The position numbers were made by a program, and so were the translations under genes. Of a stretch of DNA of 64,000 bases, positions 1 to 64,000 are shown piece by piece. The notes beneath the pieces are model-generated. The model made no database searches and had not been told where the DNA came from. It was given only the letters and a program-made list of their open reading frames with translations. The stretch's first letter is position 1. Every line of letters starts with the position of its first letter. Origin of the DNA: Tricholomella constricta (lineage: Eukaryota; Basidiomycota; Agaricomycetes; Agaricales; Lyophyllaceae); assembly GCA_013368375.1 (NCBI GenBank), contig JAACJP010000046.1, positions 62,001 through 126,000 on the forward strand, read 5' to 3'.

Positions 1-962
1 ACTGTGAGTTCCCAGTTCACGTCTTCCCCAGTCGTGCCACACTTAACGACAGAGGGTGTGGTTCAGGCTCATCTTACAGCACCTGGAACCACGCATACCC
101 TTCAAGTCGCTCGTAATCGTCGAACCTCTCATCAGCCCCGCCGGGCCTCGCTACCTCAACAAACTGCGGTCCATCCTCGTCAAGGGCGCACACGAGCGGC
201 GCGACGTGTGGCCGGACCGCGAGCAGGCGATGGCGGCGCTCAGGAGACGGGAGCGGACAAGGAAGTGGGATTCGCGAATCACAGACCTCTTCGTCGTGCG
301 TGCTCTCTTTTGTTTTGGCGGTCTGGATTGATTGATTGATAGTGGGGTGGGCGGGATGTAGAAACACGCAATCGTGCCCCATCCTGGGTCGTACGAGGAG
401 GAGACGCCGTACCTCGGTGTTACCCTGGCGTGCACCCGCGACCAGGAGGCGGTGAGTGTGTTCCTACATGTATGCTATGCCCCTTCTCGGTACGGTTGGG
501 CTGAATGAGCTGTTGGGCGGCGGCAGGCGATGTACCGAGATGCGGACGGACCGACAAAGCCGGTTCAAGATCTGAAAAAAGCATGTGCCGCCCTCCCGGT
601 TCATCTCGTTCTGGCGGCTGTCAACGACTTCATGTATTTACCCCTCCCCTGCCTTGTCGTCTTGCCGTATCTCTGACGCTTCCCCTTTTTACTGTGGTCG
701 TTCAGACCGGCTAGGGTTCACGCTGCGATACTCGATCCTCAGTACGGAGGCAGATACGCGTCGGTACGGAAGATCGAGGGGGTCGGCCATTTGGTATGTT
801 TCGGTTTTCGTGCGATGTGTCTCGTGGATTTCATCGCATCTCATCCTCATGCGAACGAAGGTCCCCCAAGAAGCCCCGGACAAACTCGGTGCTGTGATGT
901 ATGAGGCATTAGCTTCGGAACCTGGCCCCTCGAATTCAGACAGTGTCAAACCAAAATTGTAG
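1..962 (+). CDS. alpha/beta-hydrolase fold protein, 3' part of gene (5' end outside window)
   Basis: Five C-terminal exons can be joined in frame: 53-295, 362-451, 527-633, 706-793 and 861-962 (stop TAG). The introns are GT..AG and 50-75 bp long; the leftmost is 4-52. The joined protein contains the motifs PLISPAGPRYLNKLR, ERRDVWPDREQA and LGVTLACTRDQEAAMYRD, then IEGVGHLVPQEAPDKLG. The last holds the histidine expected of the alpha/beta-hydrolase catalytic triad, followed by a P-E cap seen in AB-hydrolase-1 proteins; the nucleophile elbow must lie upstream of the window. Fungal relatives include Lpx1-like peroxisomal lipases and related esterases, but substrate cannot be told from this part. 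The C-terminus is P-K-L, a weak variant of a PTS1 peroxisomal signal. The family call is firm, the substrate unknown. Confidence 0.75.
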
Positions 963-1634
963 CAGACGCAGCCAAAACATGTACTAGGGTGTGTATATAT
1001 CCATACGTACGTACGTACGTACAACTCGGACGTTTGTACTTACTCTTCTGCGCGTTTTTGTATGGTTCAATTATCTTCATGTGGGATGTGGACGCGGAAT
1101 TATGGGTAATATGAGGTGCCGACTGAGATTGATACACACACATCCACGCCGTAGTCGCGGCAAATTTGAATAAAGTGTAGTTGGAAGGGCTGGTTGGTTG
1201 CTCCTAAGAAATAAGGGAGCAATATCAGATGTGCCGCACGGTGCTGAACTGGTTGTGGCCCAACCGACATATCACACGAGGGAAAGTTGACAGGCCTACA
1301 GAGGCGATGAGATGTGGAGCCGTGTAGCAGCCATATATAGAGATTACGGTGGAGGCACATAAGAAGACTTGGGTGGCGTACGGCTGCCTCGATCCCATTC
1401 GTGGCGCATCCACGGCCAAATCTATCTATATCCTTTGGCATGTCAAGCCACGGACCAGATGGTGGAAAGAAGCGGACGTGGGTTCTAGTTGACCAAGTGA
1501 GCTGTATGACAAATCCCAAGTAAGAAGCCGCTATCACTGGGGGCGCATAGCCTGAGGCTCGGGGCTTGCCACTCCGAGCTTGTTCAATGAGTTTACAAGA
1601 GAGGTATTTTTGTTTGCTACCGAGTTTCTCCAAA
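963..1634. other. intergenic region between two tail-to-tail genes
   Basis: This stretch holds the 3' flanks of the hydrolase gene (+) and URB1 (-). Apart from a short ACGT tandem repeat near its left end I see no tRNA, no convincing coding exon and no mobile element. A 177-codon minus-strand ORF here has no recognisable domain and is judged chance. Confidence 0.6.
1005..1022. repeat. ACGT tetranucleotide microsatellite
   Basis: Four and a half tandem ACGT units, self-complementary, about 40 bp after the hydrolase stop codon in the presumed 3' UTR. Confidence 0.9.
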
Positions 1635-4600
1635 TCAAGCCGCCATATTACGAACTACTTCTCTCCGTGCCCATTCCGACATGGCAGCGGCGTCATGACC
1701 AGGACCAATGAGCGCCCTCCAGACCAACATCCTACTCGTCATCAGATCCCAATCCCCAGTTACCGCTTCCAGGGACATCGACACGCGCCAAAGGGCCTCT
1801 ACAGCTGCCCCCCAGATCTGCACGGGATTTTCGCAGTGTAAAGATTCGTGGATCTCGTGCGCTTTGTATAGGGGCCCACTTGGAAGAGGCGACGAAGGCG
1901 ACGTCCCGATCGATGTAGGTGGAACCGTCGTAGATGCCTCTAGATGCTTCAGAGATTCCACACATAGCCCCAGGAGACAGGGGAGTTCAGGAACTTGGGG
2001 TCCAGGTAGGAGGCTCAGCCTCAGGGTGGCTTGTATGACGAGAGGCAAGGTCGCAGAGATGTTGGCTAAAATTTGAGCTGCGTGAGCCGACTTGGAAAGT
2101 ATTTTTGGTGGATGTGAGAGACGTACATGACCTGGAGCTATCTAAAAGCAAGATCAGGCAACGGCAGATAGCTGCACGCCATGCGCCATTCGTCGAAGAC
2201 TCGAGCTTTTCAGGGTTTGCGATGGCCATGACGTTCTCCAGAATCTTGACCCACTCGATACCATTGACGGTGTCTTTCGACGCCACCAGTTGGATTTCGA
2301 TCCATGAAAGCAGCCCCGATTTCAGAACCAGCGACGTCGTTGCTTGATTATTGCACGTCAGATTCGCCAGGACCTGTGTCCAAAAAAAAGAAAACATTGC
2401 TTATAATGGGTTGATCGCAAGGTGTGCTGAACGTACCTCGAGTATACCAGCCCGTAACGCACGATCGTCCTCCGAGCTCTGGAACAAGCTCGCCAGGAGG
2501 TCCCATGTATGTCTGCTCTTGAGTATCCGCCAGTCCTCGGTGCTCATCATGCCGTCGGACAAGAAGCGGATTATCCACCCCCGCTCCTTCTTCCAGTCGT
2601 CGGAACTGCTGTACAGCATGTTGTACAGCATCGGCACGTCGTTCGTGTCCAGTTCGGGGCGCTGTAGAAGGAATCGTGCGGTGATCGGGTAGATGAAGTT
2701 GGAGGGGTAGAATATCCCGCGAAGCGCATGTAGGAGAAGGAGCGTTGTATAAGAAGGAAGCCGTCGCGGCGCCTCGTCTGCGGGTGAGGGTAGCACGTCC
2801 TTCAAAAGGCTAAGGATATGCAGGAGATGAGGGCGTTCCTGGATATCTGCGGACTGTTAATATCGTATCAGTCAGTACGTACGGTGAACTGACGGCCAAA
2901 ATCAGGACTGACCTCAAGGTATTGCCAAAGTGCTGCTATCTGGCACATCGCGATATCGCGGATCGCGCCGTCCTTGGATGACAATGCCTTGATGAGCAAG
3001 CTCACGACGTTAGTCCTAAAGAGCTCGACCCATGCAAAAGCAGACTCTGGGGGGTTCTCCGCCAGTGTCTGCGCGCAAAGCAACATCAAAAACACAGGAT
3101 CATACAACTGCGCCTCCTGCGAAGTAGCCTTATCTGTCCTCAGCTCCTCAAGGCTTCGCCACCTGGGAAAGTTCAAGCATGTGCGGAGCACCAAGATAGC
3201 GTCAAGGCTCTGTACAGCCTCCAAAGAGTTCGCAGATGGGACGTTGGGGTCCGAAGACCATTGACTGAGGAGTGAAGCGATGGAGACCTTCCGTTCTGTC
3301 TCGAAGAGTTGGAATATGGACAGGATCTGGCCGTCGGCGGGTGACAATGTCCCTCGGTAGATGTGGACTAGAGGCTCCACGTGTGTGACCTGACAGGTGT
3401 TCGTTGGATGGAGGTAAAAAAGAACGTGGAGGAGTTGGACGATGGCGTCCCGAGTTCTTCCATCCGGCGTGGCGCTGGCACAGAGCTTGAAGAAGTTCGG
3501 GTGTTGCAAGATACTTTGCAGATGGCGGTTCACAACTACCGGCTTTGAGCAGTGCGTGAGCGACATTTCTATTATTGTTGCGGAGAAAACCAATAACCGA
3601 CCTTGAGGTGAACATTGGATAGCAGAGCAGTGATCAACTTGACCGCGAGTGGATGTGCGAGGCGATTTTGAATGACTACTCCCAGCAGCGTTTCAACGAG
3701 GTGGGGCTTGATCGCAGGCGAAATTTGGACAAGGGATGCTGTTGCACGGTCGATCAGCGGGGGAGGTGGCTTCAGCGATCGAAGAGGAAATCTCACTTAG
3801 TTCCCCAATTGCCGGGTCGAATGAGGCATCCTCCGGTTCAGCAAAGAACCTGACAGCCCACTGGATCCCATGATCCACCAGCTCCGCCACAAGAGATTCC
3901 GCCGTTGCCTGAAGCTGACGCCCCAGGAACAACAAGTAGGGATTGAGTTTGTCCACGGGTAATGCTTGAACAGCATGAACGACGGCCGAAAGAAATTCCG
4001 CCGTCCTGGAAGGAATCAGTCGTATCATGAGGGACAAGCAAGTGACCGCAGTCGACCGAGTGTCATGCGGCAGCCCGTCATCCGATAATGCCTCGACCAA
4101 GCGCGTAAATTGGGGGAGCCAGATGTCACTGTCGTTTACGGAAGAAAGCCCCTGGCCTCGGCAGAAAGACGTATCCAAAAACGCGTGCACAACAGTGACA
4201 AAATGCCCCGGATCTGTACGCGCACAATGATCCGTTCCAAGCCACCTCACAAATTCCTTCCGTGGAAACGACGATGAAGTCTGATAGATAAGACCAGCAA
4301 CGATTGTCACCGTCGCCTGTGTCCACGAGTCCTGTTCAAGGAACGACTGTGCCGGGAGATCCAGATTCACCAACCGGGGGTTCATATGTCGCGACCGCCG
4401 GAGCTCTGCGCGCCTGACGATACCACCGAGTCTCGTCTCCTCCACCGCCTTCCCATTCCCGCATGACGAGGGGGCTCCATTACAGTAGGCCGGTATGGAG
4501 GATTCGATGGCGATTGCGATCAGCTCCTCCAAAACCAAGGAATTGGGCAGGAGGGAACGCAACGCGATGAGCTGAGGCAGCCTGCGCATCAATTCTACCT

Positions 4601-7600
4601 CTGAATCGGCATGGGAGGCCGTCAGAGTCCTCAGTGCAGTGAAAACGTCGCCCAGGAGGTCTAGATCCGAAGTGGACGGGGTTGGAGGAGTTAGGTTCTT
4701 CAACAACGCGTCCAGGACGTTGAAGAGATCCTCGGGCTGGAAATATTTTATCCAAACGGACACGCGTGATTTCTATGAGGATGCAGAGTTAACCAGCCTG
4801 GAATTTTTCTTTTTTTCAGGAGTGTATGCGTTTTACCTGGATAGGAACGCCAGAGAAGCTCGAATTCAAAGCCTCAAGCCAAAACGCACTCGTATCAGCA
4901 ACCAGCGCTTTATCAGACTCCTTAACCGGATCCAAAGAACTCTCAACAAGATAATGCACCCCTAAAAAGTCGTCGTCAACATTCAGTACCCTCCCATCTA
5001 TAAAAAAAAGAAAGAAAAAAAATGCTCATCCCATACCTTCACGCACAACCTCCGAAAGCGCTCCGTCTCTCAAAAACGCCTTGATCGCCCGCGAACGCAT
5101 GAACACGAACTCCTTGAGGGCCGCAACATCAGCCGGCGAGAGGATATCCTCAGCACGCCTCAAGATCGCCGCTAGCAAGAACAACAGCCCCCTCGCCTGC
5201 GCATCCGTCTCGCCGAACAAACGGTGGGAGATGAGGACAACCGCTCGCCTCGTCTCCGCGATGTTAGAGTCCTGGCGGAGAGCGGTCTCCACTAATATCT
5301 CCCTGCACTTTTCATCGACGATCTCGGCCTCGGAGGCATGTAGGAACAAAAAGTCAAAGTGGAGGCTATAATTGACCCAGTCAACCCGAGGAAATCCCAA
5401 CGGATGGAGGGGTCCACTCACTATTCCCGGACTTCGGGAAACCGCGTTACCAAATCCAGACCACGCCACAGCGCGCCGTCTCCGGGCGGTACATGCTCCG
5501 CGACGAGCTCAAGTGCAGGCGGGTCCAATTTCATAAGAACGCCCGACACGCGTCTGATCTCTTCCGCTCCGAGGGGGTCGTTCTCGTCCACGAGGCGAAG
5601 CCAATCTATGAATTCGGATGCGGTGGATCTGCGTGTCGCTTTGTCGGTTGCTGGAGGGATGGGAGTTCGTTTGAGTAGGGAGAAGAGTGGGGAGTGGTGG
5701 GTACGCACGGATGGGCATGTGTTCGACAGCTGACAAGAACTCCTTCACGTCCTCCGACACCTCTTCCACCTCTGTATACAATAGACGACGATGAGGCACC
5801 AAGCACGCCCTCATCAACTCCACCTCCCTCCGTATTGCAGCCGTCACCACCCCGAACTCAGAAAACAAACACTCAACCCCCAACACCGCGTCAACTCTGT
5901 CCGCCACCTTTCGGAGGACCCTCACCTCCTGCATCTTACTCTTCAAACGATAAACCAGTTTGCGAAGGAAGGTGGCGAGGGCAAGGACGTCCGACGCGGA
6001 TAAGGCTTTTTTGTTTATTTTGATTTGGAGCTGTTCGAGGAGTGTCATCAGCAGAGGGCTAGGGAGGACATCGACATGGAAATTGTCAGCGGAGGAGGAG
6101 GAGGAGCCGTCGGCCTCGGAGAGGGCATGGAGCTCTTCGATGTACCGGTACGGCGTCTTCAGGCACCGCTGGACGCAGTCGTCCAGGAAAGTGATCACAC
6201 TCTCGCCTTCGTTCGTCAGGCGCGCCCCATCCGGCGCCTCCGTCCCCCGCGGCCCCCGCGCAGACGTCGAGGTTGGGAGGGAGAGGAGCCACAGGTAGGG
6301 CTCGGTGGGGTCTTCCTGGAACAGAATGCTCTGTGCCAAGATGTGCTGCAGGAGCTGGGCGAGGGCTGTACGTATGGCGGGGATTTGGGATGTCGTGTAC
6401 GCTTTGAGGAGGACTGCGAGGTAGCTTTGCGAGGTCGAACCTGAGGAAGAAAGGAGTGAGTGAGTAGAGAGGAAAAAGGAAGGGAGCGTAGGAGCGCCAC
6501 AAACCCATTTTCCCAGACCACACGAACTGATCGCTGTCCTTGAGCAGCCGCAGGACGTGCAGCTGCCTTACCACACGCAATCGCGTCGCAGAATCAGAAT
6601 CATCCTTCTCTGCCTTTTCCTCCGCCTCCGCCCCCAACAAAAGCTTCCCCACATCGAACCTCGCCTCCTTAACCACGCCCTGCAAACAGCAATGGTACAT
6701 CCACAACAGCCTCTGCGCACTTTCCGCCAACAACGCAGCCCTCGTCGGATTATTCAATGGCTTTTTCTCCCCCGCCGCCTTCTCCCCCATCGCGAACTTG
6801 AGTTGCGAAAACGCCACGACGACCTGAAAATCCGGTACCCTCCTCCGCGCCTCCCTCTCCACATCCCTCCGTCTCTTGCACCACTGCCCCTCAGCCTCAT
6901 CCTCCCCCAACGCCCCCTCGATCCCCCGGAACACTGCAAGCACCTCCTCGTACTTGGCGAGGCACTTGGCGAGCGCGATCGCCGTGCAGTGCTGCACGAG
7001 CCCCGAGGGTGATTGGAGGCCTTTCGAGAAGTGGGCTTTGGTGTTGACGGAGGAGGGGAAGATGTTTTCGAGTATGGTGGAGAGAGGTGGTGGGGTGGGG
7101 TTGTACAGTGTGGTGGTGGTGGTGGTGGAGGGGAGGTGGAAAGAGGAAGTGGGGACGGGGATTGATATGACGGACCCGAAGAACGCTATGTTCGCGATCC
7201 ATTTTGAGGAGAGCCGCGGCTCGAGTGTCAGCGCCGCTCCTGCCCAGTAGCTGAAGCAATGGAAGTAAGAAGAGACACATCAACGAATGAAATACGTACC
7301 CTGATACGAGCTCCGGACACGCTCTCATAATCTTCAGTGCAAGCTCCTGCTGTCGCAGGTCCTCATTCACCTTGAGGCTTTTCAAAACATTGGCCAAGAT
7401 CTTGTTATAAATCTTCCCCCACCCCGCCGCCGCCGCATCCTTGTCCTTCGGTTCCGCCGCGTCAGACTCGGACTCGCGCGGGTACCACCCGCGGTCCCTG
7501 AAACATATCCCCGTCCCGGGGCGCGTGCAGAGCGCGAGAAGGAAGTGGTGTACGAGGTCCGCAGGAACCTGATCAGGATCGTCACCGCCGTCGCGATCGT

Positions 7601-8770
7601 ACAGCTTCACGAGCTGGCAAAAGACGGCGCCGTTAACAATCCGCGCGTCATGTTTAACGAAAGCAATTACTCACGTGGGATATGGTCGCCTCGCTGAACA
7701 ACCCAATCTTAAGTGTCCTCTTCACCTTTGGATCCGACCAGATCCCAGCCCAGCACACTTCGAGGACCCTGCGGAGGACGGGGTACGCGTCCTGGTTCAG
7801 GCCTTTGAATATCGCAAGGAAGGGATCCCGGTGCTGTTCGAAAAATGTCGTCTTCACTTGGATGGGCGTGTCGCTGCCGGTGAAGGACAGGATGAACAGG
7901 ATGTAGAGCGTTCGGATGTCTATCGAGAGGGAGAGAGTCAAACGCGGGTGGGCGAGATTGGACACGGAAGGGCACGTACCAGGTTTCGCGAGTGCATCTG
8001 AGGGATCCTCTGTCTTTGTTTTACGACGCATGTTCAAGAGTTTCGGAAGCGACTGTGGAAGAGAATATAGCCATGACCAATAAACGGGAACGATGAATAC
8101 TCACCTTGATTTCCCAACCAAACGAATCGAGCACCGCCTTCTTCTCCCGCCCCCCTGCAAAGGCAGACATGGTATTAAAGAGTTTCAGCGTGACCAAGAT
8201 CAATTCCGCATTCGTGCCGGCGACGTAAGAGTTCAAGCGACGCATATACGTCGGCGTGAGGAGGGTCTTGAGGATGGGTTGACCAAGGGGTTGGAACGTG
8301 TAATGCGACGATGTCAGCGCCAACAAGGAGGACAAGACGGATACCAGGAGCGAAAAGACAGGGCTTTGGCGCTGCGAGCCAAGTCAGTACGATCCTTCGG
8401 AGAAGAACGAAATTCAGAGGTAGTAATACACACTTGCGTTATACTATCCCATATTCTGAAGATGTCATGAGCCCCTGGAACGTTCTCCAACCAGTGCTGG
8501 GCGAGGAGTAGTCGTTCATCCTGTGGAGGTACCGTGTCTTCCCCTGGTCGAATGGACAACTGGTTTCGCAAGGCAGTCAGATCTGCAAGACTTGAGCCTT
8601 CAGGAGGCAGCATTCCCTAGAGCAAACACGCACGCACTTTCGACGAGTAGCTGCTGGTTCTGAGTGTGCAGAGCGGCGCTGATGTGCTCCACACTGGTAA
8701 AGACACGAGCCTGGTTTGTTGTTTTTCGACCGGCGACCAGACGCGGTGTTGTGGAAGAGGCGGCGGGCAT
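1635..8770 (-). CDS. URB1: nucleolar pre-ribosomal-associated protein 1 (Urb1/Npa1), spliced
   Basis: Urb1/Npa1 is a large helical-repeat scaffold of the earliest pre-60S particles in the nucleolus. About a dozen coding blocks on the minus strand join into roughly 2,000 residues. The first is 8770-8638, then 8582-8434, then from 8371; the last runs to the TGA at 1635-1637. The N-terminal part carries the Npa1 N-domain signature (LALTSSHYTFQPLGQPILK, LELILVTLKLFN-like, VLRRVLEVCWAGIWSDPKVKR). The C-terminal part carries the NopRA1-like block (YNMLYSSSDDWKKERGWI, FLSDGMMSTEDWRILKS). I chose the ATG at 8770 because it opens MPAASSTTPRLVAGRK and no in-frame upstream ATG exists; the frame stays open to a GTG at 8887. 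No frameshift was seen across exons. Exact borders of the middle exons were not all checked. Confidence 0.88.
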
Positions 8771-9465
8771 GTTGATCTCTATCCAATTTTGCGGTTCGTG
8801 AGCATGTTCTGGGAGGATTTCGAGCTCGAGGGAAGCAGGCTGAGTCGCATCGAAAAAAACCTGTACACGTGACCCTTCGATCGTCACTCATGACACTGTG
8901 ACAAACGCGTCGCGTTCGCGCCGAAGTGGAAACCCGTGGGAACGGGTAACACTAACAGAGACACCGACAGAAGGGATCAAGCTTGTATTTTAGAAGTTAC
9001 GAGCTAATACGGTCAGATGATTTGGAGGTGGGGGAAGTGGGAGAGAAAAGGTAAAGTAAAGTCGTCGTCGATGCCCCGTATTTATAGGCTCGACGACATT
9101 GGGTTCAACCAATGAGAAGAAAGATTATTGAGTGCGAGTAAGGTTTCGATTTGTGGCGAGCTTTCCACAAATTGAGAACCCAACCACAACTCCGTCAAAA
9201 ACTTGAACCTCCCCTATCGACGTGACCACCTTATCCCCGACTCCACGTCAAGACCCCAAATATCTGTTATGCGAGAACACCTCGCGTGCCCCTTCATCTT
9301 CACATCGCCATCCGCATGCGACAGATGTAGGCCCACATAACAATAACAATACTAATACCAATGATACCTGGGAAGTCTTCGCACAGCGACACGCATGCGA
9401 TTGGCGTAGCCCACCTATAACAATACAAATCTCCCGCTCATGAAACTACAACCAAACTCTCTAAT
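8771..9465. other. upstream region of URB1, no gene seen
   Basis: This is the 5' flank of URB1 followed by sequence leading into the insertion cluster. A TATTTATA stretch near 9079-9086 and CT-rich segments are present, but no ORF with recognisable content. The 5' boundary of the LINE probably falls in or just right of this stretch; I could not find its target duplication. Confidence 0.45.
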
Positions 9466-9795
9466 ATGGGCGCTCCTGCGCTTCCTTCCACTGCTCCCCT
9501 CCACGAGGCACTCGCCTGCTTCGGCATCACCTGTTTCGCCCCCTCCTTCCCTCATCCCCTCTCTCGTCTCCCTATCTCTGTCTCAGGTTTCGGTTTCGGA
9601 TGCGTAAGATGATGTCACATCCCTCCGTTCTCACCCGACCATCTGTCTCGCCATTCACCTTCCCTGCATTCTGCATTCTACTTCTCTCTCTCTCTCTAAT
9701 GTCCTTTCCGCCTTACCGGGCGTCTTCACCTCCGACTGACACAATTATGTCGTCCTCCGAGCCTCTCGTCACTTCTGCGCCCCTCCCAGCATCGG
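9466..9795 (+). mobile_element. probable 5' end of LINE element E, left outside the inversion
   Basis: If the 9796/23563 inversion is undone, this stretch abuts the ORF1 region of the LINE. It contains ATG codons (9466 and later) with short Pro/Ser/Ala-rich ORFs, but no frame runs cleanly into ORF1, so the ORF1 start is not identified. Assignment to the LINE rests on position only; it could instead be host sequence. Confidence 0.3.
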
Positions 9796-10663
9796 CGGCG
9801 AGGACGATCGCCATACCGTTCGCCGAATAGACGCAACGATTCTCAGTGGAACCGCTCCCCGCCACCTCGACGCTCGCCTTCCCCGCGACGAGACGGCTCT
9901 CAGTGGAACCATCCCCCTCGACCTCGACGTTCCCCCTCCCCGCCCCGCGACGCTGCTTACAGACGAGAACAGTCGGGGAGCCTTGAACGGGCCAGCAGCA
10001 AGTCTCGGGGGAAACGTTGGGAAGTACTCCCCAGCTTGGAACGACGAGCTACTCCTCCTAGAGAGACGCCCGTGGCAGCCGTGCCGCCGCCCACGTTAGC
10101 GATGGACCCGGCCTTGATTGTCCAACTCACCAGTCAGACAGTCTTGGAGGTTATGGCTCGGATGGGCTTCGTGGCTGGAGCCCCGCCGTTCTCCGCACCA
10201 GTAGCAGGAAGTGCCAGCGGTCCGGCGGACGCGCCAGTCCCGCCGTCTCAACCGGTGGTCCGGCCTACAGCGTTTTGCCAGGAGAACACCGTTTCCCGAA
10301 CGCTCGAGGTTTCATCCTCGCGACCGATGGGTGACCGATCTGCACGATCCGTCGCGGGGCCGTCTTCCCGCCCGGTCACGAGGCCATCTTCACGACCAGT
10401 TGCGGGCCCCTCTTCACGGCCGCTGGGAGAGCGACTCACCGAGCCCCCGCGACATCAGCCTCTGGAAGCTCGACTCTCGAACCCGGTCTCGTTGATAGAC
10501 CGACTCGGTGAGGAGGACCTTGAGGAGGGAGAAATAGGGCAGCGTTACTTCGGTCGGCGTCTCAAGAGGTCGCGGAGGCCGGGCAAAAAATGGAGGGACC
10601 GGGAGAATCACCGAGGTTGACGATCTCAACGGGGACGATTTGATCTTGCACGCGGGGGGGCAC
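9796..10663 (+). mobile_element. 3' internal end of gypsy element D, up to its polypurine tract
   Basis: This fragment lies directly upstream of a complete D LTR and ends in a purine run (CGCGGGGGGGCAC, 10651-10663), the expected position of a polypurine tract. It is in plus orientation, while the rest of D (23563-55783) is in minus orientation. Undoing an inversion with ends at 9796-9801 and 23563-23568 joins it to the D accessory ORF. Confidence 0.75.
9802..10620 (+). pseudogene. C-terminal part of the D accessory ORF, separated by inversion
   Basis: Open from 9802 to the TGA at 10618-10620, about 272 codons. The start is rich in Ser-Arg-Pro (RSPYRSPNRRNDSQWN, PRRSPSPRRDG). A central stretch resembles a hydrophobic helix (LIVQLTSQTVLEVMARMGF), followed by Ser-Arg-Pro repeats and an acidic-basic tail (SLIDRLGEEDLEEGEIG). 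When joined at CGGCGA to the fragment at 23563-23724 (-), the frame is continuous with the large accessory ORF 34254-36423 (-). It has no similarity I recognise to enzymes. Function unknown. Confidence 0.65.
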
Positions 10664-10719
10664 TGTGACGACGAGTATGCCACTTGGGCACTTGGGCGTG
10701 CGCGCCACTTGGGCGCGTG

Positions 10720-11193
10720 TGTTAGGGCGACCTTTAGAGCAGAGCTTAGTCGTACTGGCAAAGGGGAATCCAAAGTTATATTGTTGTACTGTAATGAGGT
10801 AAATAAGGCTTACCTGGCAAAGGGGAATCCAAAGAGAATAGTGTAAAGGATTCCCAGTTGCCAGGGGGCCGGCTATATACAAATGTGATACATGAGGGCA
10901 GGCTCTCCATAGTGTACTGCACATGTGATAATAACGACATGTGATAACCATGACAGGTGATAATGATGAGCGGGTTCCGGATGCTGTCTGATGGTAACCG
11001 TCGTCGGGATGTCAGGTGATCGGGAATATGAACAGGGAAATGAGGGGAATGACAGGAAGTGAGTAAGGTAAATATATACACCGACGCTTGGGTCAGAGCG
11101 TCGGGGTCGGGATCGCGATTGATCAGGAGCGAGCGCACGTGTCGGGGAACAGTTGGTGAGCGTCGGAGGGCGTGAACGGGTGTTCCCCTAACA
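10720..11193 (-). repeat. 3' LTR of gypsy A
   Basis: Begins TGTTAGGGCG and ends CCCCTAACA on the plus strand, so a TGTTAG..CTAACA inverted terminal motif. On the element's sense strand it is preceded by a purine run (AAAAGGGGGGGTGA), the polypurine tract. Confidence 0.95.
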
Positions 11194-14100
11194 TCACCCC
11201 CCCTTTTGAATCGCAACGACTCGGTGCGGGGTAGCGGTGGCGAAGATGGCCGGGGATAATGTGAACATGCCACGAATGTGGCGGGCAGCGTCGGGGTTGT
11301 CGCGGTGGAACTTGCGTACCAGATCGGGGGCGGTGACATTTTCGCGAGGTTCCCATGAAGCTTCTTCGTAACCATAGCCTTTCCACAGGACCTTGTACTG
11401 TAGTTTTTTGCGGAAGGTTCGGCTATCGAGGATCTTTTCAACTTCGTAATGGGGTTCGTCGTCGATTATGTCGGGGGGAGGAGGAGGATTGGACCGACGA
11501 CCTTCGATCGGATCAGTGACGGCGGGGATGAGTTTCACGACGTGGAAGACTGGGTGGATGCGCTTCATGGACTGAGGCAGCAGGAGGCGGTATGCGAGCG
11601 GGCCGACTCGCCTTTGCACGACAAAAGGGCCAAGGTAGCGATGCGACAATTTCTTAGATGGTCGGGTCGTAGAAATGTCGGTCGCGTCCAAGTACACCTT
11701 GTCGCCAGGCTGGTAGTCGGGCGTTGGGGCGTGTCGCTGGTTGTAGTACCGCTCCATGTCGTCTTTGGCCTTTGAGAGCGCTGCCTTGGCTTCTTCCTGT
11801 GCTTCCTTCATGCGCTCCACAAACTCGTCGGCCGACTCGTTCTTGGAAGCGTCCCGACGTGGCTCAAAGCCCATGCGTGGATGCCGACCAGTGTCGAGCA
11901 GGAAGGGGGTCTGCTGCGTCGCCGAATGTACATGGTTGTTGTAACTGAATTCGGCGTCGGGCAAGAGGTCCTCCCAGTCGTTCTGACGCTCATTGCAGAA
12001 GACCCGCAAGAACTGTTCCAGCTCCTGGTTGACGCGTTCAGTCTGTCCGTCGGTCTGCGGGTGGTACGCCGTCGAAGCCGACAGCTTGATACCCAGGAGT
12101 CGGTACAGTTCGCGCGTGAATTCGGCGACGAACTGTGGACCTCGATCGGAGACAAAGGCATCTGGGAGACCGTGGAGCTTCCAGACGTGGCGCCGGTAGA
12201 GGTTCGCAGCCCCCAAAGCTGAACAAGTCGTGTGCGACGCGATGAAGTGCGCGCGTTTTCCGACCGAATCCACGACGTTCATGATCGCGTCGTGGCCATT
12301 GGACTCGGGGAGTTCGGTGATGAAGTCGACCGACACGACATTCCATCGGCCTTCTGGAATAGGGAGCGGCTGCAGCTGTCCGACGGGGAGTTGGCGGCGG
12401 GGTTTCGTGCGCAAGCACATGTCGCAGGTGCTGGTGTAGGAACCGATGAAGCGCGACATCTGGGGCCACCAGTAGTTGCGCGACACCAGCTCTAACGTCT
12501 TCCAGCGACCTGGGTGACCGGCGACCTTGGAGTCGTGGTGGTGCTCCACGATGCGTCGGCGGAGGTCAGGAACGTTCAGGACATAGATCCGTCCACGGAA
12601 CGTGAGCAGACCGCCTTCCTCTCCCCACTCGCCAAAGCGAAGGGAGCGACCGGCGATTTTAGATGCCCTGACCAGTTGCGCCGCTTTCGCGACCGCATCC
12701 TCCTGTGCGCCATCGCGGTTGCCCTTGCGAATTGCCTTCAGCACGTCATCCTCTTCTCCGACCAATACAAGACCTTCAGTCGCACGAACCGCGAAGAACT
12801 CGGGTTTGAGCAGTACGATGTCGGCGTTGTCAGCACTTCCGTCGCCATGGTCGGAGCGGCGCGATAACGCGTCGGGCTTGCCCATGCTACGGCCAGGACG
12901 GTGGTGGAGGGCGAAGTCGAAGTTAGCGAGGTAGAGCAACCATCGGGCTTGACGCCGATTGAGTTTCTTCGCGGTGAGGAAGTACTCAAGGTTCTTGTGG
13001 TCGGTCCAGATCTCCACCTTGTGCTTTGCGCCTTCTACGAAGTGTCGCCACTCCTCCAGAGACCGGATGATCGCTAGCATCTCCTTGTCATGGATCTCGT
13101 AGTTCCGCTCGACGGCGTTCAAGCTCTTTGAGTAGAACGCGACGGGGTGCCATTTACCGTCGGACGGCGACTCTTGCGACAGGACTGCACCCGTTGCGAA
13201 GTCAGATGAATCGGCTTCGATGCGGTACGGTCGGTCGTCGTCAGGGAACATGAGAACGGGCCCCGATGTGATCGCCGACTTCAGAAGGCCAAAGGCTGAC
13301 TGCTCCGACTCTCCCCATCGCCAGGCGACGTCCTTGCCCGTCAGATCGAACAGGGGTCGGGCGTGATGCGAGAAGTCCTGGATGAACCGTCGGTAGAAGT
13401 TAGTGAAGCCTAGGAATGCTTGCACTTCCTTCTTGTTCTTCGGCGCTGGCCATTCCAACACTCCAGCGACCTTAACAGGGTCCATCTCCGCTTGCCCTTG
13501 CGAAATGATCAGCCCCAGATACTCGATCTTGGTCTGTTCGAATTCGCATTTCTCGGGCTTTAAGAACAACTGATGTTCGCGGAGTCGGTCCAGTACTAAT
13601 CGCGCGACCCGACGGTGTTCCTCTAGAGTCTTGGTATAAATCAAGATGTCGTCGAGGTACACGCAAACAACAACTTCGGCGATCAGATCGCGGAAAATAT
13701 CATTCATCATGGTCTGAAATGTGGCGGGGCTGTTCGTGAGGCCGAAGAACATGACGAGCGGCTCGAAGAGACCGCGGTTCGTCCGAAACGCTGCCTTCCA
13801 CTCGTCGCCTTCCTTGATCCGAACATTGTTGTACCCCCATCGGACGTCCAGCTTGGTGAAGTACCGTGCGCCGCGAAGGTTATCCACCAGTTCGCTAATG
13901 AGGGGCAGCGGGTATCGGTTCTTCACCGTGAGCGCATTGAGCGTCCAATAGTCCTGTACCAGGCGGAGCGACCCGTCCTTCTTCTTGATGAAGAAGACCG
14001 GTGATGCCATGGGCGACTTGGACGGTCGGATACGACCCGTCTCGAGATTCTCTTTGAGGAACGCGTCGAGTTCCACCTGTTCCGCCGGTGACAGCGGGTA

Positions 14101-15213
14101 GACCTTCGTGCCGGTTGGTGACGCGCCCGGCTCCAGTTCGATCGCATGGTCCCATTGCTTGCGCTCTGGGAGCTCATCGAACGCAACTTTGGAGAAGACA
14201 TCTTCAAAGTCGTGGAGGTGGGTGGGTACGGCGTCGCGGAACGTTTTGGGCACGGAGTTAGCAGCGTGCGCTTCCGCAAGTCGCTGTGATGTCGTTTGGC
14301 TGGCCCGAATATGTTCGGCGGTCGGGGTCGGATGGATCGCGGTCGCGAAGATGCGATCGCCATTCAGGAAGGTCTCCGTCAGGAAGTCGTCGGACTCTGG
14401 GTCGGGTTCCTCCAGGATCGGAGTGTAGGGGAGGAACTCGTCGTCATCAGAGTCGTCCTCCACGTACGGATTGGTCGGGGCCCGCAGGTCAGGCTCAATC
14501 GTCGGGATGCCATCGGCTCGACAGGCACGGATTGCTGCGCGCACTTTGGTACGTGCGCGCCGATCGGCTTTGACCTCATCCTTGCAGGTGTCGCACTGCA
14601 TCGAACAGCGACTCATCTTCACCTCTTTGGTCTCCCAGTCGATCTCAGGGTTGTGGTTTTTAAGCCAGTTGAACCCGAGGATCATGTCGTGCTTGCCTAA
14701 CTGGGTGACCCCGAAGACGGCTCGTTCGGTATGACCATTGTATCGCAAGACAGCTTCTACGATGCAAGAGACCGAACCGCCTTCGTTGAGGGTGCCGTCT
14801 ACGTTGTAAACTGGGGATGGCCGACTCAGCACCTTGGTCGTGAGTTTGTGTTTCTCGACGAAAGCGATATTGAGAAAGCTGCCGGTCGCTCCGCTGTCCA
14901 CTAGCGCAGTGACGGCGTGCGACTCCTGGGTGTCGGTGGTCTCCAGTTCAACGTTGAGCCACAGGGATCTGGGGCAGGGGGAGGCAGCGGCGATGAAGCG
15001 ACTAGGAAGTCGCTTTTCCCAGCGGGGTAGGCCACGACGCGACGGAGCGATCGGTTTTGCGACTGCAATCGGTGTCGTCGGGTCGGAGGGGTTTTGTACG
15101 TCTTTGTCGGTCGGTTCACTCGTAGGAATAGCAGCAATAATAGGTGTATTGGCATCTTCTATGGACAGTGGAGCGAACCGATTACGACTAGACAACGGGG
15201 GCGTACGTTCCAC
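11194..15213 (-). CDS. pol polyprotein of gypsy A: protease, RT, RNase H, integrase, chromodomain
   Basis: 1,339 codons, open throughout. Retropepsin motif ALVDSGATGSF lies near residue 106. The RT follows with YPLPLISELVDNL and catalytic YLDD near residue 519 (codons at 13648-13659). RNase H has RIEADSSDFATG. The integrase zinc-binding part is HPGRWKTLELVSRNYWW..CDMCLRTK, and the catalytic core includes SVDFITELPES, FVSDRGPQF and YHPQTDGQTERVNQ. The end is a chromodomain (YEVEKILDSRTFRKK..WEPRENV). It is read in the -1 frame relative to the small zinc-knuckle ORF just upstream, and no ATG opens it, so it is probably made as a gag fusion. All catalytic residues I can locate are present. Confidence 0.93.
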   Translation of the reverse strand: MERTPPLSSRNRFAPLSIEDANTPIIAAIPTSEPTDKDVQNPSDPTTPIAVAKPIAPSRRGLPRWEKRLPSRFIAAASPCPRSLWLNVELETTDTQESHAVTALVDSGATGSFLNIAFVEKHKLTTKVLSRPSPVYNVDGTLNEGGSVSCIVEAVLRYNGHTERAVFGVTQLGKHDMILGFNWLKNHNPEIDWETKEVKMSRCSMQCDTCKDEVKADRRARTKVRAAIRACRADGIPTIEPDLRAPTNPYVEDDSDDDEFLPYTPILEEPDPESDDFLTETFLNGDRIFATAIHPTPTAEHIRASQTTSQRLAEAHAANSVPKTFRDAVPTHLHDFEDVFSKVAFDELPERKQWDHAIELEPGASPTGTKVYPLSPAEQVELDAFLKENLETGRIRPSKSPMASPVFFIKKKDGSLRLVQDYWTLNALTVKNRYPLPLISELVDNLRGARYFTKLDVRWGYNNVRIKEGDEWKAAFRTNRGLFEPLVMFFGLTNSPATFQTMMNDIFRDLIAEVVVCVYLDDILIYTKTLEEHRRVARLVLDRLREHQLFLKPEKCEFEQTKIEYLGLIISQGQAEMDPVKVAGVLEWPAPKNKKEVQAFLGFTNFYRRFIQDFSHHARPLFDLTGKDVAWRWGESEQSAFGLLKSAITSGPVLMFPDDDRPYRIEADSSDFATGAVLSQESPSDGKWHPVAFYSKSLNAVERNYEIHDKEMLAIIRSLEEWRHFVEGAKHKVEIWTDHKNLEYFLTAKKLNRRQARWLLYLANFDFALHHRPGRSMGKPDALSRRSDHGDGSADNADIVLLKPEFFAVRATEGLVLVGEEDDVLKAIRKGNRDGAQEDAVAKAAQLVRASKIAGRSLRFGEWGEEGGLLTFRGRIYVLNVPDLRRRIVEHHHDSKVAGHPGRWKTLELVSRNYWWPQMSRFIGSYTSTCDMCLRTKPRRQLPVGQLQPLPIPEGRWNVVSVDFITELPESNGHDAIMNVVDSVGKRAHFIASHTTCSALGAANLYRRHVWKLHGLPDAFVSDRGPQFVAEFTRELYRLLGIKLSASTAYHPQTDGQTERVNQELEQFLRVFCNERQNDWEDLLPDAEFSYNNHVHSATQQTPFLLDTGRHPRMGFEPRRDASKNESADEFVERMKEAQEEAKAALSKAKDDMERYYNQRHAPTPDYQPGDKVYLDATDISTTRPSKKLSHRYLGPFVVQRRVGPLAYRLLLPQSMKRIHPVFHVVKLIPAVTDPIEGRRSNPPPPPDIIDDEPHYEVEKILDSRTFRKKLQYKVLWKGYGYEEASWEPRENVTAPDLVRKFHRDNPDAARHIRGMFTLSPAIFATATPHRVVAIQKGG

Positions 15214-15224
15214 CCGTTGTGCGA

Positions 15225-15506
15225 TTAAAAACCCTCCTCAGCGTCGGAGGTGCCCGCGTCGGCCGACGATGGAGTCTGGTCGGCGGGAACTGCGTCTTTG
15301 CGGGCTAGACGCTCCATGATGAGCGCCTCCAGCTCGTCGTCGAGCATGTGGCGCACGTCCCAGCGCAAGGGACAGTCACGCGAGTAGTGACCCTTCTTCT
15401 TGCACCGGAAGCAGTGGTCGTCGGCAGGTGCGACCCGGTCGCGCATCCGATCGACATCCATCGGGACGCCCTGGGGGAGCGGCCTAGGGGCTGGTGCGAT
15501 GGCCAT
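15225..15506 (-). CDS. zinc-knuckle (nucleocapsid) ORF of gypsy A
   Basis: About 93 codons with a CCHC knuckle C-F-R-C-K-K-K-G-H-Y-S-R-D-C, the RNA-binding nucleocapsid part of Gag. It lies +1 relative to the main gag ORF and overlaps its last codons. Either a one-base change separated it from gag, or gag is read by frame change. An ATG at its start (MAIAPAPRPLPQG) could also allow separate initiation. Confidence 0.8.
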   Translation of the reverse strand: MAIAPAPRPLPQGVPMDVDRMRDRVAPADDHCFRCKKKGHYSRDCPLRWDVRHMLDDELEALIMERLARKDAVPADQTPSSADAGTSDAEEGF

Positions 15507-16374
15507 CCGGCGCCTTTGCCGGGACCATCCGACGGTGGAAGTCGTCCTCCGACCTCATGATGAAGTCTTGAGAACGGGCGATCCTCAGCCACTCCTCAAT
15601 CTTCTCGTCGTGCGGGCGACCCGTGGTGATGCTTCCAAGTCGCCTCGAAAGCTTTGGGTCCATGCCCCGACGGAATTTGAGGACCAGGTGGCGCCCATCG
15701 GGGTAGCCTGCCTTGACCCACAGGGATCGGAACGAGTCGATGTACTCGTCGATCGACCGACCGTTCTGGAAGTACGCCGTCGACTCCAAGATGAGCGCGG
15801 CGTCAGCGACTTCGTCGAAGAGGAAGAACTCGCCGCGGAAGGTGTCTTCGAAGTCCTTCCAGGCAGGAAAGACGTCCTTGGCGGTTCCGAACTGGAACAC
15901 CTGACTGACGAAGTCGGCGGCTCGTCCGTGCTGCATGTACGACAGCACCCATACGATTCGGGCGTGGTCGTCGGCGAAGCTTCCCCCGCACAAGGAGAAG
16001 TAGAGGTTGCAGGCGTTCCAGAACGCGCGACCGCCTGACCGGGCGCCGTCGTAAATGGGAGGGGGCGACGGTCGGAGGTGGTGCGATCCTGATTGCGGAG
16101 CGCCTGGCAGCAGAGGGGTCGTCGCAGGCGACGGAGGGATCGTCTCAGGCGGCGGAGGGGTCGTGTCTGCTTCGGGAGCAGCGGGGGTGGGATTGGGGGG
16201 TGTCCCCGACATGAGTTTTTCGAAAAGAGCGGAGAGGCGGTCCATAGAGGCCGAGTTGGATGTGTTGGAGGCGGAGAGAGCCGAAATCGTGGCTTCCATA
16301 TTCGCCAACCGCTCCTCCGTCGTGAGGAAGGGAGAGAACGGTCGTTCGAGCGGCATGTCACCAAATTCGGACAT
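15484..16374 (-). CDS. gag capsid ORF of gypsy A
   Basis: 296 codons. The N-terminal 60 residues are predicted helical (LTTEERLANMEATISALSA), then a Pro/Thr-rich linker. A retrotransposon Gag domain follows around residues 105-230 (FWNACNLYFSLCGGSFADDHARI, WKDFEDTFRGEF). Together with the zinc-knuckle ORF it would form the capsid protein. It stops at 15484, just inside the zinc-knuckle ORF, in another frame. Confidence 0.88.
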   Translation of the reverse strand: MSEFGDMPLERPFSPFLTTEERLANMEATISALSASNTSNSASMDRLSALFEKLMSGTPPNPTPAAPEADTTPPPPETIPPSPATTPLLPGAPQSGSHHLRPSPPPIYDGARSGGRAFWNACNLYFSLCGGSFADDHARIVWVLSYMQHGRAADFVSQVFQFGTAKDVFPAWKDFEDTFRGEFFLFDEVADAALILESTAYFQNGRSIDEYIDSFRSLWVKAGYPDGRHLVLKFRRGMDPKLSRRLGSITTGRPHDEKIEEWLRIARSQDFIMRSEDDFHRRMVPAKAPDGHRTSP

Positions 16375-16488
16375 CTCGAAACGGGACTGGGCGGGCGATC
16401 AGAGCGAGCGCGCGTTGGACGGTCGCGTGTAGCAGACACGTGTTTCGGCGCGGAAGCTGGTCGGTCAGCTTCGTCGGGTTTCTAAGAG

Positions 16489-16498
16489 ACACTATTCT
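16489..16498 (-). promoter_or_regulatory. self-priming primer binding site of gypsy A
   Basis: Two bases inside the 5' LTR, the sense strand reads AGAATAGTGT. This is complementary to ACACTATTCT in the LTR (16616-16625), which begins 35 nt after a TATATAG box (16654-16660) and so sits at the likely transcript start. This is the Tf1-like arrangement, in which the RNA 5' end folds back as primer. Confidence 0.65.
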
Positions 16499-16500
16499 GC

Positions 16501-16974
16501 TGTTAGGGCGACCTTTAGAGCAGAGCTTAGTCGTACTGGCAAAGGGGAATCCAAAGTTATATTGTTGTACTGTAATGAGGTAAATAAGGCTTACCTGGCA
16601 AAGGGGAATCCAAAGAGAATAGTGTAAAGGATTCCCAGTTGCCAGGGGGCCGGCTATATACAAATGTGATACATGAGGGCAGGCTCTCCATAGTGTACTG
16701 CACATGTGATAATAACGACATGTGATAACCATGACAGGTGATAATGATGAGGGGGTTCCGGATGCTGTCTGATGGTAACCGTCGTCGGGATGTCAGGTGA
16801 TCGGGAATATGAACAGGGAAATGAGGGGAATGACAGGAAGTGAGTAAGGTAAATATATACACCGACGCTTGGGTCAGAGCGTCGGGGTCGGGATCGCGAT
16901 TGATCAGGAGCGAGCGCACGTGTCGGGGAACAGTTGGTGAGCGTCGGAGGGCGTGAACGGGTGTTCCCCTAACA
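16501..16974 (-). repeat. 5' LTR of gypsy A
   Basis: 474 bp, matching the 3' LTR at all but one inspected position. It contains a TATATAG box at 16654-16660 on the sense strand. GCGTG follows at 16975-16979. Confidence 0.95.
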
Positions 16975-17458
16975 GCGTGCGCGACCGGCATCAGTTGTAC
17001 CCGGGTCCCTTTACTTTATACATATGTACATATTGACAAACACTACTGTAACTTGGAGCGTGTCCATAGAGACACGCTATCGAATATACTATCATCTCCT
17101 TGCCTTGCTCGCCATTCATAAGTGCGACTAAGGCGCTCGCCATGTCCTAGGCTTAGGACCCCACGCTGGGTGACAGCGTACCTTGCTCAGGTCTACAGAG
17201 CCCCGAGGCAGGGTCAAACCTCCCTATGCCCAGGGTCACACGGCTCGGGAACTCCCGGGTGGGAGTGAGACGACTCTCTCTCCCACCCTCCTTTCTTCCC
17301 TCTCGATCTCCCGGATAACGCTTCTACAAGAGAGCTGCGACCCGGGAGATCTTCCTATCTCACTCTCTACCGCTCCTGGATACCGCTTCCTCAAGAGAGT
17401 TGCGACCCGGGAGCCCGCAGGGCTTCTCCTCACGGGAAGTTTCACGACCGGTATCACA

Positions 17459-18894
17459 CCTGGCTACCCAGGCACCACCTGCCATCAACCGCCACCAGCA
17501 AAGCTCGAGAGCGACCGTGGACAGCGATGAAGAGCTCAGTGAGAAACATTTAGAACAAGCACCACTCAAGTCAAAGTCAAAGGTATGCCCGCATCTCAAT
17601 CTCGCGCAATTATTAGCTTACGAATTCTATACTGTCTCATAGAATAAGAAAACCCGAAGGCAAGAAGCCCACGACATGGAGGTAAGGGCATGATATATCA
17701 GTTTTCCGGTGCTGATGTCTTTTTTCTCATAGCAACCAGTGTTTCGAACACACGACAAGCCACAGAAGACAGCCCACCGATCACGCGCTACATTGATGAT
17801 GGACAAATCCTGGTCCCAGGTCACCCAAATTGTATACCCAAAAAAGGCGAATGGTGACATCACCCTCGGAGACCAGAAGGAGGACCTCAAAGCAGTCATC
17901 CGCGGCTCTATCGCCCACATGATTGAAGAAGGGCTCTTCGAGAATGCATTTCCGTCCTACTCCTCTCGTGCCACCTTCTCCCGGATCGCTCTCATTGCCG
18001 CTGCAAGCAAGGTCAATTCACCTGCAGCAAAACAAATCAGACAACGTCTTGAACAAGACCCTAGCATGGCGGAGGATCTGGCGGACTTGGTAAGTACGCT
18101 TTACCTCACAACAAACTCTATTCTGATTTTACATTCATCGAAGCCTATTCAGCGCCTGAACCTTGTACGCAAGAACGTGAAGCAACGTGCCTCTGCTATG
18201 GTCATTGCCTGCTATGGCCTTTCTGGCATGGAGCCGGAGAAGATAAGTGCTCAAATTGCAGAATTGAAGGTCAATGATCGATATGTATTTGCAACAAAAG
18301 TCGGGGTGAGCCATTTTTCTGATACTCGGTGCCCGCATAGCTGATGTTTCATGTCTAGTCCACGAAGATTATCAAGAAGGACATATATCTCCACACCGCC
18401 ATCAAGGAACTCATTCGGGATGAATTCTTCGATGGCAAACGATCATTCGGCATGAAACACATCAATGACTTCAACTCCAGCCATGAAAATAAATCTGAAC
18501 CCGAGCTACCTATTGCCATGGTGGCGCTGGCAGCAACAGCAGTAAGTGTCAGGGATTTCATTGATGTCTGAGCTGACAAGTCACTCAACAGATCTATGCC
18601 GCACTTTCAGAGTGGGATGACGGCATCAAGAAGAGCGTCAGCTTTCATGCAGAAATCTTTCAAGGTCACTATTGCCGCCACGTCAGCACCTTGGAGAAGT
18701 ATCATTGTGATCATGCGTTAGAGTTTCACCGTGTCATGTCAACACTTTTCACCGCAGCAGTTGGGTATGGTCCTTCGTTACCTCTACTCAGTTCAGTTCT
18801 CATGATGTTGTCACTCAGAGGATCACGTCCACAGGCTGTAGCCAGTAGCTCAGGTGGGGCGTTGGCTCTCCTGAACCTATCTGATGAAGAATAG
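17459..18894 (+). pseudogene. DUF6532 domain gene, 3' half (exons 6b-12)
   Basis: Exons: 17464-17582 (rest of exon 6), 17643-17681, 17733-18089, 18153-18305, 18359-18541, 18592-18764, 18819-18894 (stop TAG). All borders are GT..AG and all phases agree. The region from KAVIRGSIAHMIEEGLFENA to YAALSEWDDGIKKSVSF, CRHVSTLEKYHCDHALEFH corresponds to the DUF6532 domain, a family expanded in Agaricomycetes with unknown function. It joins at CCTGG to the 5' half on the minus strand at 55784-56955 without a frame change; together they give 652 residues. Broken by gypsy D, then placed on the opposite strand by inversion. Confidence 0.82.
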
Positions 18895-19170
18895 TCAGTA
18901 TCGGAAAGATAGTCAATTTACTAGTTGTAGAATTTTTTCAATGGATGCCGTTTCGTAAGCTACAAGCAACGTGAAATTGTAAAGGAATGAGAATAAAGTC
19001 TGGCAATGTTAGAAGCAGGTTCTAGGTAATTTACCGAAGTTTGAAGGTATTGTTGCCGTTTCTACAAATGGACTCTCCGAATTACCCTACATTTTGTCTA
19101 ACCGGCTAACGACACTAAATACAAGTTATTTCGTCTAGATTCCGGTGATTTGTTGTAAGTTAAAGAGGGT
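18895..19170. other. subterminal region of transposon T, DUF6532 side
   Basis: A/T-rich, non-coding, between the DUF6532 stop codon and the terminal repeat. The four bases next to the terminal repeat (GGGT) resemble those at the other end (GGGA). I see no longer repeat shared with the opposite subterminal region. Confidence 0.6.
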
Positions 19171-19184
19171 GGTTTTTCCTGATG
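19171..19184. repeat. terminal inverted repeat of transposon T, DUF6532 end
   Basis: GGTTTTTCCTGATG. An identical 14-mer at 60750-60763 ends the other part of T. In restored T the two are inverted: CATCAGGAAAAACC at one end and its complement at the other. Including flanking bases, 17 of 18 positions match. It is followed by GT (AC on the LINE sense strand), the 2-bp target duplication. Confidence 0.82.
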
Positions 19185-22074
19185 GTAGTGACATGGGTTT
19201 GAGTGCGCTGAGAGGCCCGTGCAATAGCCCAGCGTGATTTAGGGGCACTAACGATGAAGCGGTTGACAGAGCACCAGCCGGACAGGCAGTCAATTTTGAA
19301 TTGGAGACCGTGGGGGGAGGTCGTGAACAAGACGACATCATCTGCCTGTTCGACATGCGAAATAACACGACCATGGAGACGCACATCATCGACATGATCC
19401 GGAATAGAAAGGTCGGAGAAAAAGATGTTCCACAGACTGGGGGACGCCGTATCCCCTGTGAGAAGGCCGAGCAGTGAGGTGAAGCTTTCAGAGAGGGCCC
19501 CTCCGTGACGGACAATATAGTTCATATCGGCGTACAGGGTGCGTAGCCAATCGAAAAGGGGCCTGCAACTCCGTTGCGATAGAGCTTGGTCCATAGGAGG
19601 GGAATATCAGTGGAGGGAAAGGCATTTTCAAGGTCGATGAAGGCGATGTAGACTGACTTGCCACTGGCGCGCGCTCGCTCTATCGCACAACGTAGGATGA
19701 ACGAGTTGTTGTTGGTGCGGTAGTGCGGTCGAAAGCCATTCTGCGTGTCAGGGAGAATGTGATAGGTCTCAGCCCATTCGCGTAAGCGTTTGTCGATGAG
19801 GAGGGTTAATAGCTTGAGCATGCAGGACTCTAGGCCTATAAGGCGATAGTCGTTGGGATTCGTGGGGTTGCGTCGTCGCTTCAAGACGCCTATAAGGACT
19901 GTGTGCAATCATGGACCAGGTGCGCGGCGGAGGTCAATGCAGAGTTGCAGGAGCGACAGTAGATTCATATTGGGGATGCGTGCAATTGTAGGGTAAGAAA
20001 CATTGTCCGCCCCACACGCGCTGTGTAAGTTGTCCCGCTCTAACTTTCGCTTCACCCACTGCAGCTCACCGAGGGAGAGAGGCGAGGAGAAAAACCCCTC
20101 GGGCGTCCTGTCGATGGTGGTGGCAGGAATGATACGGTAGAACGCAAGCGCTTGGGCATACACATCAGCGTCGAAGGTGGAAGAGGGCACAGGAGGGGGA
20201 TTGATGCGCCCCCTGAAGACATGATGGAGCTGCTGCGCAGTGACCTGAGGTGGCCGCAATTTGGGGTCCGTCCATTCACGGATGAGAGTCCAGAACTGGC
20301 GAGACGTCTGGCACGCCTTCAGTCGCCGAAGGTTCAGCATCTTCGCCTCACGCTCCCTGTGCCGCCCGCGATGTGACTCAACATCAAAGTCGATATGGAG
20401 CACTGGGAAGGAGACCTCCTTGGAGGGGGGCAGAGGTGGGGTGACCGGCAAAGGTGTGGTTACTTTAGGCAGTTGTTGCAGGTCAGGGTCATGGTCAGTG
20501 GCAATAGAGGGCGGCAGCACGGGAACTGGTGGCGGCAAATAGGGAGCAACGGTTGGCAGCCGCTGACAGTGGGTCACTGCTAAAGTGCGCGCCTGACGAT
20601 GGTGGAGATTATCGGAGGAGGAGGGAATCCAGTGGAGGGATATGGGCGCAGTACGCGCGATGAGGAAACTGACAATAACTGAGTAGAGATCTCCGTTTGG
20701 GCAGTCCCAGCCCTGAGACTGGAATCGCGAGGCCCAGTATGTAATAGTTCGGATAACGGATTGAGAGGGAATGTAGAGATGCAAGGATGAGTCAGGAGAT
20801 GTCAGTTGAAGGACACACAGAACGGCCGCAACGGAGGCGCGCGCATCAGTCTGAGGGCCCGAGATGCGGAATCCTGCATTGTTGCGGTTCTTTGGGCCGA
20901 AGAAGACACCAAAGGCAGCAGTTGGGGGGGCTCCCAGTTGCCGTCGACAAGTCGTTGCAACATAGACTGTGAGAGGAGTCGTAACGGTAGTCACCGGGCC
21001 ATACAAGTCAATGGTGGCCTCTTCGTCCGTCTTTGCAGAAGCAAGCACCCGTTGGAGCTCAAGGTTTAGCTGCAGGCTATCACCATAAGCAGCGTCATGG
21101 CCTAGTGCTAATAATGCTTTCCGGATGGAGGGAGGGTTGGGGGGTGGTAGCACGGAAGATGCAATGGAAGGAAAGTTAACTTCGAGGCAGAGGTGCGCAT
21201 GATCCGACCACTCCGTGTCACTGATACGCAAGGCAGCGCTGGGTAGGCAGGGCAGGAGAGTGTGGGAGACGAGGGCGTAGTCTACAACGGAGGACCCGAT
21301 AGGTTGGAAAGAAGTGAGCGCCCCGGGTCGAGGATACTCGTATGTGGTGCCATTCAGAATCACAAGGGAATGGGCACGCAGAAGTCTGAGCAGTCGCATT
21401 CCGCGGGTATTTGTGAGTTCATCGAGCGACTGTCGCACGGGGCAGTCCGGCAAGGTGACCTGTCGAGAAGCGGTACGGGCATTGAGATCACCAAGGATGA
21501 TAACAGGTTTGGACGTGGCGCAGTGCGCCAGGTCAATCAGAGCGAGACAGCGGTCTTCGGGATCAGCAGAGGCCCACGCAGGCCAATTAGAGGCCGAGGG
21601 CGGTATGTACATGCCAAGTACCAGGCAGTCAGGAAGCTCAATAGCGATAACATCTGGCGCGCAGAGCGACTCTTTGACGTGAGCCGGAAGGGAGGAACGG
21701 AGCAAAACAGCGACACCCCCTCGTTGTGGTCGCAGGTGAGGATATGCGGGCCGAGGTGAAGAGTAAATATGGTAGCCGTCTGGAATGGTGAGAACTTCAT
21801 GTTGCGCAGGACGTAGCCATGTCTCGATGAAGAGAAAAACATCGCATTCACGGACACAGGTAAGTACATCATTTTGAAGGAGCTTCAGCGCAAGGTTGCC
21901 GTGTATGTTCCAGGCGCCAATGCGGAGGCTGAGAAGCGTAATTATAAGGCTAAAATGTATATAAGTAAGGTAAGGTGGCTCCCTACCCACGCGGCCCGCC
22001 ACGGGAGCCTCCACCTGTGATGAAGGCGAGGTCGTCGCTGCTGATGGCAGACGTGTCGCCGGAGGGATCAGCAA
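19185..22074 (-). pseudogene. LINE ORF2, 5' part: endonuclease and reverse transcriptase, disabled
   Basis: The APE-like endonuclease comes first (RIGAWNIHGNLA, FLFIETWL, VIILGDLNAR, SSVVDYALVSH, EWSDHAHLCLEV). The RT follows (DYRLIGLESCMLKLL, TQNGFRPHYRTNNN, YIAFIDLENAFPS, HVEQADDVVLF with the catalytic DD). Two lesions are visible. A TGA at 19909-19911 falls where the motif context (APGP-stop-LHTV) expects Trp. A one-base frame change lies near 19558-19565 in a C/T run (frame of VAGPF moves to PLFDWLRTLYADM). The last codons end at T; after removing T and one AC, the frame runs into the plus-strand 3' part. Confidence 0.85.
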
Positions 22075-23562
22075 GCGTGGCTGAAAGCCGTCCGAGGCCT
22101 TCTGGGTCCATGGCGCCCATAGCGGACACGAAGCGTTCTGCTAGCTGACGATTGTGGAAGCGGACACTGATGGTGTCAGGTCGATCGTCGAGCCGATAGG
22201 CAGTGTAGACATTGGCAGGGTGGAAACCGGGGATGTTGCCCACGAGTCGGTGTGCGATGTCCCATGCGCCACTTTGCAAAGACACGGATGAGACGAGGAC
22301 ATCAAGACTGCGGTCGACCTCCACACGGGGTTTTTTGGCAACAGGTCCCGGCCCTTTGGGGCGGCGGGAGGAGAGGTTGCCCTGGATACGGCGTGCATCG
22401 GAAGGAGCACTAGATGGGCCAGAGGCAGCGGGGGCAGGGGGCGGGGCCGAAAAGCGCTGCGGCGCCGGGGGCAAGGAAGCAGTGGAAGGGCCCGGAGTAG
22501 CAGGAGGCGGGGCCTGATATGCCATCAGGGGTGGGGCCGAATAGGACTGCGGTGCCGGGGGCAGCAGAGCAGTAGACGGACCCGGAACAGCAGGGGCAGG
22601 CACCAAGAACGGCTGCATCGCCGGGGGTGCAGGGGTCACGGAATGGCTGGGAGGCAGCGGAGGGAGTTGATACACTGTAAGAGGAGGAGGAGGGGCAGGC
22701 GGAGGGGCCATGTCCCGAGGTGCAGAGCGCAGACTACCGACATCATGACGAACATCAGTGATAGCGCGACCGAGGGCGTCCAAGTCGGCCTTGTAGCCAT
22801 AGACGGCGTCATAGAAGCTGCGGAAGATGGTGTTGTTCGTTAAGGAAGAGGAGAAAGCGCGGGCGTCAAGCGCAGTGCGGGAAGCAGTGGCGTCAGTGAC
22901 GGCGCGCATGATGTCATGATGGCGAGAGGCAGAGTCTGCGGACAAGGTGGCAACCGTTTGCTTGAGGTCTTGCAGCTCACTGGCAATGGACCCGGTATTG
23001 CGGAAGGCACGAAAAGCCTCCTCGCGTATGCTGCCACGGAGGGTGGAGGGAGGGGTTTCCAGGCTAAAAGGAAGATCGGGGCCCGGAGCCCCAAGGCGGT
23101 CGTCGACGAGGCCGTCGAGGTCGACCTCGCGCTCCTTTCCTTTCCGCTTGGTTTTGGGGGCGGCAGGCGTGCCACTTTCATCAAGGGCGGGCTGAGGCTG
23201 AGGTCCACGCTGCGAGGCACGCCCGGACTGCTCATCGAGGCTGGTGTCGGCCTGTATGCCCCGGCGCGAAGTGCGCCGGGTAGGAGGCTGGCGAGAAGTA
23301 GAAGGAAGAGACAACAGGGAGAGAGGTCGAAACAGGGGTGTGGGTTTGAGGTTGCACCTGCTGGGCATCAGCTGTGACTGCCTCGTCCGGGAGTGAAGTG
23401 AGCTGGACGGGACGGCCACGGCTGAGAGAGGCGCGAGAGGCAAGCAGAGCAGCGCTATCCACAGAGACTAGTTCCCCCAGCGATTCTTCATCCAAGGTTG
23501 GGAGGAGGGGGGGTAGGTCCGGCAAGTTCCGGTCTCGTACGAGTGTACGGAGTGAGCGACCG
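21983..23562 (-). pseudogene. LINE ORF1 (gag-like nucleic-acid-binding protein), probably frameshifted
   Basis: The main open block 23443-21983 includes a basic stretch (PKTKRKGKEREVD), a helical segment (ASELQDLKQTVATLSADSAS), long Pro/Ala-rich repeats and a conserved C-terminal domain (GAWDIAHRLVGNIPGF, VRFHNRQLAERFVSAMG) seen in ORF1 of Agaricomycete Tad-like elements. A protein-like block in another frame lies upstream (LPTLDEESLGELVSVDSAA at about 23510-23450). That suggests a one-base change near 23300-23440. The start codon was not identified; it may lie beyond the inversion point. ORF1 overlaps the beginning of ORF2. Confidence 0.65.
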
Positions 23563-23729
23563 TCGCCGTATCTTCCCAGGTTGGCCCTCATAATCCCGTC
23601 GCGAAGGGGCACCGCTTGTCGAGGGGGTTGGTTCCTTGTTGGCACCCGTGGCATGGGAAGGAGGGGCGACGAGGCTCGCTTGAGAGAAATCCTCTTCCGT
23701 AGCTCTCAGTAACGAGACTCGAGCGTTTG
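23563..23729 (-). pseudogene. short middle fragment of the D accessory ORF
   Basis: On the minus strand, 23724-23563 continues the accessory ORF of D across the B insertion. Codons before B end ..TTPPN and codons after give ARVSLLRATEEDFSQASL without a frame change once one GTTTG copy is removed. It includes GAPSRRDYEG and then meets the inversion point. Only 54 codons remain here. Confidence 0.75.
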
Positions 23730-24088
23730 TGTCACGACCGCCCCTAACAACCACCCCTAAAATCACATCCCACTACGCTTTCCCACGCCTACCCACTGTA
23801 TATAACATGACACCACTTCTTTCCAGACTCTTCACCTCGATATTACCTATTGTTAAGACTAGTTCTCGATTCTCGTTCTCGTTTCTCTCTCTCTCTCTCA
23901 ATCTATTTGGCTTCACACCCGTATCACTTGAGCTCGTTCGTTCGAATCAGCCCCGGTGAACACCTCCGTCAACGCTCACGACCTCCGAATACTCCTTCGT
24001 AGGCCGTCTTCCTTGACGGACGTCAGGCCTGTCCGCTTCGGTGGTTCCAGAATAACTCTGTAACCGGCGTGCTACACAGGTCCTAACA
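23730..24088 (+). repeat. 5' LTR of gypsy B
   Basis: Starts TGTCACGACC, ends GTCCTAACA. It has a TATATAA box at 23799-23805, and the likely RNA start ACCTCGATATTA (23834-23845) lies 35 nt downstream. A CT-rich microsatellite (TCTCTCTCTC) lies in the R/U5 part. Confidence 0.95.
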
Positions 24089-24100
24089 TAATATCGAGGT
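24089..24100 (+). promoter_or_regulatory. self-priming primer binding site of gypsy B
   Basis: TAATATCGAGGT directly after the LTR is the exact reverse complement of ACCTCGATATTA at 23834-23845, the inferred RNA 5' end. This matches the Tf1-type mechanism, in which the transcript's own 5' end anneals to the primer site. Confidence 0.8.
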
Positions 24101-24117
24101 CCTCCCACCCACCGGAC

Positions 24118-26979
24118 ATGTCCTCGACGATAGTGGAGCCTAACACAACCATCCGCTATCAAAACTTCGAAGGTCCCTCCTTCACTCAAAGGAGACCTTC
24201 ACCACCACCCTTCGAAACCTCCCCTGCCTCAACAGGACCTCCGATGCAAGGGACTTTCGGATCCAACAGGTCCAGGTTGGAACACCAGATCTTCCAACCT
24301 GGCCAACATGAGGGGGATTTTTCCTCAGTCAGTCAGGACCCACGACGACCCCTACCCCGAACCCCCTCAAACGTATTCAACCCCTCTTACCAACTCGCCA
24401 CCCCCAACTATCCCCCCTTACCACCATCCGCAACGACCTCCGGACCTCCGCTTTCAAGTAACCAGACTCCCGGATCGTACTACGAAAGGTTGAGGCACCC
24501 GGAGATGTTCCAGAGGAGGGATAGGGCACGAGAGGAGGGACAGGGACAGTTCGCTCGTCAACAAAACCCCTTTCTACACGGTTCAGACCACGAAAGGATA
24601 CTCTACGAACTCCGCATGACGCGAGAAGAGTTTTCACGACAAGCGCACGAGCTCCTAGTCGAAACCATGGGGATGGATCATCAACCCCGAACACCGGAAC
24701 AATGGGCCAACCTCGTGTTGTCAACCATGCAACTGCACGAAGCCCATCGATTACCCCCACAACTGACGGTGTTGCTACAAATGGGGGGAAACGAAAAAAG
24801 GTTACGCGCCCTGGCTGGAGAAATCCAGACGTCCAACGAGGGAAGAAGATTCTCCGACCCCCAAAGCGCGGGACGTTCCTTCCACATGCCAATTCAGGAG
24901 CCCATTCCCTCCAGAATTGAAACTAGATTCGAAGAACCTCCACGAGCGACAAGCACTGTCAATACGCAGACAGCTTCGGCTCTACTCAGGAGGATGAACC
25001 AAGGGAACGCACCCCCCAGCCAAGAAGGGTTCGAACCCACCGTCACACCAGGGACAGACGCTCGAAGAGCTCCGACGTTCGGATTCTGGGGAGCCCAAAA
25101 TTTGCAAAGGATCCCCGAAGAGAACCCCTCTTTCGAAGGACCATTCTCCAGGCCAAACTCGGGTTTTCAAGGCCCACAAAGGACCTCCGCAAGGGAAGAA
25201 GGAGCTCCTCAGAGGGAACCCGAGAATATTCCCCTACCTCCGTCGGAACAAGGAATCCCAACGCCGCTGTCGTACGCTCATAGCTACGAATTACGCGAAG
25301 AAAACCGAGAAGAAAGAGGAGCACCCCCAAGGACACGAGAAGACTGGCGCCAAACACCACCTCACCTGGCGAACCAGAACAGGAGGTCACCGCAAGGCCC
25401 ACGCCCAATCTCCCCAAGAGAACGCCGTGGAATCGGAGCGGACCCCGGCCCCGGTCAAAACGTAAACATCCTCGACGGAAGGCAAGGGACCCAACAACAA
25501 TTCCCCCAGTTCGAACAATACAGAACTGGCTACAACCCCGGACCAGCCCCACCCATACCCGGCGGACGACCGAACCCCCAGTACAACGGACCACCTCCAC
25601 AGTCCCAACCACCTCCGGGATCTTCAGGACCACCTACCCCGAGAGGAACTCAATGGGGAAACGGCCCCGGAGGACCAGGAGGGGGAGGAGGAGGTTATTG
25701 GGGAAACGGCCCCGGAGGAACAGGAGGTCCTGGAGGAGGGGGAGGTCACGGAGGATACGGACCACCACAAGGACCAGGAGGCCCGGGAGGCCCCGGAGGT
25801 CCCGGACGGGGAGGAGGAGGCCACGGAGGAGGAGGAGGAGGAGGCCCACCCGGAAATCCGGGAGGAGGCCAATTCGCAAACCCTCAACGACCCCCACCTC
25901 CACCACAACAATTCTTAGGCCCAAATCAAAACCTGACCCCGGAACAGTACCGACACCTCCTAAACCTGGAATCGAAAATCGACATCAGGAAACCGGACCC
26001 CTTCACTGGAAAAGAACCGAGGAGATGGAAGACCTTCGTCACGGAATGCCTAGTAACGTTTCAAGCCAAGGCGATTACCTACGAACAGGACCACCTGAAA
26101 GTATCATTCGCGAGCTCCTACTTAAAGGACGGAGCCATGGACTACTTCCGCCTGCAACTCACGTACAACCCGCAACACCCAATGTTCACGAACTGGGAAG
26201 GGTTCGTACACGAATTGGGATCACGCTTTGGCATACCGAACTCCAGGGTGGAAGCCGAGAATAACATCTCACGACTGAAAATGAAGGAATGGGAAAAGTT
26301 CACAGCTTTCATCATCAAGTTCGAACAGGAAGCATACGAAACAGGCTGGAACTGGGTAGCGCTACAATTCACGCTGCGAAAAGCGCTCCCCCAACGAATC
26401 CTCAACGTCCTAGCCATCGCACCAAGCCCTGAAACCTACGAAGGTTACCGAGATCTGATCACTCAAATCGACCGGAGGTACTGGGAACATCGTATAGAAA
26501 ATCCAGAGTCCTACAAACCCCTCTGGGCGAATAACACGAATACCTCCAACACCTCCGCACGACCTCCGATTGGACCTTCGGCCGGACCCGCAAACCGCAC
26601 GACGCCGCAAACGGCTCAAGGGAACAGGAACGCACGCTTGAACGCCGAAAGTCACGATCAGGACCCGGACTCAGGTAAGGAAGGTAAGGCGCAAGACCAA
26701 GAAATCACATGGGATGACGAAGAGGCACTACAAGCCAACAACTTCGGGTTCAAGAAGTCAACGCGCCCCTGGGTGAAGATCGATGAAGACGTAAAGCAAC
26801 AACGAATTCGAGACAAGGCCTGCATCCTATGCGGTGATCTGGAACACTGGATGCGCGACTGCCCAACAGCAAACACCATGGGCAGAGCCACCTATCTCAT
26901 CGGCGACGACATCTTCGAATTCCATCACAAGACAGAAGAGGGAAACGCGGGGGCGATTCAGGACTTGCCCGGGCTCTGA
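24118..26979 (+). CDS. gag polyprotein of gypsy B
   Basis: 953 codons from the first ATG after the primer site. It begins MSSTIVEPNTTIRY, with a long Pro/Gln-rich region, then a Gly-rich block coded by GGA/GGC repeats (about 25650-25870). The retrotransposon Gag domain is roughly residues 635-790 (WKTFVTECLVTFQAKAITYE, WEGFVHELGSRFG, KFTAFIIKFEQEAYETGW). A CCHC-like knuckle follows (CILCGDLEHWMRDC). Longer than most gypsy Gags because of the low-complexity half. The frame ends at TGA 26977-26979, just after a slippery heptamer. Confidence 0.92.
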   Translation: MSSTIVEPNTTIRYQNFEGPSFTQRRPSPPPFETSPASTGPPMQGTFGSNRSRLEHQIFQPGQHEGDFSSVSQDPRRPLPRTPSNVFNPSYQLATPNYPPLPPSATTSGPPLSSNQTPGSYYERLRHPEMFQRRDRAREEGQGQFARQQNPFLHGSDHERILYELRMTREEFSRQAHELLVETMGMDHQPRTPEQWANLVLSTMQLHEAHRLPPQLTVLLQMGGNEKRLRALAGEIQTSNEGRRFSDPQSAGRSFHMPIQEPIPSRIETRFEEPPRATSTVNTQTASALLRRMNQGNAPPSQEGFEPTVTPGTDARRAPTFGFWGAQNLQRIPEENPSFEGPFSRPNSGFQGPQRTSAREEGAPQREPENIPLPPSEQGIPTPLSYAHSYELREENREERGAPPRTREDWRQTPPHLANQNRRSPQGPRPISPRERRGIGADPGPGQNVNILDGRQGTQQQFPQFEQYRTGYNPGPAPPIPGGRPNPQYNGPPPQSQPPPGSSGPPTPRGTQWGNGPGGPGGGGGGYWGNGPGGTGGPGGGGGHGGYGPPQGPGGPGGPGGPGRGGGGHGGGGGGGPPGNPGGGQFANPQRPPPPPQQFLGPNQNLTPEQYRHLLNLESKIDIRKPDPFTGKEPRRWKTFVTECLVTFQAKAITYEQDHLKVSFASSYLKDGAMDYFRLQLTYNPQHPMFTNWEGFVHELGSRFGIPNSRVEAENNISRLKMKEWEKFTAFIIKFEQEAYETGWNWVALQFTLRKALPQRILNVLAIAPSPETYEGYRDLITQIDRRYWEHRIENPESYKPLWANNTNTSNTSARPPIGPSAGPANRTTPQTAQGNRNARLNAESHDQDPDSGKEGKAQDQEITWDDEEALQANNFGFKKSTRPWVKIDEDVKQQRIRDKACILCGDLEHWMRDCPTANTMGRATYLIGDDIFEFHHKTEEGNAGAIQDLPGL
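26940..26946 (+). promoter_or_regulatory. -1 ribosomal frameshift heptamer GGGAAAC, gag to pol of B
   Basis: In gag frame it reads G-GGA-AAC, the X-XXY-YYZ form used for -1 frameshifting. The pol frame (-1) is open from here through the gag stop (26977) into the protease. The same heptamer sits at the same place in element C. Downstream pseudoknot structure not assessed. Confidence 0.65.
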
Positions 26980-29900
26980 ATCGCGAAGATCTAAAACCGG
27001 ACCTTGACACTAAACTACGCGCAACGGCATTATCGACATCGGACACCCGCACAGTAACTCTCTCCTCCCATTCGTCACTGGCATTTCTAATACACCTCAC
27101 GCCAAACGGAGGAGGAGAAGACCCCGAAAACACGCTCATCAACAGCGGAGCTACCGACAATTTCATGGACTCCGACATGGCGACATCACGCGGGCTCCAC
27201 CTTGAGGAGCTCAAACCCCCAATAAACCTTTGCCTATTTGATGGGGAACCCTCCGCATCAGGCAAAATCACACACTATACCACCAACGACGTCAGATTCA
27301 GTGACGGCACCACTCAGAGGATAAGATTCCTCTTAACGAGACTCCACGAGACAGCGACGATAGTGCTGGGACTATCATGGCTGAAGGAGGTCAATCCCCG
27401 CATAAATTGGAAAGACCTCTGCATCACGCTACGACGGGGGTCAAACGGCAAAATTGAAGGATCACTACCGGACCTCCGAAGAAAAAAGGAAGTCGTCCCA
27501 ACGACAACAAGCACAGGAAATCAACGCTTACCCTCGCGGTCAGCTCGCTCCTTCACGATCGAAGTACAGTTAGAAGGATCCTCAACGCGACTACGGGCAC
27601 TTATCGATAGTGGAGCGGCGGGAAATTTCATAGCACAATCCTCGTGTACGAAACCGGAACCTCTCGCCAACCCCATGACCCTACAACTGTTCGACGGAAA
27701 CCCCAGCGGAGGTGGAGCCATTTCACACCATAGTCCCGAAACAATCAAACTTGAGAACGGACTACAGTATAAGGTCGACCTCCTCATAACACAGTTACAC
27801 CCGGCCACGCCACTAGTGCTCGGATTACCTTGGTTACGGGAAGCAAATCCGGACATCGACTGGCGGGAAATGTCCATGACCATGGAACAAGGGGCAGGAC
27901 TAGCCGCGATATCGCTTTCCCAGAAGACGCAATGGAGAACTGTGACCCTTGAAGAGGAGGAAGACGTCGAAGCTCCGAAACCAGCCAACCCCCTTTCGGA
28001 AAAACAACCCCTCCTCAGGGACCTCCTGGACGACGAAAACGATCAGAACGACACCTCCAGCGATAACATGAAGGAGGAAGACACCCGCCCAAACACCAAC
28101 GAACCTCAGGAGGAAGCACCAACACCAACAACAGAGACGCCAGAGGAGGTAACGGGACGGAAACGCACCCGAAAACCACCTCCACCGAACTATTTCCCTC
28201 CAAACGTTCCGAGGTCCAAATTCAAACCCCACCCCAAACGGAGATCCGCAACGTCCCCAACGACAGAAACACGGGAAGAAGATGAAGCCAACCCGGAAAC
28301 GGAGGTCGAAGACGAAACCGGAGAGGGAGAAGAGGATGTCGAAACACAAAACATCCGCCTGATTGGAGCGGCGCCATTCGCAAACCTCATCAGGGACGGA
28401 GCCACAGCGTTCCAACTACACATCTCCCCCACTGAACAAGAGGAACACCTCCATGCCAATAACACTTCCGACGACGAACCCAAGCAACCAAAGACAGAAA
28501 AGGAAATCTTTGAGGAAGTCGTACCTCCGGAGTACAGGGACTTCGAAGACGTATTCTCAGCGGGCGAAGCGAAAACCATCCCCCCACACCGACCTTACGA
28601 TCACACAGTGGAACTCGACGAAAACACTACCCCTCCCTTCGGAAAGATATACAACATGTCCGAACTGGAGTTGAAAGCATTGAAGGATTACATCGACGAG
28701 ATGCTCGGAAAAGGGTTCATCCGACCTTCGAGTTCGTCAGCGGGAGCTCCGGTACTGTTCGCAAAGAAGAAGGACGGATCACTCCGGCTATGCGTGGACT
28801 ATAGAGGATTAAATCGGATCACCAAGAAGAACCGTTACCCTCTACCTCTGATCGGAGACCTCATAGACCGACTTCAAAAAGCGAAAGTATACTCGAAGAT
28901 CGACCTCCGAGTGGGCTACAACAACGTCCGCATAGCTCCGGGACACGAATGGAAGACAGCCTTCCGCACTCGTTATGGACTTTTCGAATACCTGGTAATG
29001 CCTTTCGGCATGACAAACTCACCCGCGACATTCCAACACTTCATGAACGACATCTTTCACGACATGAACGACGTGTTCGTAGTGATCTATCTCGACGACA
29101 TTCTGGTTTTCTCGGAGACCTTAGAGGAACATCACGGACACGTTCGGAAGGTCCTCGAGAGGCTCCGGAAACACAACCTTCATGCGAAACCGGAGAAATG
29201 CACGTTTCACACTACGGAGATCGAATACCTAGGCGTCATCGTATCCCCCAGCGGAGTAAAGATGGACCCAGGAAAAGTCGACGCGATTCGGAAGTGGCCT
29301 AGGCCGACGAAGGTCAAGGAACTCCAATCTTTCCTAGGCTTTGCAAACTTCTATCGGCGGTTTATCGACAATTACTCGGGCATAACGAAGAGGTTAAACA
29401 AACTCACGCAAAAGGACACAATCTGGAAATGGGATTCCGAATGCGAAGGAGTCTTCGAGCTATTGAAGAAAGCATTCTCCTCCGCACCCATCCTACGACA
29501 CTTCGATCCTCAACTACCGGTGATATTAGAGTGCGACGCTTCCGACTTCGCCATAGCGGGGATCATCTCCCAATTTGACGAGACATCACAAGACTTACGT
29601 CCTGTCGCCTTCTATGCGAGAACTATGATAGACGCGGAGCTCAACTACGACATCTATGACAAGGAGCTCCTAGCAATCGTGGAAGCATTTAAGCAATGGA
29701 GGGCCTACCTAGAGGGATCTCCCCACCGCATTCAAGTGTACTCCGACCACAACAACCTACAGTATTTCTCTACGACCAAGCAACTCAGTCGCAGACAAGC
29801 ACGATGGTCGGAATGCCTGGCGAACTTCGACTTCCAAATAAATTACAGACCCGGAAGATTAGGAGCGAAACCAGATGCCCTCACGCGACGGCCAGACGTG

Positions 29901-31445
29901 TATCCCAAGAAAGGGTTCGAACAGGATCATAATTCGTTCAACAACCGCATCATCATACCCCCCGAACGATTGAACGCGGCCCTAATACTGAACGAGGAGC
30001 TCCTACTAAACAACATCCGGAACACACCCCAAGACGAATTCTTCGAGAGACACGCACCCAAACCCGGAGATGAGACCTCCGCGTTCTCCCTATCCGATGA
30101 TGGCAAACTACTCCTTCGCGACGGAAGAATCTACGTACCGGACCATCCCAGATTACGCCTCGACATCCTACAGCAACATCACGACCACAAACTGCGCGGA
30201 CATCCAGGGATCAGAAAGACCACACAACTCATCATGAGGACTTATTTCTGGCCCGGATTAAGGAAGGAGGTCACTCGATACGTCCGAAGCTGTTATACCT
30301 GTAAAAGAGCGAAGGTCCCACGCCATAGCCCATACGGACTATTGAAACCACTCCAGATTGGGCGAAGGGCGTGGGCCTCCATATCCATGGACCACATTGT
30401 AGAACTACCGGAATCGGATGGGTACGACGCCATACTGGTCGTAGTATGCCGCCTCACCAAGCAAGGCATCTTCATACCCTGTCACACAACGGACACAGCA
30501 AAGGAACTTGCTCAACTATTCTTGGAACATGTCTTCTCCAAGCACGGACTGCCTGACGACATCATATCGGACAGGGGCACCCTCTTCGTCTCCCGTTTCT
30601 GGAGCTCGCTGTGTAAAGCCCTGGACATTAAATCGAACCTTTCGACCGCGTATCACCCGGAGACCGACGGCCAGACGGAACGAGTAAATCAGACACTGGA
30701 ACAGTACCTCCGGATATACGTGAACTACCTCCAGACCAACTGGCGAACACAGCTCCCACTGGCGGAATTCACGTATAACAATACGACCCATTCGACCACG
30801 GGAGTCTCTCCTTTCTTTGCGAACAAGGGTTATCACCCCCGCCTGACAATCTCTATAAAAGACATACCGGCAAAGGAAGCCCAGGAGGTAGCCGTAGACC
30901 TCCGGACCCTCCAGGACTACCTCCGCCAAGAGATAGAGATCGCAAACGAAGCCTACAAACGATTCGCGGACAAGAAACGGGACCCTACACCAGATTGGGC
31001 TGTAGGAACGAAGGTATGGCTCGATTGCCGGAACATCAAAACGAAACGCCCCTCCAAAAAGCTGGACCACCGGAGACTGGGCCCCTTCAAAATCCTACAG
31101 AAGATCTCCAGCCACGCGTATCGACTGGAACTACCTCCGACACTGAAGGGAATTCACAATGTGTTCCACGTCAAGTTACTCGAAAAACACGAACACGAGA
31201 ACTTCCCAGGACGATCAAAGCCACCTCCGCAGACAATCGAAATCGAGGGCGAGGAGCACTACGAAGTAGAACGAATCCTAGACTCCCGAACACGAGGGAA
31301 ACACGTGCTCTACTTGGTACGATGGGAAGGATATGGCCCTGAGGACGACACATGGGAACCAGCAGGAAACATAGAGGGAGCAAAAGACATGGCCCTCGAA
31401 TTCCATCGTCTATTCCCAAGGAAACCACGAGACCCCACAATCTAG
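26947..31445 (+). CDS. pol polyprotein of gypsy B: two protease-like modules, RT, RNase H, integrase, chromodomain
   Basis: Open in the -1 frame from the slip site; the first ATG is at 27165, inside the first protease-like module, so fusion to Gag is likely. Counting from that ATG: a second module has DSGA near residue 148, RT YLDD at about 642-645, RNase H ECDASDFAIAG, integrase zinc part HPGIRKTTQLIM..CYTCKRAK, core MDHIVELPES, ISDRGTLF and YHPETDGQTERVNQ, and a C-terminal chromodomain YEVERILDSRTRG..WEPAGN. The first module has N-S-G-A (AAC at 27141-27143) instead of D-S-G-A, while C keeps Asp there. Otherwise intact. Confidence 0.93.
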
Positions 31446-31652
31446 AATCCGACGGAATTCACGCACTTCACGAAATTTATGAAAAGCCCCTTCAAGAAAA
31501 CGATTTTTATCACAAAATGTATTTCGAACACCGGGACAAAGACAGTACAAGAAAAAAAGAAAACACCAAGGAAAAAGAATTAACGAACTTCAGATGTAAA
31601 TATTCAACAAAAAGAAAGCAAAGAAGGTCCTAGACACCACCAAGAAGACCGA
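31446..31652. other. spacer between pol stop and antisense-gene stop in B
   Basis: About 200 bp, A-rich on the plus strand, containing the converging ends of pol (+) and the antisense gene (-). No other feature seen. Confidence 0.6.
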
Positions 31653-33667
31653 CTAATCAATGCGACGACGTTTGGACGGACCCGCGCTCGGAGTGGAACC
31701 CTCCCCGCGACCAAACCCGACCTCCCCATCCAATTCCCCCTCCAACGGACGCATCGAAGCAATATCCTGCTCATCGTCGGCGATTAATTGGGATCGAGAC
31801 ACGAAGTCCGCAAGGGCGTCTTCACGAGTGAGCGAAGTGCGGTGCAAAGCAAGGAAATGATCGAACGCAGGGAAGAGTACCTCGGGGTCGACGGGAGGGG
31901 GGAAGAGCTCGAGGAGCGAATGCCGCTCCAGGACCTTATGGGCAGCGTCGACAATATCCCGGGCCGGCGACACCTCCATCTCGACAAGGGCGCGACGCAA
32001 GGCACCGTCGGCGACAAACATGTCCGACGCAAAAGCGGTACGCGCAAGTTCAAGGGCTATGACAAACTCAGACAACGAGAGAGGAACGACACGAATCAAA
32101 AAACTCACCGTCGACACGAACGCGAAGGTCCAAGGCATGACCACGCCAATGGTCCCGGACCTCCTGAAGATGGACGACGTGCCCCTGAAGACCCGCTACC
32201 TCATCCTCGAGACCCGCAACCTGCATCCGCAGATCCTCAACCTCAGCGTCACGATCGACGTCGACGACCTCCACGGCACGCGATGTCTGCGCCTGCAGAT
32301 GAAGAAGGCGTTCACGCTCGTCGGCGAGTTGGGATAGGACTCCGTGAAAACGACCTTTGTGGCGTTCACCCTCGACCTCGAGGCGCTCGACCTGGGAGGA
32401 AAGGGCCTGAGCACGCGCGACCTCCTGGTCGTAGAGACGCTGGAGACGGAGGAACGCTTCCGGCGAAGGAACGGAAGGAGCAGGGGTAGCGAGGGGGGAC
32501 GACAGCAACATGGAGGGAGGGCAGGACTGCAGGGCTGGCGATGGCGAAACTGAATTGGACGAGCTCTTTAAAAAGAGAGGTTCGTCAGGGGTCGTATCGG
32601 GGGACACCGCACGCGTAGCGCCCGACAAAGGAGGAACCAAAAGAGGAGAAGTCGGCGCCGCAGGAGAAAGGGAGGGGGAACGAGGCAAAGGACGCCCCCT
32701 AGACCCCTGCAGACCAGACCGCATACCCCCACGACCAACAGACGCTAATTTTCGACCCTGTCCTCGGGTACCACGAAAGATAGCACGCGCAGGCGGAGCA
32801 CGGCTAAGGCGAACGGCGGCCTCGTCCCCAGAAGAAGAAGAAAGGGAAAGGACCTCCGTAGAAGGCACGGAGACAAGAGAGGAGTCGAAGGAGGGGGACG
32901 CCACACGCAAGATACGACGGATAGCGGAAAAGGACATAGCGACGCCGGTGCGGGAGAAGGAAAAACCTTCGGTACGGGTCCGCAACCACGCCAAGGGGAT
33001 CGCCAATTCCCTAGATGCCACCTCTAGACCATGGTCAAGCGACAGGGAGCACAAGGCGTGCGCCGCGCGGCAATCGACGCAGGGCAAGGTCCCACGAAGA
33101 CGAACCTCCTGAAAACGGCAAGACTGATGACGACCCCGACACCGATCACACTAGCAAAGAGCCAAAAAAGAGAATCAGCGGAAGGATCCAGCCCGATCGC
33201 GAACGAAAGACGATACTTACCGGTCCGTGCGCCTCACACCAAGCCAAAGAGGGAGGAACCCGCACAGCGGTACGCATCACCTCCGCCAGAACCGCATCTG
33301 TCAAGAGGGGCCCCCAAGACAATGAAGTCGCCGCCGGACGCGACACGGGATCACTGGAAAATTCGAAAAGGGCCTCCGGAGTGGTCGAACGGGGGCGACG
33401 GATCTGCGGAGCCCTGACCGGAAGACGAATAACCAGTCGAGGGAAGGAGGGCGTAGGAGGAACGGGGGAAGAACTGGGGACGGCCCCGACGCTTCCATCT
33501 CGGAGAACGGCGATCCCAGGGAGAGAAGGAGTAGGGGAGACGGGTCGGGGCATGTCCAAGAACGCGACGCGCGCCCGATCTTCTTCGGATAAACGCGCCA
33601 ACTCTTGATCGCGCAAAATTTGGGCAGCGGAGGCAGACGGTGCAAATTCTCGATTGAAGACCGACAT
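31653..33667 (-). CDS. three-exon antisense gene of gypsy B, 616 residues
   Basis: Exons 33667-33221, 33108-32109 and 32056-31653 (447+1000+404 nt), with GT..AG introns and matching phases. The product starts MSVFNREFAPS. It contains LPCVDCRAAHALCSLSL (a small Cys cluster), then IPLAWLRTRTEGFSFSRTG. A long Ser/Pro/Arg-rich middle follows, then a coiled-coil stretch (LQRLYDQEVARAQALSSQVE, LEDEVAGLQGHVVHLQEV). The last exon codes LARTAFASDMFVADGALRRA and ends in a basic, NLS-like KRRRID. Transcription would run against gag-pol. Element C encodes the same protein with the same exon plan. No known family recognised; a coiled-coil regulator is possible but unproven. Confidence 0.78.
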
Positions 33668-33889
33668 GGAGATGATAAAAAGAAATTAGAGGAGAAAAAA
33701 CAACCAGAGCTCTCCTCTTTTTCGATCTCCGAGATCCTCCAAATCACCCACATGGACCCACAATCGACCTAGACCCGCACGTGCCCCTCACGTGACCGCG
33801 CGCGACCCAGAAAGAAAAACAACCGCCACACTATCCGTATTCGAACATCTCCCCGCGTCTCAGTGGCTCGACGCTTGAGGAGGGGGTAA
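33668..33889. other. upstream region of the antisense gene, and polypurine tract of B
   Basis: Non-coding stretch between the antisense ATG and the 3' LTR. It must hold the antisense promoter. It ends in a purine-rich run (GAGGAGGGGGTAA) directly before the LTR, the expected polypurine tract of the sense element. Confidence 0.6.
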
Positions 33890-34248
33890 TGTCACGACCG
33901 CCCCTAACAACCACCCCTAAAATCACATCCCACTACGCTTTCCCACGCCTACCCACTGTATATAACATGACACCACTTCTTTCCAGACTCTTCACCTCGA
34001 TATTACCTATTGTTAAGACTAGTTCTCGATTCTCGTTCTCGTTTCTCTCTCTCTCTCTCAATCTATTTGGCTTCACACCCGTATCACTTGAGCTCGTTCG
34101 TTCGAATCAGCCCCGGTGAACACCTCCGTCAACGCTCACGACCTCCGAATACTCCTTCGTAGGCCGTCTTCCTTGACGGACGTCAGGCCTGTCCGCTTCG
34201 GTGGTTCCAGAATAACTCTGTAACCGGCGTGCTACACAGGTCCTAACA
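33890..34248 (+). repeat. 3' LTR of gypsy B
   Basis: 359 bp, no difference from the 5' LTR found by eye. GTTTG duplication follows at 34249-34253. Confidence 0.95.
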
Positions 34249-34253
34249 GTTTG

Positions 34254-36423
34254 GAGGCGTGGTGGGTAGAGGGTAAGTATCCCGAAGAACCGCAGCACCC
34301 TCAGGAGTAGCGACAGCGATCCAAAGAGTCCGCCGGAACGTGGTCGAAGTTCCGCGTACGTCTAGAATCTGAACCTCCGGCATTTCTCTAGCTGCAGCTC
34401 GTACGGATTCCTCGACGACTTTTAGCGGCGTGGAAAGAGGGAAGGCCGTCGAACGAAGGTATGGCGGGTCAAGACAGACGGGAGCGGCGACCTCGAGTTT
34501 GTCGGCCGTCATAGGCACCTCATTCGCAATTGCCGGCACGGGGTCAAGGTCCATGGGGGAATGTGCCCGCGAGGTCTCAGATCCTAACGAGATCGGGGAG
34601 TCTTCGTCGTCTACTCTTTGCGGTTTGACGATACTCGACAGGAAGGCAAGGATCTCTTCTGCTGTGCGAAGAGTCTTGTCGCCTTCCTCCTCGACTCGCA
34701 TTCCCGACGCTTCGTCTTCGGACCGAACAATAGGAGGGTCGTTCGCGGGAGGGGGACGGTCGTCGGTGGCCGCGAGAGGAGTGACCTCGGTGACGGGGCC
34801 CGGTGCCGCTACCTGTTCACCCGTCTTTTCGATGGCGCGCGCAGGCAGCTGTTCCGCTCTGGGAGGCTCCGCTACTCTTCCTACGTCCGAACGCTTAGGA
34901 TCTCGTGTGAAGTACACCCATCGTGAGGATTTCAGCTGGTGCTCGCTGTTCACCGTCCAGTATTCCACGTTCGGGGCGGGTAGGCCAAAGACCTTCACGT
35001 CCGTCGTCAGGCCCTCGGGAACGGGGAGCTCAGAGTCGGTAGATAACTCTCGCCAGAATTCCCGATCGTAATAGGTATACTCGAAGTCGGTGTCTTTGTT
35101 CTTCCCAACCTGGACCCAACAGCCCTCCGAATCCTCTTCCCACTTGGTCCATTTACCCGCTAGTCCCTGCGCACTTTTTACCGGGGGTGGTTTTAACCAG
35201 GCGCCTCGGTTGTCGAAGAGTTCGACGAAGTCGGGTGGTGGCGCTAAGAATTTAGGGTTGGGTGGAACCCGTCGTTTGATTCTCGTTTCTTCGGGGATTT
35301 CATCAGAGGCAGCTCTGGGCGAGAAGGGGCGCGGGGACTCGGGGCGGAACGTCCATAGTCCTGTTCGTTCTCCCGGCCATCCCTGTCGTGTAGCCGATGA
35401 CTCTTCTCGATGTTCTTTCCGGACTAGCGGGGCGGGGTGCCGATACGGCGTTCGATACAGACACCGGGGGCTCCCATTGCGGATGGCGACGTGATCGTAA
35501 GGATTCACAGTTTCGGAGAGAACCCGTACGTCAGTGCCGCTCGTCCAGCTATCCCGGATGTCCGACGCGATTCCCGTAGTCCATCGGTCTAAAGGGTCGA
35601 GGCGATGAGCTATGAAACAGGGAACACCTTGGCTAAGGAGCCAGAGCGAATCTTGTTCTCGATTGCCGTTGATCCAGGCGCCCAGGAGGTCGTCGTTCGC
35701 GGCGGGGATCCCGTTTTCTCTCACAGCTGTAATGGAATCGCTCCAACTTCGAGCGACGAGTCGTCGAGCGAATTCCGTCCAAGCCGCCTTGTCCTTCAAA
35801 TTCCGCTGGACCTCGACGCCCACATCAACTGCTTCTTCCCATGACGTGATTCGGGCCAAGCTATCGATCTCACTTTTCAATGGACGAACGGGTCGGATAG
35901 TCCAGTAATTGGTGTAGGTGTTCTCCATCCTCGAGTAACTCCGCACAATCGCGTCGAGGGCATCGAGTCGTTTTCGTAGACGCGCGATGTACTCGGGCTT
36001 GACGTAGCCGGTGTTAGGCCCATCGCTATCCCACTGCCAGCATAGGATTTCGTACTCCGGGCAGTTTTCCCGTCTCTGATATCCCGCTTGTGGCCGAGGG
36101 ATGAAGCCCCGCCAGACTTGACCGTTCACCATTTGGGGTGAGACGGTGAAGTCATATCTCCCGAGATGTCCATCGAAGCGTCGTTGCGTACGATCCCTAA
36201 GGACGGCGTTCGCGAAGTCCTTGGGGACAACTCCGGGTAGGAAAGGGGTCTGAAAAGAGTTGGGGGACCAGGCTTCGACGTCTGGCTTCACCAACCGTCC
36301 GCACAATTGATTGATAGCGGGGAGTCGGAAAGCGAGGGAATCGTCTATGACGGGAGGTTCCTCGTAACCCGAATCGCTTGGGACTCGCGGGGTCCCGAAG
36401 GATCGGCTGTCGTATCCCATCAC
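34254..36423 (-). pseudogene. D accessory ORF, N-terminal 723 codons, interrupted by gypsy B
   Basis: Starts MMGYDSRSFGTPRVPSD at 36423, same strand as D gag-pol and 3' of it. It is rich in Trp, Arg and charged residues, with recognisable blocks such as RFDGHLGRYDFTVSPQMV, YEILCWQWDSDGPNTGY, YWTIRPVRPLKSEIDSL and AAWTEFARRLVARSW. The second half is Pro/Glu-rich and acidic. I recognise no catalytic motif. The frame runs through the B insertion to 23563 and, after undoing the inversion, to 10620 (+): about 1,050 codons in all. Its size and open frame argue for a real protein of D, perhaps structural or a second RNA-binding factor; function unknown. Confidence 0.75.
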
Positions 36424-36778
36424 GGCAAGAGGAATAAAAGGTCGGGAGGGGGATTCGGTTTCGGTTAAGACGCGTAGTCTCGGCTCTCGATGCTCAGAAA
36501 GGCTACCTTCTGTCGATTCACAGACACCTCAGTGCTGGCTCAGAATTCAGAAGTAGCCCAGCGAGGGACGCGACGGAGTAGGGCTCGAAGTTTGTTGTTT
36601 GATCAGCAAGACCGCAACTCTAAACGCTACTGTGGCGCAGGTACGGTTCAAGTGATCGTTGGTGATGGGACGTAATGGTACCGGTATGATTGGATGGTGT
36701 CAAAGCAAAAGTGAGGGACGCAAGGGAGAAGTAAAAGATTTTGATGGCGCGTTTGAAAACTTCTCAGGGGTTCTCAGA
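36424..36778. other. spacer between D pol and the accessory ORF
   Basis: About 355 bp between the integrase stop (36779) and the accessory ATG (36423). It probably holds the promoter or leader of the accessory ORF. No ORF of note and no repeat seen. Confidence 0.5.
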
Positions 36779-38494
36779 TTACTTAAGCTTTCTCATCACG
36801 TGATACTCGCGTTTGAGAGCGGGCGCGTTGCGTAAAGCGTATTCGGAGACCCAGCTGTCGTCGGCAGGTTCGAATCCCTTCCAGCGGATCAAATACATTC
36901 GTCGGTTTCCGTCCTTGCGGTTGGTGAGCTTATGTCCCAGGATGGCCTCAACTTCATACTCCTCCGAGGCCATGAAGTCGCGTGTAGGCGGTAAGGTGGT
37001 TCGCTCTCCGAATCGAGCATCCGAAGGAGTGTATTTTCGAAGGTGTTCCAGGTTGAAGATCGGGTGCATGGGATAAGAGTCGGGGAGTCTAAGGCGATAT
37101 ACCATAGGATTGACCTTCTCCATAACTTCGAAGGGCCCAATGCTACGTTGTATTAATTTTCTTCCCGTCCCTTCGACGTCTACGAGCTCCAAAGAATGAG
37201 GGTTCACCAGCGCGTAATCCCCTTCCTTGAGTTCTTCTACTGGGCGGCGTCCTTTGTTGTAGGCCTTAGCTTGTCTCTCCTGAGCTAAGATAACCGCATC
37301 ACGGGCGTTCTTTCTGTGGAGCTCTAGCTCTTCCAAGAATCCTTCGCTCTTCTGACTCGCCAAAAACGGTCTCCGTACGGGGTCCGCCGCGGGTACTACG
37401 ACGCCGGCGGTCGTTTGCGGCTTGTAACCCATGAGTAAGAAGTTGGGAGAATAGGTAGTGGTAGAATGTACAGCGGAGTTGTAGGCGTGCGCAAGGGCAG
37501 ACAACCACCTAGCCCAGGAGGTTCTGTCGTTAGCCACGTAGGCTCGCAGCATTTGCTCTAAGGTCGCGTTAAGGATTTCTGTTTGTCCGTCGGTCTGCGG
37601 ATGATGGGCCGACGATAGAGCCATTACACCGCCCTAGCTTTCTACTACGGATCTCCAAAAAGCGGTGGACCATCGTCGATCCCGGTCAGCGATGATTCGT
37701 TCGGGCAAACCGTAAACGTTCGCTATTTTCTCTACGAATATCCGGGCGAATCCTTCTTGTGACAACGTCTCATGAGTGGGTATGAATAGGCCGTATTTCG
37801 TGAGCTTATCAACGATAACTAGCACCGCGGTGTATTTCTGCTCTCTGGAGGGGGGAAGACCCGTGATAAGGTCAAGGGATACGGTCGCAAAGGGACGTGC
37901 AGGTACGTGCGCGGGTCTAAGTCCTCCCATTTTCTTCAGCCTACTGGTCTTAATCTTCTGACAGACATCGCATGAAGAGACGAAGTCGTGGGCGTCTTTA
38001 GCCATCGTAGACCAGAAGAATAGTTCTTTTAATCGGAGTAATAGTCTTCTCGTCCCTTCGTGCGCGCCTTCGAAAGGGGATTCGTGTATCCATTTCAAGA
38101 TAAATCCGATTTCACTCCTTGGTACACATAGTCTAGTGTTCCAATCAGCGTCGATGAAGTAAAGGAGCCCGTTGCTTCCTCGCTGAAATCGGGAAGGGGT
38201 GAGGACCTTTTGGGCGTTAGGAACTTCCTCAGGATATTTACTTGCGAGGTGAGAGTCTTCAGGGTAAGCTTTACGGAACCGCTCGACGAGGTCAGGGTGC
38301 ATTGAGACTAGGAGATGAGATTTCTTGCTCCAGCTATCATCCAGAGTCTCTAGAGGCACTTTGACTCCAGCTGGGTAAGTCCAGTGATCCCCGTTAGAGA
38401 AGGGGAGACCCTCGCGGACGGATTCATGGCCTTCCACCAGCTCGCTCTGCCGGTTAGCTGTCGCGTCACCGTCGCAGAGGTCATTCTCCCGCAG
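36779..38494 (-). pseudogene. 3' part of D pol: integrase and chromodomain, with a nonsense codon
   Basis: Continues D pol after the C insertion: ..AEAN before C joins LRENDLCDGDAT after it without a frame change. The integrase zinc part is HESPFEGAHEGTRRLLLRLK..CDVCQKIKTS; the core has VSLDLITGLPPS, RIIADRDRRW and SSAHHPQTDGQTE. The chromodomain is YEVEAILGHKLTNRKDG..KGFEPADDSWVSE. A TAG at 37634-37636 interrupts the frame between FWRSVVES and GGVMALSS where the family usually has Leu. This single stop would truncate the integrase, so this copy is not autonomous. Confidence 0.88.
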
Positions 38495-38499
38495 GTTTG

Positions 38500-38846
38500 T
38501 GTTAGGACCTGTGTAGCACGCCGGTTACAGAGTTATTCTGGAACCACCGAAGCGGACAGGCCTGACGTCCGTCAAGGAAGACGGCCTACGAAGGAGTATT
38601 CGGAGGTCGTGAGCGTCGACGGAGGTGTTCACCGGGGCTGATTCGAACGAACGAGCTCAAGTGATACGGGTGTGAAGCCAAATAGATTGAGAGAGAGAGA
38701 GAGAAACGAGAACGAGAATCGAGAACTAGTCTTAACAATAGGTAATATCGAGGTAAGGAGTCTGAAAAGAAGTGGTGCCATCATATATACGGTGGACGTG
38801 CGTGGGAAAGCGTAAGTGATTGCGAGTTTTAGGGGCGGTCGTGACA
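38500..38846 (-). repeat. 3' LTR of gypsy C
   Basis: 347 bp; starts TGTTAGGACC and ends GTCGTGACA on the plus strand. The R-U5 part matches B almost base for base, whereas the U3 end differs in sequence and is 12 bp shorter. Confidence 0.95.
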
Positions 38847-39068
38847 TTACCCCCTTCTCAAGCGTCGAGCCACTGAGACGCGGAAAAGGAAATGTTCGAA
38901 TACGGGGAGTGTGGCGGTTATTCTCCTTTCTGGGTCGCGCGCGGTCACGTGAGGGGCACGTGTCGGTCTCGGTTGTAGGTCCTTGTGGGTGTTTTTGAGG
39001 ATCTCGGAGATCGAAAGAGAAAAAACTTAGGTTGTTTGTTCCTCCTCCATCTTCTCTTCGTCCTGCTC

Positions 39069-41048
39069 ATGTCGTCCTTCAATCTCGATATCGCGGCCCC
39101 CGCCTCCGTTGACCCTAGCACGATTTTGCGCGATTCCGAGTTGGCGCAGCTGTCCGTCGAAGATCGGGCGCGTGTGGCGTTCCTTGGCGTACCCCGACCC
39201 GTTTCCCCGACGTCCTCTCTTCCTGGGATCGTCACACTTGTCGATGGGAGTGTCGGGGCGGTCCCCGAATCTTCTCCCGCACCTCCCTCAATTCCCGATC
39301 ATCGGCTGGTCATCCGTCTGCCGGTTCGATCTCGACAGATCCGGCGTCCTCGTTCCTCCACTCCAGAGGTTGAGTTCGAACCGGCCAGCGATCCTGTGTC
39401 GCGTCCGGCGGCGACTTCGTTGTCCTGGGGGTCCCTTTTGACGGATGAGCTGTTGGCGGAGATCCTGCGTACCGCTGTGCGGGTTCCCCCTTCCTTGGCG
39501 TGGTGTGAGACGCATGCACCGGTAAGTGTTGCCCTTTTTCTGCGATCGATTGTTGATTCCATTTTGGGGTCTTCGTTAGTGTGATCGTTGTCGGGAGCGT
39601 CGGCTGTCCTGTCGATTTCAGGAGGTCCGTCTTCGCGGGACCCTGCCCTGTGTCGACTGCCGTGCGGCACACTCCCTGTGTTCGCTTTCGTTGGAGCATG
39701 GCCTAGAAGTGGCCGCTAGGCAGTTGGGGATTCCCTTGGCGTGGTTGCGCTCTCGTGCGGAAGGCTTTGCTTTCTCTCGCACTGGCGTCGCGATGTCCTT
39801 TACCAGTATCCGTCGCGCCTTGCGTTTACCGCTCCCCCCTCCTCTTCCTGTTGTTTCCACATCCCCTGAAGGGTCCGGTGCTGTTCCTCCTCCTCGTGCT
39901 CCCCCGCCTCGCGCCTTTTTTCGCGGTACGCGAGGCCAGGGTCGAAAGTCTGTGCCTGTTGGCCGTAGGGGTGCGCGCTTGTCCGTTCAGGAGGTGCGCT
40001 CTTCGCCTATCCCTGGCCCTTCTCCCTCCTCCTCCCGCGATAGTTCGGTTTCGCTTGTCCCCGTTCGTCGTTCTGGGCCCATTGTGCGCACCGAGTCTCC
40101 GGATTCCCCCATCGCCGGCCCTTCGGAGCCTCTCTTTTTAAAAGGGTCATCCTCCTCAGGCTCTTCTTCACCCGTTTTGCCCTCTTCCCCCCCCGCCATG
40201 TTGATTTCGACCCCCCCTGCTGCTCCGGTTCCCTCCCCTCCCTCGTCTGAGGAGTACCTCCGTCTTCAACGTCTCTATGACCAGGAGGTCGCGCGCGCGC
40301 AGGCCCTCTCTGTTCAAGTCGAGCTTCTCCGGGTCGAGGGTCAACGTGCCAAGTCCCATCTTCGTGGCGTATTGGCCGACTTCACCGATGAACGTGAGCG
40401 TTTCCTTCATCTGCAGGCGCAGACTTCGGAGGTCGTAGACGTCGATCGTGACGCGGAGGTTGAGGATCTTCGGATGGAGGTGTCGGTTCTTCAGGATGAG
40501 GTTGCTGGTTTGCAGGGGCACGTTGTCCACCTTCAGGAGGTTAGGGATCATTGGCGTGGTCACGCCTTGGACCTCCGTACTCGCGTTGACGGTGAGTTTC
40601 GATTCCCTTCATTTTCTCCTTCTTGTTTCTAAGACTTTTCGTAGCCCTCGACCTTGCGCGTACCGCCTTCGCGTCCGATATGTATATCGCGGATGGTGCT
40701 TTGCGTCGCACCCTCGTCGAGTTGGAGGCGTCGCCAGTCCGAAGTATCATCGATGGCGCCCACAAGATTCTTGAGCGGCACTCGCTCCTGGAGCTGTTCC
40801 GCCCCCCCGTCGATCCCGAGTCGCCGTTCCCCGCGTTCGAGCATTTCCTTGCTCTTCATCGCCCTTCTCTTACTCGCGAAGGTGCCTTGGCGGAGTTCGT
40901 ATCTCAGTCTCAGTTGATCGCTGACAACGAGCAGGACATTGCGTCGATGCGTCCCCTGGAGATAGGGTTGGTTGGGGAGGTGGGGGGTGATCGTGAGGGC
41001 GGTTCTTCTTCCAGTGCGGGTCCCTCTAAGCGTCGTCGCATCGAGTAG
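39069..41048 (+). CDS. three-exon antisense gene of gypsy C, 608 residues
   Basis: Exons 39069-39521, 39622-40591 and 40645-41048 (453+970+404 nt), introns GT..AG, phases matching. The product begins MSSFNLDIAAPASVDPS and shares with B the blocks ELAxLSxEDRARVAFL, RPAATSLSWG, VRVPPSLAWCE, LPCVDCRAAHSLC, FRGTRGQGRK, LQRLYDQEVARAQAL and VVHLQEVRDHWRGHALDLR. It also shares the final KRRRIE. Last exon length (404 nt) is identical in B and C. Overall similarity to B is clearly lower than for pol, yet both frames stay open and both introns are kept, as expected for a protein under selection. Function unknown. Confidence 0.78.
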
Positions 41049-41281
41049 TCGGTCCCTTCTGCAGCGTCTTGGCCTGCATTTATTTTTTTGCTGAATATTT
41101 ACAGTCCGGAGTTCGTTCGTTTGTTTTTTTTTTTTTTTTTTTTTTCTTTTTTCTTGATATTTTTTCTTTGTGTGATATTGTTGCGCTGGTGGTTGAATAC
41201 ATATAGTAGAGTTTAGTCTTGGGAAAATTTGCATAATTTTCATGATGTGTTGGTGTGCGTGAGTGTTCGCCGAGTGTCTTT
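41049..41281. other. spacer between antisense-gene stop and pol stop in C
   Basis: Converging 3' ends of the antisense gene (+) and pol (-). It includes a run of about 22 T at 41124-41145 and an AT-rich flank; no coding feature. Confidence 0.6.
41124..41145. repeat. poly-T tract
   Basis: About 22 consecutive T on the plus strand, just downstream of the antisense gene in C. The corresponding spacer in B has short A-rich patches but no such run. Confidence 0.9.
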
Positions 41282-44200
41282 TTAGATTGTGGGGTCCCGT
41301 GGTTTTCTTGGGAATAGTCGGTGGAATTTAAGGGCCATGTCCTTTGCTCCTTCTATATTCTCCGCTGGTTCCCAGGTATCGTCTTCGGGGCCGTACCCTT
41401 CCCATCGTACCAAGTAGAGGACGTGTTTCCCTCGTGTTCGGGAATCCAGGATCTGTCCCACTTCGTAGTGTTCTTCGCCCTCGACTTCGATCGTCTGCGG
41501 AGGTGGTTTTGATCGTCCGGGGAAATTTTCGTGCTCGTGCTTCTCGAGCAACTTGACGTGGAAGACATTGTGAATCCCTTTCAGTGTCGGAGGTAGTTCC
41601 AGTCGATACGCGTGGCTGGAGATCTTCTGCAGGATTTTGAAGGGGCCCAGTCTCCGGTGGTCCAGCTTTTTGGAGGGGCGTTTCGTTTTGATGTTCCGGC
41701 AGTCGAGCCATACTTCCGTTCCTACGGCCCAGTCTGGTGTAGGGTCCCGTTTCTTATCTGCAAATCGTTTGTAAGCTTCATTTGCGATCTCTATTTCTTT
41801 GCGGAGGTAGTCCTGGAGGGTCCGGAGGTCTACGGCTACCTCCTGGGCTTCTTTCGCCGGTATATCTTTTATAGAGATTGTCAAGCGGGGGTGATAGCCC
41901 TTGTTCGCGAAGAAAGGGGAAACTCCCGTGGTCGAATGGGTCGTATTGTTGTACGTGAATTCCGCCAGAGGGAGCTGAATTCGCCAGTTGGTCTGGAGAT
42001 AGTTCACGTACATCCGGAGGTATTGTTCCAGTGTCTGATTTACTCGTTCCGTCTGGCCGTCGGTCTCCGGGTGATACGCGGTCGAGAGGTTTGATTTGAT
42101 GTCCAGGGCTTTACATAGCGAGCTCCAGAAACGGGAGACGAAGAGGGTGCCTCTGTCCGATATGATGTCGTCGGGCAGTCCGTGCTTGGAGAAGACATGT
42201 TCCAAGAATAATTGAGCGAGTTCCTTTGCTGTGTCCGTTGTGTGACAGGGTATGAAGATGCCCTGCTTGGTGAGGCGGCATACTACGACTAGTATGGCGT
42301 CGTACCCATCCGATTCCGGTAATTCTACAATGTGGTCCATGGATATGGAGGCCCACGCCCTTCGTCCAATCTGGAGTGGTTTCAATAGTCCGTATGGGCT
42401 ATGGCGTGGGACCTTCGCTCTTTTACAGGTATAACAGCTTCGGACGTATCGAGTGACCTCCTTCCTTAATCCGGGCCAGAAATAAGTCCTCATGATGAGT
42501 TGTGTGGTCTTTCTGATCCCTGGATGTCCGCGCAGTTTGTGGTCGTGATGTTGCTGTAGGATGTCGAGGCGTAATCTGGAATGGTCCGGTACGTAGATTC
42601 TTCCGTCGCGAAAGAGTAGTTTGCCATCCTCGGATAGGGAGAACGCGGAGGTCTCATCTCCGGGTTTGGGTGCGTGTCTCTCGAAGAATTCGTCTCGGGG
42701 TGTGTTCCGGATGTTGTTTAGTAGGAGCTCCTCGTTCAGTATTAGGGCCGCGTTCAATCGTTCGGGAGGTATGATGATGCGGTTGTTGAACGAATTATGA
42801 TCCTGTTCGAACCCTTTCTTGGGATACACGTCTGGCCGTCGCGTGAGGGCATCTGGTTTCGCTCCTAATCTTCCGGGTCTGTAGTTTATTTGGAAGTCGA
42901 AGTTCGCCAGGCATTCCGACCATCGTGCTTGTCTGCGACTGAGTTGCTTGGTCGTAGAGAAATACTGTAGGTTATTGTGGTCGGAGTACACTTGAATGCG
43001 GTGGGGAGATCCCTCTAGGTAGGCCCTCCATTGCTTAAACGCTTCCACGATTGCTAGGAGCTCCTTATCATAGATGTCGTAGTTGAGCTCCGCGTCTATC
43101 ATAGTTCTCGCGTAGAAGGCGACAGGACGTAAGTCTTGTGATGTCTCGTCAAATTGGGAGATGATCCCCGCTATGGCGAAGTCGGAAGCGTCGCACTCTA
43201 ATATCACCGGTAGTTGAGGATCGAAGTGTCGTAGGATGGGTGCGGAGGAGAATGCTTTCTTCAATAGTTCGAAGACTCCTTCGCATTCGGAATCCCATTT
43301 CCAGGTTGTGTCCTTTTGCGTGAGTTTGTTTAACCTCTTCGTTATGCCCGAGTAATTGTCGATAAACCGCCGATAGAAGTTTGCAAAGCCTAGGAAAGAT
43401 TGGAGTTCCTTGACCTTCGTCGGTCTAGGCCACTTCCGGATCGCGTCGACTTTTCCTGGATCCATTTTTACTCCGCCGGGGGATACAATGATGCCTAGGT
43501 ATTCGATCTCCGTAGTGTGAAACGTGCATTTCTCCGGTTTCGCATGAAGGTTGTGTTTCCGGAGCCTCTCGAGGACCTTCCGAACGTGTCCGTGATGTTC
43601 CTCTAAGGTCTCCGAGAAAACCAGAATGTCGTCGAGGTAGATCACTACGAACACGTCGTTCATGTCGTGGAAGATGTCGTTCATGAAGTGTTGGAATGTC
43701 GCGGGTGAGTTTGTCATGCCGAAAGGCATTACCAGGTATTCGAAAAGTCCATAACGAGTGCGGAAGGCTGTCTTCCATTCGTGTCCCGGAGCTATGCGGA
43801 CGTTGTTGTAGCCCACTCGGAGGTCGATCTTCGAGTATACTTTCGCTTTTTGAAGTCGGTCTATGAGGTCTCCGATCAGAGGTAGAGGGTAACGGTTCTT
43901 CTTGGTGATCCGATTTAATCCTCTATAGTCCACGCATAGCCGGAGTGATCCGTCCTTCTTCTTTGCGAATAGTACCGGAGCTCCCGCTGACGAACTCGAA
44001 GGTCGGATGAACCCTTTTCCGAGCATCTCGTCGATGTAATCCTTCAATGCTTTCAACTCCAGTTCGGACATGTTGTATATCTTTCCGAAGGGAGGGGTAG
44101 TGTTTTCGTCGAGTTCCACTGTGTGATCGTAGGGTCGGTGTGGGGGGATGGTTTTCGCTTCGCCCGCTGAGAATACGTCTTCGAAGTCCCTGTACTCCGG

Positions 44201-45780
44201 AGGTACGACTTCCTCGAAGATTTCCCTTTCTGTCTTTGGTTGCTTGGGTTCATCGTCGGAGGTGTTATTGGCATGGAGGTGTTCTTCCTTTTCGGTGGGG
44301 GAGATGTGTAGTTGGAACGCTGTGGCTCCGTCCCTGATGAGGTTCGCGAATGGCGCCGCTCCGATCAGGCGGATGTTTTGTGTTTCGACATCCTCTTCTC
44401 CCTCTCCGGTTTCGTCTTCGGCCTCCGTTTCCGGGTTGGTTTCCTCTTCTTCCTGTGTTTCTGTCGTTGGGGACGTTGCGGATTTCCGTTTGGGGTGGGG
44501 TTTGAATTTGGACCTCGGAACGTTTGGAGGGAAGTAGTTCGGTGGGGGTGGTTTTCGGGTGCGTTTCCGTCCCGTTATCTCCTCTGGTGACTCGGTTGTC
44601 GGTGTTGGTACTTCCTCTTGGGGTTCGTTGGTGTTTGGGCGAGTGTCTTCCTCCTTCATGTTATCGCTGGAGGTGTCGTTCTGATCGTTGTCGTCGTCCA
44701 GGAGGTCCCTGAGGAGGGGTTGTTTTTCCGAAAGGGGGTTGGCTGGTTTCGGAGCTTCGACGTCTTCCTCCTCCTCAAGGGTCACGGTTCTCCATTGCGT
44801 CTTCTGGGAAAGCGATATCGCGGCTAGTCCTGCCCCTTGTTCCATGGTCATGGACATTTCCCGCCAGTCGATGTCCGGATTTGCTTCCCGTAACCAAGGT
44901 AATCCGAGCACTAGTGGCGTGGCCGGGTGTAACTGTGTTATGAGGAGGTTGACCTTATACTCTAGTCCGTTCTCAAGTTTGATTGTTTCGGGACTATGGT
45001 GTGAAATGGCTCCACCTCCGCTGGGGTTTCCGTCGAACAGTTGTAGGGTCATGGGGCTGGCGAGAGGTTCCGGTTTCGTACACGAGGATTGTGCTATGAA
45101 ATTTCCCGCCGCTCCACTATCGATAAGTGCCCGTAGTCGCGTTGAGGATCCTTCTAACTGTACTTCGATCGTGAAGGAGCGAGCTGACCGCGAGGGTAAG
45201 CGTTGATCTCCTGTGCCTGTTGTCGTTGGGACGACTTCCTTTTTCCTTCGGAGGTCCGGTAGTGATCCTTCAATTTTGCCGTTTGACCCCCTTCGTAGCG
45301 TGATGCAGAGGTCTTTCCAGTTTATTCGGGGGTTGACCTCCTTCAACCAGGATAGTCCCAACACTATCGCAGCTGTCTCGTGGAGTTTCGTAAGGAGGAA
45401 CCTTATCCTCTGCGTGGTGCCGTCACTGAATTTGACGTCGTTGGTGGTATAGTGTGTGATTTTGCCCGATGCGGAGAGTTCTCCATCAAATAGGCAAAGG
45501 TTTATTGGGGGTTTGAGCTCCTCAAGGTGGAGCCCGCGTGATGTCGCCATGTCGGAGTCCATGAAGTTGTCGGTAGCTCCGCTGTCGATAAGCGTATTTT
45601 CGGGTTTTTCTCCTCCTCCGTTTGGCGTGAGGTGTATTAAGAATGCCAGGGACGAGTGGGAGGAGAGTGTTACAGTGCGGGTGTCCGTTGTCGATAGTGC
45701 CGTTGCGCGTAGGTTAGTGTCAAGGCCCGGTTTCAGCTCTTCGCGATTCAGAGCCCGGGTAAGTCCTGAATCGCCCCCGC
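41282..45780 (-). CDS. pol polyprotein of gypsy C: two protease-like modules, RT, RNase H, integrase, chromodomain
   Basis: Frame open from the slip site (45781-45787) to the stop at 41282; 1,426 codons counted from the ATG at 45562. Domain order and motifs are as in B (YLDDILVF, ECDASDFAIAG, CYTCKRAK, ISDRGTLF, YHPETDGQTERVNQ, YEVGQILDSRTRG..WEPAEN). By eye about 98% identical to B in protein. In C the first protease-like module keeps the catalytic Asp (LIDSGATDNF, GAC at 45584-45586), as does the second (LIDSGAAGNF). Pol appears functional; its expression depends on a damaged gag frame. Confidence 0.93.
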
Positions 45781-48611
45781 GTTTCCCTCTTCTGTCTTGT
45801 GATGGAATTCGAAGATGTCGTCGCCGATGAGGTAGGTGGCTCTGCCCATGGCGTTTGCTGTTGGGCAGTCGCGCATCCAGTGTTCCAGGTCACCGCATAG
45901 GATGCAGGCCTTGTCTCGAATTCGTTGTTGCTTTACGTCCTCATCGATCTTCACCCAGGGGCGCGTTGACTTCTTGAATCCGAAGTTGTTGGCTTGTAGT
46001 GCCTCTTCATCATCCCATGCGATTTCTTGGTCTTGCGCCTTACCTTCCTTACCTGAGTCCGGGTCCTGATCGTGACTTTCGGCGTTCAAGCGTGCGTTCC
46101 TGTTCCCCTGAGCCGTTTGCGGCGTCGTGCGGCTTGCGGGTCCGGCCGAAGGTCCCATCGGAGGTCGAGCGGAGGTGTTGGAGGTGTTCGCATTATTCGC
46201 CCAGAGGGGTTTGTAGGACTCTGGATTTTCTATGCGATGTTCCCAGTACCTCCGGTCGATTTGGGTGACCAGATCTCGGTAACCTTCGTAGGTTTCGGGG
46301 CTTGGTGCGATGGCCAGGACGTTAAGGATTCGTTGGGGGAGCGCTTTCCGGAGTGTGAACTGTAGTGCTACCCAGTTCCAGCCTGTTTCGTACGCTTCTT
46401 GTTCGAACTTGATGATGAATGCTGTGAACTTTTCCCATTCCTTCATTTTCAGTCGCGAAATGTTGTTCTCGGCTTCCACTCTCGAGTTCGGTATTCCGAA
46501 GCGTGATCCTAATTCGTGTACGAATCCTTCCCAATTCGTGAACATTGGGTGTTGGGGGTTGTACGTGAGTTGCAGCCGAAAGTAGTCCATAGCTCCGTCC
46601 TTTAAGTAGGAGCTCGCGAATGACACCTTCAGGTGATCCTGTTCGTAGGTGATCGCCTTGGCTTGAAACGTTACTAGGCATTCCGTGACGAAGGTTTTCC
46701 ATCTCCTCGGTTCTTTTCCAGTGAAGGGGTCCGGTTTCCTGATGTCGATTTTCGATTCCAGGTTTAGGAGGTGTCGGTACTGTTCCGGGGTCAGGTTTTG
46801 GTTTGGGCCTAAGAGCTGTTGCGGTGGAGGTGGGGGTCGTTGAGGGTTTGCGAATTGGCCTCCTCCCGGATTTCCGGGTGGGCCTCCTCCTCCTCCTCCT
46901 CCGTGGCCTCCTCCTCCCCCTCCGGGACCTCCGGGGCCTCCCGGGCCTCCTGGTCCTTGTGGTGGTCCGTATCCTCCGTGACCTCCCCCTCCTCCAGGAC
47001 CTCCTGTTCCTCCGGGGCCGTTTCCCCAATAACCTCCTCCTCCCCCTCCTGGTCCTCCGGGGCCGTTTCCCCATTGAGTTCCTCTCGGGGTAGGTGGTCC
47101 CGAAGATCCCGGAGGTGGTTGGGGCTGTGGAGGTGGTCCGTTGTACTGGGGGTTCGGTCGTCCGCCGGGTATGGGTGGGGCTGGTCCGGGGTTGTATCCA
47201 GTTCTGTATTGTTCGAACTGGGGGAATTGTTGTTGGGTCCCTTGCCTTCCGTCGAGGATGTTTACGTTTTGACCGGGGCCGGGGTCCGCTCCGATTCCAC
47301 GTCGTTCTCTTGGGGAGATTGGGCGTGGGCCTTGTGGTGACCTCCTGTTCTGACTTGCCAGATGAGGTGGTGTTTGGCGCCAGTCTTCTCGTGCCCTAGG
47401 GGGTGCTCCCTCTCTTCTTTCCGAGTTTTCTTCGCGTAGTTCGTAGCTGTGGGCGTACGACAGTGGCGTTGGGATTCCCCGTTCCGACGGAGGTAGGGGA
47501 TGTTCTCAGGTTCCCTCGGAGGTACTCCTTCTTGGTTTGCGAAGGTCCCCTGTGGGCCCTGAAAACCCGAATTTGGCCTGGAAAACGGTCCTTCGACAGG
47601 GGGGTTCTCTTCGGGGATTCTTTGTAAGTTGTGGGCTCCCCAGAACCCGAACGTCGGAGCTCTTCGAGCGTCTGCCCCTGGTGTGACGGTGGGTTCGAAC
47701 CCTTCTTGGCTGGGGGGAGCGTTCCCTTGGTTCATCCTCCTGAGTAGAGCCGAAGCTGTCTGCGTATTGACCGTGCTTGTCGCTCGTGGAGGTTCTTCGA
47801 ATCTAGTTTCGATTCTGGAGGGAACGGGCTCCTGAATTGGCATGTGGAAGGAACGTCCCGCGCTTTGGGGGTCGGAGAATCTTCTTCCCTCGTTGGACGT
47901 CTGGATTTCTCCAGCCAGAGCGCGTAACCTTCTTTCGTTTCCCCCCATTTGTAGCAACACCGTCAGTTGTGGGGGTAATCGATGGGCTTCGTGCAGTTGC
48001 ATGGTTGACAACACGAGGTTGGCCCATTGTTCCGGTGTTCGGGGTTGATGATCCATCCCCATGGTTTCGACTAGGAGCTCGTGCGCTTGTCGTGAAAACT
48101 CTTCTCGCGTCATGCGGAGTTCGTAGAGTATCCTTTCGTGGTCTGAACCGTGTAGAAAGGGGTTTTGTTGACCAGCGAACTGTCCCTGTCCCTCCTCTCG
48201 TGCCCTATCCCTCCTCTGGAACATCTCCGGGTGCCTCAACCTTTCGTAGTACGATCCGGGAGTCTGGTTACTTGAAAGCGGAGGTCCGGAGGTCGTTGCG
48301 GATGGTGGTAAGGGGGGATAGTTGGGGGTGGCGAGTTGGTAAGAGGGGTTGAATACGTTTGAGGGGGTTCGGGGTAGGGGTCGTCGTGGGTCCTGACTGA
48401 CTGAGGAAAAATCCCCCTCATGTTGGCCAGGTTGGAAGATCTGGTGTTCCAACCTGGACCTGTTGGATCCGAAAGTCCCTTGCATCGGAGGTCCTGTTGA
48501 GGCAGGGGAGGTTTCGAAGGGTGGTGGTGAAGGTCTCCTTTGAGTGAAGGAGGGACCTTCGAAGTTTTGATAGCGGATGGTTGTGTTAGGCTCCACTATC
48601 GTCGAGGACAT
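45748..48611 (-). pseudogene. gag of gypsy C with a one-base deletion
   Basis: Co-linear with B gag from MSSTIVEPNTTIRY (ATG at 48611) to the CCHC-like knuckle (CILCGDLEHWMRDC) and the stop at 45748. Near 47495-47502, B reads ATTCCCCTACC where C reads ATCCCCTACC, one T fewer, so the frame leaves at REPENIP and ends at 47262. The rest of gag remains open in the original frame (Gly-rich block, Gag domain, knuckle). A single recent lesion; the element could still be mobilised by relatives in trans. Confidence 0.85.
45781..45787 (-). promoter_or_regulatory. -1 ribosomal frameshift heptamer GGGAAAC, gag to pol of C
   Basis: Reads GTTTCCC on the plus strand. Same position and frame as in B, 30 nt before the gag stop codon. 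Confidence 0.65.
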
Positions 48612-48628
48612 GTCCGGTGGGTGGGAGG

Positions 48629-48640
48629 ACCTCGATATTA
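48629..48640 (-). promoter_or_regulatory. self-priming primer binding site of gypsy C
   Basis: On the sense strand TAATATCGAGGT directly follows the 5' LTR. It is complementary to ACCTCGATATTA in the LTR (48884-48895), which starts 35 nt after the TATATAT box at 48924-48930. Confidence 0.8.
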
Positions 48641-48987
48641 TGTTAGGACCTGTGTAGCACGCCGGTTACAGAGTTATTCTGGAACCACCGAAGCGGACAG
48701 GCCTGACGTCCGTCAAGGAAGACGGCCTACGAAGGAGTATTCGGAGGTCGTGAGCGTCGACGGAGGTGTTCACCGGGGCTGATTCGAACGAACGAGCTCA
48801 AGTGATACGGGTGTGAAGCCAAATAGATTGAGAGAGAGAGAGAGAAACGAGAACGAGAATCGAGAACTAGTCTTAACAATAGGTAATATCGAGGTAAGGA
48901 GTCTGAAAAGAAGTGGTGCCATCATATATACGGTGGACGTGCGTGGGAAAGCGTAAGTGATTGCGAGTTTTAGGGGCGGTCGTGACA
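48641..48987 (-). repeat. 5' LTR of gypsy C
   Basis: 347 bp, no difference from the 3' LTR found by eye. GTTTG follows at 48988-48992. Confidence 0.95.
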
Positions 48988-48992
48988 GTTTG

Positions 48993-51900
48993 CTTCAGCT
49001 GTAGCTTTAGCGACACCGTTACGGGTTCGGGTAGAGTAAGCCTCTTTATCTACAACGTCTTCCCACCACCAGACCACGAAGGCTGCTTTCCTCGCAGGGG
49101 CGAACGTTCCTGCGTCTTCCGCCGTTTGGGCAGCTGCTTGTGCGGCTTCGTCCGGGGTGATAGGGGGAATATCGTCGCGTGTAGGAGAGTTGTGCGGTGG
49201 TGTTCTAGGTAACCTGGATAGGGGATCGACATTCGAATGCGTGCGACCCGGTCGATGAACAATTTTCAGTCCGGGGTAAGCAGCGTACACCGCCCCCCAC
49301 GCCGCCAACCTCCTATTCGCGTTTTCATACACGCGCGCCCACTGCAGAGCAGCATGATCCGTCACCAGAATGACCGTTTCTCCTTCAATGAACGGTTGGA
49401 ATTTAACTAAGGCTTCCTTGGCCCCGAGAGCCTCGCGTTCCGTCGCGCTGTAGTTCCGCTCCGCGGGGGTTAGAGTTCGACTCCAGTAGCAGATGACTCG
49501 CTCGACGCGGACTACTGTGGCGTCCAGGGTCGCCCCCCACTCCACAGGTCCTAATCCCTCATCCACGTCTTTAGTGAGCACCGGTACTAACGAGGGGACT
49601 GGGACCTCCGAATCCCAGGCTCGAGACAATCGGTCGTACATCGGCGTGCCTTTCAAATCCGCTACCACTAGGGTTTGGACTTGTTGCAGGCTCGCGCCGA
49701 GGGCGAAGTCGGAGGCGTCGGTGTAAAGACGATACGGCTTTCCACGCTCCGGATGACCGAGGACTGGTGCTTGTGAAAGAGCGCGTTTAATCTGCCGGAA
49801 CGCGAGTTCGTGCTCAGCCGTCCATGACCATTTAACCCCCTTTTTGAGTAGCGTGAATAGGGGGGTAGCCATGAAGGAATAGTGAGGAACGTAAGCGGAG
49901 AAGTAAATGACCATTCCGAGGAACTTTTGTAGGTCGGCTATGCATCGGGGACTAGCTAACTCCATGATAGCGCTCACTTTCTCCTGGTGCGTGGATAGCC
50001 CCAAACGAGAGACTTTCTGACCCAGGAGGAGGATGGAAGCGTAACCAACGAAACATTTCGGAGGGGACAAAGTAATCCCCGCGGCGGAAATCGCTCCCAG
50101 CACTTTATCCAGGTGGACCAAGTGTTCGTCCCAGTTTTCCGAGTACACGACGATATCGTCAATGTAGACTAGTGAAAATAGCCACAAGAAAGGGGCAAGT
50201 ACTCCTTGCATAATCCTCTGGAATATGGAAGGACCGTTCCGCAGGCCGAAAGGCATTCGTTTGAATTGGAATAATCCGAGATGGCAGCGGAAGGCAGTCC
50301 TTTCTTTCGCTTTGTCAGCCATTTCTAACTGGGTGAAACCAGCTAGGGCGTCAAAGGACGAGAGAACTTGAGATCCCGACAGCGCTTGAATTATCTCAGA
50401 CTGTCTCGGTATTGGGAATTCATCCGGAATAGTCTTTGCGTTCAACTTCCTGTAATCCACTACGAGGCGGGGCTTCCCATTACGGTAGACAACTACCACA
50501 GGGAAACCCCAAGGGCTCCGTGACGGCTCAATCACGTCCGCCTCGAACCAAGCAGCAATTTGCTTGTCTATGACTTCTCTCTTCGCTGGCGAAGCTCCGT
50601 ACATGGGGACCGAAATAGGCTGGGTACCCGGATGCAGGGGAACGTCCACTCTAGCGTCTACTTTCCCAAGGCGACCCTCGAGCCCGAATGCCAAATGGTT
50701 CCGGCGGAGCACCTCGAACAAGCGAGGCTTTACCTCCTCCGGGATATCAGGGCCCAGGTTCACCAGGTTGGTTATGTCCCCGTGCGCGGGCTCGTCGGGC
50801 AGAGCAGTAGTTTTTGGTCCCCAGTTGTTATCAGTTTCCAGTTTATCTTCCTTGTCAGAGGTATTAGCTGGTCGCGCGTTTGCTAGATCTTGAGCGCGCA
50901 GCGTCCCTTCTATGACAGTTCTCAAAGCTTCAGCGGAGGCCGCGTACTTCCGTCGTTCTTCTGGATTCGGTGGCACGTCCGCGAAAGTCGCTGGATCCTT
51001 TAAGTATCCTACGATATCGCCTTTGCGTATGTACCATGGGTTATTGGACGGGTTAGCGATAGGGAGGTACGGGTCGTTTCTATTGATCCAGGTCGTAGGC
51101 GCAGCCATAATACTGACTTCCGGGCTGCCAATTATAACCTTCTCGACTATCCAATCGTTGCGATCGCCGAAGGTAGCGGTGACGGGGACGTTGTGTACTG
51201 TGCCAGCGCCTATCAACCTGTCTTCAGAGGCTAGGACGGGCGGGTCGGTCAACCCAAATTCTCTGTCCCGCGCTCTTCCTCGCCTCACGGCTTTAGAGCG
51301 GACAAATGACTGTACTTGAAAAGCCTTTCTGATTTCGAATCCGAGATCGACCGAGAGCGCAGAAGACGCGGGTATGATCAAGTCGGAATCGCCTACGATC
51401 ACTTCGCAATGGCCAGTTACGTGTCGAACTAGACCTAATTCGTAGGTGGTCTGGAAGTCTTCTCCCAGTAGTAGAGGTACCTTCATGTCTCGTACTACAT
51501 AAGCTTCCAGGTCGAAGCTCACCATTCGGTGATCTGCAGTCTCCGTGAACAACTTGGTCTGGATATAACCTAAGACTTTAGCTTGTCCGGTCAGATGGTA
51601 CAATTTCACTCGTAAGCCATCTTTAGGAGCTGTGGCGTCGGGCAGCGACTTCCAGTAATCTTCCGATATTAAGGTTATGTCCGCGCCGGAGTCCAATCGA
51701 CCTTGGATCGGGTCAGCTTCCGTCGTTCCTACGTGCGCTTTAATGTGTAGCGCTCGGGATCCCAGTGACCCAAAGCCATTAGGAAGCGACCTGGCTTTGC
51801 GAGCAACGACTATCTCTACGGAAGGCGGGGGTGTACTCTTCGCTGCATTCTCCTCATGTAGTTCGCTGCGATCTCGATTTAGTTGAGCGCGGTGCTTTTC

Positions 51901-54900
51901 CTTTCGTCGTTCAGCGAACATCACTCGACGCCGGTAATTCCGGTTTTCACCGTAAAATGTACTCGGGATGTCAGATAGGTATACACTCGGAGCGTCTGAC
52001 CCCGCTTCTTCCTCATCGGTCTCAGGGTAAACGGCAGAAGTAGACTTGGATTCCGCAAGCATGGCTACATAATCTCTATCGTCATTGCTTATTAATTCCT
52101 GGTCCACCTCGACTATGATGAGATTAGCAGTTCGCAAGACGTCCCACCGACCGTAGTGAGGACAGTCTCTAGCGAAATGCATGGGACTTGTACAGATATA
52201 GCAAGCTCCGTTAGGGCGACGATCGCTGGTGACGCTGTCGTCTCTGGTGAAGGCGTATCCTTTCACTGTTTTCCCTTCCGGCCAAGGCGGTTTCTTGGAG
52301 TTCTGAGGTCTGGAGTTCGAGAACTTCCGATTAACAGAGAGGACGTCTTTGTCCTCGTCTTCTGTAGTAAGGATTTCCTCCTCTTTCTCCATAGCCTTAT
52401 CCGCTTCGGCCTCAACTACGTTGGCGTTTCGTCGATTAGAATTCTTGAAGTAAGTTCGCGGGTTCCGAATCTTCTCCGCGAGACTCCAAGCGCCAACCAA
52501 ACTCTCCGCCATTCGTGTAGCTGTGGCCATGAGTATCAGGATGGAGGGGCAGGAGTTCTCGTTAAGAATATTATCCCATTCCGTGGGTTTAGTGCGGAGT
52601 ACTCGCGCAACCACAGTGGGACCGTCTCTATTCTCCGGGAATAAGAAGGAGTGGTAGCGAATACGTCTTTGCAAGAAGTCGATGGGCATTTCCTTGTCGT
52701 GGTTGACTTGCCTGAACCTCATCTCCTCGAATTCGAAGGTGCGCGCTCGTACCCAATTGTCGTCGAGGAATTGGTAGCGGAGAGCCAGCAGCATTACGGT
52801 CCAATCTTGGGATAGATCGGCGCGAACTTCAGTAGGAAGCGCGTCCCACCAGTCCAACACACGTCCAGTCCAGTTGGAGGGAGCGAGTTTAGCTAGTCCG
52901 ATGCGCATCTTGTTGCTTAAATCGGACAACTTCGCCATCGCACTAATGTACGTGAGAGCGGAGTCCCCCATACCATCCCAAGATGGTATAATCGTGGTAT
53001 TCAGCCTCGAGTTAAGTTGCCATTCCTCGATGACATCAGAGGGGTCATTTCCGTCGTGAACTCCGGAACTATTTCCACCTCCGGGGTTTCCACCTCCTCC
53101 TCCAGGGTTCCCGCCTGAAGGATCCTGAGGCCCTCCGTTGCCGTTATTCCCATCTTTGCCAGAGGTTACGCTGGTAGGATTTACGCCGCTTGGTTTAGCA
53201 CCGGGCGGACCACCTCCTCCTCCTCCCGTGGTCGGGAGGCTGGGAGCTACGTAAGGGGCATTCTGATAGACATGACTCGTCCAGGCAATCGGCGGGGGAA
53301 TACGAGAGGGCGGTACGGCGTAGGCTGACGTTCCGCCCCCATGCCCCCCACTCTTCACTGGGGGAGCCACCAACGCTGCCGTAGTAACGGATCCCATTCT
53401 CTCGTAATTGGAGAGAGTTCCTACTCCAGGCAGTGAGGATACCGTGTGACTCTTAGCGATATTGGAGATCGACTCAGGGAGTTCGAAGCGCAAATTTCGT
53501 CCGGATAACGCCGTCGAGATGGATGAGATGGGCCCCTTCCTTGAAGCGTACGTTGCGTCCCCATTCGTCACTCTTTCGCGCTTATGATAGTAAGCGTTCT
53601 CCGCTTTAGTTTCTTCATCTCGTATCAAGTTCATTTGCGCAGAGTAAAGGGAATGATTGCCATCGAGCTGGTAGTCAGGTCGAGCAACTAATTTACGTAG
53701 CTCCGTCCGCGGAGAATGCAGCCCGTACGCGGAACGTAAGGAGGTGCGCGTGGAGTTGTGGGAGCTGACTGAGTCGATATCATCGGGGCGGTTAAAAATA
53801 CGATCAAAGCTCTTGAAGAAGTTCCGGATATGTAAAGCCGCCGTCTCGGTTCGCCTCTGGAAGAGGGTCACCGTCAACAAGACGTCCTTCCGATGGGGGT
53901 TCCACCCAAGAGATCGTAACAACTTGAAATCCGGATCGAGTTTGAAACGGTTTTTCAACCCTAAGCAGAGGAATTCCGCAAAGGCGTGCAGAATTTGGTG
54001 AACAGCTAGTAGAATCTGAGCAATCTCCTCTAGCCTCGGTTTATTGAGCGAATACATCCGGGAGGCGCCGTCTCCGTACTGCACGAGTTCGTCGGTAGAT
54101 AATCGAAGCTTCTGAAAATCCCGTATAGCGGTGCTGAGGTCTACCCATAGCAAGTCGTTATGGGGAGCGGTCCATCTGATTATCAGGTCTCGGACTATAT
54201 CCGATTCCTTCTGCTCGCGACCTGGTAGCCGGCCATCTACTCCTCCAAACTGAGTGATGGGGTCGTAGTCCTCATCGGGATTGAAGTCCGGATGGTACCG
54301 ATAGTTGGAGCACGATAAGGGCTCGTCTCGAATAACTAAGTCTTGGAGAACCGGTAACCCGCCGAAGACAAGCGGGTGCGTATCGTACCCAGCGGGTTTC
54401 TGGGGTCGCTCGGTGGCATCGGAATCCGTCTCATCGTCTTTCTCGGACGACGTTCGAAGCGATGGACTTGGGGACGGATTAACCAGGTCTCCCAAAGAAG
54501 GCACGGAGGACGCGGAACGTCCGTCTTCTGAATATTGGTTGGCGGAAAGGGCGGAGTCACCTCGCAAGCTCTGCGCGTCGTCTGGAAGGTGGGGAGGGGA
54601 GTCTCGGTTTCCGTGGCGGGATCCATCGCTGAACTGGGATTCTAAATCCAGCAGTGGTCCCCTGCCGGTGGGTAAGGTGGGCCCTTTGGGTCGACCCTCC
54701 GAGTCCGGCTCGTCTTCGATGGTCGGAGATCGATCGCGTGGTTCCCGAGGGCTAACCTCCCTCGTCTCGGCTTCATCGAGAGGAGGGACAGGGTTTACAG
54801 TCACCTTCTTGGAAGCCACTGGGCTACGAGGAGGCCCGGGAGCTAGTCGAGGAGAGGCGCGCTTAGCGCCGGCGGTAGCAGCGACTCCTCGAGTGGGAGC

Positions 54901-54933
54901 CGCCGTAGTTCCAGCAGAACGTTTCGGGGGCAT
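48993..54933 (-). pseudogene. gag-pol of gypsy D, 5' part: Gag, protease, RT, RNase H; interrupted by C
   Basis: One open frame of about 1,980 codons starting MPPKRSAGTTAAPTRG at 54933. No gag/pol frame break, unlike A, B and C. Gag domain near residues 660-850 (LAPSNWTGRVLDWWDALP, FEFEEMRFRQVNHDKEMPI). CCHC knuckle CYICTSPMHFARDC near residue 910. Retropepsin GRLDSGADITLI near residue 1081, RT YIDDIVVYS near 1590, RNase H LYTDASDFALGAS. It breaks at the C insertion (..TAEAN) and continues at 38494 with integrase and chromodomain. No lesion seen in this part. Confidence 0.92.
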
Positions 54934-55248
54934 AGGTGGCAGTTGTCAATGAGTTCAACGAAGGATATTCGGCGACCCTTATAGCGGATTCGTCGAGTAG
55001 GTAACTCAGGAGGTAAGGGGATCCGGGGTGCATAAATTTTCATTTTGAAGGTTTAGGCGTGCCAAGGGAGTCGAATAAAAGCGATCGGGGGGAGAGCGTA
55101 AGCAGACTGAATAGAATTTGCAAAGGTGTAGACGTAGTCGGCCGATCCATGGCGCGACAGGGGTACATTGGTTCGCTCAAGGAGAGCGAACGGTTTTACG
55201 GGGCAGGACTTCACTTCACTTGGATGAAGTCCGCGGTGCCCCCACCAT
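54934..55248 (-). other. leader of gypsy D between 5' LTR and gag
   Basis: About 315 bp of untranslated leader. On the sense strand it begins A-TGGTGGGGGCACC, so a TGG-starting tRNA-type primer site is likely. No complement to it was found in the D LTR, unlike A, B and C. The primer tRNA could not be identified. Confidence 0.55.
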
Positions 55249-55783
55249 TGTGATACCGGTCGTGAAACTTCTCGTGAGGAGAAGCCCTGCGGGCTCCCGG
55301 GTCGCAACTCTCTTGAGGAAGCGGTATCCGGGAGCGGTAGAGAGTGAGATAGGAAGATCTCCCGGGTCGCAGCTCTCTTGTAGAAGCGTTATCCGGGAGA
55401 TCGAGAGGGAAGAAAGGAGGGTGGGAGAGAGAGTCGTCTCACTCCCACCCGGGAGTTCCCGAGCCGTGTGACCCTGGGCATAGGGAGGTTTGACCCTGCC
55501 TCGGGGCTCTGTAGACCTGAGCAAGGTACGCTGTCACCCAGCGTGGGGTCCTAAGCCTAGGACATGGCGAGCGTCTTAGTCGCACTTATGAATGGCGAGC
55601 AAGGCAAGGAGATGATAGTATATTCGATAGCGTGTCTCTATGGACACGCTCCAAGTTACAGTAGTGTTTGTCAATATGTACATATGTATAAAGTAAAGGG
55701 ACCCGGGTACAACTGATGCCGGTCGCGCACGCGCCCAAGTGGCGCGCACGCCCAAGTGCCCAAGTGGCATACTCGTCGTCACA
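55249..55783 (-). repeat. 5' LTR of gypsy D
   Basis: 535 bp, the same length as the 3' LTR at 10664-17458 once A is removed, but in opposite orientation. Starts TGTGACGACGAG on the sense strand. The target duplication CCTGG (CCAGG at 55784-55788) lies outside it. Confidence 0.92.
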
Positions 55784-56955
55784 CCAGGTTGTCATCCGAG
55801 TCCGAGTCACCTTGAGGCTGATGGGGCTCGCTTGGATAGTCAGAATCATCAGGAAGGTCAAGCACACCAGAAGAGGAACTAAGGGTGGAGGCGGGACGAT
55901 AGTGGCGAGGCGAGAGAGGCATCTGAACATCTGATTCACTACTCGAAAGGAGGTCTTGTGCGGCATCATCTTTTGACCAGCGAGGAACCTAAGGACTTTT
56001 AACATTAGCAATCCACGTTCAGAAATTCAAACCCACCTCGAGATTGTAACCCTCAGCATAATTCTCCACATTTATATCTTCCTCTTCCTTGTTCTGGCTC
56101 TCATCAGACTCCGACTGGCTGTCTTCGCCGCTATGTGATTTGAAGCTCGAAGAATCATCATTGTTGTCATAGTCTATTGTCGGGCTGTCATTTTTTGTCT
56201 TCCCTTTCGCACCTACTAAGGGTGTAGTAAGAATTATTGAGCTTGAGCAAACGAAATCAATTACTGACTGTTCTTCAAGGCTGTCTGCTTCTTGACAACG
56301 GCAATACTCTGGGACTTTCTCAGGTCGATTCGTGGGTCAGGCTTCGTGGGGAGAACAGGCAAGGACTTGATGTTGGATTGTATTTGTTCTGCGTGATTGC
56401 TACGTCCAGTTTGGTCATGCTAAACACAATTATTGACATACCTGCTCTGCTTTTGGTGATGACCTTCTGCTTCTTGCTTTGCCGTTTTCCTTTGGTCATG
56501 TCAGATACTGAAGGTGAAGATCATTATCGGAAAGCAATCTCATCGAGTCAACGAGTAACAACTCTACCATCACGTTGGTCAGATGCAGAATTTTCAACGC
56601 CCTTTGGAGCTAAGTCTATCTCTGGCACAGATATTGTAGAGTGTTGACGCTTGCGAGATCTGACATTTTCTGCTTTTTTCCATACTGACTGCTGTTCAGG
56701 GGTAGGCAATTCACAGACAGCTTCGACGACATACTCTTATTTTGGTTGGCTTTCACATTTGCCTTTCGCTTTTCTAAGGATAGATGTAAGCACTAGATCT
56801 TGTCTTGTCTTTGGAGGCTATTGAATTGACTTACGTCCTTCTGGAAGAATATACTTCAGGTTGTCAATCTCGTCCTTGGAAAGGCCCTGAACATTTGTTG
56901 GGATTGACGGAGCTGGTCTAGTGTCCTCATGGCCAGATTCAAGTCGACGCTTCAT
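55784..56955 (-). pseudogene. DUF6532 domain gene, 5' half (exons 1-6a)
   Basis: Exons 56955-56835, 56735-56568, 56507-56442, 56388-56269, 56215-56037 and 55988-55784. All introns are GT..AG and phases agree. It encodes a hydrophilic N-terminal region: MKRRLESGHEDTRPAPS, YILPEGQYVVEAVCELP, KGKRQSKKQKVITKSR and an acidic Ser/Asp-rich stretch (SFKSHSGEDSQSESDESQ). The last codons (DSDSDDNL) continue in frame in the plus-strand half at 17464 (ATQAPPAINRHQQ). The start ATG is 212 bp from the divergent Plavaka ATG. Confidence 0.78.
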
Positions 56956-57167
56956 ATTCTGGAGGGCAAAACTTGGGGTGTTTGAACAAAGCGAAAGAAG
57001 TGGAGGCAGTGGAGGGAAACAGAGAAGATGGAAATTGCAGAAAAGGTGATACGATAAATTGTAAGTCAATTTCGCCTTTGATAGGAGTCGCTCGTTCCTC
57101 GTGCTTACTCATATCTCTTGTTCTTCAGTGCTCTATAAACTCTCAGACTTCTCGTACATCCCCAACT
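56956..57167. promoter_or_regulatory. shared divergent promoter region of transposon T
   Basis: 212 bp separate the two start codons. There is a TATAAAC-like motif at about 57134-57140 on the plus strand, 30 bp before the Plavaka ATG. Such a short head-to-head spacer suggests joint expression; this is inferred from layout only. Confidence 0.45.
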
Positions 57168-60100
57168 ATGGTTCAGTGCACTGGGTGTTATGAACTCTTC
57201 ACAAACGCTGGTCATAAGACTCATCTTCGTCTGACCAGAAATCCGAAATGTGCTGCTATCTACGCTGCCCAACTTCACTACTCACCTTCTCCGAGTTCTA
57301 GCATAGACATCGACCAGGAAGACAACCTCGTGCATTCCGATCCAGATGATAGCACGATACCATTTGAAGGAGACTACTTTGGGTATGGGACCGAATATGC
57401 TGACGATGACTTTGGAGACGACGGGCCTGAGGACGAACTGGATCATGAAGAGGATGATGCGCTGCAGGATGCATTGGATGCAGAGGAAGCAGAATTGGAG
57501 ACTAGATGGGAGCCAGACTATGATGCACCAATTCTCTCTGACTACGAGGATCTCATGGACGTTGACGACTCCACCGAGCTCCCCGCTACTAAAGCCGCTG
57601 AGCGCCAGATAATTGAAGATCGGCTTCGCCAAACACCAACAATAGTGCATTACCCTGGCGAAAAGGCAGGAATGCCGATTCCTGATGAAGAGCTCCATTC
57701 TGGAGGAGAGAAAGCGTACAAGGCCACCATTGGGTCATCAGGCAATCCCTGGGCACCGTTTGCATCACGGATTGACTGGGAGGTGGCAAAATGGGCAAAA
57801 ACTCGAGGATCGGGTTCAACGGCATTCAGTGACCTTCTGAACATCGAAGGAGTGAGTCGTTGATTTTTTTTTCGTCAATCCATTGCTGACGCTTTTTTGA
57901 ACCAAGGTCTGTGAGGCACTTGGGCTATCATTCAAGAACTCTCTCGAGCTTAACAAAAAAATCGATGATAAACTCCCTGGCCGCCCTCGTTTCACTCGGA
58001 AAGAAATTGTGCTTGGTGACGAGGTGTTTGAGCTCTTCTCTCGAGACATCCTAGAGTGCATTCGCGCATTATGGGGTGATTCTGACTTCAGTCCACACCT
58101 CGCTGTTGCACCTGAACGTCATTATGCTGATGCCAATTGCACTGTTCGTCTCTATCATGACATGAAGACAGGAAAATGGTGGTGGCGGGTACAGGTTTGT
58201 TTCTACATCATTGTTCGCAAATCTCAAGTTCACCTTTCTCGATGTTCTAGGAGAAAATCGAAGCTCGTTTACCGGGGGGCACAGTCATTCCCATCATCAT
58301 TTCCTCCGATAAAACCCAGCTTACCTTGTTTGGAAACAAAACTGCCTATCCAATCTATTTGACTATCGGCAACCTCCCAAAAGAAATCCGTCGTAAGCCT
58401 TCGCATCGTGGGCAGATCCTTCTCGGTTACCTCCCAACCTCACGGCTCATGCACATCTCCAATAAAGCTGCACGACGACGGACCCTAGCCAACCTGTTTC
58501 ATTTTTGCGTGGCTCACATCCTGAAGCCGCTGCATAAAGCGGGCCTCGATGGCATGAGGGTTGTTAGTGGTGATGGAGTTGCTCGTCGTGGCCATCCAAT
58601 TCTTGCTGTTTTTGCAGCAGATTATCCTGAGCAGCTTCTCGCTACGTGTTGCAAGAATGGCGAGTGTCCATCCTGCCAGGTCAAGCGTGATGAAGTTGGT
58701 GATCTCAATGCCAACGCAGAACTGCGTGATCTTGCAGCTATACTCGAAGCCCTCGAAGCTTTGGACCAGGGGCCTACAGCATTTGCTCAGGTGTGTCGGG
58801 AAGCAGGTATAAAACCTGTTGTCAAGCCTTTCTGGCTGGGCCTCCCTTACGCCAACATCTACCGATCAATTACACCCGATATCCTTCATCAGCTTTATCA
58901 AGGTGTTATCCGCCACCTTGTCGAGTGGCTCAAGAAGTGCTGTGGTCCAGCTGAGATTGACGCACGTTGTCGACGTTTACCTCCCAATCATAACATCCGC
59001 CTTTTCATGAAAGGTATTTCGACACTCTCGCGCGTTACAGGCAAGGAGCATTCCCAGATATGCAGCTTCCTCCTTGGGCTTGTCATTGATATTCGACTAT
59101 CTAATGGTGTATCTAATGCACGTATAGTTCGTGCAGTCCGCTCTCTCCTGGATTTCCTTTTCCTTGCTCAGTACCCCCTCCATTCAAGCGAAACATTGGC
59201 CCATTTAGACACCTCGCTCCGTGAATTCCACGCCAACAAGGACATCTTCCTTGACCTTGGCGTTCGAACCAACATGAACATTCCAAAGCTCCATTCTTGC
59301 TCCCACTACGTCATGTACATCAAACTCTATGGCACCACCGATAACTACAACACTGAATACACCGAGCGCCTCCACATTGAGCTTGCCAAAGATGCCTGGC
59401 GATCTACAAACTTCAAAGATGAGTTTCCCCAAATGACTCTATGGCTCGAGAGAAAGGAGAAGATATTTCGCCATGAGAAATTCATCAAGTGGCAGGTACA
59501 GGGATGCCCGGCCCCTTCCCCCTGCTTATCGTCATCCTTACCAGTTGGCGTTGCCTACGAGCGTAGTGTGAAGATGGCAAAGCATCCGAGTGCTAAGGCC
59601 GTACCTCTGGACCAGATTGTCAGCAGTTACGGTGCTACATTCTTTAGTGATGCTCTAGCACGATATGTCGCACAGTATCGCTATCCTGACGTGGCCCTAA
59701 CTGCTGCTCAGATTGAGCGCGAAGCCCTTCAAATCACAATTCCCTGCCGTTCCCTCCCCGTTTTCCACACCATCAAATTTTCTACACCCGACTACACCAC
59801 ACACAATGACCTTATCGTTGACAGCGCCCATGTCAGACCAGCCAGGCGAGATGGGCGTGGTAATGTCATTCCTGCCCGCTTCGACACTGTACTTGTTAAC
59901 CTCGGAAATGGTGGACCCGTTGGTGTTAAAGGTCCATTTTAACTTTGCTTTTTCAATTGTATAGTGCTGAAGTGTTCAATTTTCCCTCAGGATATCGTGT
60001 AGCTCAAGTTCGGGTTGTTTTTTCACTTCCAGAAAGGGTTTGCGCAAGGCTTTTTCCTACCGACATCATGCCTCCAAAACATTTAGCCTATGTCGAGTGG

Positions 60101-60346
60101 TTTACATCCTTCTCATCGCAACCGGAGCAAAACCATCATATGTACAAGATACAACGGTCCCTGAAAAATGGGGACCGCCTAGCGAGCATCATCCCGGTCA
60201 CCAACATTCGTCGGAGCGTGCATCTGTTACCAAAGTTTGGACCTATAGCACCTCGTGAGTGGACATCAAGCAATGTTCTGGATAAATGCTCGAATTTCTT
60301 CGTTAATTCCAACCTGGACCGACATATGTATCTCACTTTCTTCTAG
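57168..60346 (+). CDS. Plavaka-type transposase, intact, 1,002 residues
   Basis: Exons 57168-57851, 57907-58194, 58251-59931 and 59991-60346, phases matching; the last donor (GTCCAT) is weak. It opens with a zinc-finger-like segment ([22 protein letters not shown]-x-C) and an acidic linker typical of Plavaka proteins. The core includes [32 protein letters not shown] (first Asp), [50 protein letters not shown] (second Asp) and [17 protein letters not shown] (candidate Glu). This is the DDE nuclease of a CACTA/KDZ-related group expanded in Agaricomycetes. No stop or frameshift seen, so it may be active. Confidence 0.87.
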
Positions 60347-60749
60347 TTGGGTTCTAGCTGTTTAATACAAAAAGAGTTGTTTGGGTTTTACTTTGACCAA
60401 GCTTTCGTGTATGCCATGCATGTCGAGGGTACAATATCGTTGAATCAGTAAAGGGGTGTCCTGCGTGTCTCGCACATGTATTCTTGTTTTGGAAATTACC
60501 CACGTGTTGTCAGTTCCGCTCCGAAAGTAGAGAGCCAGCTCTCTACTTTCGGAGCGGAACCAACTGACATGTCTTGGCTGTAAACTCGCCGGCCATTATT
60601 GAAGGATTCTGCAACGACTCAAATGCCAAAAGTAATTGGCTGCTATCTTAGAGAAAAGCTAGGCCAGAATTATACTCAATAGGAAACTTTCTGCCTCTTC
60701 CATGGAAACAAGCTACATTATTTCGGGCCTTGTCTAATTTACGCCGGGA
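60347..60749. other. subterminal region of transposon T, Plavaka side
   Basis: Non-coding, between the transposase stop codon and the terminal repeat, with a strong hairpin in the middle. No ORF of note. Confidence 0.6.
60509..60568. repeat. near-perfect hairpin in T subterminal region
   Basis: A 22-bp perfect stem (arms 60514-60535 and 60538-60559) with a 2-nt loop. Then a one-sided 4-nt bulge (CCAA) and 5 further pairs (GTCAG/CTGAC). The DNA could extrude as a cruciform, or the RNA could end transcription or be diced. It may also be the remnant of a tiny inverted-repeat element. Confidence 0.85.
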
Positions 60750-60763
60750 GGTTTTTCCTGATG
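60750..60763. repeat. terminal inverted repeat of transposon T, Plavaka end
   Basis: GGTTTTTCCTGATG, identical to 19171-19184. Followed by AC and then LINE sequence. Confidence 0.82.
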
Positions 60764-61879
60764 ACGCCCATCACTATCGATGGCCTCCCCGTCAAGTATG
60801 TTACAGAGTATACCTACGTCGGCATTACCTTCGATTTCGCCAGCTCCTCAATGTTCAGAACGCACTGTACCACAAAGGCATCGGCTGCGAGCGGCATCTC
60901 TGGGGCTACCTTCACCCTTGACTCCTTCGTGGGCACCGTCCCACCCTCCGATGGCCGTCAACTATATATGGCCCGCGTTGACCCCCATCTCATTCATGGG
61001 TGTGAAGTCATCATTGATGTCGACCGCGCTGCCCTCAATGAGCTCGAGAAGGTGCAGCGGACCTTCATTCGAAGGATGCTCCATCTCTCTGCCCGCTCAT
61101 TACTACACCCACTGCATACTGAGACGGGCTTGATGCCCATCAAGTATCGCCGAATCATTCTCGCTGTCGGGTTCCTCAACTCCATTTTTCGCCTTCCACC
61201 GAACTGCCTCGCATATGTCGCCCTTATGGATTCTGTCAGCCTCGCGCAGACCCACTATCGCGATCGGCAGCCGTCGTGGGTCAAAGACCTCGTTAAAGTC
61301 TGTGGTGACCTCCCTGAGCCGGTGTTCGTCAACGTCGATGACTTACCTGGCTGCGCGCCCGGCCTCTCCATCTTAATTGAACGCTCCGCCAAAAACACTC
61401 TCCAAGCTAGCTGGGATGACTCCACTAAGCTTGTGTTTCGCGCGCGCGGTCACGACGTCTCCCGTCGTCGCCTTCAGCCCTATCTCAAGCTACCGGATCC
61501 ACGCCACAGGCATGCCATCACTCAGCTTCTCCTATGCGACCACCCGCTCGCAGTTGAGCAGCTTCGGCGCCGGCGCTTGACCACCGGACGTATTGAACGG
61601 GGACAGCGCTTATGCCGTTTCTGCAGAACAGCCGTCGAGGACGAGGTACATGCACTCTTCGGCTGCTCCTCCAGTCAGCGTCTCCTCCTTGCTCGCGACC
61701 TCTATCTCGCGCATCTTTTCAGCCAGCGTCCTGATACGCGCGCCATGTTCTATACTTCCCCTGCTACTGCTTTCGTTGACTTTCTTGTAAATCATGCCGA
61801 AACATTACCATCCTTTGCAGCTTACGTCCACGAGGTCTTCCATATCTACGATGAGGCCCCCATGTTTCTCGTTACTTGA
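60764..61879 (+). pseudogene. LINE ORF2, 3' part: thumb and C-terminal zinc-binding region
   Basis: Open from the T junction to TGA at 61877-61879, about 371 codons. It begins TPITIDGLPVKYVTEYTYVGITF, the segment that follows RT in Tad-like ORF2. Further blocks are YMARVDPHLIHGCEV, FIRRMLHLSARSLL, TETGLMPIKYRRI and a C-terminal Cys/His motif (LCRFCRTAVEDEVHALFGC). Joining to 19185 (-) with one AC gives ..HVTT-PITID.. without a frame change, so both parts come from one LINE copy. Not expressed as such now, since its 5' part is 37 kb away on the other strand. Confidence 0.85.
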
Positions 61880-62590
61880 ATCCAATATAGTCCCTTCCAT
61901 GTGTGTCATACTAAACTGGCACTCCAGCGATCTCCTTCAACCCGCCTCTCGCTTGCTAACGAACCTCTCTCCAGCGAGCGAGTCGCGCCAGTCATTCGAC
62001 TGCCCTGAGGAGCGGCCACACCACGCATCCGAAAGACAAAAAGCTACCCACCCCCGACAGCCACCAATTTTTCGTCCGCCTTACTTGATGGAAACCTTAC
62101 CTGCCTCCGGTGGAGTGTCGCGTAGGTAAACTAACCCGTGCGATCCCGTATATCACAGCGGCTCTGGTTTACTTACGTCCGTAGCATACAATTTGATGCC
62201 ATGTATGTAGTACGGGCCCCGCTCGTTCTTTTTCGGGACCTTTGCGGGAAATCCATCCATCCATCCATCCATCCAACCGTTGGTCGGTTTCAGAATCAGG
62301 TCGCGCGTGCTTACACGAAGTCCTTATTTCATATGCACTCGCGATGCGTCACAATAAAATAACAAGTATTATTAACAGACAAGTAAGTGCGTCAACCCCA
62401 GTCAGTTCCAGTACAGTGTGTACGACAAACACAGAAGGCGTCGCGGGTCACACAACTCCGAATTCGAAGTGAATGCCCGCCTCGCGTGAGTTCCCCACTC
62501 CTTGCTACACCCAAAGCCTTGAGCATCAGGGTGTGGGTGAAGAAAGAGTCAACAGCAAGAACGATCCAACCCCCCTACTTCTCGAGCTCC
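61880..62590. other. LINE 3' UTR and flank of the PPR-like gene
   Basis: The LINE 3' end must fall here but no poly-A tail or duplication is obvious. A CATC microsatellite at about 62247-62275 (tail-like) may mark it. The rest is the 3' flank of the minus-strand gene ending at 62591. A probable AATAAA-type signal lies near 62352. Confidence 0.45.
62247..62275. repeat. CATC tetranucleotide microsatellite
   Basis: About six ATCC/CATC units in a row. Possibly the tail of the LINE, since some LINEs end in short tandem repeats; this is inference. Confidence 0.75.
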
Positions 62591-64000
62591 CTATGACCTC
62601 CCCTTCCCCCTTTCCCGTGCCCCAACCTCACTCACCTCCTCACTCAGCTCCAAATACGGATGCTCCCTCCTAGGTATCATCTCCCGCTTCGCATCCGCCA
62701 CTGCCCTATACAGCCCCCTCGTCCCTTCCCCTTCCCCTTCCTTCCCTTCTCCATCCTTTCCTTCCACTTCCCCATCCTTCGCTTTCCCATCCTTGTTTCC
62801 ATCCTCCACGCCCAAGCTCGCAAACGCAGCCCGCCGCACAAGCCTCTGCAGTGGCACGAGCGCAAACTCCATATTGACCGGCACAGGCGCTTCCCCCTCG
62901 ATCATCCGCAGTTTCGGGACCGTGTATCGCTTCTGCTTCTCCCCTGCCCTGTCCCTTTCCCTTTCCCCTCCAGCGCTCCCTCCCCCGTCGCCGTCGCTGT
63001 CGGAAGCCTCGAAAAGCGGCCCCATCATCGAAAACACACTCCCCCGCGTACACTCCAGGAGCTTCTCCACCCACGCCCTATCCACAACCGTCCTTGTCCC
63101 TGCCTTTAAAAGCGGGGTGGAAGACGCGCACCCACCCCCACTCCCGAAAACGAACCGCCCCACCCACCGCACAGGCCTCCCCACCCGTACCCGATTCACA
63201 ACATGTCGGAGCACTATCTCGTACGTCGTGGCGGAGGGCGGGAGGTGGAAGACGCGGAAGGCGTTGAGGACGAGGAGGGCGCCGATGTAGTCGTGCGTGT
63301 TGAGAAAGGCGCGGAGGGCCGTGGTGAGGAGGGGCGCGGTGATGGGGAAGGCAGGCGGGCGAGTGCGAGCGTGGAAGTAGAGCATGTCGCGGAAGAGCTG
63401 GCGTGGGGGTATCACGGTGTCGGGGCGGCCACGGCGCGGGGTGCGCCGCTTGTGCACGGTGGGGTGGTAGGCCTTTGCGAGGAGCGCAAAGAGCGGGGCG
63501 AATGTGCCTGCAGTGGGGGACGTTGATATCTCGCCGGAGGAGGAGGAGGGGAGGGACAGCTCGATGACGACGCGGTACATGTCAAAGGCCGTTCGGAGTG
63601 ACGTCTGGCGGAGCTCACGGGATATGAGGGCGTTGAAGATGTGGATGTCGGGGGCGACGGCGCGGGTGGTCATCCTATCCAGGATCTTGTTGAACGCCTC
63701 CGAGTTGGCGGGGTCCGTATGTTTGAGCGCCTGCATCATAGCCGCGTAGGGCTCGGAGCTAGGCCCCCCCTCCCCCTCGTGCTCGTTGGACCGGAGAATG
63801 GTGGCAAAGGCGTCGTCCAACTGCCCCGCGCGCGTCTGCACGTCCACGAGCTTCGTCACCACCGCCCGGCTCGGCGTGTACCCCTCTCCCCTCGTCTCTA
63901 TAAACACCCTCGTAACACGCAACAAATGCCCATGCGACGCGCCCAGCCCCCCCAAGATCTCCAACAACCTCAAAAAATGCTGTTCCGTGCACTTGGGGCT
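62591..64000 (-). CDS. PPR-like helical-repeat protein, C-terminal part (gene continues beyond window)
   Basis: Open on the minus strand from the window edge to the stop at 62591, at least 469 codons without an intron. It contains helix-pair repeats such as SEAFNKILDRMTTRAVAPDIHIFNAL (written here in pieces: NKILDRMTTRAV and PDIHIFNALISREL), SLRTAFDMYRVVIE and ITAPLLTTALRAFLNTHDYIGALLVLNAFRV (LLTTALRAFLN, DYIGALLVLNAFR). The spacing fits pentatricopeptide-type mitochondrial RNA-binding proteins of fungi. The C-terminal third has a Gly/Asp/Lys-rich low-complexity stretch (GKAKDGEVEGKDGEG). Exact family member not identified; high GC like the host genes at the left end. Confidence 0.6.
   Translation of the reverse strand, partial: SPKCTEQHFLRLLEILGGLGASHGHLLRVTRVFIETRGEGYTPSRAVVTKLVDVQTRAGQLDDAFATILRSNEHEGEGGPSSEPYAAMMQALKHTDPANSEAFNKILDRMTTRAVAPDIHIFNALISRELRQTSLRTAFDMYRVVIELSLPSSSSGEISTSPTAGTFAPLFALLAKAYHPTVHKRRTPRRGRPDTVIPPRQLFRDMLYFHARTRPPAFPITAPLLTTALRAFLNTHDYIGALLVLNAFRVFHLPPSATTYEIVLRHVVNRVRVGRPVRWVGRFVFGSGGGCASSTPLLKAGTRTVVDRAWVEKLLECTRGSVFSMMGPLFEASDSDGDGGGSAGGERERDRAGEKQKRYTVPKLRMIEGEAPVPVNMEFALVPLQRLVRRAAFASLGVEDGNKDGKAKDGEVEGKDGEGKEGEGEGTRGLYRAVADAKREMIPRREHPYLELSEEVSEVGARERGKGRS

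Follow-up and report, generated by a model that had tools for sequence, protein, structure and literature searches.

A gypsy-interrupted Plavaka transposon of Tricholomella constricta carries a head-to-head DUF6532 gene

DUF6532 is a domain of unknown function that is annotated across Agaricomycetes. In the 64,000-nucleotide stretch of Tricholomella constricta DNA analysed here (the window), a gene for a DUF6532 protein lies in two separated pieces, one of them head-to-head with a gene for a Plavaka transposase. Do these genes belong to a single transposon, and what might the second protein do for it? A preliminary description of the locus had joined 17464-19184 to 55784-60763 as one 6.7-kb unit. 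The relevant features of the window are as follows.

10664-17458, plus strand: gypsy D, a gypsy element whose insertion interrupted the DUF6532 gene, outside the transposon; its LTR ends at 17458
17459-17463: CCTGG duplication from the gypsy insertion, tail side (flanks compared)
17464-18894, plus strand: tail of the DUF6532 gene (rest of exon 7 at 17464-17582, then 17643-17681, 17733-18089, 18153-18305, 18359-18541, 18592-18764, 18819-18894), holding most of PF20149
19171-19184, minus strand: terminus on the DUF6532 side, the same 14 bp as on the transposase side (motif scan; present orientation due to the inversion)
19185-19186: target-site duplication, GT on the plus strand, equal to AC before the inversion (empty sites with a single copy)
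55249-55783, minus strand: LTR piece of the same kind as gypsy D, inverted, beside the head half and outside the transposon
55784-55788: CCTGG duplication from the gypsy insertion, head side, CCAGG on the plus strand (flanks compared)
55784-56955, minus strand: head of the DUF6532 gene, exons 1-7 (56955-56835, 56773-56735, 56684-56568, 56507-56442, 56388-56269, 56215-56037, 55988-55784), exon 7 interrupted
56956-57167: 212-bp region between the start codons, a putative shared divergent promoter region
57168-60346, plus strand: Plavaka transposase gene, 4 exons (57168-57851, 57907-58194, 58251-59931, 59991-60346; splice model), 1002 aa, PF18759
60750-60763, minus strand: terminus on the transposase side, CATCAGGAAAAACC (motif scan)
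60764-60765: target-site duplication, AC on the plus strand (empty sites with a single copy)

The two halves (1721 + 4980 = 6701 bp) are one 6.7-kb Plavaka transposon, which a gypsy element interrupted and an inversion then pulled apart. Each carries the 5-bp CCTGG at its LTR-side end, and the DUF6532 frame is unbroken when one copy is kept. The sequence CATCAGGAAAAACC is present exactly at both outer ends, and both copies are on the minus strand now because of the inversion. With up to 2 mismatches allowed it has 3 matches in the window, one of them elsewhere, a number reached by none of 100 shuffles.

When the outer flanks of the window element were joined with a single GT, they matched C11:919624-919861 end to end at 99% (C-numbers denote contigs). 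Full-length matches were also found at C6:388766-389003 (98%) and C2:86297-86533 (86%), and the junction was inspected at these three sites; more diverged sites in the genome (70-81%) likewise cross it. Sites with one GT are empty sites, and the Plavaka unit therefore entered whole, with a 2-bp duplication. Thus the single unit, the identical 14-bp ends and the AC duplication of the preliminary description were all borne out, and the empty sites it had proposed to look for exist on C11, C6 and C2. The window copy is now dead, as the gypsy element broke the DUF6532 gene and the inversion parted the halves.

The insertion target (window 60764 onwards and 19185 onwards) is a repeated sequence with several empty genomic copies; by eye, it resembles the terminal part of a reverse transcriptase gene of LINE type. 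Between the halves lie two gypsy-like elements in inverted orientation (23730-34189 and 38497-48937), each with end repeats identical over the 300 bases listed. Both inserted recently and may have helped to bring about the inversion.

Both window genes are open for reading once the gypsy insertion is removed and one CCTGG copy retained; exon borders are GT..AG models made from the DNA sequence rather than from RNA. The transposase, described earlier as intact, has an open frame of 1002 aa that matches PF18759 with an E of 8.5e-114 (Pfam scan), and the uninterrupted copy on C1 was modelled with the same 4 exons. Among Plavaka copies, the catalytic D, D and CxxC are kept in 17 of 17, and HxxxH and E696 in all 16 that cover them. 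The DUF6532 protein is 648 aa long and matches PF20149 at residues 397-603 (E 6.9e-39, Pfam scan; 134.2 bits against a gathering score of 24). Its gene was correctly placed 212 bp away in divergent orientation, this being the distance between the two ATGs; the 12 exons first counted become 13 in our model.

The PF20149 and PF18759 profiles were searched against the whole genome (44,086,424 bases, 118 contigs), yielding 38 exon matches in 22 DUF6532 loci and 144 matches in 56 Plavaka loci, both sets clustered by hand. Sixteen of the 22 DUF6532 loci are within 6 kb of a Plavaka locus, and all 16 are head-to-head. Only 1.5% of the genome is that near to Plavaka, giving a binomial P of 6e-25 in any orientation. 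The window holds a 17th pair, split by insertion, and C11 an 18th, in which the transposase (at 180 kb) and the DUF6532 gene (at 241 kb) have 58 kb between them. The C11 termini, at 178348 and 242223, have CA on both sides, and therefore about 58 kb of other DNA entered C11:178348-242223. C11 had been a candidate for a Plavaka element devoid of DUF6532, which was dropped when the partner was found inside the same termini and 2-bp duplication.

Around the remaining 4 DUF6532 loci (C2:879k, C56:13k, C91 and C105), a distance of 6 kb yielded no Plavaka match; the copies on C56 and C91 show no difference along 3291 bases. A CATC[AT]GG terminus is found downstream of each, so that none of the 22 loci in this genome resembles an ordinary host gene. 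Overall, 20 of the 22 have a terminus on the DUF6532 side, the two without being C4 and C22:329k. Copies that share these termini and never include DUF6532 would have spoken against the pairing proposed in the preliminary description; in the window clade of the tree, 18 of 18 transposase loci are partnered. Its question whether both genes lie between such termini is answered positively by these 18 loci; two 2.4-kb derivatives with the same ends have only remains of both.

Both termini were located in 13 elements, and the 2-bp flanks are identical in 10 of these.

Identical 2-bp flanks: window GT, C5 CG, C20 CC, C25 CA, C2:1824k TT, C56 TC, C50 GT, C11 CA, C15 CT, C17 CT
Flanks not matching: C1:2342k, C18:633k, C3:549k

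No transposase-side end was found for C26, C29 and C55 in the 446-461 bases searched beyond the tile. The 2.4-kb elements at C15:234513-236899 and C17:355839-358220 are 98.7% alike, share termini and have a CT duplication each, and remnants of the two genes persist in the C17 copy; they are deletion derivatives of the two-gene element. The C18 and C5 copies are 99.6% alike and those on C26 and C29 99.8-99.9%. Such similarity (above 99%) between copies at different sites points to recent movement of the family. The motif CATCWGGAAAA has 207 matches in the genome versus 27 for a reversed control, with many facing pairs 1.2-1.6 kb apart (e.g., C4:334014-335256, C4:357170-358411, C4:380327-381569, C5:1349636-1350925, C7:922196-923566 and C8:390589-391878). 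These pairs are probably short nonautonomous (MITE-like) derivatives.

The two genes share a line of descent that spans deep divergence, and both are under purifying selection. Protein distances of transposase and DUF6532 are correlated with r 0.94 over 17 pairs, and the co-descent that the preliminary description suggested checking is evident from a Mantel r of 0.90 over the 14 distinct pairs (permutation p 1e-4). Within groups, r is 0.97 (8 pairs) and 0.98 (6 pairs, p 0.004), and co-descent reaches as far as transposases with 63% of their positions different. DUF6532 diverges faster, with a p-distance between subfamilies of about 0.73 versus 0.45 for the transposase. Of 7 copy pairs, one had reached saturation in both genes, and a single transposase comparison was left out; dN/dS between related copies was 0.090, 0.083, 0.091, 0.098, 0.259 and 0.066 for the DUF6532 domain (the last at a dS of 1.7, near saturation) and 0.110, 0.169, 0.091, 0.107 and 0.164 for the transposase. 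The low values in both genes indicate that the DUF6532 protein is kept about as strictly as the transposase. A partnership of DUF6532 and Plavaka is thus a conclusion of which we are highly confident; co-descent and selection show it in one genome, and we infer that it is general across species.

In a tree built from 29 of the 56 Plavaka loci, 18 rows (17 labelled DUF6532, and C11) separate with a support of 100/100 from 11 rows that lack a PF20149 match, a split at which the program warned of long branches. On this PF20149-less side, the element at C3:1286217-1292534 has CATCAGG ends and a divergent second gene, to which Pfam assigns no PF20149. A profile of 14 DUF6532 proteins aligned to this second gene over 73 columns with an hhalign score of 43.9 (E 3.8e-5, probability 71%), compared with maxima of 18.9 for 60 shuffled controls and 23.7 for 59 transposase pieces, and with 15.0 for the reversed control. 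The window DUF6532 gene and the C3 gene have an intron of the same phase at the same spot in the motif ...A|xxxAxxxW..G, and the C38 copy retains both motif and intron place. Two more introns agree in phase and are off in position by some residues.

Searching with the second protein of C3 gave 19 exon matches at 7 loci including the query (C3:1286217-1292534, C26:609k, C18:297k, C38:289k, C18:143k, C35:430k and C18:50k), all divergent to a Plavaka match. Three of the 7 are weak matches (E 9e-5 to 4e-4). Six lie within about 2 kb of the Plavaka match, and C18:297k is at 15.5 kb. Of the 7 transposases next to these genes, 4 fall in the sister clade of the tree, which was built without C26:606k, C35:428k and C38:286k. 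The notion of a sister clade lacking a partner gene was dropped, its divergent second gene being, as judged from profile and introns, a remote DUF6532 relative, which makes the partnership wider than Pfam's DUF6532. The layout shared by both clades suggests that a head-to-head DUF6532-like partner probably predates their split. We give even odds to the stronger proposition that the DUF6532 superfamily, including relatives missed by Pfam, is a universal, ancient, obligatory and divergently transcribed transposition factor of Plavaka, kept through this deep split.

What the second protein does was approached through its predicted structure and the ends of the element. In the AlphaFold2 model (P0002), the DUF6532 domain is all-helical and the greater part of its core has block means of 78-93; the model of a second subfamily (P0007) shows a similar helical domain. 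Neither has a convincing match among solved or viral structures; TetR-family regulators recur among the weak structural rows of both. The N-terminal part is long, disordered and poorly conserved with basic runs, features that would be fitting for a nuclear protein. Arrays of subterminal repeats would be expected as the binding sites of a TnpA-like factor. Subterminal GTA[GC]C repeats, a motif chosen by eye from C50 and C20, exceed shuffles at both ends of C50 and on the DUF side of C20 (p 0.003-0.007), and are weaker at the other end of C20 (0.116) and on C11 (0.066); the window element and the majority of the remaining families showed no excess.

The best overall explanation, with a probability of roughly 0.8, is a two-gene Plavaka element in which DUF6532 is the element-encoded transposition partner. 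The element is of the cut-and-paste PlavakaB type, its two divergent genes bounded by CATCAGG..CCTGATG termini and flanked by a target duplication of 2 bp. One of the genes encodes the DDE transposase and the other a DUF6532 protein with a disordered N-terminal part and an all-helical C-terminal domain. It is very probable that the latter protein assists the element in moving or in remaining active. Most likely it would be a nuclear DNA-binding factor on the element ends or the shared promoter, where it might take part in building or controlling the transposase complex, much like TnpA beside TnpD in CACTA elements. By this analogy a TnpA-like role is a tentative proposal, to which we assign slightly less than an even chance.

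PIF/Harbinger elements combine a transposase with a Myb-like second protein. The element described here has a similar layout of transposase and helper, although the transposase and helper families are others. Two-protein families have also been described for Nuwa (PMC12730594). According to the same source, Plavaka transposases are related to EnSpm, and in CACTA/EnSpm a DDE transposase (TnpD) is accompanied by a fast-diverging multi-exon second protein, TnpA (PMC8195511). Two proteins per element are thus common to both; CACTA elements, in contrast, have CAC..GTG ends, 3-bp duplications and overlapping TnpA/TnpD transcripts, as opposed to CATC..GATG, 2 bp and divergent genes. Neither Transposase_24 (TnpA) nor Transposase_21 (TnpD) was found in the two window proteins by a Pfam scan at E <= 1.

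For PlavakaB, 5'-CATCA..TGATG-3' termini and target duplications of 2 or 3 bp have been described, some of the families also carrying TET/JBP genes (Kojima 2025, PMC12730594). The window element has all the defining features, namely a transposase of PF18759 in which D, D, C(2)C, H(3-4)H and E are all kept, CATCA..TGATG termini and a 2-bp duplication. It differs in the extra gene, which is named as TET/JBP in that account and here is a head-to-head DUF6532. In the main text of PMC12730594 we found no mention of DUF6532 or of a head-to-head second gene, and no report of the pairing was found among the freely accessible papers searched. The termini are already published; the DUF6532 pairing may be new. 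The two window proteins have no Pfam match to TET/JBP. In the genome, 23 matches to PF12851, the TET/JBP model used (PE-type proteins are too distant for it), were observed, e.g., at C6:995473, C39:264029, C17:814288 and C10:65237; these are probably parts of other transposons.

Could the two-gene unit be an artefact of reading, made of unrelated pieces near chance termini or of a misassembly? The halves do lie 36 kb apart in a repeat-rich window with inverted gypsy copies. This reading is nevertheless refuted by the empty sites, the gypsy duplication and the in-frame junction, and by uninterrupted copies elsewhere (e.g., C1:2342193-2348834) with both genes within both termini, leaving it a negligible probability. 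A host gene captured once and carried as passive cargo would agree with the poor conservation of the N-terminal part and with the nonautonomous C15 and C17 derivatives, in which the DUF6532 gene is not intact. A passenger would decay, however, whereas dN/dS among copies is 0.07-0.26. The co-descent across transposases 63% different also argues against cargo, as does the presence, in the sister clade, of a remote homologue at the corresponding head-to-head position; we consider cargo very improbable. Accordingly, of the two roles put forward in the preliminary description, dN/dS favours the accessory factor and disfavours the cargo.

The main rival is an anti-silencing factor, similar to VANC or TET/JBP, that opens the chromatin of the element and takes no part in cut-and-paste. 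Co-descent and purifying selection are equally expected for such a protein, and DUF6532 outpaces the transposase in divergence, as a protein in an arms race or one specific to the ends would. VANDAL/VANC, an anti-silencing system of Arabidopsis (PMC10398659, PMC5735166), resembles the present case in that a second protein encoded by the element serves the element; unlike it, VANDALs are MULE-type plant elements, and VANC and DUF6532 are, judged by names alone, unrelated. Plavaka families with TET/JBP exist (PMC12730594), so that such genes are tolerated in the superfamily. The pairing with DUF6532 is, on the other hand, far more regular here than that of an optional add-on would be, and no PF12851 match occurs within 10 kb of any DUF6532 locus. 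The dioxygenase fold is a double-stranded beta-helix, to which the predicted all-helical domain has no likeness, making TET/JBP chemistry unlikely. Altogether, we regard anti-silencing as unlikely, while giving it more weight than cargo.

With a transposition partner as the preferred reading, DUF6532 becomes a candidate for the TnpA-like function in Plavaka, a CACTA-related superfamily. If DUF6532 is the second Plavaka protein, genes of this kind should be masked as transposon genes, and counts of "expanded families" corrected. In a Ganoderma paper, Plavaka and DUF6532 stand side by side among domains limited to some species. If the universal partnership were true, DUF6532, which until now has looked like a host domain, would have to be regarded as a family of transposon proteins and as a novel kind of transposition co-factor with its own fold, and if the two-gene reading is true, an active two-component fungal transposon would become testable.
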